Assembly (NCBI GenBank): GCA_026874595.1
Contig: CM049309.1
Span: 27,283,033-27,347,032 of the forward strand
DNA length: 64,000 bases
Direction: 5' to 3'
From: Sipunculus nudus
Taxonomy: Eukaryota > Annelida > Sipuncula > Golfingiida > Sipunculidae
Part shown: one piece after another, positions 1 through 64,000 of the stretch
Layout of the letters: the number at the start of each line of letters is the position of its first letter
Position numbering within the stretch: position 1 is the stretch's first letter
Position numbers and translations under genes: made by a program
The notes under the pieces: generated by a model
The model's input: the letters and a program-made list of their open reading frames with translations, nothing else
Database searches by the model: none
Told to the model about the DNA's origin: nothing

Positions 1-2140
1 CAGAAAAGCTCAGGAGGCAGAGGCAATTAGAAAAGCTCAGGAGGCAGTGGCAATTAGAAAAGCTCTGGAGGCAGAGGCAATTAGAAAAGCTCAGGAGGCA
101 GAGGCAATTAGAAAAGCTCAGGAGGCAGAGGCAATTAGAAAAGCTCAGGAGGCAGTGGCAATTAGGAAAGCTGAGGAGGCAGAGGCAATTAGAAAAGCTC
201 AGGAGGCAGAGGCAATTAGAAAAGCTCAGGAGGCAGTGGCAATTAGGAAAGCTCAGGAGGCAGAGGCAATTAGAAAAGCTCAGGAGGCAGAGGCAATTAG
301 AAAAGCTCAGGAGGCAGTGGCAATTAGGAAAGCTCAGGAGGCAGAGGCAAATAGAAAAGCTCAGGAGGCAGAGGCAATTAGACAAGCTCAGGAGGCAGAG
401 GCAATTAGGAAAGCTCAGGAGGCAGAGGCAATTAGAAAAGCTCAGGAGGCAGAGGCAATTAGATAAGCTCAGGAGGCAGAGACAATTAGACAAGCTCAGG
501 AGGCAGAGGCAATTAGACAAGCTCAGGAGGCAGAGGCAATTAGAAAAGCTCAGGAGGCAGAGGCAATTAGGAAAGCTCAGGAGGCAGAGACAATTAGACA
601 AGCTCAGGAGGCAGAGGCAATTAGACAAGCTCAGGAGGCAGAGACAATTAGACAAGCTCAGGAGGCAGAGGCATTTAGGAAAGCTCAGGAAGGAGAGGCA
701 ATTAGAAAAGCTCAGGAGGCAGTGGCAATGAGAAAAGCTCAGGAGGCAGAGGCAATTAGAAAAGCTCAGGAGGCAGAGGCAATTAGACAAGCTCAGGAGG
801 CAGTGGCAATTAGAAAAGCTCAGGAGGCAGAGGCAATTAGAAAAGCTCAGGAGGCAGAGGCAATTAGGAAAGCTCAGGAGGCAGAGGCAATGACACAAGC
901 TCAGGAGGCAGAGGCAATTAGACAAGCTCAGGAGGCAGAGGCAATTAGAAAAGCTCAGGAGGCAGTGGCAATTAGACAAGCTCAGGAGGCAGAGGCAATT
1001 AGAAAAGCTCAGGAGGCAGAGGCAATTAAAAAAGCTCAGGAGGCAGAGGCAATTAGAAAAGCTCAGGAGGCAGAGGCAATTAGACAAGCTCAGGAGGCAG
1101 AGGCAATTAGGAAAGCTCAGGAGGCAGAGGCAATTAGAAAAGCTCAGGAGGCAGTGGCAATTAGAAAAGCTCAGGAGGCAGAGACAATTAGACAAGCTCA
1201 GGAGGCAGAGGCAATTAGACAAGCTCAGGAGGCAGAGACAATTAGACAAGCTCAGGAGGCAGAGGCAATTAGGAAAGCTCAGGAGGGAGAGGCAATTAGA
1301 AAAGCTCAGGAGGCAGTGGCAATTAGAAAAGCTCAGGAGGCAGAGGCAATTAGAAAAGCTCAGGAGGCAGAGGCAATTAGACAAGCTCAGGAGGCAGTGG
1401 CAATTTGAAAAGCTCAGGAGGGAGAGGCAATTAGACAAGCTCAGGAGGCAGAGGCAATTAGAAAAGCTCAGGAGGCAGTGGCAATTAGACAAGCTCAGGA
1501 GGCAGAGGCAATTAGAAAAGCTCAGGAGGCAGTGGCAATTAGAAAAGCTCAGGAGGCAGAGGCAATTAGAAAAGCTCAGGAGGCAGAGGCAATTAAAAAA
1601 GCTCAGGAGGCAGAGGCAATTAGAAAAGCTCAGGAGGGAGAGGCAATTAGACAAGCTCAGGAGGCAGAGGCAATTAGAAAAGCTCAGGAGGCAAAGGCAA
1701 TTAGAAAAGCTCAGGAGGCAGAGGCAATTAGAAAAGCTCAGGAGGCAGAGGCAATTAGACAAGCTCAGGAGGCAGAGGCAATTAGAAAAGCTCAGGAGGC
1801 AGTGGCAATTAGAAAAGCTCAGGAGGCAGAGGCAATTAGAAAAGCTCAGGAGGCAGAGGCAATTAGAAAAGCTCAGGAGGCAGAGGCAATTAAAAAAGCT
1901 CAGGAGGCAGAGGCAATTAGACAAGCTCAGGAGGCAGAGGCAATTAGACAAGCTCAGGAGGCAGAGGCAATTAGAAAAGCTCAGGAGGCAGAGACAATTA
2001 GAAAAGCTCAGGAGGCAGAGGCAATTAGACAAGCTCAGGAGGCAGAGGCAATTAGAAAAGCACAGGAGGCAGTGGCAATTAGAAAAGCTCAGGAGGCAGA
2101 GACAATTAGGAAAGCTCAGGAGGCAGAGGCAATTAGTCAA
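1..2140 (+). repeat. 27-bp minisatellite, about 79 copies, with 594-bp higher-order duplication
   Basis: The unit is close to GCAATTAGAAAAGCTCAGGA plus GGCAGAG. Variant units recur in order: the ACA (Thr) variants at 590 and 644 recur at 1184 and 1238, and the GGA (Gly) variant and Val variants that follow recur in step. The offset is 594 bp, exactly 22 units. This shows a block duplication inside the array, about 585-810 copied as 1179-1404. Confidence 0.9.
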
Positions 2141-2197
2141 GCTCAAGAAGTTGAGGTGGAAATAAAATTTGAACTAGAAAGGTTAAAAACAGACTAG
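2..2197 (+). pseudogene. Coding-like nine-residue repeat protein, two in-frame stops, 5' end off window
   Basis: One frame runs from base 2 to a TAG at 2195-2197 and reads about 79 copies of the nonapeptide AIRKAQEAE, then a short unique tail (VEVEIKFELERLKTD). It is broken only by TAA at 464-466 (a Lys/Gln codon) and TGA at 1406-1408 (an Arg codon), both single-base changes; no indel breaks the frame over 2.1 kb. Repeats vary mainly as Lys/Gln at position 4 and Glu/Val at position 9. The Ala/Glu/Arg/Lys composition predicts one long charged helix or coiled coil. No start codon, signal peptide or domain is visible and no poly(A) signal follows. It could be the last exon of a repeat-rich structural protein, now decayed, or a minisatellite whose unit happens to be a multiple of three. 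I do not recognise a family. Confidence 0.55.
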
Positions 2198-2204
2198 AAT
2201 ATCA

Positions 2205-3400
2205 GCAAAAGCTGACAAAAGCCCTCAGGCAAAAGAGCAGTATTCATGGGTGGTAACAGTAACAAGTATTCATGTAATATGTGCTCTTAAGGAGATCATC
2301 AAGGCAAATGACAATTCCACATTCCAAACAATCCATCCAGTGGTTCCTAAGAAATAAGGGCATAAGTTTTTTTCTATTATAAGCTCTGTGACATTGAAAA
2401 GTAGGTCAAGGTCATCAATCTTCAAACCTGACCAAGATTTTGTTGATATGTATCAGCACCGTAGAAATGAAATTCCTGTGTTGAATACTTTTGGAGATAT
2501 CCCGCTAACAAGGCCAAAATTGGAAAATCCGATAAAAACTCTTTAAAAATCAGAAATTGGAGGTGGCGCCCAAAACTGGCACAGCTAGCATTTCCAGACC
2601 ATCAGTGCCAATAACCATAACATGTTTTATGCGAATCCACCCAGTGGTTCCTGAGAAATAAGGTTCTAAGTTTTTTCTATAATTCACTCTAAAATGTTGA
2701 AAAATAAGTCAAGGTCACCCATCTTCGAACTTGACCAAGATTTTGTTAATATACATAAGCACCGAAGAAATAAAATTCCTACTGTAAATCCTTTTCCAGA
2801 TGTCCTGCTCACAAGGTAAATGTTAACACCTGCTGGTTTTTTTTCTATAATTCCCTCTAAAATGTCGAAAAATAAGTCAAGGTCACCCATCTTCGAACTT
2901 GACCAAGATTTTGTTAATATACATAAGCACCAAAGAAATAAAATTCCTACTGTAAATCCTTTTCCAGATGTCCTGCTCACAAGGTAAATGTTAACACCTG
3001 CTGGTTTTTTTTCTATAATTCCCTCTAAAATGTCGAAAAATAAGTCAAGGTCACCCATCTTCGAACTTGACCGAGATTTTATTCATATACATCATCACCT
3101 AAGAAATAAAATTCCTACGATAAATCCTATTCAAGGTATCCAGCTTACAAGGTAAATGTTAACACATGCTGGTTTTTTTTCTGTAATTCGCTCTGAAATG
3201 TAAAAAAATAAGTCAAGGTCACCCATCTTCAAACTTGACCGAGATTTTGTCAATATACATTGGCATCAAAGAAATAAAATTCCCATGGTAAATCCTATTC
3301 GAGATGTCCCGCTCACAAGGTAAATGTTAACACATGTCGGATGGACGGACGGCTTGGGTGACGACAATAGCCCTTCAGCTTCTAAGGCTGAGGGCTATAC
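2205..3400 (+). mobile_element. Satellite element, family E (168-bp units, terminal hairpin)
   Basis: A body of 168-bp repeats ends in a GGACGGACGG stretch (about 3342-3352) and a hairpin at 3367-3398, where ATAGCCCTTCAGC pairs with GCTGAGGGCTAT around TTCTAAG. The 5' side has AGCCCTCAG at 2220-2228, the reverse complement of CTGAGGGCT in the 3' arm. This matches families A-D elsewhere in the window. The 5' limit is approximate. No protein is encoded. It lies on the opposite strand to EXOSC3, downstream of exon 2. Confidence 0.5.
2640..3340 (+). repeat. 168-bp tandem repeat carrying TCAAGGTCA
   Basis: GTCAAGGTCA recurs at 2709, 2876, 3044 and 3212, a period of 167-168 bp, with shared flanks (TCTATAATTC before, AACTTGACC after). 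A more diverged copy lies at about 2345-2500. The minus-strand open frame across 2684-3058 is only a by-product of the repeat. Confidence 0.85.
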
Positions 3401-3599
3401 AGGAACATGAGTTAAATTTAAGTAATGCCAGTGCATCTATTTCTCAAACTGTAACGTCACTTCTGGCTGGCAATGGCTGCTCCCCATTGGTTCAGTCCGA
3501 GCTGGTAATTCATGTGTTTAATAATTCAGTATACTACTTTATGGTGTTATTTTTACTGAATATGTGCATCTTTTGTTTATGAGTAATACATAAAGTTCA

Positions 3600-3828
3600 A
3601 TTAATGTTGTTATTATGACCAATATATTGGTTACCTATAATTGACCAAGTTTTCAGTTTGGTTTGAGATCTTGGAGACATCTAATAGTATGCTGAATTTC
3701 AGATTCGTAGGTCCAACAGTTTCAAAATCTTCCAGTTTAATGAACAGATGGAGGAACAGACAGCCAATGGACAAAGCATTATCACTGTAACTCAGTTGAC
3801 TTATTGTCAGCTGAGCTAAAAATTAAGA
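3600..3828 (+). mobile_element. 3' end fragment of a family D satellite element
   Basis: The stretch ends with CTCAGTTGACTTAT followed by TGTCAGCTGAGC (3805-3816) and CTAAAAA. This is the same hairpin end found at 18200-18226 and 19516-19550. A GGAGGAACAGACAG stretch precedes it. Only the 3' portion is present. Confidence 0.5.
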
Positions 3829-4343
3829 AATTTTTATCTAATTTCTGGCATACAATTAAATCTTAATTAAATATAATTATATGCTTGAAAAAGGCTCCCT
3901 GGCTTAAACAGTCATCATGTTAATTGAGTATATTATCTTTCCTGATTTTCGACAATGTACATTGTTGGGGCCTATAACTTCAACAAATTATTATTCAAGC
4001 ATATTATTGAAGTATTTTTTTCCATGTACATAGGAAATATATGGAGGAATTTTTATGTCAAATATAACAAAACAACACTAGTGGCTTTCATGGTAGGCAG
4101 TCTTGAAGTGTAACAAAGTTTGATGTAAACACAGGGTTTTGTGCCTTTTTCAATTTCCAAAAGTAGGACCTTTTTAAGACTTTGTAAGACTTTTATTTGT
4201 GAAAAATATGACCATTTTCTCAAGGTTTTTATACAGTGAAAAGACCATTAGAAACCTTATATATATAGGTCTTAATTATATTCATTTTTATACTCATCCA
4301 ATTTACAGATGGCAGATAAATAAATAAAGAGGCCTTCATTTAT

Positions 4344-5213
4344 ATGCCCGTATATTCTCTACTCTTAGCCAGCTGTTGCCGTATACTTATACAGATATGT
4401 TGTTATGAACATGAACCTCTTACCATAAATGGCAAAACCGTGGAAAATGTGACAGAATACAAATATCTGGGTACAATAATATACGACAAATTTAATTTTG
4501 AAGATAATGTGCAAAAAAATTTATAAAAAGGCAAAAATGAGACTGTTTTTCCTGAGAAAACTGTACTGGATGAATGTTGATACAAATATAATGGAACTTT
4601 TTTATGTCTGTCATTCAGTCAGTGCTAACATTCTGCATTACAAGCTGGTTCGGAAATTGCAATACAGCATCCAAAAACAAACTGGGACGAATTGTTCATG
4701 CAGGGATAAAGTTGGGTTTCAAGAATGTAAAGCTGCTGAATGAACTCTACTGCTGCTGTGTCACACGAAAGGCACAGTGTATCAGGGCTGATTCTACACA
4801 TGAACTGTCTTTTTTTTATGATACTCTGATGTCGGGAAAAAGACTAAGGGCTGAACATTGCCACACAGCAAGATACAGGAAAAGTTTCATACCCACTAGT
4901 ATTAGATTGTTAAATGGTACAGAAAGCACTGTGATGTAAGTGATATAGGTAATGTATATAATTTTAAGTAGTATAGATCAGCTCACTCTTGCGTATGTAT
5001 AATACCTGTGAAGTGCTATAATGCCTGTGATATAACTTATATTATGCCAGTGATGTGCTATAATTGTCTGTGATGTGCTATAATGTCTGTACTTGATTCA
5101 AGTACAATACCTGTAGGTGTCTATATATGTGCTGTAAATGCTTGCGAACTGAATTTTATGCCTTGTATGATGAAGAAAGGCCATCTTATCTCTTATCTTA
5201 TGGTCAGCTGAGT
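4344..5213 (+). pseudogene. 5'-truncated, frameshifted LINE (reverse transcriptase C-terminus and 3' tail)
   Basis: Three consecutive frames carry one conserved C-terminal region of a CR1/Rex-type non-LTR retrotransposon. EYKYLGTIIYDKFNF is at about 4456-4500, KAKMRLFFLRKLYW at about 4530-4570, then SVLTFCITSWFGNC and later RYRKSFIPTSIRLLN ending near 4915. Two frameshifts (about 4510 and 4600) and the lack of catalytic motifs make it dead. After the stop near 4939 comes a 3' tail with imperfect GTGATGTGCTATAAT repeats, ending in a CTTATCTCTTATCTTATGG microsatellite near 5213, as is usual for such LINEs. Confidence 0.7.
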
Positions 5214-5219
5214 TAAAAA

Positions 5220-5505
5220 TGTAATAATACTGGCTCCAGGATGATCTGCACTTGGCCCACTGGAAACCTGTTTCAATTTTGCTTGAGGACTATCTGTGGC
5301 TATGAAAAAATGGTCTTAATCATAATAGGTCAATGAGGCGGGAAAAAAGTGGAAGTGTAATAAGACCTATTATCTAATAAGGGTACTTTTGCGGTGAACT
5401 CCCACAAATAATGAAGAAGACTAATACTTTATTGAAATAAATGTAATTTTATAAAGAGCAAGGGGTCTGTGCCGTGTAGTGAAGACTCTTTTGACATGCT
5501 AATTC
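5220..5505. other. Non-coding stretch, nothing recognised
   Basis: Single-copy-looking AT-rich DNA between the LINE tail and EXOSC3 exon 2. No exon of EXOSC3 was found here. Confidence 0.5.
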
Positions 5506-5553
5506 TTAGTGGTGCCACCTCATGGTAACTTGATGAAAAACACCACCTTTTAC

Positions 5554-5703
5554 CTTGACATCTGGTCTGTTTCTTTTAGTTGCTCCCTCAAAAGATAGGT
5601 AGGATAAGGATGCCTGCTGGCTTCCACCAATGTCCACACGAAATATGTCTCCTGCTTTCGCTGTTATGATACCAATCACCAAATCACTTCTCACTGGAAC
5701 ATA
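5554..5703 (-). CDS. EXOSC3: EXOSC3/RRP40 exosome subunit, exon 2 (S1 domain)
   Basis: This 150-nt exon encodes 50 residues starting [19 protein letters not shown] and ending [12 protein letters not shown]. That is the diagnostic start of the S1 RNA-binding domain of RRP40, a cap subunit of the nuclear and cytoplasmic RNA exosome. The RYVP, GDxFxVDIGG, [16 protein letters not shown] motifs are familiar from animal orthologues. On the minus strand it is bounded by a CTCTTGCAG acceptor and a GTAAAAG donor, both phase 0, so it joins in frame to exon 1 at 28828-29019. The remaining S1 and the KH domain must be encoded further left, outside the window or missed. No frameshift or stop is present, so I take it as functional. 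Confidence 0.9.
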
Positions 5704-6199
5704 CTGCAAGAGAATTAAAGCAATGTTCAGTACTAGATTGACCATTCACCCACAGATGACCAACATATAAATATAAAAGTATAAACACAGCTCATGATTA
5801 ACATTATTGAATATATTGTTTATATATATATATATATACATATATGAGGGCCCACTCGAAAATTTGAAACTGGTTTCGGTTCCCGGAAAACCAGTTCTGT
5901 GTTGTTTTGCCTTGTATTTATATGTGGACAGTTTTGGTTTAAATAACAAATTATGATAATGACGTAGGTATGATTGATGGACCATGCACAACTATTATCT
6001 AAACATTAAAGCGGCATGACCTAGAGTCCAGGGACAGAGCCATTGCCCTTAATGAGCCTTGCCAGTATTAATTATGTGTAAACGGTCATCATGGCCCAAT
6101 CATGACTGACGGGCAGTGCAGAACTGTTATCTAAACATTCAAGCGACATGACTTCAAGTTAAGCGATAGAAATACTAGCTTGGGACCAACAAAACACCT

Positions 6200-6350
6200 C
6201 GACACATCAGGTTTTTTGACACATCCAAATTCAACACAAAAAGGAGTTAAATTAGTAAGGTTTTTACTGTGTTTTGCAGGGACTTCACATTCAACTTTGA
6301 CACATTCAGGAATTCGACTTAACAGAGTTCGACACAACAAGGTTTCACTG
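6200..6350 (-). mobile_element. Tigger/pogo-like terminal fragment
   Basis: Read on the minus strand from 6350 it begins CAGTGAAACCTTGTTGTGTC after a TA, and continues with spaced GTCGAA motifs typical of Tigger-like subterminal repeats. The matching left end was not found, so it is a fragment or a solo end. Confidence 0.45.
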
Positions 6351-6492
6351 TATATGTATTTATATATACTATTGTGCTCAGCAGCAGGAAGAGGATTAAG
6401 TAAGTATATACAATATACTACTGGATTTATTAAATTCACAAAATAAGTAATTTCCATAAAATAACTGACACCTAGATCTTAATATATATAGT

Positions 6493-9197
6493 CAGGGTTG
6501 GCAATTTCTTCCAAGAGGGGGTTCCTTCCAAGGAACTTCTGGAAACTTCCGGCTCAGAAGAAATAGTTATCTCCATTTCTTCCGGAAGAAATTTTCAAAT
6601 TTCATGCGAGAATATATAAAACTAATAAATTTTCAGCTTTATTTCTGCTTAACATAATCTGCTTCATCTTGCAAATATAAAGGTTTATATTAATATATAG
6701 TGTCATCTTAGAATGTATGACTATTAGTTTGATTTGGTTAGACAATATGCCTCATGTAGCTTTGAGTTAGTCAGTTCAGGTGACATAATTCAAAATCAAT
6801 CTACACAGGTTTCTGTCCAATGAACCAATGATGCAATAATTACCAGGTGATTACCAACAAAAGTGCAGCTTACCCCTGACTGCACCGAGAGGCAGGGTAC
6901 GGGGAAGGCATGTCATAATGAACTGTGTTTCATCCACTATAATTACTAATCAAACAGTCAAACTGCTCCTTGTTATAACAGATTATTACCAAGAAGATAC
7001 ACATTTACAGAGATAGGTTTCTTTTTCATGTATTGTTTCTCTATTCTCCCGCAGGCATGCAATTTCTTTGGCACAAATATATAAAATAAGAGGGTTTATG
7101 TCCTATGCAGTATACTGTGTACCTACTGTTCCGATAACACATACAACAACAGATACAAAATGTTTTGTGGAGGACACCCAAAAGACTACTGATAGGTACT
7201 GACTGTGTGATTAATAACAGGACTTACATGGAGAGATGCATAAATTTAAATGAGTGATCATTATATGTTCATCTGGTGATCACTGATCAGTCATAGTGTA
7301 ATATCACACAAGATATTAAGTCATACATAAGCAAGCTATTACTTGTGTTATTGTTACGAAACCTAATATAAACAGATCACGTATGCGCGATGAACACAAA
7401 TTTTGTAATGGAGATAAAAAAAATCAGATTCTGTAAAACTAGGCAGCGTGAAATGTCTAGGGGAATGAATAAAGAAGTCAGTGGTTTTTTTGTTATCAAA
7501 TAACTATAATTTATTCTTAAAACAACCCTAACATTACAATACACTAAATCAATACAATTATACAGTAAAACAGCGGTATAACAACAAAGCAAATCAATCA
7601 CACAGAAAAATAATGTGCACAGTACCTGGATACCAACACCGTCACAACGATAACTTCTTTAAATATATACTCTCAGAGAATGACAGTCCAGTGTAAAGCT
7701 CTTGTAAAGATCCAGAGAGTAAACTCCAAATGCATGAAATCCAGGAGAAAGTCTTTGAAAATCTATAAGTGCTGCATTAGTCGGATAAGGCCCTAGAATC
7801 TGACACACACTTCTGCGTCCACTGGAATCTTCTCTGCTCTCTGCCCTCCCGTTCTAAAGCACAGCCCCTTTAAATACATTCACACCTCAAGCCGAGAATT
7901 TTCCACTTCTCGAACAGTCTATAAGATCTTGTACAACACGCGCTGTGTGTACCTCTACATACCAGGGCCATCACGTGACCTCGGCCAGGCATGAAAACCC
8001 AAGACTAAACATGACAACGAGAGTTCAACCAGTACGGATTAAACATAGAAAGTAATACGCGGCCAGACACAAATGCAACAACAGGAGTTTCGCCTGTGTC
8101 ACATAATAAAAAGAGCACTTGTAACATTTTATTTTGTAGGAATTGCAGTTTGCATACTATTTAGTTTCTACCCTAGTTAGTGAGTTAGTATGCAGCACTG
8201 CATAAACCTTGGCAGCTATGCACTTCACTGTTAAGATACAAGATGAGAAAATTGTAGTTTATCAATCTGTTATTCTCTATCATACAAAAGTAACATTGCT
8301 GAGTGACACAAATTAGGTAAAAACTAATTAAATATACAGAAACTTTCCTCTAACCCTCATGTGAATACAGGTAGACATTTAAACAAGACTCTTTTATAAT
8401 TAACATGTCAACACATACTGTGCAACACTACATACTTTAAAGGGACCAAATCACATATAAAGCTTGTTGAATTAACATGAAAAATAGTTTCTTCTCTTTA
8501 AAATAAATCTGTACCTGCCAAAATATTGCCTTGAAACCATTTGCTTACTCTTGTAAACAAGTGTTAAAAACAGTGGACCAGGCACGATTACAAGTGTCAA
8601 CATAAACATAACGCGACACAACACTTGTCAATCAGGAGATGCCCTGACTGATTTAGCCAAAAGAATATGAAATACAATGTTCCCACTGGCTGAAACACCA
8701 CCTGTTGTGGATCAAACATACACACAAGGACTGTGTTTACCAACATGCAGAGCCATAACAAGGTGTTAAACAGCTGTAGCTGGGATGTTTTTGCTGGGAA
8801 AGTTTTGTATAAAGCAAAACTGAACTGAATGATAGTGTGAAAAAATAGGCATAATATTGCTCCTGATTATGTCCCTTTAAATAGTTGAAATACACATCCA
8901 TCAGCTGCAATTTTGGCATACTATTAGAATAAACCTAACAGAATTATATTTATTTTAAAACAGAGCATTATTCCTGTACACTGATTTAAAGTCATATTGT
9001 TTTATTTATATTCTTAAGAAATAAAAATAGTTCAAATATCTGTTTTGATATTTGTGTATTACACAATCACTCTTACTGTCCACTAAATTCCACTTTCATC
9101 CATTACTTCCAGAAGAAAGTGGAGGAAACCCCATTTCCTTCAATTTCTTCTAGTGTCTTGGAAGAAATACATTTCTTCCAGAAGAAAACCAACCCTG
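6493..9197. mobile_element. Non-autonomous hAT-like element, 8-bp target duplication
   Basis: The ends are CAGGGTTGG (6493) and its inverse CCAACCCTG (ending 9197). They are flanked by a perfect 8-bp direct repeat TATATAGT at 6485-6492 and 9198-9205, the target-site length of hAT elements. Both ends carry clustered subterminal motifs such as TTTCTTCCGGAAGAAA and CTTCCAGAAGAAAG, probable transposase-binding repeats. No transposase reading frame is present. A 752-bp LTR is nested inside (7352-8103), so the element itself is about 1.95 kb. Confidence 0.75.
7352..8103 (-). mobile_element. Solo LTR, Ty3/gypsy-like, inside the hAT-like element
   Basis: On the minus strand it starts TGTGACACAGGCGAAACTCC and ends TTTCGTAACA (TG...CA). 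It contains a TATTTAAAGGGGC promoter-like box (about 7868-7880) and an AATAAA signal (about 7510-7516) in the right order. No internal region, primer site or purine tract adjoins it. A clear target duplication was not found (GTTAT versus TAATA), so the exact ends may be off by a few bases. Confidence 0.6.
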
Positions 9198-9205
9198 TAT
9201 ATAGT

Positions 9206-10500
9206 CCATCCCAGTACCCATGTCTGCATGTTTTTCTGGGAAAATTATTCATACAAATAAAGCAGTGTAAACTGTCCAAATCTTGTCTAAAGGCTGCAGG
9301 AGCTATTCCAATGACAAGCTGCGTAAAAAAGTAATGCCTTACCTTGCTTTGATTTTGTATGAGAGAAATAATCCAAAATATGACAAAACATGTTACACCA
9401 TTTACGACTTTTTCCTTGCCTGAGAACTGATAATAAACATTAGCCACTGTTGTCTGGTCTCATTTCCCAAGGTGGTAATTAGTGTGACATGGGTGAAACT
9501 GGCCATTTCAAGAGAAATAAAATATGATGATCTACCATGCAAAAGCAATCACTAAAAGTAGTATCAAGTCTCAGAAATTTTCTTTTAATCCATAACAAAT
9601 TCTTAAACAAATTATATTTGCTATATAAGCCATATAAATGACAATCTTTAAACGGTATTTTCAGGCTGTTCTACTTTTTGCAGGAAAATCAACCCATCTC
9701 AGGAACCTTTCAATATTTTTTCTTGAAATTTTAAATTTCAAAAGAAAACAATCAGTTTATTAAGTGTCTTTAATTTCAAGCAGATATACTGTTCCATTCC
9801 TACAATTCTGAGGTGTGATTTTACAACTGTAGTTTTACAACTGAATGTATTTGCAGCATAAGACATAAATAAACAAGCTTTAAAATGTTCAGAATGAACA
9901 GTCTCAGGTATCATACCCTTGTTGTCATCCAACTGAAACTAAAACTAGAGTTAAAGAGCACAGAAATTATATCCTGATGGTCATCATCACTTAAAACAAG
10001 GGCCCTGTGGGTCACAGCACTCAGCTAAAACATGATTCTGAGAATATTTTTTATAAAATCCTAGTGTTTATGTTGATTATGCACTTTTATGGACTACATG
10101 ATCACATATGTGTATCTGTATAATTTCAGTATTTCAACAAAGTGACCGTAATATGCATGTGAATATATCCACTTGGAACTTATAAAACCCTGTAAATAAT
10201 AGAATAACGGACATGAGCTGAAGTATTATAATACACATTTAATTTATTAACTGTAATAGAATGCTGTAAAATTTAAAAGTTTCCATATTCAAAAGAGCAA
10301 GAGATAAATTTGATAAGTGTGTTATAAGTTATAACAAGGTATGCATTGCATCTGCACAGTGTAGTATTTGAAACTTGTGGCCTGAAACCATTTAATGATT
10401 AAATAAGGAAAAAAATAATAAATGGCCTGAGGTGTTATATGGAAGGATACATTTCAAACATGAAAAAAATGTGCAGATGTGAGAGTCCTCAACATTTAGA
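9206..10500. other. Non-coding; possible family D 5' end at 9995-10035
   Basis: No exon or open frame of interest. At about 9996-10027, ACAAGGGCCCTGTGGGTCAC followed by AGCACTCAGCT resembles the 5' end of family D (ACAAGTGACCCATGGGTCAT at 15675). It is probably a remnant of a related element. Confidence 0.4.
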
Positions 10501-10793
10501 TATATAGCCATGTGACCTAAATATTAAGGCAGGCCTTAATTCCACTTCATGGGAGTGGAAATAAGGAGTGCTAATTTCCACTCCCCCTAGGAGAGTGGTA
10601 ATAAGGGATGCTTATTTCCACTCCCCCTCATGGTAAAGGCCTGTGCTGTGTATAATGAAGTATTCTGGGAAAAAAGTCACCAAATTATTTTCATTTTATT
10701 TCAGTTATAAATAAGCAAGTCTTTATTCCAGTAATTCTTGTTCAAAGATATTCAGTGATTGTGCATTATACTCTATAATACTGAGACATTAGG

Positions 10794-10794
<1 letters not shown>

Positions 10795-10867
<73 letters not shown>

Positions 10868-10884
10868 TATATATATATGTATAT
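10795..10884. repeat. (AT)n microsatellite
   Basis: Near-pure AT repeat directly abutting the 5' end of the family A satellite element. A second AT tract abuts the 3' end at 12053. Confidence 0.95.
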
Positions 10885-10889
10885 AACAA

Positions 10890-12052
10890 GCGACAAGCGA
10901 CTACATGTATCCACCAAAATCAGAGTAGGACGGATGAAGTGAGGCATGGATTGAGTGGCAAGGGGAAATAGAGGTACATGTGTTACATATTAGAATGGAA
11001 GTCTGCCGCGTAAACATGATTGTAGGTGGCGCCACCTGTTATTTGAACGAGAAACTATCCAAGATGTATACACATGCAAAATTTCAGGTGGAAAAGTCAA
11101 ACCACTGCAGAGAAATGAGTGATTTTATCCCACAGCAGACAAACAGATGGACGCTGTGCAAAAATGGCTGCAGGTGGTGCCATCATTTTTGTGTATGTTA
11201 TGAGGCTATCCAAGGGCTACATTTGTGTAAAAATTTTCCCTGATTGGTCAAACGAGTCCGGAGATATGAGCTTGGATGTCTGCAGCATGAACGTGAATGT
11301 AGATGGCGCCACCTGTCATAAAATCAAGAAAGCTATGTGGGATGTATACGCATGCTGAATTTCAGGTAATTTGGTCAAACCACTGCAGAGAGATGAGTGA
11401 CTTTAACCGAAGGCAGACAAACAGATTGACACTGTGCAAAAATGGCTGCAGGTGGCGCCACCATTTTTGTGTATGTTATAAAGCTATCCAAGGGCTACAT
11501 TTGTGTTAATTTTTTTTTTTATTTTTCAAACGGTTCCTGAGATATGAGCTTGGATGTCTGCAGCATGAACGTGAATGTAGATGGCGCCACCTGTCATAAA
11601 ATCAAGAAAGCTATCTAGGATGTATACACATGCCGAAATTTCAGGTGAATTAGTCAAACCACTGCAGAGATATGAGTGATTTTAAACCAAGGCAGATGAA
11701 CAGATGGACACTGTGCAAACATGGTTGTAGGTGGCAGCACCATTTTTTGTGTATGTTATAAAGCTATCCAAGGGCTACATTTGTGTAAACTTTTTTCCTG
11801 ATCGGTCAAACGGTTCCTGAGATATGTGGGTTTATGTGTGGAAACAGATGCACAAATGACGCTGGGCAGAGAGGAAAGATCAGAGATCAAGGCAAATTGG
11901 TTAGGCACCAGTTCACATGTGACCCGATAATTGGTGTAAGTTTCGGAAAGATCAGTCCAGTAGTCTCAGAGGAGTTCTTTGGAAAACAAACGCCGCGGTG
12001 GCGGAACCCGGTCAAAAACATAGTATCCGCAAAACTTTGTTTTGGCGGATAC
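10890..12052 (+). mobile_element. Satellite element, family A, copy 1
   Basis: The 5' arm TGTATCCACCAAAATCAGAG (10906-10925) is the approximate reverse complement of the 3' end. The 3' end is a hairpin at 12023-12052 (GTATCCGC-AAAAC, loop TTT, GTTTT-G-GCGGATAC). Between them are about four units of roughly 280 bp, each with GGTGGCGCCACC or a close variant (for example 11025, 11303, 11453, 11581), ending in an AAACAGATGCACAAATGACG stretch. Orientation is opposite to copy 2 (43557-45249). Open frames here are short and not conserved as protein. Confidence 0.65.
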
Positions 12053-12073
12053 AAATATATATATACATATATT

Positions 12074-12122
<49 letters not shown>
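12053..12122. repeat. (AT)n microsatellite
   Basis: AT-rich dinucleotide repeat beginning immediately after the family A terminal hairpin. Confidence 0.95.
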
Positions 12123-12126
<4 letters not shown>

Positions 12127-12972
12127 TTACATGTGTGCACTTAAAAAGGTTTAAGTTTTTACATTGAAATGCATTTCAAAGTGAAATTGTTACAGTATTT
12201 AACATAATTTTAAACATATATGGTTCACTTGAGTAAAATTTGCAGTTAACTTACATTCAAATTTCTGACCAGATTTTTAAAGACAAATAAAATTTATATT
12301 TTTCTTCAAATAGTTTTGTCAATTAGTTTGTTTTATAATTGTATAGGTTTATATTATTAGGCATGGGTACAAGCTTTCAGTAGCTCAAATAGGGGGGTTA
12401 ATGTTTTGACAACACTTGTTTCCTGGCTCAATCTTTATCAGTTGATGGTTAGCACCTCAATCAGTAGGGCCAGTCACAGTAGAGTCTGTGTCTCCATTTC
12501 CCCAGACTAGTGCTGTCAGGTCTTGGCTAAATGTACAGGTAAAGTCTAGACAGTTGCACAGGACGATACACTCTGGTTTGCAACTTCATTAATTTATCCC
12601 ACCACTAGCTGATTTTATCCAAAACAATTTCAATGGCATGACTGTGGTGTCAAAATAAGTGAACTTTGTCTGAAAGAAAAAAACTACAACTACAAGGAAA
12701 CATAGGATGCATACATGTAATAGTAATAATAAGACTGTTGTCTCCAGTGTTGGACATAAAAGGTAAGACAAATAACCAACTTCTATTATATTCTATACAG
12801 CCTTCATTGCTGATGAAAGTGAATTTCTTAACTTACAATCATTTAACGGTTCTATAATATATATAGGAAGTGGAAATAAGTATTCTTTATTTAAACTTCC
12901 AGGGGGAGTGGAAATAAGCATCCCTTATTTCCACTCCCTGGGGGAGTGGAAATAAGCACTTCCAAATATTAA

Positions 12973-13998
12973 ATCCCATTGAAAGTTTGCTCAATATTCT
13001 TGGTTCTGTGTTCAATTCACTTTAAATGTGAAAAAAACATACTTGATCGTGCTGGAATGCTATACAAGCGTTTCAAATAGTTCAACCTTTTTCAACTGGT
13101 CAGTAATGAGATATTTAACTAAATAATCTAGACATGTTATATACCAAATTGAAGGTTAGGCTATGATCATTTACATGAGTATCAAAATTTGGCAATTTAA
13201 TATATCCTGCATTCATAAAGAAGCAAAATGTAAAATCAAATTCAATTTACCATGTAAAAATAATGGCCGTTTCAAATTGTTCAACCAAATTCAGATAGCA
13301 ATATTTCTCTACCCCCTCAATCAATCTAAGTTTTTTTTTGGTTTCACAGGAAAGCCAAGCTTATGAGCATTATTTCATTATTGATATCTTTATGTCATAT
13401 GCAAGAGCATTTCATTTGCAATCATGAAGACTTCCATGCATTTCAAGATAAATACTGGACAGCAAAACTCAGCCTGATAAACTGTCTAACAGGAGGCTAA
13501 TTTGATGTGAATGTGTACTTATGCAGGTCTCAATATTGGCACAAGTGCTGCAGCACATGAAATCAAGTCAGTAATGTTCAAGGAAAACAGTATTGGGGTG
13601 CTGATGTAAGCAGGAATGGAAAATTTCAACATCAGCATGTCACTCAGGACATTCTAAAATGACATAAGCTGCCTCAGTTTATTGCTACCGAGCATGCCTA
13701 CAACTGTTTCTGAGAAACTGAAAATGAGTTTGTTGAAAAGAGCATGTTTTAAGCTTTCTATTGGTATACAGAATATGGAAAGAAAACCAAGTGGAAGGGT
13801 ACAGGGAATTCTTACAAAATAAAAAATCATGTTTTTTCCTAAATGTACCACCTTGTGAAATGTGTCCTTCTAACAAACACCCAAACGCAGCTATAGACAT
13901 GGAAAGTGTACCATTTAGGAATTTCCTGTCCAGCAGTTCTGGGAAGACGCCATCTACAGTATTTCAGCATATATAATGCAAAAGAGTTGCAAAGTAAA
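12973..13998. other. Non-coding intron sequence, nothing recognised
   Basis: AT-rich sequence without an exon or a recognisable repeat. Short open frames overlap on both strands and show no domain. Confidence 0.5.
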
Positions 13999-15679
13999 TA
14001 CAGTGAAACTCCAACTTGCGGACAACTCAGTAAGGTGGACAACTCATTAATGTGGACACTAAATCTCAGTCCCTTCAATTTTGCCCCTAAATTATGTTTA
14101 ACGTAAACTCAGTAAAGCGGACAACTCACTATCCCGGACATCGGACAAACTTTCCCGTCTCGCCAGCATATCCAGTACATATTATGACCCTCTGAAGCGG
14201 ACAGACATCGCGAGTTCTAATTTTTGTTCCTATATTTGCCAGGGGATGGTGCTCCGAGGTCATGACCTTGTATAACCTGTTTTGGTCAAAGTGACAGCCT
14301 GGGGACAAGCATTGACCCCAGTAAACCATTGGAAAATACAGTCAAAATTGTTGTTTATTTCTTTAAATGTGTAGATAACACAATCATTATTAAATTAAGA
14401 TTGGCAGGTCAATTAGGAAAAAAAAATAAGCTTTCAAACTGAAACAGCTTTTCATTCGACAAGGCCATCACCAAAGATTGCCGTTCATGCTTTGTGATCA
14501 GCATCAGGCCTGGGAGCCATAATTAGTTTGTGACAGTTCGCACTTAGTATGGTGAATGTGTGGTGAAGACTATCCTTTAACAAGTAATCATGCTGTACGG
14601 ATTGCTGTCAATAATCAATCTTCAAAATGCATAATGCAACCATCCATTAACTGCCGCTTGCTTAAAAGATGAAGCATGGTATAGGCCTACGTCAAATTGA
14701 AACTGCCGAGATGAGTGTGCAGGGATCAAAATATTACATTCCCGAATTCCCATGAAGCTAACTTTGCTGTCGGGAATGCTAGGTTTTAACTCGGAATTCC
14801 CGAGCGGGAATGTAGAATTTTTTTTAGTTGACAATGAAAAACATATGTAGAATTGTTATTACTTAGTCGCGTGAAATGGCCATTTTTAACTTAGCAGTGA
14901 GCTCAAAAAGCCAAAATCATTTAATATTAATTCGTGATGGTGCACTTGTACCCACATTCATTGTCAAATAAGCGCACCTTTCCATGGCAAACAGTACCGG
15001 CAGTTCGCTTGGTTGCACGCAATGACCCTTATACAGTTGTCACCTGCTCCGCGAATGTATTCAAAATGCCACAAGGTTGACCTTTATTTAAATTCCGCCG
15101 TACGACTCTATTTGATCAGGGGAAAATCCTTCCAGTATATGCCAGGAATGGAAGCTGTTTTTTTCCCCATTCCGTGGACAAAGTACAATTTTAGTGTAAT
15201 CATCAGGATATTTTACGCTAGAGTATGCTATTACGATTAGAAGTAACTTAGTACGGGTCTCCCCAAAGTCAAACAGTCTCACGGCAGACCAATCGAGCCA
15301 ATCAAAGGTCGCCATTTCCTTTATTTGCATATTTCTACTCTGGACGTGTCACGTGCTTTAATTTGAATAGGAATTCCCCTCACACTATGGGTCTGTCTAA
15401 ATCGCTTGGAATCCGTGGAGAGATGGAGAATTCGTGGAGAATTTTTTTATGCAATGATACTTTTAAATACACATTAAAATCACTTAAAATCACCAACTAT
15501 ATCACCCTAAACATATTTGTTCACTGTCAAATGATTATAAAAAAAAATTAAAAATTTGTACATTCACGTAAAATTCAGCTCTCAGTTGTTAGGGCAAGCA
15601 GGTTCTCCTCTTAAGATGTTATTTGTGGCACTCCAGAGACAATTAACGAATAGCATCAGGAGACTGTGAAATAAACAAG

Positions 15680-18600
15680 TGACCCATGGGTCATGACGCT
15701 CAGCTGACTGGGAAGAGATTTGCAAAAGGAAATTTTATCATCTGAATGGTAGTATATACCCATTCAACTGAAGCATCAAACAGATTAAAGAATAAGCCAA
15801 GATTGTATCTGAATTTATATATCTCAAAATAAAGGAAAAAATGCTTAAACTTTAAAAAAAATACAGGTGGTTCCACCAGTCTGCAGAAACTAATAAAAAC
15901 ACTTAATGGTCAACATCCATGCAAAGAATCATAGTGATTTCTGCATTAATTGTTCAGATACTTCAGCTTTTGAATCAAATTTTCCATTATTCTGAGGGAT
16001 ACTTCAGAGTCCTATTGCGGGAAGGATATGGGTAACAGAGACCTAATTTCAGATTTCCAAAGACACTCTCACGGGCCTCCTTGCATGACAAGAATGAAGA
16101 TTCTAGGTCCAGTTGTTACAATTTGTGCCATGTTAACAGATGACAGCATCCTTAAAGGTGTCAAAAATAGAGAAAAAAATTCAAAAAAATTTAATAAAAT
16201 ATAGGTTGCACCATAAGTCTGAAGAAACTGATGAAACACTCCATAATCAATATGCATGTAAAGAATCATGGTGACCTCTGCATTAGTTGGTCAGATACTT
16301 CAGCTTTTGTATCAAATTGTCCATTATTCTGAGGGATACTTCGGAGTCCTATAGCTTGAAGGATATGGGAAACAGAGAACTAATTTAAGGTTTCCACAGA
16401 CACTTTTCATGGGCCTCCTTGCATGACAAGAATGAAGATTCTAGGTCCAGTTGTTACAATTTGTACCCTGTTGACACATAACCACATCCTTAAAGGTCTT
16501 AAAAATAGAGAAAAAAAATTGTAAAAATGTGTAACAAGCCCCATAGCTTGAAGAATATAGGTAACAGAAACCTAATTCCAGGTTTCTAGGGAGTCTGCAG
16601 AAACTGATGAAACATCTCATGATCTCTTTGTATAAAATTTTTGACTATTCTGGGGGGTACTTTGGGGCCCTACAGCATGAAGGATATGGGTAACAGAGAC
16701 CTAATTTCAGGTTTCCATGGAGACTTTTCATGGGTGTCCCAGTGTGTCAAGAATGAAGATTCTAGGTCCAGTTGTTATGATTTGTGCCCTGTTAACAGAT
16801 GTTCATATCTCTAAAGGTCTCAAAAATAGTGAAAAAAATTTGTAAAGAATCGAAAAATACAGGTGGCGCCACCAGTCTGCAGAAACCTATGAAACACTCC
16901 ATGATCAATATCCATGCAAAGAACCATGGTAATCAATGCATTAGTTGTTCAGATATTTCAGTTTTTGTATCAAATTTTCATTATTCAGCGGGGGTACTTC
17001 AGAGCCCCATAGCTTGAAGAATCTGGGTAACAGAGACCTAATTCCAGGTTTCCAAGGAGACTTTTCATGGGCCTCCCCCAATGTCAAAAATGAAGATTCT
17101 AGGTCCAGTTGTTATGATTTGTGCCCTGTTAACAGATGACTGCATCTTTTAAGGTCTCAAAAATAGAGTAAAAAATCGTAAAAAATCGAAAAAATACAGA
17201 TGGCGTCCGCAGTCTGCAGAAACTGATGAAACATCTCATGATTAATATGTATGCCAAAAATCATGACCATCAGTGATGTAGTTAATGAGATATTGAAGTT
17301 TTTGTATGAAATTTTTCACTATTCTGGGGGGTACTTTGGGGCCTCATAGCTCGAAGGATATGGGTAACAGAGACCTAATTTTTGGTTTTCATGGAGACTT
17401 TTCATAGGTCTCTCAGAATATCAAGAATAAAGCTTCCAGATCCAGTCTTAACGATTTGTGCCCTGTTAACAGATGTCCACATTTTTAAAGGTCTCAAAAA
17501 TAGAGAAAAAAATTCGTAAAAAATCGAAAAATATAGGTTGCGCCACCAGTCTGCAGAAACTGATGAAACATCGCATGATTAATATGTATGCCAAAAATCA
17601 TGACCATCAGTGATGTAGTTAATGAGATATTGAAGTTTTTGTATGAAATTTTTCACTATTCTTGGGAGTACTTTGGGGCCCCATAGCTTGAAGGATATGG
17701 GTAATAGAGACCTAATTTCTAGTTTCCATGGAGACTTTTCATAGGTCTCTCAGAATGTCAGGAATGAAGATTCTAGGTCCAGTCTTTACGATTTGTGCCC
17801 TGTTAACAGATGTCCACATTTTTAAAGGTCTCAGAAATAGAGAAAAAAATTCGTAAAAAATCGAAAAATACAGGTGGCGCCACCAGTCTGCAGGAACTAA
17901 TGGAACATCTCATGATCAATATGTATGCCAAAAATCATGACCATCAGTGTTGTAGTTAATGAGATATTGAAGATTTGTATGAATTTTTTTACTATTCTGG
18001 GGGGTACTTTGGGGCCCCATAGCTTGAAGGATATGGGTAACAGAGACCTGATTTCTGGTTTCCAAGGAGATTTTTCATGGACCTCTCAGAATGTCAAGTT
18101 ACAAGATTCTAGGTCCAGCGGTTACGATTTGTGCCAGGTTAACGGACAGACGGACGGCACGACGGACGGACGACGGACAAAGAGTGATCGCTATAGTTCA
18201 GATGACTTACAGTCAGCTGAGCTAAAAACTGTTGAAACACTCCATGATCAATATCCATGCAAACAATTATGGTGATCTCTGCATTAGTTGTTCAGATACT
18301 TCAGCTTATGTATCAAATGTTCCATTATTCCGAGCTGTACTTTGGAGTGCCATAGCTCTAAGGATATGGGTAACAGAGACCTAATTTCAGGTGTCCATGG
18401 AGACTTTTCATGGATCTCCCTGTGTGTCAAGAAAAAAGATTCTAGGTCAAGTCATTACAATTTGTACCTTGTTGACAGACAACTACATCCTTAAAAGTCT
18501 CATAAATAGAGAAAAAAAAATTGTAAAAATTTGAAAAAATACAGGTGGCGCCACCAGTCTGCAGGAAATGATGGAACACCTCTTGATCAATATGTATGCC

Positions 18601-19551
18601 AAAAATCATGACCATCTGTATTGTAGTTATTGAGATGTTGCAGTTTTTTTAAATCAAATTTTCCATTATTCTGGGGGGTAATTGGGAGCCCCACAGCTCA
18701 AATGATATGGGTAACGGAGACCTTATTTCAGGTTTCCATGGAGACTTTTCATAGGTCTCTCACTGTGTCAAGAATGAAGATTCTAGGTCCAGTCTTAACG
18801 ATTTGTGCCCTGTTAACAGATGTCCACATTTTTTAAGACCTCAAAAACAGAGAAAACAATTCGTAAAGAATCGAAAAATACAGGTGGCGCCACCAGTCTG
18901 CAGAAACTGATGAAACATCTCATGATCAATATGTATGCCAAAAATCATGACCATCAGTGATGTAGTTAATGAGATATTGAAGTTTTTGTATGAAATTTTT
19001 CACTATTCTGGGGGGGTACTTTGGGGCCCCATAGCTCAAAGGATTTGGGTAACAGAGACCCAATTTCTGGTTTCCATGGAGACTTTTCATAGGTCTCTCA
19101 CTGTGTCAAGAATGAAGATTCTAGGTCCAGTCTTTACGATTTGTGCCCTGTTAACAGTTGTTCACATTTTTAAAGGTCTCAAAAATAGAGAAAAAAATCT
19201 AAAAATACAGGTGGCGCCACCAATCTGCAGGAACTGATGAAACATCTCATGATAAATATGTATGCCAAAAATCATGACCATCAGTGATGTAGTTAATGAG
19301 ATATTAAAGTTTTTGTATGAAAATTTTGACTATTCTGGGGGGTACTTTGGGGCCCAATAGCTCGAAGGATATGGGTAACAGAGACCTAATTTCTGGTTTC
19401 CAAGGAGATTTTTCATTGACCTCTCAGAATGTAAAGTTACAAGATTCTAAGTCCAGCGGTTACGATTTGTGCCAGGTTAACGGACAGACGGACGACGGAC
19501 AAAGAGTGATCGCTATAGCTCAGCATGACTGAAAGTCAGCTTAGCTAAAAA
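15680..19551 (+). mobile_element. Satellite element, family D, with two successive 3' ends
   Basis: The 5' end has a perfect palindrome TGACCCATGGGTCA (15680-15693), then the arm GCTCAGCTGACT (15698-15709). The exact reverse complement AGTCAGCTGAGC occurs at 18211-18222, after a GACGGACGGACGACGGAC stretch, as the 3' arm of a terminal hairpin. A second 3' end at 19516-19547 has the hairpin TAGCTCAGCATGACT-GAA-AGTCAGCTTAGCTA. The array therefore continues past one complete element into a second, 5'-truncated one. No coding capacity. Confidence 0.65.
15850..19500 (+). repeat. 337-bp tandem repeat with GGTGGCGCCACC
   Basis: Landmark AGTCTGCAG recurs at 17211, 17548, 17885, 18556 and 18895, and in diverged form near 15880, 16215, 16590, 16875 and 19222. 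Spacing is mostly 337 bp. Most units carry AGGTGGCGCCACCAGTCTGC. About ten units. Open frames of 66-116 codons in this stretch are repeat by-products. Confidence 0.85.
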
Positions 19552-19991
19552 AATGCAGTTGATTTTTGTCTCAATCCAGAATTAAACAAACTGAACACTT
19601 TAACCGGGGATTAATGCAAAAAACACTTAGTTTCTTGTTTTAGTTCAGGCATTTTTACACCATTTCTTAAAACAAAATTAACTTTCTCCTAGAATACCAA
19701 AGCCTTAATATAATGCAACTGTAATTACACCATTGGGATTAAATGTGAATGTGGGATAGTACATATATTCGAAGACATGATTGGGTGTGATAAAAAAATA
19801 AGTTTCATTTTAAATGTGCATTTGTCTTTAAAATAACTAAAACTATTAATGAAATCTTTTTTATGAAGATTGTATAAATAAGTTCCTGTACTATTGCTGT
19901 ATGTATGTGAACATTGTGCTATATTTTTCATTTTCTTTTCAATTATTATTGTGCTCTGCATTGTTATTTTGTACGGACTAAGATAAATATA

Positions 19992-22753
19992 CAGTGGAGC
20001 GCCGTTCATCCGAACATCTTGGGGGACACGGGTTTTGTTCGGATAAAAGAACGTTCGGATGAACGAACATCTGTAAAATAAAATCGTTTCATCGATGTTG
20101 TCATACCGGTATTACTACTAAATGGTGGTACGGTGTCACGGACTTCGGTTAGCTTTCAGAGTTATAAAAAACGTGAACAGAACGGAATAATGTGTTATAA
20201 ATACCTTTTTACTATCAAATCAAAATTTCAATCAAGCTATTATAATATCTTTAATTACTGTATTAAGATTTTTTGTCAGTAAAGTACATGTACCAGTTAA
20301 TCTTTCGCTGAACGTGTGGATATCTGCCATGATAGATTTACCGCCCTCGGTGCCGCCCCCTATGTGCAGACAGTTAAACTAAATGTGCTTGTGAGACTCA
20401 TTTATTACTTGCTGCGATGTAGAAATTGACAAAATATAAAAAAAAGTTTTATATGAATGCACAGTTTATTTACAACAATAGTGCGGAAATATCACACAAA
20501 TATCACATGAAAACTGATGAACATGGGGTTCGGCGGATCACATGCATCGAGAAAGTCACATCATAAAATCAGTTAAAATATAACTGCGGATATCAGACTG
20601 CCTGGAACGATAACTGCCTGCCTGATTTCTGATGTAGCGTAGCACACTCAAGTGAAGCGGGTCGGCCTTCGGTAGGCTCTCTAACCACGATAGAACACCT
20701 TCGACATGAACAAATGCCTCTGAAGCTGTGGGTGGGGCTTCACGGGAGCTGATGTGTCTTCCTCATTATCAGATGTCTCGGGAGCAGCTTCTTGAGTGAC
20801 TGACTGCACAATCTCCTCGTCTGTCAGCATTGCAGCAGTTGGTAGATCACCATCACAGTGGAGCCAGTCAGCAACTATCCGTTCACTGTAGTCCGAGTCC
20901 ACCGCCTTGGCAACTGAGCTGACCTGAATGTCTGTCGGTGATTCCACCTCATCCGCATCAGCTGGGGGCTGAGCACCAGCAGAAGATTTAAGCTCCAGAA
21001 AAAGGGAATTCTTCCAGCACTTGTGGATTGTAGACTGTCTCAGGTCATTCCAGGCATCACCTAACAGGTTGATGTCATCACGCAAGTTGAAACCGCGCAT
21101 CCGTTCTATGATGGACAAGCTGTTGTCGACGCAGTCTGCAAGCAAGGATGACAGCAAGCGTTTACGATAATATCGTTTTGTACATTCTATGATGCCAGCA
21201 TCACAGGGCTGTATCTTGCTGGTGCAGTTCTTCGGCAGGAAGATACACCATATGTTCCCGTCACTAGTCCGCAGTTCATCTTCAATGGGATGGGCGGGGC
21301 AGTTGTCCACAAGAAGTAATGTGCGTGCTGGCGTCTGCTTCAGACTCTCCCTGGCATACTGACGGATGGACGGGACGAATTCCTGGTGAAACCAATCCGT
21401 GAAGAGCTCACGGCTCATCCACGCGTTTTTCTGAGCCCGATACGCCACAGGTAGGGAGTCCATGTTCACGTGCTTGAAACACCTTGGTTTAGTTGACTTC
21501 CCGATCACCAGGGGGCGCGCTTTGTGTTCACCGGTTGCGTTGGTGCACAACAGAGCAGTAATCCGCTCTGTTGACACCTTATGTCCAGGAGCACATTTCT
21601 CGGACGTATCAGCTAGGGTTTTGTCAGGCAAAACCTTCCAGTAGAGACCTGTCTCGTCGGCGTTGTACACTTGACAGTCTCTCAAACCTTCCCGTTCTTG
21701 CAATTCACGCACGTGGGATCGGAATTCGTCGATGTGGCTGGTGTCCGCTGACAAGGCCTCGCCCTGAATCTCAAGCTGCCGGATGCCATGACGTTCCTTG
21801 AACCGCTTGAGCCACCCACTTGACGCAAAAAATGTACTGTCAGAGCCATGCATCGACTTGTTGTACATCGCTGCCTTTTCCATCAGGATTGGACCGGAGA
21901 TGGGGCTGCCTTTGGACCGTTCCTGCAGAAACCATGTGTATACGGCCGCATCCAGCTTGTCATCAGACGCCGTGCGCATCGTCTTTCGTCTCTTGAAAGC
22001 ATGCGTGTCTGGCATCTGGCCCTAGAAATCCTTTAGCTTCTGACCACTGTTCTTGATGTCACTAATAGTAGATCTGCCAACATTGAACTCTCTGGCCAGC
22101 TCAGCTGCCTTGGTGCCTCGATCAAGTCTCTCCAGAATGCTGAGCTTGTCTTCAAGTGACAGGACATGGCGTTTGCGCTTGCGAGACCCTGACTCCATCT
22201 GACATGAAACTTGAGTGCTGTGTTGTCGTGGTGAAGATTTGCTAAATTGTGAATGAACTTGCGTGTCATGGTATAGCTTACATAGAAGATAGATTTGCCT
22301 GCACTGTTAAACTGCTCAGATGAGTACAAGTTCGAGCGTATCAGAGTCCGACATTATCAGCTCAAAATCTACTCGCTCTCATGGCCGGATGGTTTGCAGG
22401 TGTGAACAACTCGACATTGCAGGACACAAGGTTAATTAGGGGACTCGGCCGGTGGTAGTTTTCACATCTATAACTGCTCAAATGAGTACAAGCCCAAGCT
22501 GCGTGTGTACAACTTGGGTAATTAGGCGTTGTCACAACTGCAGAAACGAACCGGTGATGCATTCATAATTAGTTGGGACCGACCGGGAGTAAATACACGA
22601 GCCATTATCAGTTCTTCTTATTGAATAAATATTATTTTTATATTTCCAGATTTTCAAAATTACGGATAAACGGTCATAATCTGGTTCTCCAGTTGTAATT
22701 ACGGATAAACGATTTTACAGATAAACGGTGTTCGGATGAACGGCGCTCCACTG
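19992..22753 (-). mobile_element. Nearly intact Tigger/pogo transposon
   Basis: Terminal inverted repeats begin CAGTGGAGCGCCGTTCAT and are identical for 25 bp at both ends, flanked by TA at 19990-19991 and 22754-22755. It holds one transposase reading frame on the minus strand. The 2762-bp length, clean ends and a single stop in the coding frame indicate a fairly recent insertion. It sits inside the Mutator-like element, just after the family D array. Confidence 0.9.
20681..22198 (-). pseudogene. Tigger/pogo transposase, one in-frame stop
   Basis: The frame from ATG at 22198 to the stop at 20681 spans 505 codons plus stop, the usual length for pogo/Tigger transposases, and is interrupted once by TAG at 22022-22024 (codon 59). 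Residues 1-58 (MESGSRKRKRHVLSLEDKLS...) form the N-terminal psq-type helix-turn-helix. A CENP-B-type DNA-binding domain follows (FFASSGWLKRFKERHGI, residues about 123-139). The DDE_1 catalytic triad is intact: D181 in YNADETGL, D298 in LLVDNCPAHP and D333 in IQPCDAGII, with 34 residues between the last two. A shorter product from ATG at 22015 would keep catalysis but lack the first DNA-binding module. The C-terminus is acidic (SDNEEDTSAPVKP). Whether the stop is real in the genome or read through cannot be told. Confidence 0.85.
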
Positions 22754-23352
22754 TATCTCTTTAACTGTGATCACGATATATATTAACTATGTTTTCTTTT
22801 ATTTTATTTAATCCAACTGCCAAGTTGATTCATTAACTCTAAGTTGCAATCTTTGTTTGTGTATAAAGTCGAATGTTTTTTTTTTAACTTTTACTAGTGC
22901 ATGTAAATTGGGTCTATATACACTATAAATGGTGTTAGTTTTTTATCAATAAATGTAGGTAAAGTTATGATATATTTATTATTTTATATATTTCGTTCAC
23001 CACATGTAAATTCGATACACGTGCGTGGTTTTGTTATGGTTTGCACAATAAACTGTCGAAATATTAGGTGTTTTGCGGTTTCGTCAAAAGATCTGTCAGT
23101 GTCAGCTGGTGATTTTGCGCAACACATTCACTCGGCAATGAGTCTACATTGTTAAGCATAAAGTGCTCAATTATGTACAGATTTTTTACTTATTTCTGTC
23201 ATTTAACAGTACGCAAATATGTTAAGAGTAATATAGTGGGAGATTTTAAGTGATTTAATGTGTATTTGAAAGTATCATTGCATATAAAAACTCTCCGCAA
23301 ATTCTCCATCTCTCCACGAATTCTCCGCGTTTTAGACAGACCCTCATACTAT

Positions 23353-24719
23353 TCGTGCCTCACGGCTGTGTGACCTCCCTGAAGCCCAATATTATAATAA
23401 GTCCAAGCCCGGGAATATACCTTGACGAAAGTGATGTTTCTCGTGACTGAATGACTCACTATCGCAGTATAATTCATACGAAAACGTCACAACTCAGAAG
23501 AACTGAACTATTCAATTATCGACTGTTTAATAATTTCTTGGACTGGAAATCTAGAGCTGGACGTTTGGTCATTTGATACTGGTCAAACGAGTATGTTGTG
23601 GTGACCGTCATCGCGAGCAACTAGATTTTCCTGGTTGAACTGACATAGTTTCGACGGCTACGTAACACGAAATTTTCATGAATCAGGTGTACAGACAAAA
23701 AAAAAACTTTCCGTAATAATAATCAGTTTGAATGTTTTATTGAAATGTTGGTGTCTGCCAAACAATTATAAAAAGGAAGCACTAGCAGCAAGTTTTCAAG
23801 GCTCATTAGTCATATAGTTCCACTGCTACACGCTTACGCATGAGTGACACGGAAATGTTACATTTAGTTCTAGTTACCGATTGTTTTAATTTTATTGGGG
23901 AAAGAAATTTGAGCATTTATTCATTTTATACTAGTCAGACAGTTTCTTCTTATAATCACATACCTGAACAGACAGACATCGTACGAGGGAAACGTATACA
24001 CTGGCAAGGCTAACTGCCTAAACTGCCTATTTCTTTTTTTAAGTAACCAACGGCGAATAGAGCCTTACATAAATGTATACGCTGTGTCTTTTATTTCGTA
24101 AGTTCAGTTTTTCATAAAATAACTAAGTTTCAATACTGATTTGTCATTTTGGAACTTCCTCAATGAGCAACAAATATGATTGTATGTCGGCAGTTTCCAA
24201 TCTGCACATCAGTGTATACCGTGGATCTTGAGACAAAAGGCTCCCATCAGTTATTTGGGAAAAGCTTACGAGCCAGCTTTTCATTATCATCCCAGTTCAA
24301 AACTTTTCTAAGGTTAACTTTTCTTTTTATATTTTTTAAATGCAGGAACAATATGCCGTATTGTCAGCAAAAATAATGAACCTGGCTGCCAATAATATGT
24401 AACTAAATTGAAAGGAATGATTTGAAATGCATGAATGGAAAGGAAAAGTGTTGTGTTTGAAACTGAAATTTGCCTCTATATAGTTCTATAAGTGTTAGGT
24501 AAAGTAACAAAATCAGTCATATTAAGCATGCCTTGGCAACACTTAATATTCCATGGTGTGCCTTTTAAAATATTTATTCTATATGGTTTCTCTGTCCGAT
24601 TAATAGATTAAAAAAAAATAATTAAGAATAAGTGTTGTTATGCGGATCAATAGGAAACAGATTATGAAGATAAAGATAGGCTCTTCAAAGGACAAGTTGT
24701 GATGTTCATTTTACCAATA
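23353..24719. other. Non-coding interior between nested right-hand ends
   Basis: No exon or conserved frame. AT-rich sequence between the right end of the Mutator-like element and the 24740-24826 GGGAATG-rich end. Confidence 0.4.
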
Positions 24720-27700
24720 CAAACCATTTCTGTATGAGGGAATGTAACTTTTGAATGGGGAATGTAACAGCACTGCACAGCATTCCCCTGAGGGAATGTA
24801 ACTTTTTTCCATTATTTCTATCCCTGGTGTGCGAGGCCTAACTGATGTTATTCTTCCTTTTTTTTAAAAAATAATTATAATTTATAAATTGCTAGTGCAT
24901 ATTTAAGCTACTTAATTTGAAAATGATTTAAATCAATTTTATGTAGGCTATTTCAAATTAGTCATACATTTGATCAAACATAGGATATCAGAAACATTCA
25001 ATGACAAATTGATGTAATATGCCAAACTCCTCTATACTGGACAACTAACTAATACGGACAAAATCCTTCAGTCCCTTGAGTGTCCGGCTCAGGGGAGTTT
25101 CACTGTACCTTTTACATGATATATAATTACTTTACACAAAACTGGCGGAATATCTCAGATCGGCCTTTGAGTGCATGCATACTTGACAACTGGCATCCGG
25201 CCCATACAGTCGCCCAACTCATAGGAAGTAGTTCTGAGCAAAAACTGACCAATTAAAATTGACTTAATCTATAGTCCGTTCCACCAACCGTGAAACACTG
25301 TTTTTTCGAGATCATTTTAAAAAGAATTGAGACAGAACAAAGATTTTTGGTACAGAGTTAAATGAGAACGCGACCTAATTTTCTGACAGGAAAAATGCCA
25401 CATACCCGAGATGAATAGCCTGTAATGAACAAAAATCAAAATCCAGGAGAAACTCACGGGCTGTTTACGACATTTTGTACCTGGTCAACTGACAAGATTC
25501 TGCCTCGCACGTGCGTGACGTCATAAGCGGTGTTCCATTTTGCAGGAGATAGAATCCCGCTGATTGGCGATGTGAGGTGGTCAAACAATAATAGCAGATA
25601 GCACGTTAAGTACTGTCATTAATACATGCATGTAGCCCCTGTTATATCATATGATTGTACATGAATGATGAATGGCATCCCTGCGCTTTTTCAGAGACAG
25701 GATAACAGAAAACCAGATACATTTACAACAACAACTTATTGAATAATGTTACTACAATGAGTCGGTATATTCATCAGGAAAAAAACATGTATTACCTGAA
25801 TGTGTTGATAAGAGTGACGTACGCTTTTCAAGTGTTATTTCCACCACCACCACCCTTATTTTAAATATCGATGGAAGATTTCTTTCCTTATGACCATATC
25901 AGTGATTACAAGCCGTATTAATAACAATATTAATGGTTAAAACGGCAAAACTTGTGTACACGTGTGTGCCCTAGGCTACAGATTTTCTCCAGGCACGTCC
26001 CCACGCAGTACCACATTTTACAATGTAACACCGGCGGCTCACTGTGCAGAGGTCACACACTCCATTCAATCCAATGTCAATTTCAAGTTCCGCAGGGGTT
26101 AAAATTTTTAATTCGAATGAACTTTCGTTTTCGTTCATAAACTATTCCTCAGTGACAGTCATCTGAACACATTACCTTTCCTGGCGATTTTCCATGGAAA
26201 AGGAAATTCTAGTGTTTCCAAAGGCCTTCTATGAATTTATTGGTAATATTAGAAACATATATTCATTACAACTTCCTTTTTTAAATATGACGTATGTATA
26301 CAGTGATTATGTCCACATACCAATTAAATGTTATTTCTGAAAACATTTTATTTCTGCCTTAATTTAGGCATAACCTTCGGACCAGAATAAACATTTTAAT
26401 TGATGTCTTGCGTCATCCTAACCTTGAAACGGGATCGTCTATATCGCGCTGCAAGTACGCCCGGAACGGTCAAAAGTTAGGAGAATATTCCGACCAGTTC
26501 ATTATAAGTGGGTGTGGCAAGAAGCCAGTATATGGGTAAGGCCACTGAAAATGTCCCCAGGCCTTTTTAGTTTGTCCTCAGCCTTTAATTCCAACGGCAT
26601 TCAACCCAGCTGGAAAAATTCTGCACGATGATATATAATTTTTGTATGTGGAAAATTATTTGTTCATCTGCTAAGGCAACGAATAATAAGGAAAACAGTG
26701 ATTTATCTATTTACTGGGTGTCCCCATTTAAGGGTATAATGTTTCCATGTGAGCTACAGGTACATATTCAATTTTACTAATCATTTATTTCTAGATATAA
26801 TAATTTGAGTAACCCATCAGAGTATTTTACGGAATTAGTAATTTAGTAAAATTTACACACCTTGCCATCGGCATATTATATGAAAAGATGTCCGAGAATA
26901 CACATTTTTTACGATATACAGGAAATAAACAAAACACTGTTTCAGCTGGCGAAATATTTAGTGTGTAAAATGAAATTTAAAACAAAAGCCAAACTAGGTG
27001 GCTTAATTAATTTTTAGCCTATGCTGCAGATTGGCTATTGTAATATTATGAGGATACAAATATAGGCCTATGCCATGTGTTGTATCTACTTCCATTCTGA
27101 TCACTGGCTGGGGCCATTTTCAGTGGCGTGACCCATATATAAACAGGTTTCACGGACTCATGAATATGTGGATTTGCATAGAAAGTTTCGCAACCTTTTG
27201 TATAAAGGTGACAAGTAAAGTTGCATTTTTTTTTCAAATTTGAACAGATTCACACCAGCTGTGGACATAAAACTTGATACATCCGCCGCATATGATATAT
27301 CTATATATGTACATGCAGTTGAACAGCACTATTAATGAAACTATGAAGTGGTTAAAATAAAGCCCCGTATCCTCATTCTGTATAAACGAACGAAACGTGT
27401 TTCGCCATATCATGTTCATCAAGCTTTACTGGGAGGAAAATTAGTAACATTTCCATAAAACAATAGGTGAAGATGCGTCAACCCAATTTTATACATGGTC
27501 ACAACACAGACGTTTGAATTGCTATGAGTACAGATTTCGGTTAACTTTGTTCCTTTTCTGGTTCATTTCCTTATAACTATTACTTATCTAGCACTATCCC
27601 TGCGTTTTTCGCACTATATGGTCCATCTCATAGGACAATGTTTTAGCTTGGCTAGAAAAGTCCAACATTTGAAGAAGGGTTTGAAACATTGATATATTAT

Positions 27701-28106
27701 GAATGTACAAGTTCTTTTGAACTTTGTTGATAAACAAATGGAACATTTATGATAAAATCAATTCATTTTGTGAATTCAATACCATGACTATAAATTGGAC
27801 GGTAGCTATTCAATTTCTTAATTTGCAATCCTTGCTTTGTTACCCACAGTTTGTGCTGCCATGGAACCATGTCTACATCGCCTCAAATGACAGGGTACTG
27901 CCCGCGTGTATTACAAGTTGACAAAATGTATGTTAGCTCATCTAGAACATGATTCCTGGCAGTGCAAAACACTGGTTTTAAGTGGATTTACCTCAGGTTG
28001 TGGTAATTACAATGATGAATAATGTTCTTCAAACACATATGATACGTGGAGAAAATAAGCAATATAAATTGCGTCAGTTTAGGATAATTATGCTTTTTAT
28101 GTCGGA

Positions 28107-28109
<3 letters not shown>

Positions 28110-28177
<68 letters not shown>
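28110..28177. repeat. (AT)n microsatellite
   Basis: Near-pure AT repeat inside the 25274-28623 element. The reading frame through it is spurious. Confidence 0.95.
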
Positions 28178-28178
<1 letters not shown>

Positions 28179-28261
28179 GACAAGTTGGACCACAGGCTAC
28201 ATGAATGAAACTGCCTGCCTGGCCATGACCTGGGCTCTGTGTAAAAATAAGGCAGTATTAA

Positions 28262-28450
28262 GTATTTGATATCGGAGCCCAGCTGGGTCTACTGAACACG
28301 GTGACACCTGAAGACCTCTTCATAACCTGTATACAGGAAATTTCAGGCGACGACCGTGACGTGACGGTTACATCATTCCATTATGACGGCAAAGATTTCA
28401 CATACAACGCCGTTCAGTTTGGCCAAGTTGGCTATGCACTTCTCACATAA
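28262..28450 (+). pseudogene. Orphan coding-like fragment, unrecognised
   Basis: An open stretch of 62 codons without an ATG reads DIGAQLGLLNTVTPEDLF and later YDGKDFTYNAVQFGQVGYAL before TAA. Composition and balanced residues look like real protein rather than AT-rich noise. The preceding frame (28177-28269, ...MNETACLAMTWALCKN) could connect by a frameshift or intron. It may be a captured or decayed exon inside the transposon. I cannot name a family. Confidence 0.3.
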
Positions 28451-28785
28451 AGTAAACAACACCTCAGCGTCGTGATGCAAGTTGTTTTTAATACGTAATC
28501 ACTGACTTCATATAAAATTAGGTCGTTTTCTGGGAATTCACCTTATCGCTAAGAACACAGATTATATATCAAGGTGGAAAAGAAAACGTGAAAAAACAGT
28601 ATTTCACGGTTGGTGGAACGGACTATAGACTTGAGACAATATGGATAAAGTGATCGCTAGTTGATAACAGACGAAGAAGCTGTTTTCCGTACTTCGATTT
28701 AAGGACGACCGTCCTTTCTTTTGAGTACCTACCTAAATCGAAGGACGTCCTTAAAACTGCGGTCAGTCCTGACCTGTTTAATGTG

Positions 28786-28805
28786 TCCCCCCCCCCCCCT
28801 CCCCC
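28786..28805. repeat. C-rich homopolymer tract
   Basis: Run of cytosines broken by one T, about 25 bp from the EXOSC3 exon 1 donor site. Confidence 0.9.
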
Positions 28806-28827
28806 TTGATTATCGCTCATTACTCAC

Positions 28828-29019
28828 GCGTTTCTGGTGACTGTCAACCCAATATATGTTTGGTTCTTTGAACCGGAAAATTCCTGGTTTTGTTACATAA
28901 ACTTCTTGATTCGCCTCTCTCCTAAGTCCTGGGCCAAGTATGACTTGCTCGTTTTCTTCAGACTGATTCAGGTTTTCAAGTGCATAACCGGGACATACGA
29001 TATCACCAGCAGAAAACAT
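28828..29019 (-). CDS. EXOSC3: EXOSC3/RRP40 exosome subunit, exon 1 with start codon
   Basis: 192 nt encode 64 residues from ATG at 29019 (context AAAATG, adenine at -3). They read MFSAGDIVCPGY..., then VILGPGLRRE, VYVTKPGIFRFKE and IYWVDSHQKR. This is the N-terminal domain of RRP40, recognisable by the LGPGLRR and the YWVDSxQKR-YVP junction of animal orthologues. The donor GTGAGTAATG follows CGC at phase 0, and the acceptor 23.1 kb away at exon 2 restores QKR-YVPV exactly. The encoded protein caps the exosome ring and binds RNA. The leader just upstream carries a Mutator-like MITE (29036-29123). Confidence 0.92.
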
Positions 29020-29035
29020 TTTTGGACTTGGTTTA

Positions 29036-29123
29036 TAGACTGGTACCCTGCTCTATTTTGGCCCTCAGCCAATCATGATTGGTCGAGAGCAGCGGTGCCA
29101 CAATAGAGCGGGGTACCAGTCTA
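29036..29123. mobile_element. Mutator-like MITE in the EXOSC3 leader
   Basis: 88-bp inverted-repeat element with ends TAGACTGGTACCCTGCTCTA and its inverse, flanked by a perfect 9-bp direct repeat CTTGGTTTA (29027-29035, 29124-29132). It lies 16 bp upstream of the EXOSC3 ATG, so it is in the 5' leader or core promoter. Same family as 49884-50434. Confidence 0.8.
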
Positions 29124-29229
29124 CTTGGTTTAACGGTATAGACTTAAAACCCAGAAGTCGGATGTCGGATGCCAGGTCGGATACGGGTGTGCCTGAAACC
29201 CGCAGAAATCCGGCAGGAGATATAGGGCT

Positions 29230-29249
29230 TACAACAACAACAACAACAA
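29230..29249. repeat. (AAC)n microsatellite
   Basis: Short CAA/AAC trinucleotide run. Confidence 0.85.
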
Positions 29250-29419
29250 ATCTTTATCTTCTGTCGGTTTAAAAAACAAAATAATATTAACAAAAGGCTA
29301 TTGATCACCGACCAGCATAACCTGTACAAGCATACACACTGAAAAAATGTATCAGTTAAAACATAAAGTATGTGATGAATTCATTAATGTATCCAGGTCG
29401 ATTTACACGTAGCATTTCT

Positions 29420-29947
29420 TAAGTACATATACAAAATGAAATTTTATGATAGTGTTTACACATATAACACTTGTATTTTTTACCCTGTCATTTGGCTTTT
29501 TTAGCCTTAAATACCGATAAAGAATCAGTTTGTTTACACTCAACAGACAAGGAATTCCAAATTTTACTAGAGAAGTATTTAAATGATTGTAGACCATAAT
29601 ATGTAGTTGTCACTAGAGGTAATTTATGATCAGATTTTTGTCGAGTGTTGTATGATGTAGACACGTTTTGGTAAAAATTTCGTAAAGATCAAATCTGATT
29701 TTAAAGGTTGCAGTTACGATTGTCTTAAGTCTTTGTAGTTCTAATTTTATCAAAATTGTATTTATTCAAGAGCTCAGTGTAGTCAGTATTTTAGTCTCCA
29801 TCAATCAGGCGTAGGCCTAGTGCCCACTTTCAGATGCGCTCCATCTGCACTTTAAGTTTCTGTCCACAGAAGTGCCAAATAATGGAGCAATAATTATAGT
29901 TTGATTGAATAAATGACCGGACAATAGTTAGTTTAGCATCTCTATCT
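29420..29947 (-). pseudogene. LINE 3' portion, continuation of the LINE at 33790-34692
   Basis: Read on the minus strand from 29947 it encodes AKLTIVRSFIQSNYNYCSII then WHFCGQKLKVQMERI and a stop, the thumb/C-terminal region of a CR1/L2-like reverse transcriptase, followed by degenerate frames (TTTYYGLQSFKYF near 29590). It ends abruptly at the transposon at 29948. Its missing upstream part is at 34692 on the opposite strand; undoing an inversion joins them in frame. Confidence 0.75.
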
Positions 29948-30633
29948 TACGCTCTTTACACAGCGCTTTAACTATAGGCCTTGTACCTATATATGGTAAG
30001 CGCTGTTTGTTATGACCTCGTATCCTGAATTGCTACACCAGAGGGGAGCACTGTATTTTTGTCCAACCAGGTGAGACCTTGTGCTGGAAGACACTGCCAA
30101 GCGAGGAATACACGGAGCCAATCATGTTCATTTCGTTTTGATTGACAGCTCATCGCCCCGGTAACCGTCTAGCAGGCCACAGGCTCAGAGAGAATTGCCC
30201 CAGACGTGGTTTGCTTAGGGCCTTGGGCACATAGGATTCCCGGCCGGTGAGCTGTAATTCAAACGAAACGTAACAAGAAAGGCTGCTTGCACACCTCGCT
30301 GGCTGGTTTCAGTTCTGCAGAAAACAGAAACATGACTACGCTAACACAGTCATTATGTCATAATCGAATCGGTCGATCATGCGAGAATGCAGAGGGAGCA
30401 ATTAAAATTCGACCGTAAACTCATCAAGCGGCGCTTGAAGCGCAGCCAGGATGCCTGTCGAGTGTTTGTTTATTGGCATCTGGTTGGCTGCTTGTCACAA
30501 CATACGCACGTATATTTCAGCGGACAACGAACCGCCATCTGGTGTCTAAATATATCATAAACGGTCAAAGCTGGCAGCGTGAAAATCAGTTGCTTCTTTA
30601 GAAACGCAAGATTTCCGCTGCCTCGGGAGCGTA
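29948..30633 (+). mobile_element. Transposon X, copy 1 (686 bp)
   Basis: Begins TACGCTCTTTACACAGCGC and ends CCTCGGGAGCGTA, giving short inverted ends TACGCTC...GAGCGTA. No coding frame. Copy 2 (34693-35386) is the inverse with only scattered differences. The left flank CTCTATCT (29940-29947) does not match the right flank here, but is the inverse of the flank AGATAGAG at 34685-34692. Confidence 0.8.
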
Positions 30634-31175
30634 CTGAGCCTGTAGTCTGTTATTGTACGTACCCTGACTGTCCCCTGAGCATGTAGTCTGTTTCTGTACC
30701 CTGACTGTCCCCTGAGCCTGTAGTCTGTTATTGTACCCTGACTGGCCTCTGCGCCTGTAGTCCGTCACTGTACCCCGACTAGCCCCTGAGCCTGTAGTCT
30801 GTTACTGTACCCTGACTGGCCCATGAGCCTGTGGTCTGTAGTATACCCTGACTGTCCCCTGAGCCTGTAGTCTGTTACTGTACCCTGACTGGCCCCTGAG
30901 CCTGTAGTCTGTTACTGTACCCTGACTAGCCCCTGAGCCTGTAGTCTGTTACTGTACCCTGACTGGCCCCTGAGCCTAGCTGTAGTCTGTAACTGTACCC
31001 TGACTGCCCCTGAGCCTGTACGTAGTCTGTTACTGTACCCTGACTGTCCCCTCAGCTTGTAGTCCGTAGTGTACCCTGACTGTCCCCTGAGCCTGCAGTC
31101 TGTTACTGTACCCTGACTGTCCTCTGAGCCCGTAGTCTGTAGTGTACCGTGACTGTCCTCTGTCCTGTAGTTTGG
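30634..31175 (+). repeat. 37-bp tandem array, about 14 copies
   Basis: Unit close to CCTGTAGTCTGTTACTGTAC plus CCTGACTGGCCCCTGAG. Copies diverge by point changes and small indels. The inverse array follows transposon X copy 2 at 35387-35845. Confidence 0.9.
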
Positions 31176-31207
31176 ACTGTCTATGAAAAATATATCAAGA
31201 CATGGGC

Positions 31208-31318
31208 CGTTGCACAATAATCTAGGGCAGTGCCAGTACCTCCAACAGATAATTGTGTATCAAGCAGGATCTGATGACTGACCGTATCGAAGGCAGCTGA
31301 CAAGTCAATCATGACGAA
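31208..31318 (-). pseudogene. LINE reverse transcriptase fragment (domain A)
   Basis: Minus-strand frame reads MIDLSAAFDTVSHQILLDTQ, the catalytic palm motif A of CR1/jockey-type reverse transcriptases. It runs to the edge of the 37-bp array near 31175 and has no recognisable upstream part. A separate LINE copy from 33790-34692. Confidence 0.65.
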
Positions 31319-31319
31319 A

Positions 31320-32500
31320 AGAATACTAGTATGTCACGCAATTATTCTCTACAAGAGAACCTTGATTGAAAGTGTAGTATATATTCGAACATTTAAGTTT
31401 TAAAAGTGTTCAACAGAATCCCCAGCACACAAGAAGGGACATTGGGAGTATGTAAGGGTAGAATGGTGTACCTTGATGTTGAATTCGTGGCGATTCGTGG
31501 CCATTTGGCCTGTTGAGTGATAAAAATTCCATTAAGAGGACGATGTTGTACGAGAGGAGTATGATGCCAGTACGATTTGCTACGACAGTTACACGAAGCC
31601 AGCACGATATGACGATACGACACTTTTAAGTATGTTCACGACTCCGTTACGGCGTCTAGGATACTGGTACAATATCTCCGAGATTGATCTGCGACTTGTG
31701 GACGATGCTCCTGCAATCATTCAATTTTGCTACGCCATCGCCGGAAAAGTTATTTTGTTACTTTGCAAACCCATAGTTACAGCTGCCCTGTAAACAAAAT
31801 GCTAATACTGGCCGTGGCTGTCCTGAATCTTGATATGCGATAAAGCAGTGAGATATCCTAACTCGGACTTTTGATAACTTTTCCCAGAATATGAGACTCG
31901 AGAGTCAAGGACTGGGACATGGACCGACCGGACATCAGGCCGAGTATATATATCTCAGGTCCATTGAAAAATGAAAATGAAGATGACGACTGATATGTTC
32001 GAAAAAATATCAGAATATGAAAAAGACAGAAGTATATCCTAAACCAACAGATTAACAATATACTGCATTGTTAGATATCTATATGTGATATAGCTATTGT
32101 AATGTCAAAACGAAGATATTAGTAAAAGGACACCATAACAACACTACTTAACTTCTCCAGTTAATTTAATTTGACAAAAGTGATCCAGTTGAAAACACGG
32201 ATAATATATTTCTCATTTGATTTGAGTAATTAGACAATTACGACTTATTTTCATGGTGGCAAATACGACGTCCACTTCTTTAAGTCCAGACAGCCGACCG
32301 CCTTAATCGGATGTAAAATATCTGTATTCTCAAAATATTCATTGAAATATCTGATTGATCCAGCTCTCAATTTGATACAAGATAATTCTTTTAATATCAA
32401 TTTGTGTAAGGTTCAGTATTTTTCTCCAATAATAAAATGGGAAATTCATAATTTATTATATTGACTGTATGTTTAAGTATGATGAAACTGTATAATATAT
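31320..32500. other. Non-coding; dispersed TTCGTGGCGATTCG repeat
   Basis: No gene. The motif TCGTGGCGATTCG at about 31485-31500 recurs as TTCGTGGTGATTCGGCG near 32850 and TTCGTGGCGATTCGGTG near 33430, a low-copy dispersed repeat of unknown type. Confidence 0.4.
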
Positions 32501-32825
32501 TCAGTTTCTTTAAACTATTTTGGTTCAAATTTATTTTTTCGGCCAATATCCAACATACAATTTTTTTAAAACAAATTTACAAATCTACATGGTTCACTCA
32601 CTGCAAAAACTTTCTCATTGTTTTACAAAGAAGTTACAAATTACAGAGAAAACGTAATTTGATTCAGCTTCTTCAAATTATTTCAGTTCATATTTTGTTG
32701 GAACCAATAACCACAATACAAATCTTCTTTAAAACAAATTTACAAATCTACATAGTGTTCTTACTTCTAAACCTTTATCTTCGTTTGCTTGAAAGAAGTT
32801 AAAAATCAACACGAAAACTAAATTT
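32500..32825 (+). repeat. Diverged tandem duplication, about 165-bp unit
   Basis: Shared blocks AAAACAAATTTACAAATCTA at about 32568 and 32730, and AAAGAAGTTA near 32627 and 32793, show two copies. The 113-codon frame here is Phe/Leu-rich and unconvincing. Confidence 0.6.
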
Positions 32826-33040
32826 TCTGTTACATTATGATGTCATTTCGTGGTGATTCGGCGCCAAATTGGTGTAGGAAGGAGGCCTTATGAACGTGAC
32901 TCTCTCTTGAGAGGTTCCTTGTTTTGGTCGTAATGTAGTCGTGTTGAACTCGTATAAATGTCGTTGTCCTTCGTGAGCATTCGTGACATTGTTTTACATC
33001 ACGAATGAACACGAACTATGAAGACTCTTTTAGGACTAAC

Positions 33041-33252
33041 CAGAAGTGGATCCAGGGGGGGGGGGGGGTTTCAGGGGGTCCGGACCCCCCCCCCCCCCCC
33101 CTTTTCAGCCACCGGAACCTTTTTAAAGGGTTTCAGACCAATTTTTGCGGCCTGGACCCCCCCCCCCTTCCGGACCTCGGAACCCTTTTTCAGGGTTTTC
33201 ATAAGTCCACCTGGGTTGGACCCCTCCTTTTCCTATTCTGGATCCGCCCCTG
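33041..33252. mobile_element. G/C-tract MITE with GGATCCAG/CTGGATCC ends
   Basis: Left end CAGAAGTGGATCCAGG and right end, reversed, CAGGGGCGGATCCAG, enclosing poly-G and poly-C runs and a central GGTCCGGACC. 212 bp, no coding capacity; overlapping frames through the homopolymers are artefacts. A target duplication is not clear. Confidence 0.6.
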
Positions 33253-33789
33253 CTTACCAAGAAACTGTTATGACTTTACTTCGATTTGTGAAGACAAAGC
33301 TTAATTTTTGAACATTTCAAAAATAACACCACGCATTCTGAGTGTTCAAGACCTCGCTAAGAACATTGCCGAATGTTCAAGACACAATCTACGACACCCC
33401 ACGACGTCCCTACAAATTTAAATGATGTCTGTTCGTGGCGATTCGGTGTCAAAATCGTGAAAGTGGGAACGGGGCTTAAGACATGCAAGTGGCGGCATCT
33501 GTTGCGGAGAGTGGGAAGCGGTCATGCGGCGGGCCGACGACAAGATGGCACCCAAGGAAACTCTCTGGGTCGTCTCTCAACTTGAACACTAAATACATAT
33601 TAATCACACTTACAATTTAAGTATCCGAAACTATGCAAAGGTGATCAAGAAATGTAGGGGTAAGGTATAATACAAATCGAGTCCCTAGGAAATAAAATAT
33701 TGACGTCTCCGGGTTTCATTTTTATCTTTATAATCCTATATTTTGCATTTTCTACCTACTATTTTGTTTAATAACTGCATTAGAAGCAG

Positions 33790-34692
33790 TGTATTCCTAA
33801 TTTAATGAAACATGCAAATGTCACACCGATTTTTAAAAAGGATAATCCTCATATATATTAACTACCGTCCGATCAGTATCTTGACATCTATCTCATAGTT
33901 TTTTTGAAAACTGATCGTAAATCAGCTAGAAATGTTTCAAAATCAAATATTCCACCAATTTAATTTAGCATTTAGAAAGAAACATCGTTGTCAGTCTGTC
34001 CTCCTGCGACTGACGGAGAAGAGGTGACAGGCACCTGACAGATCGAGGCAGTTACATCGGTACTGTACTGATGGACTTGTCAAAGGCGTTACTGTACTGT
34101 ATGCCTTTTTCACTTCTTATTGGAAAACTAAATGCATGATGGTATGCACTACAGTGCTATACATCTTCTTACTAGCTACCTTACAGAACGGAAACAACGC
34201 GTAAGACTTTCGGACACATATAGTGATTGGTTTGATAAATAAACAAGGGCGCGTTCCTTAGGGTTCGGTTCTGGGGCCAGTCCTTTTTTACATTTTTATT
34301 AAGGACATATGGTTTCATTAGACTTGCTGTTCTGACAAATTATGCCGATGATAATACCATTTCTTTCATTGATATTAGCATAGAGAAAATCCGAGATGTC
34401 CTCACTAATGAATGTATATATGATAGCTATAGAATGGTTCCATATCAATTTAATGGAAGCTAATCCTGATAAATTCGTGGTAATGCTTCTTTGTAAACCT
34501 AATTAAGGTATCCAGTGATTTCAGTATCAACATTAACAAAACCACCTTGGACAGTGAAGCTTAATTGTGTAAACCTACTTGGTATCAACATAGATAAACA
34601 TATGAACCTTACAGATCATGTAAATCAACTTTTTATAAAGGCTACAAGGCAACTTGATGCTATAAACAGAACACATCGCATCCTAGATAGAG
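33790..34692 (+). pseudogene. LINE reverse transcriptase, 5' and central part, degenerate
   Basis: Degraded frames spell a CR1/L2-like reverse transcriptase in order: ANVTPIFKKDNPH near 33815, FRKKHRCQSVLLRLTE near 33973, MDLSKAF near 34072 (motif A), GRVP-stop-GSVLGP at 34247-34277 (motif B, its Gln replaced by TAG at 34259-34261), NYADDNT at 34338-34358 (motif C), then LLGINIDKHMNLTDHVNQLF and INRTHRILDR up to 34692. Multiple frameshifts and stops. It is cut by transposon X at 34693; the C-terminal part is at 29947-29420, minus strand. Confidence 0.8.
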
Positions 34693-35386
34693 TACGCTCC
34701 CGGGGCAGCGGAAATCTTGCGCTTCTAAAGAAGCAACTGATTTTCACGCTGCCAGCTTTGACCGTTTATGATATATTTAGACACCAGATGGCGGTTCGTT
34801 GTCCGCTGAAAAATACGTGCGTATGTTGTGACAAGCAGCCAACCAGATGCCAATAAACAAACACAGACAGGCATCCTGGCTCCGCCCATAGCTGCGCTTC
34901 AAGCGCCGCTTGATGGGTTTACGGTCGAATTTTAATTGCTCCCTCTGCATTCTCGCATGATCGACCGATTCGATTATGACATTATGACTGTGTTAGCGTA
35001 GCCATGTATCTGTTGTCTGCAGAACTGAAACCAGCCAGCGAGGTGTGCAAGCAGCCTTTCTTGTTACGTTTCGTTTGAATTACAGCTCACCGGCCGGGAA
35101 TCCTATGTGCCCAAGGCCCTAAGCAAACCACGTCTGGGGCAATTCTCTCTGAGCCTGTGGCCTGCTAGACGGTTACCGGGGCGATGAGCTGTCAATCAAA
35201 ACGAAATGAACATGATTGGCTACGTGTATTCCTCGCTTGGCAGTGTCTTCCACAAGGTCTCACCTGATTGGACAAAAATACAGTGCTCCCCTCTGGTGTA
35301 GAAATTCAGGATACGAGGTCATAACGAACAGCGCTTACCACATAGGTACTAGGCCTATAGTTATAAAGCGCTGTGTAAAGAGCGTA
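34693..35386 (-). mobile_element. Transposon X, copy 2 (694 bp)
   Basis: Inverse of 29948-30633 over the full length, beginning TACGCTCCCGGGGCAGCGG and ending AAGAGCGTA. Right flank CAGGCTCAG (35387-35395) is the inverse of CTGAGCCTG at 30634-30642, not of its own left flank AGATAGAG. Confidence 0.8.
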
Positions 35387-35845
35387 CAGGCTCAGGGGAC
35401 AGTCAGGGTACAGTAACGGACTACAGGCTCAGGGGACAGTCAGTTTACAGAAACAGACTACAGGCTCAGGGGCCAGTCAGGGTACAGTAACAGACTACAG
35501 GCTCAGAAGCCAGTCAGGGTACAGTAACAGACTACAAGCTCAGGGGGGACAGTCAGGGTACAGTAACAGACTACTGGCTGCATGGGAGGACAGTCAGGAT
35601 ACAATAACAGACTACAGGCTCAGAGGACAGATAGGGTGCAGTAACAGACTACAGGCTCAGAGGCCAGTCAAGGTACAGTAATAGACTGCCGACTCAGAGG
35701 CCAGATAGGGTACAGTAACTAGACTACAGGTTCAGAGGATATTCACGGTACACTAACAGACTACCGGTTCAGAGTACAGTCAGGGTACAGTTACAGACTA
35801 TACAGGTTCAGGGGACAGTCAAGATACAGTAACAGACTATAGGCA
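35387..35845 (-). repeat. 37-bp tandem array, inverse of 30634-31175
   Basis: About 12 copies of the inverse unit (GGCTCAGGGGACAGTCAGGG plus TACAGTAACAGACTACA). Confidence 0.9.
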
Positions 35846-37280
35846 ATTTGAAATATTATAGAGCTTCAAACAGGATTTGGTTTTAGATAGCAGGAAATCG
35901 ATTTAGACAGAATTAAAAGTATCAATAAAATGAAAATGCTTTACACCTTTAGAAAATCATGCAAGTTAGCGAAAGAAGTACAAAGCTTGAGAGAAGCTCT
36001 CCCAGTTAGAGAATGTGAGATGGCCTGCCATGAAGCAAGATAAACTGCACTTGACGCTGTAAATAATGACCCGTATTCAGATGGTCAAACTTTGGAATAA
36101 TCGGTTTCACAAACAGGGTAAAAAGAAAAAAAAAATTTTTTTTCAGAGTACACTGGATGTATTTACGGGCTTGTAATTTTAACCATTTATATAGCATACA
36201 GTGTGAGGACTCTTCGAAAACACTGCAACAGGGCTATCTTTGTTAAATTTATGTATATAAAGGACAAATTAAGGCCAGCAAAAGACAGAAAAGAAAAACA
36301 AGTGTTAAGCAAAACGCAGGTGTTACACAAACCACAGGTGTTATGACGTGTATGGAAAAGTTAACGCTCTATAACTTGGTTAAAATGATAAACGATAAAA
36401 GATTAAAAAAACATGGAATGGAAAGGTCTTTGTCAAAATCCATAAAGGAAAGATTTTCAGATGCAAGTATGGCCAACATTTGGACAATGTCTTGAAAGCA
36501 TAGTAAATATTTATCTTCACAATTTCGTCATTGGTTATATATTGCATGATGTATTACAATTTGTAACTACTCGGCTAAATACTGCCTACATGTTACTTGT
36601 GAGAGTATAACAATTTAAGGTGTGCGGGTCCAGGTTTTTTGATAAGGTACCACTTTGACGGATATTTATATTTCATTTTTATGTCTATTGGATATTTGCG
36701 TCTCCAGTATTTGTATGTTGATCATAAATCTATATTCAGATATCAATAATTCAACTGTAAATACTCATATAATCTGTATTAAACAAGGTAATATAAAGTT
36801 CTATTCAAATATGGTTTTTCTATCAATGCTTCGCAGCTGTATATTTGTTCTTTTATTTTCAAAGGCGTTGCTACCATCTGTTACAATTGGTTTACTTTCT
36901 GGCCGTTAGATATCACTCCTCACTGACAAATGTTAAAATTCACTAGATGTTACATTTACTAACTTTACCATCAATACCAAAGGAATTCAGATATATATGG
37001 AAAGAAGAAAATGATATAATTCGTGTAATAAACATTGGACAGGGAAAGGTAGATCATTTATTAAATGGAATCATCCTGATGCCAAGGGTAAAACACCAAT
37101 GGAGAGGTCATGCATTCTTCCCTAATGGGACAAATAAATCAAAATAACAATAACCGTAGTCGCCTCGGACTTTTTTTAAAATAAATAGTAACGATGATCC
37201 AGATGGACGGTATGTCAAAATGCATTATACCATTCAGGACGTCTGTTTTACAACTAGTTATATCATGCAGAATATAATTA
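35846..37280. other. Non-coding, nothing recognised
   Basis: AT-rich DNA with short frames lacking domains. No repeat architecture found. Confidence 0.45.
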
Positions 37281-37556
37281 TGACATATAAGCGACGAAGA
37301 TATTGAGATTAATGTATTGTTTATCCAAATTGTCTAACAGGTGCTCTTTCCAGCCACCTACACCCTGTCTCCTCCTCTCTCTCTAGCGCTATATACTGAC
37401 ACAACATAAATGTCCCGCTATTTTTTTGGCATCCACACCCCGGTCAATAGGCAGACCTTTCTGGGGACAATACACCCCAGCAGTATATTGTTCTTAATAC
37501 ACTTTATTAAGTATACCACGGCCCAGGCCTGGTGTGACATACCTCCCCCTCTTATT
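37281..37556 (-). mobile_element. LTR-like fragment with adjoining purine tract
   Basis: On the minus strand an AAGAGGGGGAGG purine tract (37556-37545) is followed a few bases later by TGTCACACCAGGCC and, 259 bp on, a CA end (ATATGTCA, 37281). That order, purine tract then TG...CA, is what a 3' LTR of a Ty3-like element shows. No coding region or second LTR was found. Confidence 0.35.
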
Positions 37557-37799
37557 GAATGAAACACCTTTCATTTAAAAAAAGGTATTAGTACACGCCA
37601 TGTAACTGCTTGCATAACAATACAAAGGTCAGGATAAGTGACTTCCTATGTCCTAAAAACCAAAAATAATACTATGTTACATGTTCAGGTCAATACCAGG
37701 TTGATACATAGAGATGACACAATAGACCAAAACAGAAGCCACATGAACAACATCCAACATTGAATCATCACAATCAGAATAGGTGATACGCAACTGTTC

Positions 37800-40700
37800 A
37801 GTAGAAAAACTCAATAAGTTACTACCCACTAGCCGATTTCCACACTATAGGTCTTCAGCATAAAAGTGACAGAATCATAGGCGTTTCTTTGAATGGTCCC
37901 ATGTTCTCGTTTTACAGCAAATGGTGCGTGATATGACGAGATATGCACTTTTGTCACTCAAAACTAGTCAAATTATTCTTGAACAATAGAAAAATAAAAT
38001 CTCTAGCATTAAAATGACCGATATATAGACATTTGTTCGAAATCTCGAATATCCTCGTTTTCGGGAGATGATGCGTGATTTGGCGAGATTTGCGGTTTTA
38101 CCACGTTAAGTTTCCTAAATGCTACCAGATGCTGAAAACTACTACTCTTTCGCCTAAAACGTGATCGAGTTATCAGCTTTTCTGCGAAATCTCGTAATTT
38201 ATCGTTTAACGGCAAACCAAGCGAGATTTGACGTGACTTGCAATTGGATGACTTAGAACCAAGGAAATGCTATCTCATGCAAAAAACTAGACATTTGTAG
38301 CATAAATATTAACAGAGATAGAAGGAAAAAACTCCATATTTTCAGAATGTCAAGTTTGACCCCAAAATTAGGTAGCCATGGTAACGGCAGCACAAGAATA
38401 CAAGTGCGCAGTGATCCTAGTTTTAGAAACGACAATAAAAATTGTGATATGTTTAATATTTTTTTAGATATTGCAGAAAAATGATATGTTACAGTGTTTC
38501 AGGTACCATGCCCCCTGATGGCCATTTCCAAAAAATGAAAAAAAAAAAAAAAAAAAGATTTCGAGATATTAATAAATAACTTAAAATATGTCACTTTCAA
38601 AACCATTGTTAAAAAATTGGGACCTCTAGGTCGTATTAAATGAAATTCCGCAAATCTCGTTTGACGAGAATTGGTGCGAGATTTTGCAAGACTTACAATT
38701 TCATCATAAATAACACATTAAACACTACCAAGAGCAATAAACCAGACCTCTCTAGCTATAAAAATGAAAAAGTAAGAAAATAAATTTCAAATTTAATGAA
38801 TTTTCCCAAAAATGCGTATCCATTATAACAGCAGAATGGAACAAAATTACATAGGCTGGAATGGCCATGAAATGGCGAATAAAATGAGCTACAGTTTAAG
38901 TGGCTACGATTATTTTTTCAAGAAAGATATGACGAAAAATTATTTGGAGGGCATGTAAAGACCCTGACCTTGACCTTTGACCGATCATCGCCATAAACAA
39001 TAGGGATCATGGATGATCGATCTTACAATTTTTCTATAAGTTTCAGAGCGATTGCTTTAAAAATGTGGACTGTAGAGCACCAACAAACATACAAACAGAC
39101 AAACAAACAAACTAGAGACCATAGGTCAAACGCTTGCCGGAAATTGAAAATGAAATAGGTCAAGGTCAAATTATTCTTTTATATTATGAAGAATGAACAG
39201 AAGACTAAATAAGCAACTGTTTATTTGGATGTGACAATTTCTGAACAAAAGTTGGAAGAAAATACGACATTTGGGAGTGTTTTTGGCCTTGACATTTGAC
39301 CTATGACCCAATTTAAAAAAAAACAAAAACAAACAGGTCTGATTGGAATAGATATTTACCAACGGTATCAGTTTCAGAGCGATTGCATGAAACTGGAGGC
39401 TGTGTCAGAGATAAAAATATTCAAACCTTTCTAAGTTCGATGGGTTTTACCCTAAATTAGGTCAACATGATTATGGCAGAATATGGCCAAATCTGCACAG
39501 GAATAAGGCCATCTTTTCTAGTTTTAGATGCAATAATGAAAATTATGATATCATTTATAGCTTTGGAGATATGGCACAATAATGATTTATAGCAGTGTTG
39601 TCAGTTCAGCGCCCCCTGGAGGTCATATACCAAAAATGAAAAAAAACATTTTCGAGGTTATACTGTCAAACATCAAATATATCAGTTTTTGATAAATTGA
39701 GGCATGTAAGGCGTCATAAAATGAAATATACACAAAAAGCGCACGCAGCGCCCCCTGTAGGCCATTTTGCAAAACATAAAATATAATCTTGGAACACTCA
39801 CCAAGCTCTACATGATGCAAAAATCTAAACCCCTCTAGCTTTAAAAATGACAAAGTTACAAAAGAAAAGGGAAATATGAGAAGAATTTTGCTTAAAATAG
39901 GTCACCTTGGTAACCGCAAAATTGGGTCACGTGTATCCAGGAATAAGCGTATTGATTATAATTTCAGTTTCTGTAATAAAAATGTTGACATCGTTCATAG
40001 TTTTGAAGCTATTAGACAAAAAACATACTTAGAACTATTTTAGCTGCAGCGCTATCTGGTGGCTATATTCGAAAAATTCATTTCGAGATATATTTACTTA
40101 ACATATTATGTACGAGTTTCAAAGTGATTACTTCAAAATTAGGGCCTCTAGGGCATCTTTTACGAAATTTCGCAAAAAAAAAAAATATGATACAGCGCCC
40201 CCTGGTAGCCATTTCATAAAACTGCAGAAAATCGAGCAATTCTTAATAAACTCTACATAGTACAAAAAACTAGACCTACCTAGCTTTAAAAATGACAAAG
40301 TTACAAAAATATTTTTAAAAAATTTGAAATTTCAAGATTACCCCAAAAATGTGTTACCATGCTAACAACAGAATGAGACGGTTTTGAAACAAGAAGAATC
40401 CACATTTAATGACAAATCAAATATGCTATAATTTATGTGGTTAAGAGCATTCATGACAAAGTTATGAAGAAATAACCTATTATGAGGGGTGTCAATGACC
40501 CTGACCTTTGACCGATTATAACCCAAAACAATAGGCTTCTATTCTGATTGATTAGGATCTAACTTTATTAATATCAAAGCGGTTTGTTCAAAATTCAGGC
40601 CTGTAGAGCACCAACAAACAGACAGACAAACAGACATACAAACTGATCAACATATACTTGTCGAAATCTCTGATTCCGGCAAGCAACTAGACGACCATTG

Positions 40701-41240
40701 GTCGAACGCTTGCCGGAAGTTGAAAGAGATATAGGTCAAGGTCAAATTATTCTTTTATATTATGAAGAATGAACAGAAGACTAAAATGAGCAACTGTTTA
40801 TGTGGATGCGACAATTTATAAACAAATAATGAAGAAAATAAGACATTTGGGCTTGTTTGTGGCCTTGACATTTGACCTTTGACCTAATTTTGAAAAAAAT
40901 GGGTCTGATGGGAATATATATTTACCAACGGTATAAGTTTCAGGGCGATTACATGAAACTGGGGGCTGTGTCAGAGATAGAAATATTCGAATATTTCTAA
41001 GTTTGAGAAGATTTACCCTAAATAAGGTCAACATGATTATGGCAGAATATGGCCAAATCTGCACAGGAATAAGGCCATCTTTTCTAATTTCAGATGCAGT
41101 AAAGAAAATGTTAATATCATTTATAGCTTTGGAGATATGGCATAATAATGATATATTGCAATGTTGTCAGTGCAGCGCCCCCTGGAGGTCATATACCAAA
41201 AATGAAAAATTGTTTTTGAGATAATACAATTAACACATGA
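37800..41240 (+). repeat. Large complex tandem repeat, about 1.57-kb period
   Basis: Blocks recur about 1.54-1.58 kb apart: GCTTGCCGGAA (39133, 40710), TATTATGAAGAATGAACAGA (39180, 40756), AGCGCCCCCTGGAGGTCATA (39608, 41174). Smaller recurring blocks are TAGCTTTAAAAATGACAAAG and CAGCGCCCCCTGG-type elements. Each large unit ends with ACAGACAAAC-type runs and, at 40676-40716, a nested hairpin in which CCGGCAAGC pairs with GCTTGCCGG and ACGACC with GGTCG. CAAGGTCA and TGACCTTTGACC motifs are frequent. No protein is encoded. Confidence 0.7.
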
Positions 41241-41405
41241 TGGAAAATTGTGGATCGCACTGAGCCTTGCACATAAGATAAACAGAACAGATAGTAAGTT
41301 GGCAATGTGTTTGATTTACCAGAAGAAAACAATCGTCCTGCTAGATCTAAAAGAAAATATTCAGGCATACGTTGTAAAAAGGTTGATGGCAAAATAACAT
41401 TTTTT

Positions 41406-41436
41406 TAGGGGGGGGGGGTTGGGGGGTTGGGGGTAA
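41406..41436 (+). repeat. G-run tract, quadruplex-capable
   Basis: Runs of about 10, 6 and 5 guanines separated by TT; the first run can supply two tracts. Confidence 0.75.
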
Positions 41437-42885
41437 TAAACTATTCTGTTCAGTAGTAATAATATTCAGTAATAATATTCAGATTTAGTCGATTTTCATT
41501 AATGTATGTTCCCTCGATGAAGCAAGTGGTATGAAATACAAGTTTCCCAAACATTCTGCGTTTGGGCATAAAGCTGACATAAGTGAAAAATCAACCGCCA
41601 TAGTATAGAAGCTTTAAGCACAGAAACGTTACAATCATTAATAAAGTCAATGAAAACTCAAACAAAACTTTGTAGTGATTTGTGATGTAATCAAGATTAT
41701 GAAGATAAAATGTATGTCTGGAACCTAAGGGTTTATATTATTTTTCGACATTCTATCTTGGGCCTTGCTCTTCCATGCCTTCCCTCTTCATACATCCATG
41801 AACATTCAAAGATCACCCGGCTTGAACACTGGCAGCACCGACTCCCGAGGTTGGATACATGTGGTTATAAATATGAATATGTATTACATGACTCTACAAG
41901 TGTCCATTACGTTAGCAATTAAAGCATTTTGTTGACAACAACACATCATGCAAAGTGAATGCCAACTCGTTAGTGAGGAAAAAGTTTTATATCACGAAAA
42001 TTGCATCACAGCAAAAGTTAGTAATATTTTACTTACACGCGTTATTATTTCGTACGAGGATCATCACAACATCACAAAATTAGCAATCTGTAAAGGTATC
42101 TACATGTATGTTGATTATGTCATGCACTGATCACCATAGCACAAAGGTAGCATACAGGTACTTGTTGTGCTCCTCTAAATGTGTGCTGAATCTGTCTTCA
42201 TGACAGCATACAGCGTGAAAGCTATCACCTCGTGGCAAAAGAAGCATATGGAAACTATACAGCAAACAGATGTGAGCTTCTACATATGTGCGTATCCGTC
42301 GAATCACACACGGTGTACAAATACGTGTAACTAATACATTTAGTATATTAAATTTCAGCACAACAATTTGATATTATCAAATTTCATAAAGGTTTAGATG
42401 AATCTTATGTTGATTGTAAAATTTAATATCATGTATGAAGATTTGTAAAAACCCTAACTATTCTTTGCAGATATATCAAGCTCTTAATTTGATACCAGAT
42501 ATTATAGGTTAATTCCTTCATCCATCGCCTCTAGGGAAATCAAATAGAAGAAATCAGAAAAATTAATATTTTAAAACCTAGACCAGCAAATGGCACTCTC
42601 ATTTGAAAATGCAGTTTTCAACAAATTTGACTACGCTTTACCGTTGGATGTGCTGATGAAAAAGACACTTTTTAGTACAGTTTTAATATGTACATAAAAG
42701 GCATAGCATCTGGCAGGTGTGAGCTTCTTACATGTCTTTATCCTGCCACGCACGCATTCAGTCTGATATTATAATTAGAACCAAAATAAACTTTATTTTA
42801 TATTGATTGTTTATTTTATTATTATGTATCTTTTATATGGATTGCACAAATAGTTATAGGCCTAATTACTATTACAATCCCCTTT
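41437..42885. other. Non-coding; old duplicate of 43140-43300
   Basis: No gene found. The stretch 42460-42530 (ATCAAGCTCTTAATTTGATA then CCAGATATT) is a diverged relative of 43245-43290 and more weakly of 32350-32390. Confidence 0.4.
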
Positions 42886-42889
42886 CCAT

Positions 42890-43057
42890 GGCTCGGAATG
42901 TTGTGTTGGGTAGTATATTATAGGGGATGGAGGAAATCGGAGGACACGGAGAAAACAACCGATATTTGACGGACCACTACAACCCACTCAGATAATGTTG
43001 ATCAAATCCGGGGCGCTAGTGTTGATAGCCGAGCGTTTTACCACTCGACTGTCGATT
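42890..43057 (-). repeat. Candidate tRNA-derived SINE
   Basis: On the minus strand GAGTGGTAAAACGCTCGGCT resembles a polymerase III A box, followed about 25 nt later by a degenerate B box GGATTTGATC, then a TTTTCTCCGTGTCCTCCGAT and TTTCCTCC body. The order and spacing suit a tRNA-type SINE head; the family is not assigned. Confidence 0.45.
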
Positions 43058-43556
43058 TCAATACATTGAAACAGATTAAGGGCTCAAATACTTAAAAATG
43101 ATATATAAATTAAATGTCAGCACAGTTATATTTATGCATTTGATATTTTGCAATTGCACTGACAGAGGTTTACATGAAACTTACGTTAATCGAAAAATCT
43201 AATTACATGTACGTGATTTAAAATATCCTATATATTAGTGTTTGCAGACAAATCAAGTTTCTAATTTTATTCCAGATATTGACAGACGATCTTCTTGCAC
43301 CCATCACCTCTTCAAAGCAATTACATTTGTCAGCATGCAAATATAGGGAAATTAAATATGAAGAAATATGAAATATTGCAATCAAAACGGTTCTCCAATT
43401 CAAGCATCAAAATGCGTGACAAAACAGACATTCCTACCCAAGAAATGACACTTCAATCTGAGAACAGTCACAAAATTTGCAAACTGCCGTGCAGAACTAA
43501 AAATATAATGTTTGCTGTTCGATGTGCCTGTAAACAAAGGCAAATTAAGCATTATT

Positions 43557-45249
43557 GTATCCGCCAAAACAGAGTTTTGCGGATACTATGTTTTCAGCTG
43601 CACGCCGCCGCCGCCGCCGCCGCCGCCGCGTAGGTTTCCGGAGAACTCCTCCGTAACCGCTGGGCGGAATTTTCCGAAACCCGGGATTATGTTCGGGTCA
43701 CATGTGAACTGCTGCGCCCCGATTTTGTTTTGACCTCTGACCTTTCCTCTGCGTCCGTTTGTGCGTCTGTTTCCACACATAAACCCACATATCTCGGGAA
43801 CCGTTTGACCGATCAGGAAAATTTTTTTGCACAAATGTAGCCCTCGGAGAGCTTTATAACATACACCAAAAATGGTGGCGCCACCTGCAACCATGTTTGC
43901 ACAGTGTCCATCTGTTCGTCTGCCTTGGGTTAAAATCACTCATATCTCTGCAGTGACTTGACTAATTCACCTGAAATTCGGCATGCGTAAACATCCTGGA
44001 TAGCTTTTCTGATTTTATGACAGGTGGCGCCACCTACATTCACGTTTACGCTGCAGACATCCAAGCTCATATCTCGGGAACCGTTTGACCGATCAGGAAA
44101 ATTCTTTTGCACAAATGTAGCCCTTGGAGAGCTTTATAACATACACCAAAAATGGTGGCGCTACCTGCAACCATGTTTGCACAGTGTCCATCTGTTTGTC
44201 TGCCTTGGGTTAAAATCACTCATATCTCTGCAGTGACTTGACTAATTCACCTGAAATTTGGCATGCGTATACATCCTGGATAGCTTTTCTGATTTTATGA
44301 CAGGTGGCGCCACCTACATTCACGTTTACGCTGCAGACATCCAAGCTCATATCTCAGGAACCGTTTGACCGATCAGGAAAATTTTTTTGCACAAATGTAG
44401 CCCTTTGAGAGCTTTATAACATACACAAAAAATGGTGGCGCCACCTGCAACCATGTTTGCACAGTGTCCATCTGTTCGTCTGCCTTGGGTTAAAATCACT
44501 GATATCTCTGCAGTGGTTTGACTAATTCACCTGAAATTCGGCATGCTTATACATCCTGGATAGCTTTTCTGATTTTATGACAGGTGGCGCCACCAACAAT
44601 CAAGTTTACGCTGCAGACATCCGAGCTCATATCTAGGAAACCGTTTGACCGATTGGGCCAAAATTTTGCATGTGTATAAATCTCATATAGCTCTTTATCA
44701 TACGCAAAACTGGTGGCACCACCTGCATCCATGTTTGCATAGCTCCCGTCTGTTTGTCTGCCATGGGATAAAATCACTCATATCTCGGCAGTGGTTTGAC
44801 ATATCTGCCTAAAATTTTGCAAGTTTATACATCCCCGACAGCTCTCTTGATTTTATGACAGGTGGCGCCACCTGCATTCTAGTTTATGCAGCAGATATCC
44901 AAGCTCATATCTTGGGAACCGTTTGACCGATTGGGCCAAAGTTTTGCATGTGTATAGTTCTCACAAAGCTCTTTATCATACGCTAAACTGGTGGCGCCAC
45001 CTGCAACCCTTTTTTGCACAGCGTCCATCTGTTTGTCTGCCAAGGGCAAAAATCACTCATATACAATATAGTGGTTTGACTTATCTGCCTTAAATTTTGC
45101 AAATGTATACAACTTGGACGGCTTTCTGGATTTTTTGGTAGGTAGCGCAACCTACATACACAATTTGGCTGCAGACATCCATGCTAATATGCAACACTTC
45201 ACCCGTTCCACTCTGATTTAGGCGGATACAAGTAGTCGCTTGTCGACTA
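43557..45249 (-). mobile_element. Satellite element, family A, copy 2
   Basis: Read on the minus strand the 5' end has the hairpin TAGTCG-ACAAG-CGACTA (45249-45233), then the arm TGTATCCGCCTAAATCAGAG (from 45230). Five 280-bp units follow (ATCTCGGGAACCG or variants at 43791, 44071, 44351, 44631, 44909 on plus), each with two GGTGGCGCCACC palindromes. The 3' end has a CGG run, AAAACATA and the terminal hairpin at 43586-43557. Non-coding. Confidence 0.7.
43603..43630. repeat. (CCG)n trinucleotide run
   Basis: About eight CCG units inside the family A 3' region. (GGC)n runs occupy the same place in family B at 58782 and 61391. Confidence 0.9.
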
Positions 45250-45685
45250 CCCGTATTCTAGTTTCAATATCAACTGAACCAAAATTCATTCACAGAGTTA
45301 AATACAGAATTGAAACCCTTACAGACATAAATAATTTTTCGACCCCCAAAACATAAAAATAGCGCACTTGCAATACATTCTAGGACAAATAAAACCGGAT
45401 ATATTGATATTTCATAACCTGGGGGCCATCTTATCCGCCATCTTGGATTTTTGCTTGGCCCTATATCTGAAAGTATTGATTATGGACTGGACAACTGTTA
45501 TGCGAATTTTCATGCTTTTTTCATTTTTTGCACAATTCTTCTCTTAACAGCTGGACTATCTGTAATATTTTAATCTAGAGAATTTAATCATTCAAGTTTA
45601 CGTTTAAGCCGTTGGTGTTTACATGTGCAATATTAATACTGTTGAACATATTTACACTATTTACAGGGTGTTTTGATTGTTCCTG
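45250..45685. other. Non-coding, nothing recognised
   Basis: AT-rich sequence between family A copy 2 and the LINE ORF1 remnant. Confidence 0.4.
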
Positions 45686-45689
45686 TTCA

Positions 45690-47290
45690 GACTAAGATTG
45701 GCCAGTGGTCATCACTGGCCGATTCTTCCAACCTGCCAATGTCCGATCTAATCCCTGCGTGGTCGACCTTCTGGCGGAAATACCTCAAGATCAATCCAGC
45801 AGCTGTCTCGCAGATCTGATCAAGTTGAACACCGGGACTGAAGTTGTACACCAGATCGGTGATGAACAACACGGTGTTCCAGTCAAGATGTGTCTTTGTC
45901 GGAGTGGCCGAGAGTTTCGGCAGTGTCCAGGCGTTCCTCTGCGGGGTTGGTGCAGGCTGCACATGGACCTACTTTGCCGTATTGGTTGTGCTGGTGCTGG
46001 TTTGGCTCTCCTGTCTAAACTTTCGATCTGCCTCTTTAAATGCCGGGCAACCGCGATAGGATGCGATATGTGCATCTGAACAATTGGCGATCTCGCATGG
46101 GCTTTGTCCATGAAACAGGCATTTTTTTAATGTCCGGTCTCTCCGAACCTAATTACGGCAGCGGACTGTGTTCTGTCATTGTCTGGCTGTATGTCCAAAG
46201 TGCTGACACTTAAAACATTGGTCAACAGTCTTAAGGTCTCTGTATGCCTCTAACTTGACAATTCTTAGAACCAGTCTGATAGGCGTCTTTAGCGCAGAGT
46301 CGTAGTGGGCTTTGCTTTCAAATGTTAGTTTTTCAGTCTCCTTTTGCCCCTTAGTCGTGATGAAGCGCGTGGCTTCCGTGACACCTAGGTGTCTAAGTTC
46401 ACTAACAATGTCAGAGTCAGGGACGTCCAGGGGAACTCTATATACATGTACATTTAGTGTCGGATTATCAAGTCACGACTGTACTACCCTATACTTGCGT
46501 GTTGTTGTGGTCGGCTGCGGCCGCGTTCCAGCAAAAGTAACACGGCTACATTCTGGCAGCTATTGCCATGTGGCGTCGTCTTTCAGTTTGTCATATTCTG
46601 TCTCGGATTTTGTCAGCTAGGTCCCAGGCTGTGTATCTTGTCTTTAGTCTCTTTCAGTCCGAGTGATTTCAGGAGTAGTTCAGGGTCGATCCCGACTATC
46701 CTGACGTAGACGTATGTGTTTGCAGTGGGTTTGTCTTTCAGTGTCGGTGTGTTTGCTTGGGTGGTTGTTGTGCAAGCGTGTTGGTGCAGTTTCCCTCGGA
46801 TGGCGAGAATTCCTTGGAAGCAGGGACCATGGAGCATTGGAGCTCGTTGGCTTGGTTGGTGTTTTGATTGACTTGCGTCCTTTGGTCGTTTGCGTTTTGT
46901 CTGTTCCTTGGTCGGTTGTAGGACTGGTCCAGTGGTCAGTCCAGTTGTCTTTTGCTTAGCCTCTGCGGAAAGTGGAGTGCTAGCCTTCCGTTTAACTGTA
47001 GTGTCCGCCTCGAAGTGCGGCTGCAGGTTAATTGCTGGTGTTCTAGGCTCTGAGCTCTGAGGTCTAGTCTCTATGCACTGTGAAAGCTGGCTTAGTCATA
47101 GGCTCAAGTGCATCTTTCCTCCTGAAGAGTCCCAATAAGCGATCTCTCTCCTTCAGGGTCTTGTTAAGGTCGTCTATCTCTTGTCGCTGTTGTATAATAA
47201 CCATGTCCTTATCCCTATGTTGTATGTCAACATAGGTATTGCCAGACTGACTGGGCTTACCACGGTCCTTTGTCGAGCGTCTAGTCATCT
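45690..47290 (-). pseudogene. Degenerate non-LTR retrotransposon ORF1 (gag-like)
   Basis: Minus-strand fragments in order: an N-terminal coiled-coil piece starting MTRRSTKDRGKPSQSG (47288-47064); a piece with YVRIVGIDPELLLKSLGL (about 46700); a piece with RVPLDVPDSDIVSELRHLGV (about 46440); RLVLRIVKLEAYRDL; then a zinc knuckle CFKCQHFGHTARQ at 46220-46176 whose last Cys is replaced by TGA. A later ASYRGCPAF-like segment follows. Order and motifs fit ORF1 of jockey/I-type elements. Stops and frameshifts break it. Base composition is richer in G+C than the surroundings, as expected of inserted coding DNA. No ORF2 was found to its left. Confidence 0.6.
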
Positions 47291-47540
47291 CGCCGATAAT
47301 AGCCTGGTAATGTAGGTCAGGGTATCGAGTGAGCCGTGAAATGGCCTGACCTCTTAATGAGGTGCTCGCTAATCCGCCAGAGGTTTGTAGTCAGTGCACC
47401 ATAGCAAGTGCGTTTCGTTCCAGTCCATTGATTTGTTGTTACTAATATGTGTTGTTCAGTCGAGTTAGCTTATTTTATGTTTGCGTGTTTTAATAGTTTT
47501 TATTATGAAAAGGTCCTCAAAATAAAGCGTGCTTCGTCGA

Positions 47541-48364
47541 TTAAATAGTTATTTTAAATGCTGTATCTTCGGCTTTTTTAATAATATATATGAGTTTCAA
47601 TGATGTCCGCAAGAGTAATACACCACAGCTTCGAACATCATCACGTCTTCGATCCCCTTGCGCATCACATATTACAACATGGGCCTCCTTCTGTTTGTAA
47701 GTGTCGGGTGCTGTTCTCTCATTATCCTTCACCTGATGGTGCTGATGAAGCCCCAGTTGACCAAACGGTAAATGATGATGTCGTGGATGCCAAGGTGGAT
47801 TTGGCTCTTAGGAACGGTAGGTTAATCTTTCTCAGTAAGGGTTCGAAATTGAAGGTCTTGCCATTCAGGTAACGTAACCTCCCATTGTGTTCTTCGTAGG
47901 TCATCTGCTGACACAAGTGCATGATAAGCTGAAGCTGTTTGTCTTGTATTTCTTTGCAGCAGTCGGCTTGAAACACATGGACAGATTTAAGGGTTCTGGG
48001 CGGCCATCAAGCTTTCACATGCCTCTGGTTTGATCTTTCAATTGCCATGAAAGCCTCTTCTATCTTCTATTTTTCAAAAAGGTTTCTGCCCCAGGCAGTA
48101 CATCAAGTCGCAGCCCCTTTCGTGGTTGACCACACTCTTTTCTTTGACCCCCTTGGCCTCGTTGCAAGTTATGATTTCGTGACCCATCAGATCATCAAAA
48201 ACACAGCTACAGTTGAGTTCCATATACCCTGCGATTTGATGCCAGATCCTGTAGAATGCAGCTAACTTGCCCGGGTCCTTGAGATAGGCCCCGTTTCTGT
48301 TGGCCATTTCACTCTGTTCATAGTTTGGGGGATGCCTAGGGAGAGGATATAAAAAGTTCTCCAC
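47541..48364 (-). pseudogene. Unrecognised degraded coding-like region
   Basis: Three short minus-strand frames (48364-48074, 47976-47722, 47732-47541) have coding-like composition. The first begins MENFLYPLPRHPPNYEQSEM and includes LAAFYRIWHQIAGYMELNCS. They are separated by stops, so together they look like one broken gene, perhaps the 5' part of the adjacent element or a host pseudogene. I do not recognise the family. Confidence 0.35.
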
Positions 48365-48369
48365 CTGTG

Positions 48370-49870
48370 TTTATACCAGCTCCTAGTCCTTGAAACAACC
48401 CCGAGTAACTTGGAGCTGAGGGCACAGGTCCGTAACCCGAGGGCATCTGTATTAATGTATTAATTTTTGGGCCACTTTCGTACCCCCTACCCCTTAGTTC
48501 TTTTCTGAAAATTTGACATTTTGCCAGATATTTGAACTAAAGGCATTTTTATAGGTTTCAGGAAAATGACTGGGGTTTGAATTCGTTTGAAACGTCTTTC
48601 AGCACAAATGCAGATGCATAATTGACATTAGTTTTCCAAAATAAAACAATAAACAATCATGGACAGGCAGGTAAAATATTTTCAGAAATACTGTATTCAC
48701 GGTGTCTTTTGCTTCATAGCTTTTGCAAATCTCGACATATCTGAAAGATCTTGGTATCACTGGATAAGTAGGAAGAATCCTATTTCAATTATAATAGGTA
48801 CGATCATTATATATATATATATATATATATATGAGAAAACTTTATATAAAAACAAGAACCTATGTGCATATATGTTTCCCTCTACCCCTAAAAAATGAGG
48901 TAGTTGGAACCATGAAATTCAAGGCTATGGATCGGAGAAGCCTATATCGCTCTGGGAATTTGCATGATCCCACTAGCTGTCCTTTACCTATATTTCAAGG
49001 TGTTTCCAAACAAATTAAAAAAAAAACTGGAGTAACTTTGCGTCAGTATATAGGCAATAATACCTTATTAATATTATTATATATATTAACATTGCATAAT
49101 TTGACACAAATAGAAGTGGAAGAACATTATTTTATTAAAGTTACGGTTTTTCTCAGAGGAATTGATACCCTATAATCCTGAACTTGTTTCCATAAAAAAA
49201 TAACAACTGCGCATCTACTCTTTATACCAAATGCATATTTGTAATATTCAGACATATATATTTGAGTTCACACTTCTTTAACACTAATAGCACAAATGCA
49301 TTTTGACAATTTCCCCCAAAATATACAAAATAACACTATAATAAAAACACAAATTCATTTTCAGCCATGCTGTTTTCACTGTGTCTTTTGTGTTACACCT
49401 GCAGATCTAGTTATAAGAGCAAGATCTTGGTGCGATTGAATTTGCAGGAACTATCTTTTGATATAATTTATTGATAAATTAAATGATCCTAAAATGCAAG
49501 AAGATAAAAAGTGCTTAGATGGTACTCCCTACCCGCAATTATCAATTCTTGAACTTCACAATGTGAAAGTGTTATTTTAATTTATAAGCAGTACTACTCA
49601 ATTAACTAAAAACTTGTGTTGTAAGTAGTTGAGACTAAGCTTAGGTACACGGGCTTCTTTTAGTGTTCCTATAAATCACCTTAAATAACTGATTGACCAA
49701 TATTTCATCAGAAAAATAACATGTATTGTTTTGGTTACACTTGGTTTCTTTCATCTCATAGAATTTAAAAGTAATTTTAAACATCCCAAGAATGAAGATA
49801 ACATGTGTAACGTGGTTGTCTGTCTGTCTGTCTGAACCACGCGCTCGTGTACACACGACGAACCTCTCGG
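48370..49870. other. Non-coding, nothing recognised
   Basis: AT-rich; one short (AT)n run at 48808-48831. Frames present lack any domain. Confidence 0.45.
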
Positions 49871-49883
49871 ACGAACATCACCC

Positions 49884-50434
49884 TAGACTGGTACCCTGCT
49901 CTATTATGGTCCTCAGCCAAGCATAGATCGAGACAGGCGTACAACGCCATCTTAAGTACTCCCAGTTGCAACTCCTGACTTACCTGAAGACTGGTTCCAA
50001 CTCCAGTATGCACGCTCATACCGGTTGTCATGGACGTTCACGCGATCCTCGTTGATTATCCGTGAATATATCTTATAAAATAACTTTCTTTATATATTTC
50101 TAGTTTTCAAATATTGAAGGATGATTGGTTGCACAAAAATTGAAAGGTGGATGTATAGATAATACGATATACTGAATCTTTGATATTCTACTGCACGAAG
50201 CATTGATTTATTATCAATATCTATTAATCTAATCATTAAGGTCACACGTAATGTACAACCAACTTTTGGCAACTTCTCTGAGCAAACGAAATATTGCCTA
50301 TTTTTAACATACATGTATATAATACATACTGGAGTTGGAACCAGTCTGCCGGGAGTTCATAAGATGGCGTTGTACGCCCGTCTCTATGACTGGCCTAGAG
50401 CAACGGTGCCATAATAGAGCGGGGTACCAGTCTA
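49884..50434. mobile_element. Mutator-like element with long imperfect inverted arms
   Basis: Ends TAGACTGGTACCCTGCTCTA and the inverse of TAGACTGGTACCCCGCTCTA. The arms stay alignable for about 130 bp (GCGTACAACGCCATCTTA, GACTGGTTCCAACTCCAGTA) around a unique loop. Flanks ACATCACCC (49875-49883) and ACCTCACCC (50435-50443) form a 9-bp duplication with one mismatch. Larger relative of the 29036 MITE. No transposase. Confidence 0.75.
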
Positions 50435-50449
50435 ACCTCACCCCTCCGC

Positions 50450-51021
50450 CGGCCACACTCCAGCGCCCTCGGCCTCGTTGACGTCCCCGGCGTCTACCGT
50501 GCGGTGCTGGTCTGCGACTCTGCGTCTCACAATATTGTATTATTACCTATTATCAGCGCTGCACGCGCCAAACGAAATAATATTGGCAGAGTTATCTGTG
50601 ATGCTCCAACAGTGGGGTGGCATTATTAACAATCCTTGTGATACATCACATATTGACATTATGGGAAAACCCCGCATTTAATTGCCTCAATTATAATATA
50701 CACATGGTGCGACCAACAGCCCCGATTAAAACTGTTAAATAAACATTTAAGCTGTCTTTGGCTTTACAATACATTACCACTAAATTATACGCAACTGTGC
50801 ACTGGGGATTACAAATACGGTTACTTCTCAAAACCTCGAGTTAACTATTTTCAAATGAATTAAGCCTTTAAACGAACGCCTCTTTAAAAGAGTCCACTTT
50901 TAGTTTTTACAGTCTGTATTCATACATTGAGATAAAAGTCAAAAGTCCAAGTATTACATTTACAAGAAAGAGACAAGTGAGAACAACTTACGGGTCTATA
51001 ACCCCAACCTTTCGACGCCAC
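50450..51021 (-). mobile_element. Leader of LTR retrotransposon with primer-binding site, truncated
   Basis: Immediately after the LTR end (minus strand), one base then TGGCGTCGAAAGGTTGGGG at 51020-51002 has the TGG start expected of a tRNA primer-binding site. The internal part shows no gag or pol and is cut off within about 550 bp. Confidence 0.5.
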
Positions 51022-51402
51022 TGTAAGATCTGCGGCTTCTGTCCTACTGTCGATCTCTCCTCGTTGGCGGCTTCAGTTCAAGTGCGATTGGGACACAAGA
51101 CCTGAGCCCCTTAAATTGGACTTCACTGAAAGCTACTGACTATTCATGAGGTGCATGAATAGCAAAATGCTTGGTAGGCCTATGAATATTCATTAGCTTC
51201 GACACGCTAACTAAGCCATTTACACAGGCGTGCCCCTTCACCTCTGAACTGGTGACCTATGAACTTGTTGACCTGAGCGCTCGATCCCAGTGTGCCGATT
51301 AACATAGAGCGCTCATTGAACCAGAACAGCAGAAACAAGCGAGTGATCGCACCCATGTGTATTAAAGGGCATTTTTGTGTAGAAAAATTTTGACGCGTCA
51401 CA
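51022..51402 (-). mobile_element. 5' LTR of an LTR retrotransposon
   Basis: Minus strand runs TGTGACGCGTCA ... GCAGATCTTACA, 381 bp, TG...CA ended, next to the primer-binding site. The overlapping 64-codon frame is within the LTR and not a gene. Confidence 0.55.
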
Positions 51403-53395
51403 ACATGACGTTATTCGCATTTATGCTATTATAATACTTTGAATTAAGAAAAAAAAATGTTCACTGTTCTTTAGTGCATTTCCCCATATAGTTATCTGCT
51501 TTGAGTCTTGCCTCTTAAAAATCAACAAAACACCTGTACTTCCTTGATTTTTTCCAAATTAAATGCTCCAACAATGCGATTGGATCAACACCAAATCCTG
51601 GCATATCTTCATTTGACATTCTAAACATGATATATCCAAGACTCTGATATACATATCTACAGAGCCATCAGGGCATTAACTCAAGAGCGTTTCGAGTTTT
51701 GGCTCAAATTTCTCATGTTCAGCAGACAAAACCATATATACCATATACTATAGCATATTTATTTTTGTTTACCAGATGAGGCATTGTCGGCATAATGTCA
51801 CTGGATTAGATTTAAGAAATCTTGGGTAAAATTCCCAACTGCAAGCCAGTGGTAACCAACATTTTTAACTCATGCTGTTTAAATCAACAATAGGTGAATT
51901 AAGGCTTAACATATTAGGGCCATATATCTAAATCATATCTTAAATCTGTGATGTAATTAAAATATCTCAAACATGTATATCTCTATTTCACCAAATCAGA
52001 CTTTCTGCACTACTTTGCAGGAAGGAGTCCATGGATTTATCACTGGCGGGTGTAGGGCTCATACAGAAACCTGATTCAAATGGACTGTAGCACTATACTA
52101 CTCAAAACGTGTTGTCCCTGTTTAACGATCAAGTGAATTTATTAATTCGGCTTTTTAGTAAACCATGTAATTGATATTGAAGGAGAAGAGAGAAGCACTC
52201 ACACACTTATCTTTTTTCTTCTTTTTTTTATATTCTGCATTTACTGTTCATATATGTTAGCAATAAATTACAATAGTTCCTACAAATCCAGTAAATCCAA
52301 GATCTTGCTCTGATAACGAGATATGCGTGTGTGAAACATAATACATAATGTAAACAACACGGCTGCAGATTGTTGTCAAATGCAACCATTATTTATAACA
52401 TGGTGTTATTTCGCAGAATCTGAGATACTAATATGAAAAATTTACATGCATTTGCGCTATTTGTGCAAAAAGATGTATTAAAAAAATTATTAAAATTCAA
52501 TAAAAAGTCTTTATCCGACAAATTCCTTTGGTGTAAAGATTATATACTCAGGTGTTAATTTCTATTGAAATAAATTCAGGATAAAGCCGTCCTGCCATCT
52601 ACCGATTTGGCCGGCCGATAAAATCTGTTGATGTTATGATGGAATCGAAAAAATATCGGCTGATTCACAACCTACCTTTCCCTCTTTTTATCATATCCGA
52701 CGCCAATAATAATCCTGCAGGCGAAATCAGAAGTGCCTTAAGAACGGAGAAATCTGTAGGAAAAATCATTAGGTGTGCGGGCACTCACCGGCCGGCGAGA
52801 CTTGTAGATTCCGGTAGGTAAAACAAATCGACCGGCAATAAAAAATCGTTATATGGGAGGCTTGTTTTAGAGGATACAAAAAAAAATTGGCCTCAGAATT
52901 AATATATATCATTTCTTCTAAATGATATATTTTTTTCATTCTATTTTCTAACTTTGTTTCATCTTCGTCTTCTGAATAACTAAGTCTAGTGAACTGGTCT
53001 CAACTTTCCGTCACTTTTTTAGTATGTCTGCTTGTCAGTTGTCCCCAATTTCTCCTGCTTACTGGTTCTTGCATATGACATATACCATTCTACAGACCAC
53101 AGTTTACCAGGAATCACTTTGTAACTTTCAACTGTCGTATATCGGAACGATTTTTTGAAGCTGTATGTGTATTTTTAAACAGGTGCAAGTTCAAGGTCAA
53201 GGAAAACACGTCAAAATATTATTTCCATTGTACCTTTGTCAATATTGGTCCAATCTTAACAAACTTTTACTCATTTTCTTCCTCTTTGTCTTTATTACAT
53301 ATTCTAGTTATCTGTCTTCCAATCTGGGTGAGTGTTTTTTCTTCCTTCACATCTTTGTCGAAAATAGTCACTTGCTGGGTATATATGGAGGGTAT
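51403..53395. other. Non-coding, nothing recognised
   Basis: AT-rich. CCGGCCG-containing patches at 52600-52820 may be a decayed repeat; no gene seen. Confidence 0.45.
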
Positions 53396-53404
53396 AATTT
53401 GTTG

Positions 53405-53895
53405 ATCAGCACGCTAATCAGCGGTCCGCAGTATAAAACGCTGATAAGCGACCTTTCAATTAAATTAATTTCAGCATTAATTAATTAAAATAGCACCCAT
53501 AAAGCAACCTTTGACTATTGTGTGATTAAAATAAATAAAAGACACCATTACTATCAGTATTACGTATTTTCAAACATGTATATAATTTTGTGTTAAATTT
53601 TTAAACATGAAACGCAACCTATACCTGCCAGTGACTATTTCGCTTATCAGCACCGCTGATCGGCGACCTTTCAATCCAAGCATTAATATCAGGCAAATTA
53701 GCCCCAATATAGCAACTTCCGTCTATATTATGTGATTAAATGTGATTTAAAGACACAGGTTCTATATGTATTACGTATTTACAAACCATTGATCACATTT
53801 TAATGTGTTACTTATAATGCATGAAACCTTTCTACCAAATACTATTTCGCTGATCAGCAAACTGCGTAATCGCTTTTCGCTGATAAGGTGCTCAT
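53405..53895 (+). repeat. Two direct units of a CTGATCAGC repeat (left arm of inverted pair)
   Basis: Two related units of about 230 bp (53405-53640, 53645-53890) share ATTTCGCTTATCAGC/ATTTCGCTGATCAGC, CGACCTTTCAAT, GTGATTAAA and TTACGTATTT. An inverted copy lies at 55530-55720. Confidence 0.7.
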
Positions 53896-55529
53896 CAGCA
53901 ATGATTTACGTATTTCTTGGTTATGTTGCCTGTCATCAGTGATTCTCTACAATGGTAACATAGAGGGCTCTCAGTTGTTTTACTTATTTCCTGTGATTCA
54001 ATTGAACCGAATGATTGCCAATATATCGTACCACATAAATTTACAAATACACGTATCCGTTCCCTGCACCGACCACTCGGAGATATTAGCTGACAGTAGG
54101 GGGAGCAGCAGCAATCTGTTGGTAGCTGTTCACCGGCCAGATGATAGAAATAGCTGAGACATATACTTTGTCTGAATGTATTTAAAAAAAATTCATTTTT
54201 TACAATATCCTGCACAAATATTTCTGTGAAATGCCACTTATGAATCCACAGCAAAAAACTGTGACTGTGGATTTTTTTGCAATCGCTAATATTGTTGAAT
54301 ATTGTTTTAATAAATTTGAAAGTAGGCCTATAGAAACTGGTAAAACAACGTATTTTGATCAGACAAAAGTGAGAGGACATTTACTTAACTATTTATAAGA
54401 ATGCATATTTAGTCCATTCCTAAAAGAATCCGTAATAAGCTTTACAATTAAATGAAAGGGTCTTTCTACTAAACACTTTTGCAAATTCAGCAGGTATACA
54501 GCATATGAAAAAATAACATCTTAATATTTATTTTATAGAGTCTAACATGGCATTAAAAATGTTAACTTTATAAAATCACTTTCAACAGAGCAAGTTGTTT
54601 CATGAAAAATTATAGTTTTGGCTAATTTATTGCCCTAAGTGTATTATCAATTTCATCACCGTTACAGACTTGAGCTGGATATTTTCATGACAATTTCACG
54701 GTCCCACATAGCTGATTTAGAAAAAATAAGAAAGGTTAACCTGTACCATGTATTTTATTATAAATATATATTTTAGTCCTGTAAATTGCGTAGTTTTAAT
54801 TTTAATGTGTTCTGTTTATATCCTGAAACAAAATACAACTGCATCCCGGCCATGCACAGAAGGTATGATGCAATAAATAGAAGGAAAATATAGCAATCTA
54901 TTTCGGTCAATAAAAATGTTGGCGGTAAAAGCATTTCTAATATGTTTCTAAGTCATTTTTCTCTTGAAATTATGCCTATTTTCAATATATATGGGTGTCT
55001 AAGAAGGAGAACGGTATTGAATTAAAATAAATGTAATCATTAACAAAATTATTACTTAAAACATACAGACTTCTTTTATAATAGATAATAGATAAAAGTT
55101 TAATATTTAAAATACATAACACATTGTTTCCTATAAAAAGATGAAATTCTAAATTACAATGCCTGCATGTTTGTAGAATTTAGATGTTACATCCATCCTG
55201 TCATCTTTTTATTTTAACACCGTTCATCGCCATTCACCGCCGGTAACAGTTAAAAATAAAAGAGTTGTTTGATTTAAATCACGTCGATTTAAATGGCCGA
55301 TTTAAATCGCGATGTAAATCACTTATTAAAAAAATAACTGACTTAAATCAACTTTTATAAATAAATTAGTTTTTCTCTATTTTCTCCTCTTTTTTTTACA
55401 AATATTTTCAATTCAATCGTACACTAAGAGCTTTAGAGGCACTTTAAAAGAATATTACACTCTCTTGAAGTCTGATATAAGACCATTGTGAAAATCACTG
55501 AAGTCAGCCCGACACGTAGGCCTATCTTA
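53896..55529. other. Spacer of the inverted repeat; hAT-end-like GATTTAAATC patch
   Basis: Non-coding spacer. At 55268-55322 GATTTAAATCACGTCGATTT and related GATTTAAATCG copies form clustered palindromes of the kind found at some hAT ends. A 161-codon minus-strand frame (53895-54380) has no domain. Confidence 0.4.
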
Positions 55530-55720
55530 GTCAAGAGCACTTTATCAGCGTCATGCCATTGCACCGTTTGCTGATCAGCGAAATACCAGGTGGTAGAAAG
55601 GTTCCATACATAATATGTAACACATTGAAAATATATTCGTATGTTTGTAAATATAAAATACTTATAGAACCTGTACGTGTCTTTAAATCACATTTAATCA
55701 CATAATAGTCGGGGGCTAAT
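55530..55720 (-). repeat. Inverted copy of the CTGATCAGC repeat (right arm)
   Basis: Reverse complement matches 53690-53885 in order: ATGTGATTAAATGTGATTTA, AGACACGTACAGGTTCTATA, AATGTGTTAC, GGAACCTTTCTACCA, ATTTCGCTGATCAGCAAAC. Confidence 0.7.
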
Positions 55721-55747
55721 TAAGTCAGTTACTTCACTAGTAACGTG

Positions 55748-56008
55748 TAAGATTCCTAATGTATACGGAATGCGGAATGCGTGTTGAGAGATTTCATATG
55801 AACCTGCACGGCGGCATGCATCTTTTCTATGTGTTGCCCCTGGATACCATCCGGAAACTTAAAAATCGCTACATGTAGCGATCGTTTTTCCGGATGCGCA
55901 TTTCGCATGCCGGGTCCGCGCTGAGGAATCTCACCTACTTTATTTCTCAATACGTGTACCGATTTTATACGCATTCCGCATCCCGCATTCCGTACATAAG
56001 AAATCTTA
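55748..56008. mobile_element. MITE with about 40-bp inverted ends
   Basis: Left TAAGATTCCTAATGTATACG and right, reversed, TAAGATTTCTTATGTACGGA, both continuing into GGAATGCGG-type repeats. 261 bp. No clear target duplication. Confidence 0.65.
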
Positions 56009-56159
56009 GCTTTAGTCTGCAAATATATTCGTTTAACCTGTTTATTACCTCCGCTAAGCGGCAGGGGTTATGTTTATCGGGCTTTGGTTTGTTTGTTTAT
56101 ATGTTGTGTATTGTATGTCAGAGTCTGCCGGCGACCAACAAAATCTCACTAACACTTGT

Positions 56160-56950
56160 TAGTTGTTTTACAGAAGGACTTGTGAGCAGCTTAAACTGAA
56201 CAAAGATAAGACTGAAATTATTATGATTAATACTTAACTTAACCTCAAGAAAGTTGAGGTTCTTAGAGTAAAGATTAGAGATGATATTATCTATCCAACT
56301 AAATGTGTTAGAAACCTTGGTATTTATATCGGTAGTGCACTCAGTGTTGGAGAGCATAATAATAAAATATGCTCTTCGTCATATATCATGTTAAACGATT
56401 GTCTAGGGTAAAACATTATATAGATACAGATACAAAGAAAATTTTAGCTCAAGTATTTAGTCATGAGTAGGGTCGATTAATGCAAGTCTCTCCTCGGCGG
56501 TGCTTCTCCTAAGGAACTGAAACGTTTGCAGCATATTCAGAACATGTACCTTGTAACAGGTCTAACAAAAATATGACCACATCCGCCCTTGTAGAAAGGT
56601 CTTCACTGGCTGAAAATTCCATACAGAATCAAATATAAGATTCTGGTCATAACTTTTATGTGCATTAAGGGAGCAGCATCACAATATCTGATTGAAGCTC
56701 TAAAATTAAATCATAAAAAAAAACAGTTAAGGTCAGCCACAGCTGGCAAGTTACCGATTCCTGCCAGGTGTAATTTGTCTTCAACTTTACATGTTTTTTT
56801 TTTACAAGTAGGTCATAGGCTTTGGAATGCTCCTCACCAGAGCCTGAGAAACACAAATGACTAGTCAACTGACTGTGTAAGTCAGCAGTAAAGACTCATC
56901 TATTTAAACTTTGTTATGATTGTAAAACGCCTTTGACTATATTAGAGTAT
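56160..56950 (+). pseudogene. LINE reverse transcriptase C-terminal fragment
   Basis: Degenerate frames in order: QLKLNKDKTEIIMINT (about 56190), RNLGIYIGSALSVGEH (about 56310), LGGASPKELKRLQHIQNMYL, KGLHWLKIPYRIKYKILVIT and QVGHRLWNAPHQSLRN (about 56810), then SAVKTHLFKLCYD. This is the familiar C-terminal half of a CR1/L2-type LINE, with several stops and frameshifts. A second scrap (RSNK ... PHPLLQKALHWMK) sits at 57075-57120. Confidence 0.75.
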
Positions 56951-57179
56951 AAATGTGCGCTCTATTAAGTGATAATTGTAATTGTAACTAGAAATTTGCA
57001 CAAGAGAATGCAGGCCTCATCCATGGGAGCTTATTACCCAATATGGTATATTTCAGAAATGCAGCTTGCCTTAACAGATCTAACAAAATATGACCACATC
57101 CGCTCTTGCAGAAAGCCCTTCACTGGATGAAATTTTTTTTAAAATTCTGAATCCAGATGGAGCTCAAGATCACCCCCAA

Positions 57180-57330
57180 AATGTAATCAATTGTTCCTTG
57201 TATCATTACCGAGGTATCCTCAAAATTTCATGGAAATCCATTAATATGATTTGAGAAATGTTGCTTACAGACAAACAACCAAACTAGACGACCATAGACC
57301 GAGCGTTGCTCGGAAGTTGAAATAAGACAG
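57180..57330 (+). mobile_element. 3' end fragment of a satellite element (family F)
   Basis: ACTAGACGACCATAGACCGA then GCGTTGCTCGGAAGTTGAAA (57287-57325) matches the end motif at 40688-40722 (ACTAGACGACCATTGGTCGA, GCTTGCCGGAAGTTGAAA), with a CCGAGC-GTT-GCTCGG hairpin in place of the other stem. Confidence 0.5.
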
Positions 57331-57709
57331 ACACACAGACAGGTCAAATTGTCCGTTTTCTATCAACTATATAACTTTAAGAGCGATTGATAAGAAACTG
57401 AGGCCTGTAGGATGACATATGTCAGACAAAGGAGCAAGCAATCAGACGAAGCTGATAACAACAGACGGACGTACTGGCACACTCACACAATGTGGATGAC
57501 ACTGATATAGAACAAGTTATGGGGAATGCATAGAGGAACAAAATGAGCTATAATTTGTGAAGATAAGGACAATAAGGAAAATTAGGACAATAACTGTAAG
57601 GACAATATTGAACAAAGTTATGAGGAAAATATTTTTAAAAGTATTTTTGATGACCTTGGCCCTATTTTCCCACCCAAGCGAAGGCATGACTGGATGGCTA
57701 AAGATTTTG

Positions 57710-57742
57710 TGTGGTGGTGGTGTTTGGGGGGGGGGGGGGTGG
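57710..57742 (+). repeat. G-run tract, quadruplex-capable
   Basis: GGTGGTGGTGTTT followed by a run of about 13 guanines and TGG. Confidence 0.7.
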
Positions 57743-58499
57743 CGTAGAGTGTCACAGTTTACCGATTATGGGGCTATTTACAAGGTTATTTACGCCTACA
57801 AGGTGTGGACATGCCAATTCTGCACACAATCATACATACATAAAATTAAATTATATAAAGTGAGTGTATTAATATAAGTGTAATATATTCAGTTATATAA
57901 ACACACAATGACAATTTGTCTGTTGTGTGTCCATTTTGGTTTTATAAATAAGAAGTCTATAGTCCAATTATATTAATAATGCATGTGTGTTTGTCTCTGT
58001 GTGTGCATGTGTGTGATTTATTTATTACTCAATTTTATTTACAACAGTTTTTGTATAGGTTTTAATATTTTATTTCCAATGACAATAGACGAATAAACCC
58101 CGCTTTTAATTATTTTTATCAGTGGATTTAATTGCAAAATATCATTCTGCAATGGAAATAATCTAATACTTATAAAAGGAATTCGGTTCATGTTTGTTCG
58201 CGATGTTCTCTATAACCGCGTTGTGTACAATAATGTGCCATACATCATTTTTAAGGTTAAAGGTCTCCGCAGTGACATAGGCGAAAGTAGAATAAATGAT
58301 TTTTAATGTACATATAATTTTTGAGTGATTTTTCCGTTTTTACTGACTTGCACGGAGGTTAGACCGAGCATAGCCGAACTGCCTTCGGCAATGACCGGAA
58401 TGCGTGCATCGTTGACACTTAACCTCAAACACTATTAAGGACTATTGTTTATATAAATAACGCTTGTCAGTAAAAGAGAAATCACATGTGTCTCACTTT

Positions 58500-58835
58500 A
58501 TGAATGGAGAGTTCAACCCAGGAATCAATCAGTTTCCGGCAAATCACATGGCTCTCCAATATCTTCGGTCACCTTGATATTTGGACAAATCAATACAAGA
58601 TTTCTTGAGATATTAAAGAATTTGTGTTATTTTCAGCAAAAATGGACCCATTCAAGGTCGAGGTCATTCTCCTAGCAAAAGCCATGACCCAATTTTAATA
58701 GGCTTCGTCCTCTTACACATGTAAAGTTTGATAAAGATCAGTGAAAAATTTGTTGAGTTATCCTGCTCACAAGATTTTTCTGCGGCGGCGGCGGCTATCA
58801 TGAAACCATAGTATCCCGACTTTGTCTAGGGATAC
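58500..58835 (+). mobile_element. Satellite element, family B, 5'-truncated copy
   Basis: Parallels the last 340 bp of the next copy (CATTCAAGGTCGAGGTCATT, GGCTTCGTCCTCTTAC, a (GGC)n run, ACCATAGTATCC) and ends in the hairpin GTATCCC-GAC-TTT-GTC-TA-GGGATAC at 58811-58835. Confidence 0.6.
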
Positions 58836-58862
58836 ATTTGCAATAGAAACTAGACATTTCTT

Positions 58863-61461
58863 GGCACCGCAGGTGCCAGAGTATCCCCAGACATAGTAGC
58901 CCCCCCCCCCCCTCTTTAAGAATAGACCCCCATTTTTAGCAGCATATACTGACACTTGTTTCTTCCATCTAACAATCCACAATCTTGTTGAAGATGTTGG
59001 TCCTGTGACCTTGATCTTTTTAAAAATGTGTCATGTGACCTTGACCTTTGACCTCATGACCCCAAAATCAATTTGGGTCTTGCTTTTCCAATGGGACATA
59101 TGCAAGTCAAGATTGAAATCTATACATCAATAAAGCAGGAATTATCATCCAGAAACTAATTTTTTTTTTGGACAGATGGCTCCTGTGACCTTCACCTTTG
59201 ACCTTGTGACCTCAAAATTGATAGTGTTCTTCCTCTCTTGGCAGGTGAACAATATGTGCAAGATGAAAGATCTGAGATGAAATGTTTGGCTGAAAATGCA
59301 TCCACAATCTTTTTAAAGATGTGTCCTGTAACCTTGACCTTTGACCTCATGACCCCAAAATCAATTTGGGTCTTGCTTTTCCAATGGTACATATACAATT
59401 CAAGTTTGAAATCCATACATCAATAAAAGCAGGAATTATCATCCAGAAACTAATTTTTGGACAGATGGCTCCTGTGACCTTCAACTTTGACCTTGTGACC
59501 TCAAAATTGATAGGGGTCTTCCACTCTTGGCAGGTGAACTATATGTGCAAGATGAATGATCTGAGATGAATTGTTTGGCTGAAAATGCACCCACAATCTT
59601 TTTAAAGAGGTTTCCTGTGACCTTGACCTTTGACCTCATGACCCCAAAAACAATTCGGGTCTTGCCTTTCCAATGGGTCAAATACAAGTCAACTTTGAAA
59701 TCCATACAATAAAAGAATACAATAAAAGCAGGAATTATCATCCAGAAACTAATTTTTGGACAGATGGCTCCTGTGACCTTCATCTTTGACCTTGTGACCT
59801 CAAAATTGATAGTGTTCTTCCTCTCTTGGCAGGTGAACAATATGTGCAAGATAAACGATCTGAGATGAAATGTTTGGCTGAAAATGCATCCACGTCTTTT
59901 TAAAGATGTGTCCTGTGACCTTGACCTTTGACCTCATGACCCCAAAATCAATTTGGGCCTTGATTTTCCAATGGGTCAACTACAAGTCAAGTTTGAAATC
60001 CATACATCAATAAAAGAAGGAATAATCATCCAGAAACTAATTTTTGGACAGATGGCTCCTGTGACCTTCACCTTTGACCTTATGACCTCAAAATTGATAG
60101 GGGTCTTCCACTCTTGGCAGGTGAACTATATGTGCAAGATGAAAGATCTGAGATGAATTGTTTGACTGAAAATGCATCCACAATCTTTTTAAAGAGGTTT
60201 CCTGTGACCTTGACCTTTTACCTCATGACCCAGAAATCAATTCGGGTCTTGCTTTTCCAATGGGTCAAATACAAGTCAAGTTTGAAACCCATACATCAAT
60301 AAAAGCAGGAATTATCATCCAGAATCTAATTTTTGGACAGATGGCTCCTGTGACCTTCACCTTTGACCTTGTGACCTCAAAACTGATAGGGGTCTTCCTC
60401 TCTTGGCAGGTGAACTATATGTGCAAGATGAAAGATCTGAGATGAAATGTTTGGCTGAAAATGCATCCACAATCTTTTTAAAGATGTGTCCTGTGACCTT
60501 GACCTTTGACCTCATTACCCAAAATCAGTTGGAGTCTTGCTTTTTCAATGGGACATATATAAGTCAAATTTGAAATCAATACATCAATAAAAGCAGGAAT
60601 TATCATCCAGAAACTAATTTTTGGACAGATAGCTCCTGTGGCCTTGATCTTTGACCTTGTGACCCCAAAATTTATATGGATCATCCACTATTGGCAAGTG
60701 AGCTATATATTAAAGATGGAAGACCTGGGATGAAAGTTTGGCTTAAAATGCATCCACAGTATCTTTTAAAATGCCAGTCCAGTGACCTTGACCTTTGACC
60801 TCATGACCCTAGAACCTATAGGGTTCTTACTTTAGTGGTGGGCCATACATAAGTCATGTTTGAAATCCATATGGCTATCAACACTGGAGATATCATAGGA
60901 GGTGTGTGATTTTCACCATATATGGCAATATTCAAGGTCAAGGCCACTATCATAGGAAAGGTCATGACCCCAATTTAAATAAACATCATCCCATAACCCA
61001 TATCTATGTATATGCATAATATAAAAGAAATCTGTCCATTAGTTTTTGACTTATAATGCTCACAGTACTGTAAGGTGGCAATTTTGGGGGTATTATACGG
61101 CACGAAACCAAGTAAAGAATAATAGGTGGCGCCACCAGTTTCTGGAACATGACAACCCTATCCATGATCTTCCATCAACTTGATTTTGGGATACATCCAT
61201 GCAAGATTTCTTGAGATATTAAAGAATTTGTGTGATTTTCCCCAAAATTGAACCTATTCAAGGTCAAGGACACTCTCCTAGTAAAGGTCATGACCTCATT
61301 TTAAATAGGCGTCGTCCTCTTACCCATATCTATACATATACCAAGTTTGGTAAAGTTCCGTGAAATATTTTTTGGGTTATCGCGCCAACAAGATTTATAT
61401 GCGGCGGCGGCGGCGGGACCGGTATGAAAACATAGTATCCCCCGACTTTGTCTGGGGATAC
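58863..61461 (+). mobile_element. Satellite element, family B, complete copy
   Basis: The 5' end has a hairpin GGCACC-GCA-GGTGCC (58863-58877), then the arm AGTATCCCCAGACA (58880-58893). The 3' end has a (GGC)n run, AAAACATA and the hairpin GTATCCCCCGAC-TTT-GTCTGGGGATAC (61435-61461), whose last arm TGTCTGGGGATACA is the reverse complement of the 5' arm apart from the end base. The body is the 289-bp receptor-motif array plus unique sequence with GGTGGCGCCACC at 61126. Non-coding. It starts only 27 bp after the previous copy ends. Confidence 0.7.
58990..60830 (+). repeat. 289-bp tandem repeat with dense nuclear-receptor half-sites
   Basis: TGACCTTGACCTTTGACC-type blocks start at 59035, 59328, 59617, 59915, 60204, 60493 and 60782. 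TGACCTTCACCTTTGACC-type blocks start at 59185, 59474, 59773, 60061, 60350 and 60639. On the minus strand each block is four AGGTCA-like half-sites spaced 2, 1 and 0 nt. Short open frames in the array are by-products. Confidence 0.9.
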
Positions 61462-61725
61462 AATAAGCATATATTGCATTTGCTAAACTTTAACATAATT
61501 CAGCTATGTTTTTGTGTAGACATGCAAGTGTTCTGCAATATTTATTTCAAGTATACAGCTTTAACTGTATTATATTCAGTCTTATTAATGATACATTAAA
61601 GCCATGAGAGTAGATAGTTTTATCCATGATTCAAATGTTCTGGATTTGTTATCCTTATATTTTTAATTACATTAATGTTCTAAATAAAATCCTGTAAAAA
61701 AAACAAAAAAAAAAAAAAAACAAGA

Positions 61726-62126
61726 GCACCGCAGATGTGCATAATACGCCCATCGTGTAACTGGTGACCTCTGACGTCATCAAATATACGTGGATTTTGA
61801 TGAGAATGTAATTCAGATGAGAAACTGTATTGGTAAATATGTATAATGAGTTTTATGTAAACGCATAGAATTTTTGTTAAGTCACCACGGTACCTCCAAA
61901 GTGCGGTGACCTCTGATCTCATTAAATATTTCATTGATAAAGATATTCTTCCTAAGTGTGGATTTTGCCTATAATCGAAGTCGGGCGAGATAATCTATTG
62001 GTTAGTAGTTATGGAGAGTTTAGTGAAAATCCATCGAAGCCGCGCTAAGTTAACACGGCGACACTAAAAGTTAACGGACGGACGGTGGGTATACCATAAC
62101 ACTCCGTCATAATTCGGGCGTATAAT
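61726..62126 (+). mobile_element. Satellite-type element, family C (short, no tandem body)
   Basis: The 5' end has GCACCGCAGATGTGC (61726-61740), close to the family B hairpin, followed by the arm ATAATACGCCC (61741-61751). The 3' end, after GGACGGACGG, is TACCATAACACTCCGTCATA and then GGGCGTATAAT (62116-62126), the reverse complement of the 5' arm with one mismatch. About 400 bp, non-coding, preceded by a poly(A) stretch. Confidence 0.6.
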
Positions 62127-62129
62127 ATA

Positions 62130-63565
62130 ATTATAATGTAATATAACTCGCAATATGGTGGGTATTTTGTAGCATTTCATTCATATCTCTTAAGGTGGCT
62201 ACCAGGCCTTGCGAAGCATGCCGCTGGTACACTCAGTAAAAAATATTGGGCAAACGTTCCCGGAATTTAATTTTTAGCACATTTGGCCATATGTTTTAAA
62301 CTGTATTTAGATTTATTAATTACACATACACATTTTTATCAAATATACCTTTCTTTTAAATCTTAGGCCCATCACTTTTTTTCTCTTGATCAAATCACAT
62401 GATAGGTCGTATGTTATTTCATAACAGAGACTAGACACCTATTAATTAAACAGTACAAAATGGAGAGACAGTTATTCATTTATACAATAGAATTATTTTC
62501 GATTAAGTTTCTTGTAATGTACGTGGTGTATGTGATAGATTTAACTGAGACCAATAGAAAATCGCAAATGCAATATATACCTTAATGTAAGAGGCCTTGG
62601 TTGAGAGAGGATGAGGGAGGGGCCAAAGTCTCCTTTGACCATATCATGTTCTGATATACATGTAATGAATGCACTTTAATATGACGAAAAGCAAATAAAA
62701 TATGCACTCGCGTATACGGTATGTGAAAGTATGATATGTAGGGTATACATTTAATGAATTTGATACAATGTGAACAGCATACTGTACACTGAAAGCTTAT
62801 ATTTCCGTACATGCGACGTTGGAAAAAAATGTCAATTCAGGGCATATGTTCTGACCTGTCAAAATTAATAGACTCTACGAACATGCAGTAGTCTTTTATC
62901 CTTAAACACTAGCAACCTTATATTAACCCATATATCTATAAGTATCGTTAGTTTATAAAAATGTCATTTTCATCAACAACTTATCATCCTTTGTCAATGA
63001 CACTTTTTCGTGCACATCCATTTTTTTTACTTTGTATGCAAAACGAGTGACCAATATCCAGCAACCATGACTGCATTTCTTTTACTCTTCTTGCTCAGAT
63101 GGTGCACATTGTAATCATTCTTTGACTCTGTTGGCTTATTACTTGCAAGTGTATACCCATCATCCGTAGTGACCAGTTGAACGCTCTGTGTTTAATTGAA
63201 CTGAAACCCGCATTTTCGTTAAACTAGCTGATTTTTATTGCAAATGCATTATACCCTGTAAATATATTCCCAAAGACACACATTGTAAACATTAATACAC
63301 CTGGAAGGGTTAACATATTCATTTTCTTTCAGTCAAACATCACACGAACATGAGTGAGAAATCCTCTGTTCTGTATTAATTTAATTTAAATTGGTGCATC
63401 AGGTTAATTTATTCTTATAATACATGTACAATCTTGGCCTCTCACACCTTGATATAAATAACCAATGGGTGTTTTTTTTAGCACCAAACAGAAAAACCAT
63501 TAAGATAACACTAAATATCTGCTCTCAAATAAAATCTTTTTCAAATCAGTGTCGCTCTTCCCTTT
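62130..63565. other. Non-coding, nothing recognised
   Basis: AT-rich; no exon, and only a possible repeat edge at 62195-62230 (CCAGGCCTTGCGAAGCATGC). Confidence 0.45.
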
Positions 63566-63566
63566 T

Positions 63567-63569
<3 letters not shown>

Positions 63570-63633
<64 letters not shown>

Positions 63634-63641
63634 ATATATAT
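63570..63641. repeat. (AT)n microsatellite
   Basis: Near-pure AT repeat; the reading frame through it is spurious. Confidence 0.95.
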
Positions 63642-63829
63642 GGCAATTAGTTGATGATTAACGCAAATATGTAAATAAAATTAAAAATTAAAAAATACAT
63701 ATACGGCTAATAAGTGAAAGAACTATAATGTATTTGTTTTGGCATCACAAAAACAGATGCATGTCTCCCTCCGAAAACATAGGGTGTAAAAATATGCATT
63801 ATCTCAAAACGATGATTCTAGATTTTTAG

Positions 63830-64000
63830 AAGACTTGACCTGGAAGATCATGGTAAAGGTCAACGGTTTTCGAACTCCTCCGAGATTTTGGCCGGAAGAA
63901 CTGGTGTGTGAAATTTGAAGAAAAATCTTCAGTACTTCCAAAGTTATGGGGGTCACAATATTCCTAGAAATGCGTGATTTTGACCTTGAAGGTCAAGGTC
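63830..64000 (+). repeat. Start of another receptor-motif repeat, cut by the window edge
   Basis: GACTTGACCTGGAAGATCAT, AAAGGTCAACGG and, at the edge, TTGACCTTGAAGGTCAAGGT. The last is an inverted pair of TGACCTT and AAGGTCA. Confidence 0.6.

Follow-up and report, generated by a model that had tools for sequence, protein, structure and literature searches.

Five repeat families (A to E) in a 64,000-nucleotide stretch of Sipunculus nudus DNA, the window analyzed here, are read as non-autonomous rolling-circle transposons of the Helitron2/Helentron kind, HINE-like and with satellite-like cores, to which we assign a probability of about 0.9. Their plan is the one published for Helitron2/Helentron elements (HINE, DINE-1 and oyster Cg_HINE). 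The first-pass annotation had recognized the layout while reading the elements 3' to 5', so that what it took for the 3' hairpin corresponds to the 5' end of published elements, and its 5' hairpin to their 3' palindrome. In the published direction, which sets the strand given below, an arm folding into a 5' hairpin is followed by a GTCC-, CAGA- or CCG-rich stretch, a satellite body, a complementary second arm, a palindrome and the 3' terminus. The elements of the window are:

2194..3397, minus strand: family E, from sequence, genome matches and repeat body; CTAG 3' end 2194-2197, 3' palindrome 2202-2215, 3' arm AGCCCTCAG 2220-2228, satellite body ~2671-3333, GGAC stretch at 3343, 5' hairpin 3367-3397.
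10886..12054, minus strand: family A copy 1 (A1); intact 5' hairpin at 12023-12054, with damage at the published 3' end, where CTAG and one palindrome arm are missing.
15675..19546, minus strand: family D, composite, from sequence, copies and genome matches; ACAAG-palindrome 3' end from 15675, 3' arm 15698-15709, inner 5' hairpin 18195-18223, outer 5' hairpin 19517-19546 (two terminal hairpins at one locus).
43555..45261, plus strand: family A copy 2 (A2), from sequence and genome matches; 5' hairpin beginning TTGTATCCGCC 43555-43586, CCG-rich stretch 43605-43628, satellite body ~43788-45190, 3' arm 45221-45231, 3' palindrome 45232-45250, CTAG 45258-45261.
58808..58841, minus strand: leftover 5' end from a B-related element, immediately upstream of B and carrying a separate flawed hairpin.
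58850..61463, minus strand: family B, from sequence, 20 fetched copies and two empty sites; CTAG 3' end 58850-58853, 3' palindrome 58863-58877, 3' arm from 58881, satellite body 59014-60809, CGG-rich stretch at 61402, 5' hairpin 61435-61463.
61720..62126, minus strand: family C, without a satellite array, from sequence and genome relatives; ACAAG-palindrome 61720-61740, 3' arm from 61741, GGAC stretch at 62076, degenerate 5' hairpin 62091-62126.

The arms reported earlier for B, D and E and those of A (claimed without being quoted) are present, as are the terminal hairpins and the bodies of tandem repeats, and all are confirmed by genome copies. Short asymmetric inverted arms at both ends, the 5' arm lying in a hairpin, were found for A, B, D and E in the window and in 20 copies each of B and D. 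A 3' palindrome just past the 3' arm was found in the sequences and copies of A2, B, C, D and E, being weak in C and damaged in A1. Family C has the arm and 5' hairpin layout only approximately: its arms had been given as exact complements, which ATAATACGCCC and GGGCGTATAAT are not, and the hairpin of the window copy is degenerate. The ends of C were examined at eight search loci, with a readable tail in five of the seven besides the window's own; some of its genome relatives have additional internal repeats. Repeat units determined by TRF are 168 bp in E, 278/280 bp in A, 337 bp in D and 289 bp in B. The bodies had been described as different, yet neither bodies nor families are wholly unrelated, since A2 and B show homology at their hairpin-side ends (local score 64 versus a best of 27 in 500 shuffles). 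The remnant at 58808..58841 matches the end of B with a local score of 93, the best of 500 shuffles reaching 29.

Genome matches help to place the ends. On the palindrome side of E, 37 of 39 non-self matches begin at 2193, the A preceding CTAG, and on the hairpin side 22 of the 39 stop exactly at 3397. At the end of A2 all 40 listed genome matches, its own copy included, are identical across 125-126 bases; this list, like the one of family F heads, holds top-scoring matches, is biased to copies with matching flanks and carries no target information. The ends drawn in the first-pass annotation were too short at the palindrome-side boundary by 12 (A2), 13 (B), 11 (E), 6 (C) and 5 (D) bases.

Within one window, arms by themselves are not decisive, and in a repeat-rich sequence such matches could arise by chance. 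A loose arms-plus-hairpin detector found 15 hits in the window, modestly above the 0-10 found across 20 simulated windows; many of the hits were in other repeats, and only A2 and B were recovered among the five families. Genome copies decide against chance because ends are shared between copies with different flanks (20 fetched copies each for D and B). A 35-base end of D has 15,075 genome matches at up to 3 mismatches, versus 0 for its reversed control. A stricter head-plus-hairpin detector, run on all collected DNA, gave 18 rows, 17 of them B, versus 0, 0 and 0 in three controls, missing D because its hairpin is flawed. With two edits allowed, 42 rows were obtained versus 1, 0 and 2 in the controls; 41 were A, B or D, and the remaining one, from another repeat, was the sole row with a perfect partner, in a scan that demanded an exact 10-base far-arm match and therefore favours intact outer arms. 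Exact ends and arms common to genome copies contradict a chance origin, to which we give practically no weight.

Insertion sites were examined for B and D. The base preceding the element, on the strand of the first-pass annotation, is A in 20/20 D and 19/20 B copies. Spanning hits were obtained for five of 20 D and seven of 20 B copies; five pairs were inspected, three of them clean, one partial and one giving nothing, and spanning hits outside these pairs were weak or tandem-repeat matches. Both empty sites of B (L043 versus L038; L052 versus L017) show insertion exactly between A and T with no duplication. The D site (L027 versus L058) lies within a T run, A|A on the strand of the first-pass annotation, with one A unaccounted for, which may be either a one-base duplication or a terminal A. 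Cut-and-paste MITEs with terminal inverted repeats are another conceivable identity, and accessible parts of PMC7492417 and PMC2374699 relate that Pearl and DINE-1 elements were once so classed. Yet the arms here are asymmetric and the same kind of end occurs on a Rep-helicase element, so we regard a MITE origin as highly improbable; for B and D it is contradicted by the duplication-free B sites and by a duplication of at most one base at the D site.

The single plan claimed earlier stands as a common layout that divides into two terminus classes. A, B and E, together with a sixth family, F, form the CTAG class; D belongs to a CTTGT class, in which C is probably also to be placed. The 5' TC end of canonical Helitron1 elements is absent, as A and B start with TTG, E with TAG, and D with a T run followed by AGCTC. 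A CTAG end, comparable to the 3' CTRR that follows a hairpin in Helitron1, is present in A2, B and E and absent from C and D. Ends of the proto-Helentron type, TT...CTAG, are found in B together with an A|T target, and in A and F by ends only; E starts with TAG. B does not conform to Helentron-type insertion into TT without duplication, its target being A|T. Membership in the Helentron group, offered in the first-pass annotation as an inference, is well supported for B and D by ends, targets and empty sites, is supported for A and E by their ends, and is weaker for C.

Potential enzyme sources are present in this genome. There are 143 matches to the Rep domain PF14214, in frames of up to 2426 aa. 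One element, G1, combines Rep, helicase and endonuclease in an open frame of 2250 codons, with DUF6570, OTU, PIF1 and Exo_endo_phos (E = 1e-11) domains and a match to Helraiser. Its end carries a satellite array and a hairpin of the same kind as in the families described here; its arms are those of family F, and the two are linked through the common arm and repeats. The 2201 bases upstream of G1 still match other copies, its own 3' end lying beyond them. G1 does not fit the proto-Helentron trait of having no endonuclease, as it carries Exo_endo_phos. The ends of a second Rep-helicase element, G2 (C13:9109249), were looked for and not located. An autonomous partner with the exact arms of A to E, which had been proposed as a search target, was not found among the Rep-helicase elements of this genome that were examined. 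The divergence of Helitrons and Helentrons is touched on both by elements in which arm hairpins occur together with CTAG ends and A|T insertion and by an endonuclease-bearing Rep-helicase that is linked to ends of this type.

A possibly new feature concerns the terminal hairpin. In 6/6 families it contains a flaw, while the match between its outer arm and the arm at the opposite end of the element is exact or nearly so. The far arm equals the outer arm exactly in 18/20 D and 18/20 B copies, and in all 20 copies of each family the partner within the hairpin is changed at one or more positions. We found 27,160 D-type hairpins in the genome, with no perfect one among the first 100 listed, although these are not independent, because copies of one family share their founder state. 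In A, B, D, E and one hairpin of F, the flaw comes after 7-8 bp. It can be a mismatch, a G-T pair or a bulge on one side or the other; A, B, D and F have its position and a 3-base loop in common, and C deviates in both flaw position and loop size. The predicted arm-to-arm duplex is more stable than the hairpin in 9/9 comparisons, which ignore the cost of closing a loop over kilobases, take E and F arms partly from different copies and include several rows that are variants of one family. As far as the available text of the literature goes, PMC11136912 included and figures and supplements apart, the flaw was not found as a stated rule.

The dual-pairing idea, which gives an arm its hairpin partner and the opposite end of the element as alternatives, holds, but it had already been published, having been proposed by Bao and Jurka in 2013 (PMC3627910, available portion). 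Paired substitutions between 5' and 3' arms, for which the first-pass annotation had proposed a test, were seen in none of the 20 D copies, the 20 B copies or the C copies with a readable tail; B and D copies change one side at a time. Such independent variation among copies, which the first-pass annotation had named as an outcome that would refute its reading, is what decay after insertion would be expected to leave. Coordinated change was found only between lineages: at position 7 the arm of A differs from that of B, and it does so at each of its three occurrences. The likeliest role of the arms, we infer, is the Bao and Jurka switch, in which a flawed, metastable 5' hairpin is displaced by the better-matching far arm.

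One possibility is that the flaw is mere decay, an unconstrained partner having drifted while both outer arms were kept through Rep binding. The changed part is the inner partner rather than an outer arm in 6/6 families, the DINE-1 partner is called partial or interrupted in the accessible text of PMC2374699, and each family would have inherited one founder state, of which the D hairpins are non-independent copies. Decay does not account readily for a partner that tracks the arm between related lineages, as at position 7 of A and B, or for the way A, B, D and F share the site of the flaw and a loop of three bases, and we consider it rather unlikely. Another possibility is that the flaw is a strand mark by which an HUH Rep domain cuts a single strand, the far-arm match being a second binding site and no switch. 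In the available text of PMC8266576, HUH enzymes of IS608, ISDra2 and E. coli REP elements touch an unpaired or mismatched base, and activity is impaired when the REP mismatch is repaired; the placement of the flaw after 7-8 bp would agree with this. Such a mark is suggested by analogy, another REP group uses perfect palindromes (same source), and here the flaw type varies and C differs; we consider this explanation possible but less likely than not.

The flaw itself would fit either a conformational switch or a strand mark. As a speculative generalization, which we think unlikely to hold in all its parts, Helentron-type 5' ends may follow a rule of about 8 perfect pairs, one flaw and 3-5 further pairs, often with a 3-base loop, the far arm being exact on the outer strand and the partner not; the flaw would be kept as a switch or strand mark while the arms change completely, and the endonuclease-bearing Helentron of this genome would use Helitron-like CTAG ends. 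If this is true, a switch or strand mark serving rolling-circle transposition would be programmed into the 5' end, and terminus and target would not be set by the type of protein. Fusarium 5' hairpins, as quoted in the accessible text of PMC5148889, look perfect, so the flaw is not universal.

In a working model of transposition, nicking of the 5' end by a Rep-helicase acting in trans would be followed by the peeling off of one strand, the 3' arm and palindrome would act as a stop signal, and the strand would be joined into A|T in the CTAG class and into T|T in the CTTGT class. On arrival of the second end, the far arm would displace the metastable flawed 5' hairpin. We infer every catalytic step and the assignment of enzyme to family from what the data show, namely both arms, the ends, the targets of B and D (three empty sites), the high copy number and, in this genome, a Rep-helicase-endonuclease frame with a hairpin of the same kind. 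The families illustrate how rolling-circle elements spread satellite DNA. The pairing switch proposed for Helitron2 had rested on few examples, and six families with tens of thousands of D-type ends make it testable here.

These families can be compared with known systems, each as described in the accessible text of the source cited. IS608, ISDra2 and REP hairpins (PMC8266576) are likewise irregular and recognized strand-specifically by HUH enzymes, but belong to bacterial single-strand transposases without a helicase, so the likeness is one of working principle only. Proto-Helentron-Pi of Phytophthora (PMC4067079) has the 5' TT, 3' CTAG and A|T insertion without duplication seen in the ends of A, B and F and the target of B; it lacks an endonuclease domain and has a Helitron-like structure, whereas the families here have arms and a 5' hairpin, and the F-linked protein has an endonuclease domain. 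Oyster Cg_HINE and Pearl-type elements (PMC7492417) have an arm with a complementary partner, a GTCC-type microsatellite, short satellite arrays and a 3' arm followed by a palindrome, with other arms than those found here and, in that text, no mention of CTAG ends or A|T insertion. HINE, DINE-1 and Helentron elements (PMC4067079, PMC2374699) share subterminal arms, a partial inverted partner beside the 5' arm, a GTCY microsatellite, central repeats, a 3' stem-loop and, with D, a probable TT target; they differ from A, B, E and F, whose terminus is CTAG, and from B, which inserts into A|T, not TT. Helitron2 (PMC3627910) has asymmetric inverted arms, the 5' arm in a 5' hairpin and the 3' arm just upstream of the 3' hairpin, its Rep-helicase is sometimes reversed, and the pairing switch was proposed there with compensatory changes in a Culex pair. 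What sets the present families apart from Helitron2 is their satellite cores, the two terminus classes in one genome and the recurrent flaw of the 5' hairpin.

Families A to E, the satellite-carrying families of the window, are Helitron2/Helentron-type rolling-circle elements, a kind already known. All five were recognised in the window sequence, and their satellite bodies were located by TRF.

Elements of the window (forward-strand coordinates; the published orientation is the reverse, except in A2, where it is forward)
2194-3397, family E
10886-12054, family A, first copy (A1)
15675-19546, family D
43555-45261, family A, second copy (A2)
58850-61463, family B
61720-62126, family C

The shared layout that the first-pass annotation had proposed contains the same parts as the published plan, with the direction reversed. 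What it called the 3' hairpin, which comes after a GGAC-rich stretch, corresponds to the 5' end in the published orientation, and the 5' hairpin with the arm behind it corresponds to the 3' end. We reassign the two ends because of the layouts of Helitron2, Cg_HINE and DINE-1. In the accessible portions of these papers, the 5' hairpin of Helitron2 is formed by the 5' arm and bases downstream of it, the 3' hairpin being directly preceded by the 3' arm (PMC3627910), and oyster Cg_HINE and Drosophila DINE-1 carry a GTCC-/GTCY-rich microsatellite next to the 5' arm, plus central repeats (PMC7492417, PMC2374699). The DINE-1 authors, in the same excerpt, regard 5'/3' naming as arbitrary where there is no gene (PMC2374699).

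The window occupies C4:27283033-27347032 of a 1.43-Gb assembly, which was searched with C, B, D, E and A, the best 40 candidates being scored for each. Twenty D and 20 B copies were fetched with flanks; eight C search loci and four E loci were compared, the window's own counted, and for A the listed places only. The D 35-base 3' end has 15,075 genome matches when at most 3 mismatches are allowed, against 0 for the reversed control. A genome-wide count of D-type 5' hairpins whose outer arm (the outer strand of the hairpin) is exact gives 27,160 (control 0). Top-scoring samples show that the listed copies of A and D are young: 40/40 A matches among those listed (own copy counted) are identical over 125-126 bases, and listed D matches, leaving out the query itself, have 97-98% identity.

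On the forward strand, D starts with ACAAG, the palindrome and the arm, and the preceding base is A in all 20 fetched copies. Its one empty site, a paralogous one (L027 vs L058), places the insertion within an A run, T|T in the published orientation. As one A at this site is unaccounted for, a one-base duplication and a terminal A are indistinguishable. In B, CTAGACATTTC stands before the palindrome, A precedes CTAG in 19 of 20 fetched copies, and two empty sites (L043 vs L038, L052 vs L017) show insertion exactly at A|T without duplication. The empty-site comparison proposed earlier gave boundaries for these two families. E starts with the same CTAG as B; among the non-self matches listed, 37/39 start at window position 2193 and 22/39 have their other end at 3397. 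The CTAG end of A2 lies at 45261. There are therefore two classes of 3' end, palindrome-spacer-CTAG in A, B and E, and palindrome-CTTGT in D and probably C.

Read in the published orientation, families A, B, D and E each have a 5' hairpin of 7-8 outer pairs, then one mismatch or one-base bulge, then 3-5 inner pairs; its loop has 7 bases in E and 3 in the other three families. In the C hairpin the mismatch follows the fifth pair and the loop is large; in a sixth family, F, one hairpin has the same form as in A, B, D and E and another has a G-T pair at the flaw position. A scan of the collected loci in which fully paired stems were permitted returned 41 such hairpins in 31 loci (several overlapping, mostly D and B), all 41 flawed and none fully paired. 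The first 100 entries listed for the 27,160 D hairpins all lie within 3 Mb of the start of contig C1. Opposite the arm G, 94 of them have A, 2 have G, 2 have T and 2 have CA, and not one has the C that would pair. Since copies within a family descend from a common founder, the independent sample is six families.

Three readings of this flaw remain. The hairpin could be metastable and displaced by the far arm, the complementary arm near the 3' palindrome. An exact match between far arm and outer arm is seen in 18/20 D and 18/20 B copies, and the predicted arm-to-arm duplex beats the hairpin in 9/9 comparisons (-12.4 to -18.4 vs -3.6 to -11.6 kcal/mol), in which some arms come from different copies, some rows are variants of one family and long-loop closure is uncounted. 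The flaw could also mark the strand, by analogy with REP and IS608 hairpins as treated in part of PMC8266576. Alternatively, the partner (the inner strand) could be drifting without constraint; it is unlike the outer arm in 20/20 D and 20/20 B copies. The DINE-1 partner is described as partial or interrupted in the excerpt of PMC2374699, whereas the Fusarium 5' hairpins quoted from PMC5148889 appear fully paired, which runs counter to the generality of the flaw.

The 5' ends of A and B are homologous, and arm position 7 is G in A and C in B in all three places (outer arm, partner and far arm). The paired substitutions sought within families were not found, changes being one-sided in the D and B copies (20 each) and also in C. 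The case for co-evolution therefore rests on lineages and not on copies.

A second 5' hairpin lies beyond the first in the window D locus (15675-19546) and in seven of eight inspected D copies (L018, L019, L022, L025, L030, L032, L033). Six of these seven share the satellite sequence that comes after the inner hairpin; therefore, the composite with two 5' ends has spread. The D 5' hairpin pattern is commoner than the 3' end pattern (27,160 vs 15,075, by patterns unequal in strictness), so some D 5' ends may be combined with a different 3' end or persist by themselves. Directly past the hairpin end of one D copy (L028) the flank reads AAAACAAGGCCTACAGGCC; this resembles an ACAAG-palindrome head from a different family, so the copy seems to lie directly beside another element. 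A 27-bp repeat of about 79 copies (window 2-2145), with several long frames open across the array, stops just before E, and on either side of A1 (10553-10628, 12869-12958) there are ~40-bp repeats containing inverted GAGTGGAAATAAG motifs.

The Helitron_like_N model has 143 genome matches, with open frames of up to 2426 aa. One of the elements, G1 (C8:80139053), has an open frame of 2250 aa, in which DUF6570 and OTU domains come before the Rep match and PIF1 and Exo_endo_phos (E = 1e-11) after it; its solved-structure matches include Helraiser. Past the gene there is a 324-bp satellite-like array, found again at many other places, as well as a CAGA-rich stretch and then two terminal hairpins in succession, whose arm is GCTTGCCGG. 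Because the array and hairpins lie on this side, the gene direction is opposite to the published element direction. A related copy on contig C14 has, after its body, a head of the form CTAG-palindrome-GCTTGCCGGAA, and the arm in this head agrees with the G1 terminal arm over 11 bases. Many near-identical heads exist, and the family is called F here. The 3' end of G1 itself was not reached, so the protein is linked to CTAG ends through a neighbouring copy, by its arm and repeats. Judged from these matches, arm-hairpin/CTAG ends are likely tied to an endonuclease-bearing Rep-helicase. Heads of family F also occur at spacings of ~3.96 kb and 13.48 kb (C9:1191613-1199707, C11:50429121-50456256), which suggests tandem arrays of whole or partial elements.

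All 22 window copies of AGGTGGCGC lie inside E, A1, D, A2 and B (17% of the window), with none elsewhere in it; ten simulated windows held 0-1 each. The G1 end contains CTAGGGGGCGCTG and CTAGGTGGCGCTG (L066 minus strand, offsets 722 and 1053). These sequences resemble the CTCF consensus, and because of this resemblance the element satellites may spread CTCF-like sites. Among the papers listed (12 of 129 matches), the 11 dealing with repeats or genomes show no mention of CTCF, and the only one to name it concerns methylation.

Elements with a 5' arm hairpin that also have CTAG ends and insert at A|T were not met in the running text of the literature portions examined; the same holds for the recurring hairpin flaw and for the likely link of such ends to an endonuclease-bearing Rep-helicase. 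A reversed gene, as in G1, is likewise described for some Helitron2 elements and Helentrons in excerpts of PMC3627910 and PMC4067079. The CTAG class resembles proto-Helentron-Pi, whose ends, according to section 11 of PMC4067079, are 5' TT and 3' CTAG with target A|T; E differs from it in starting with TAG.
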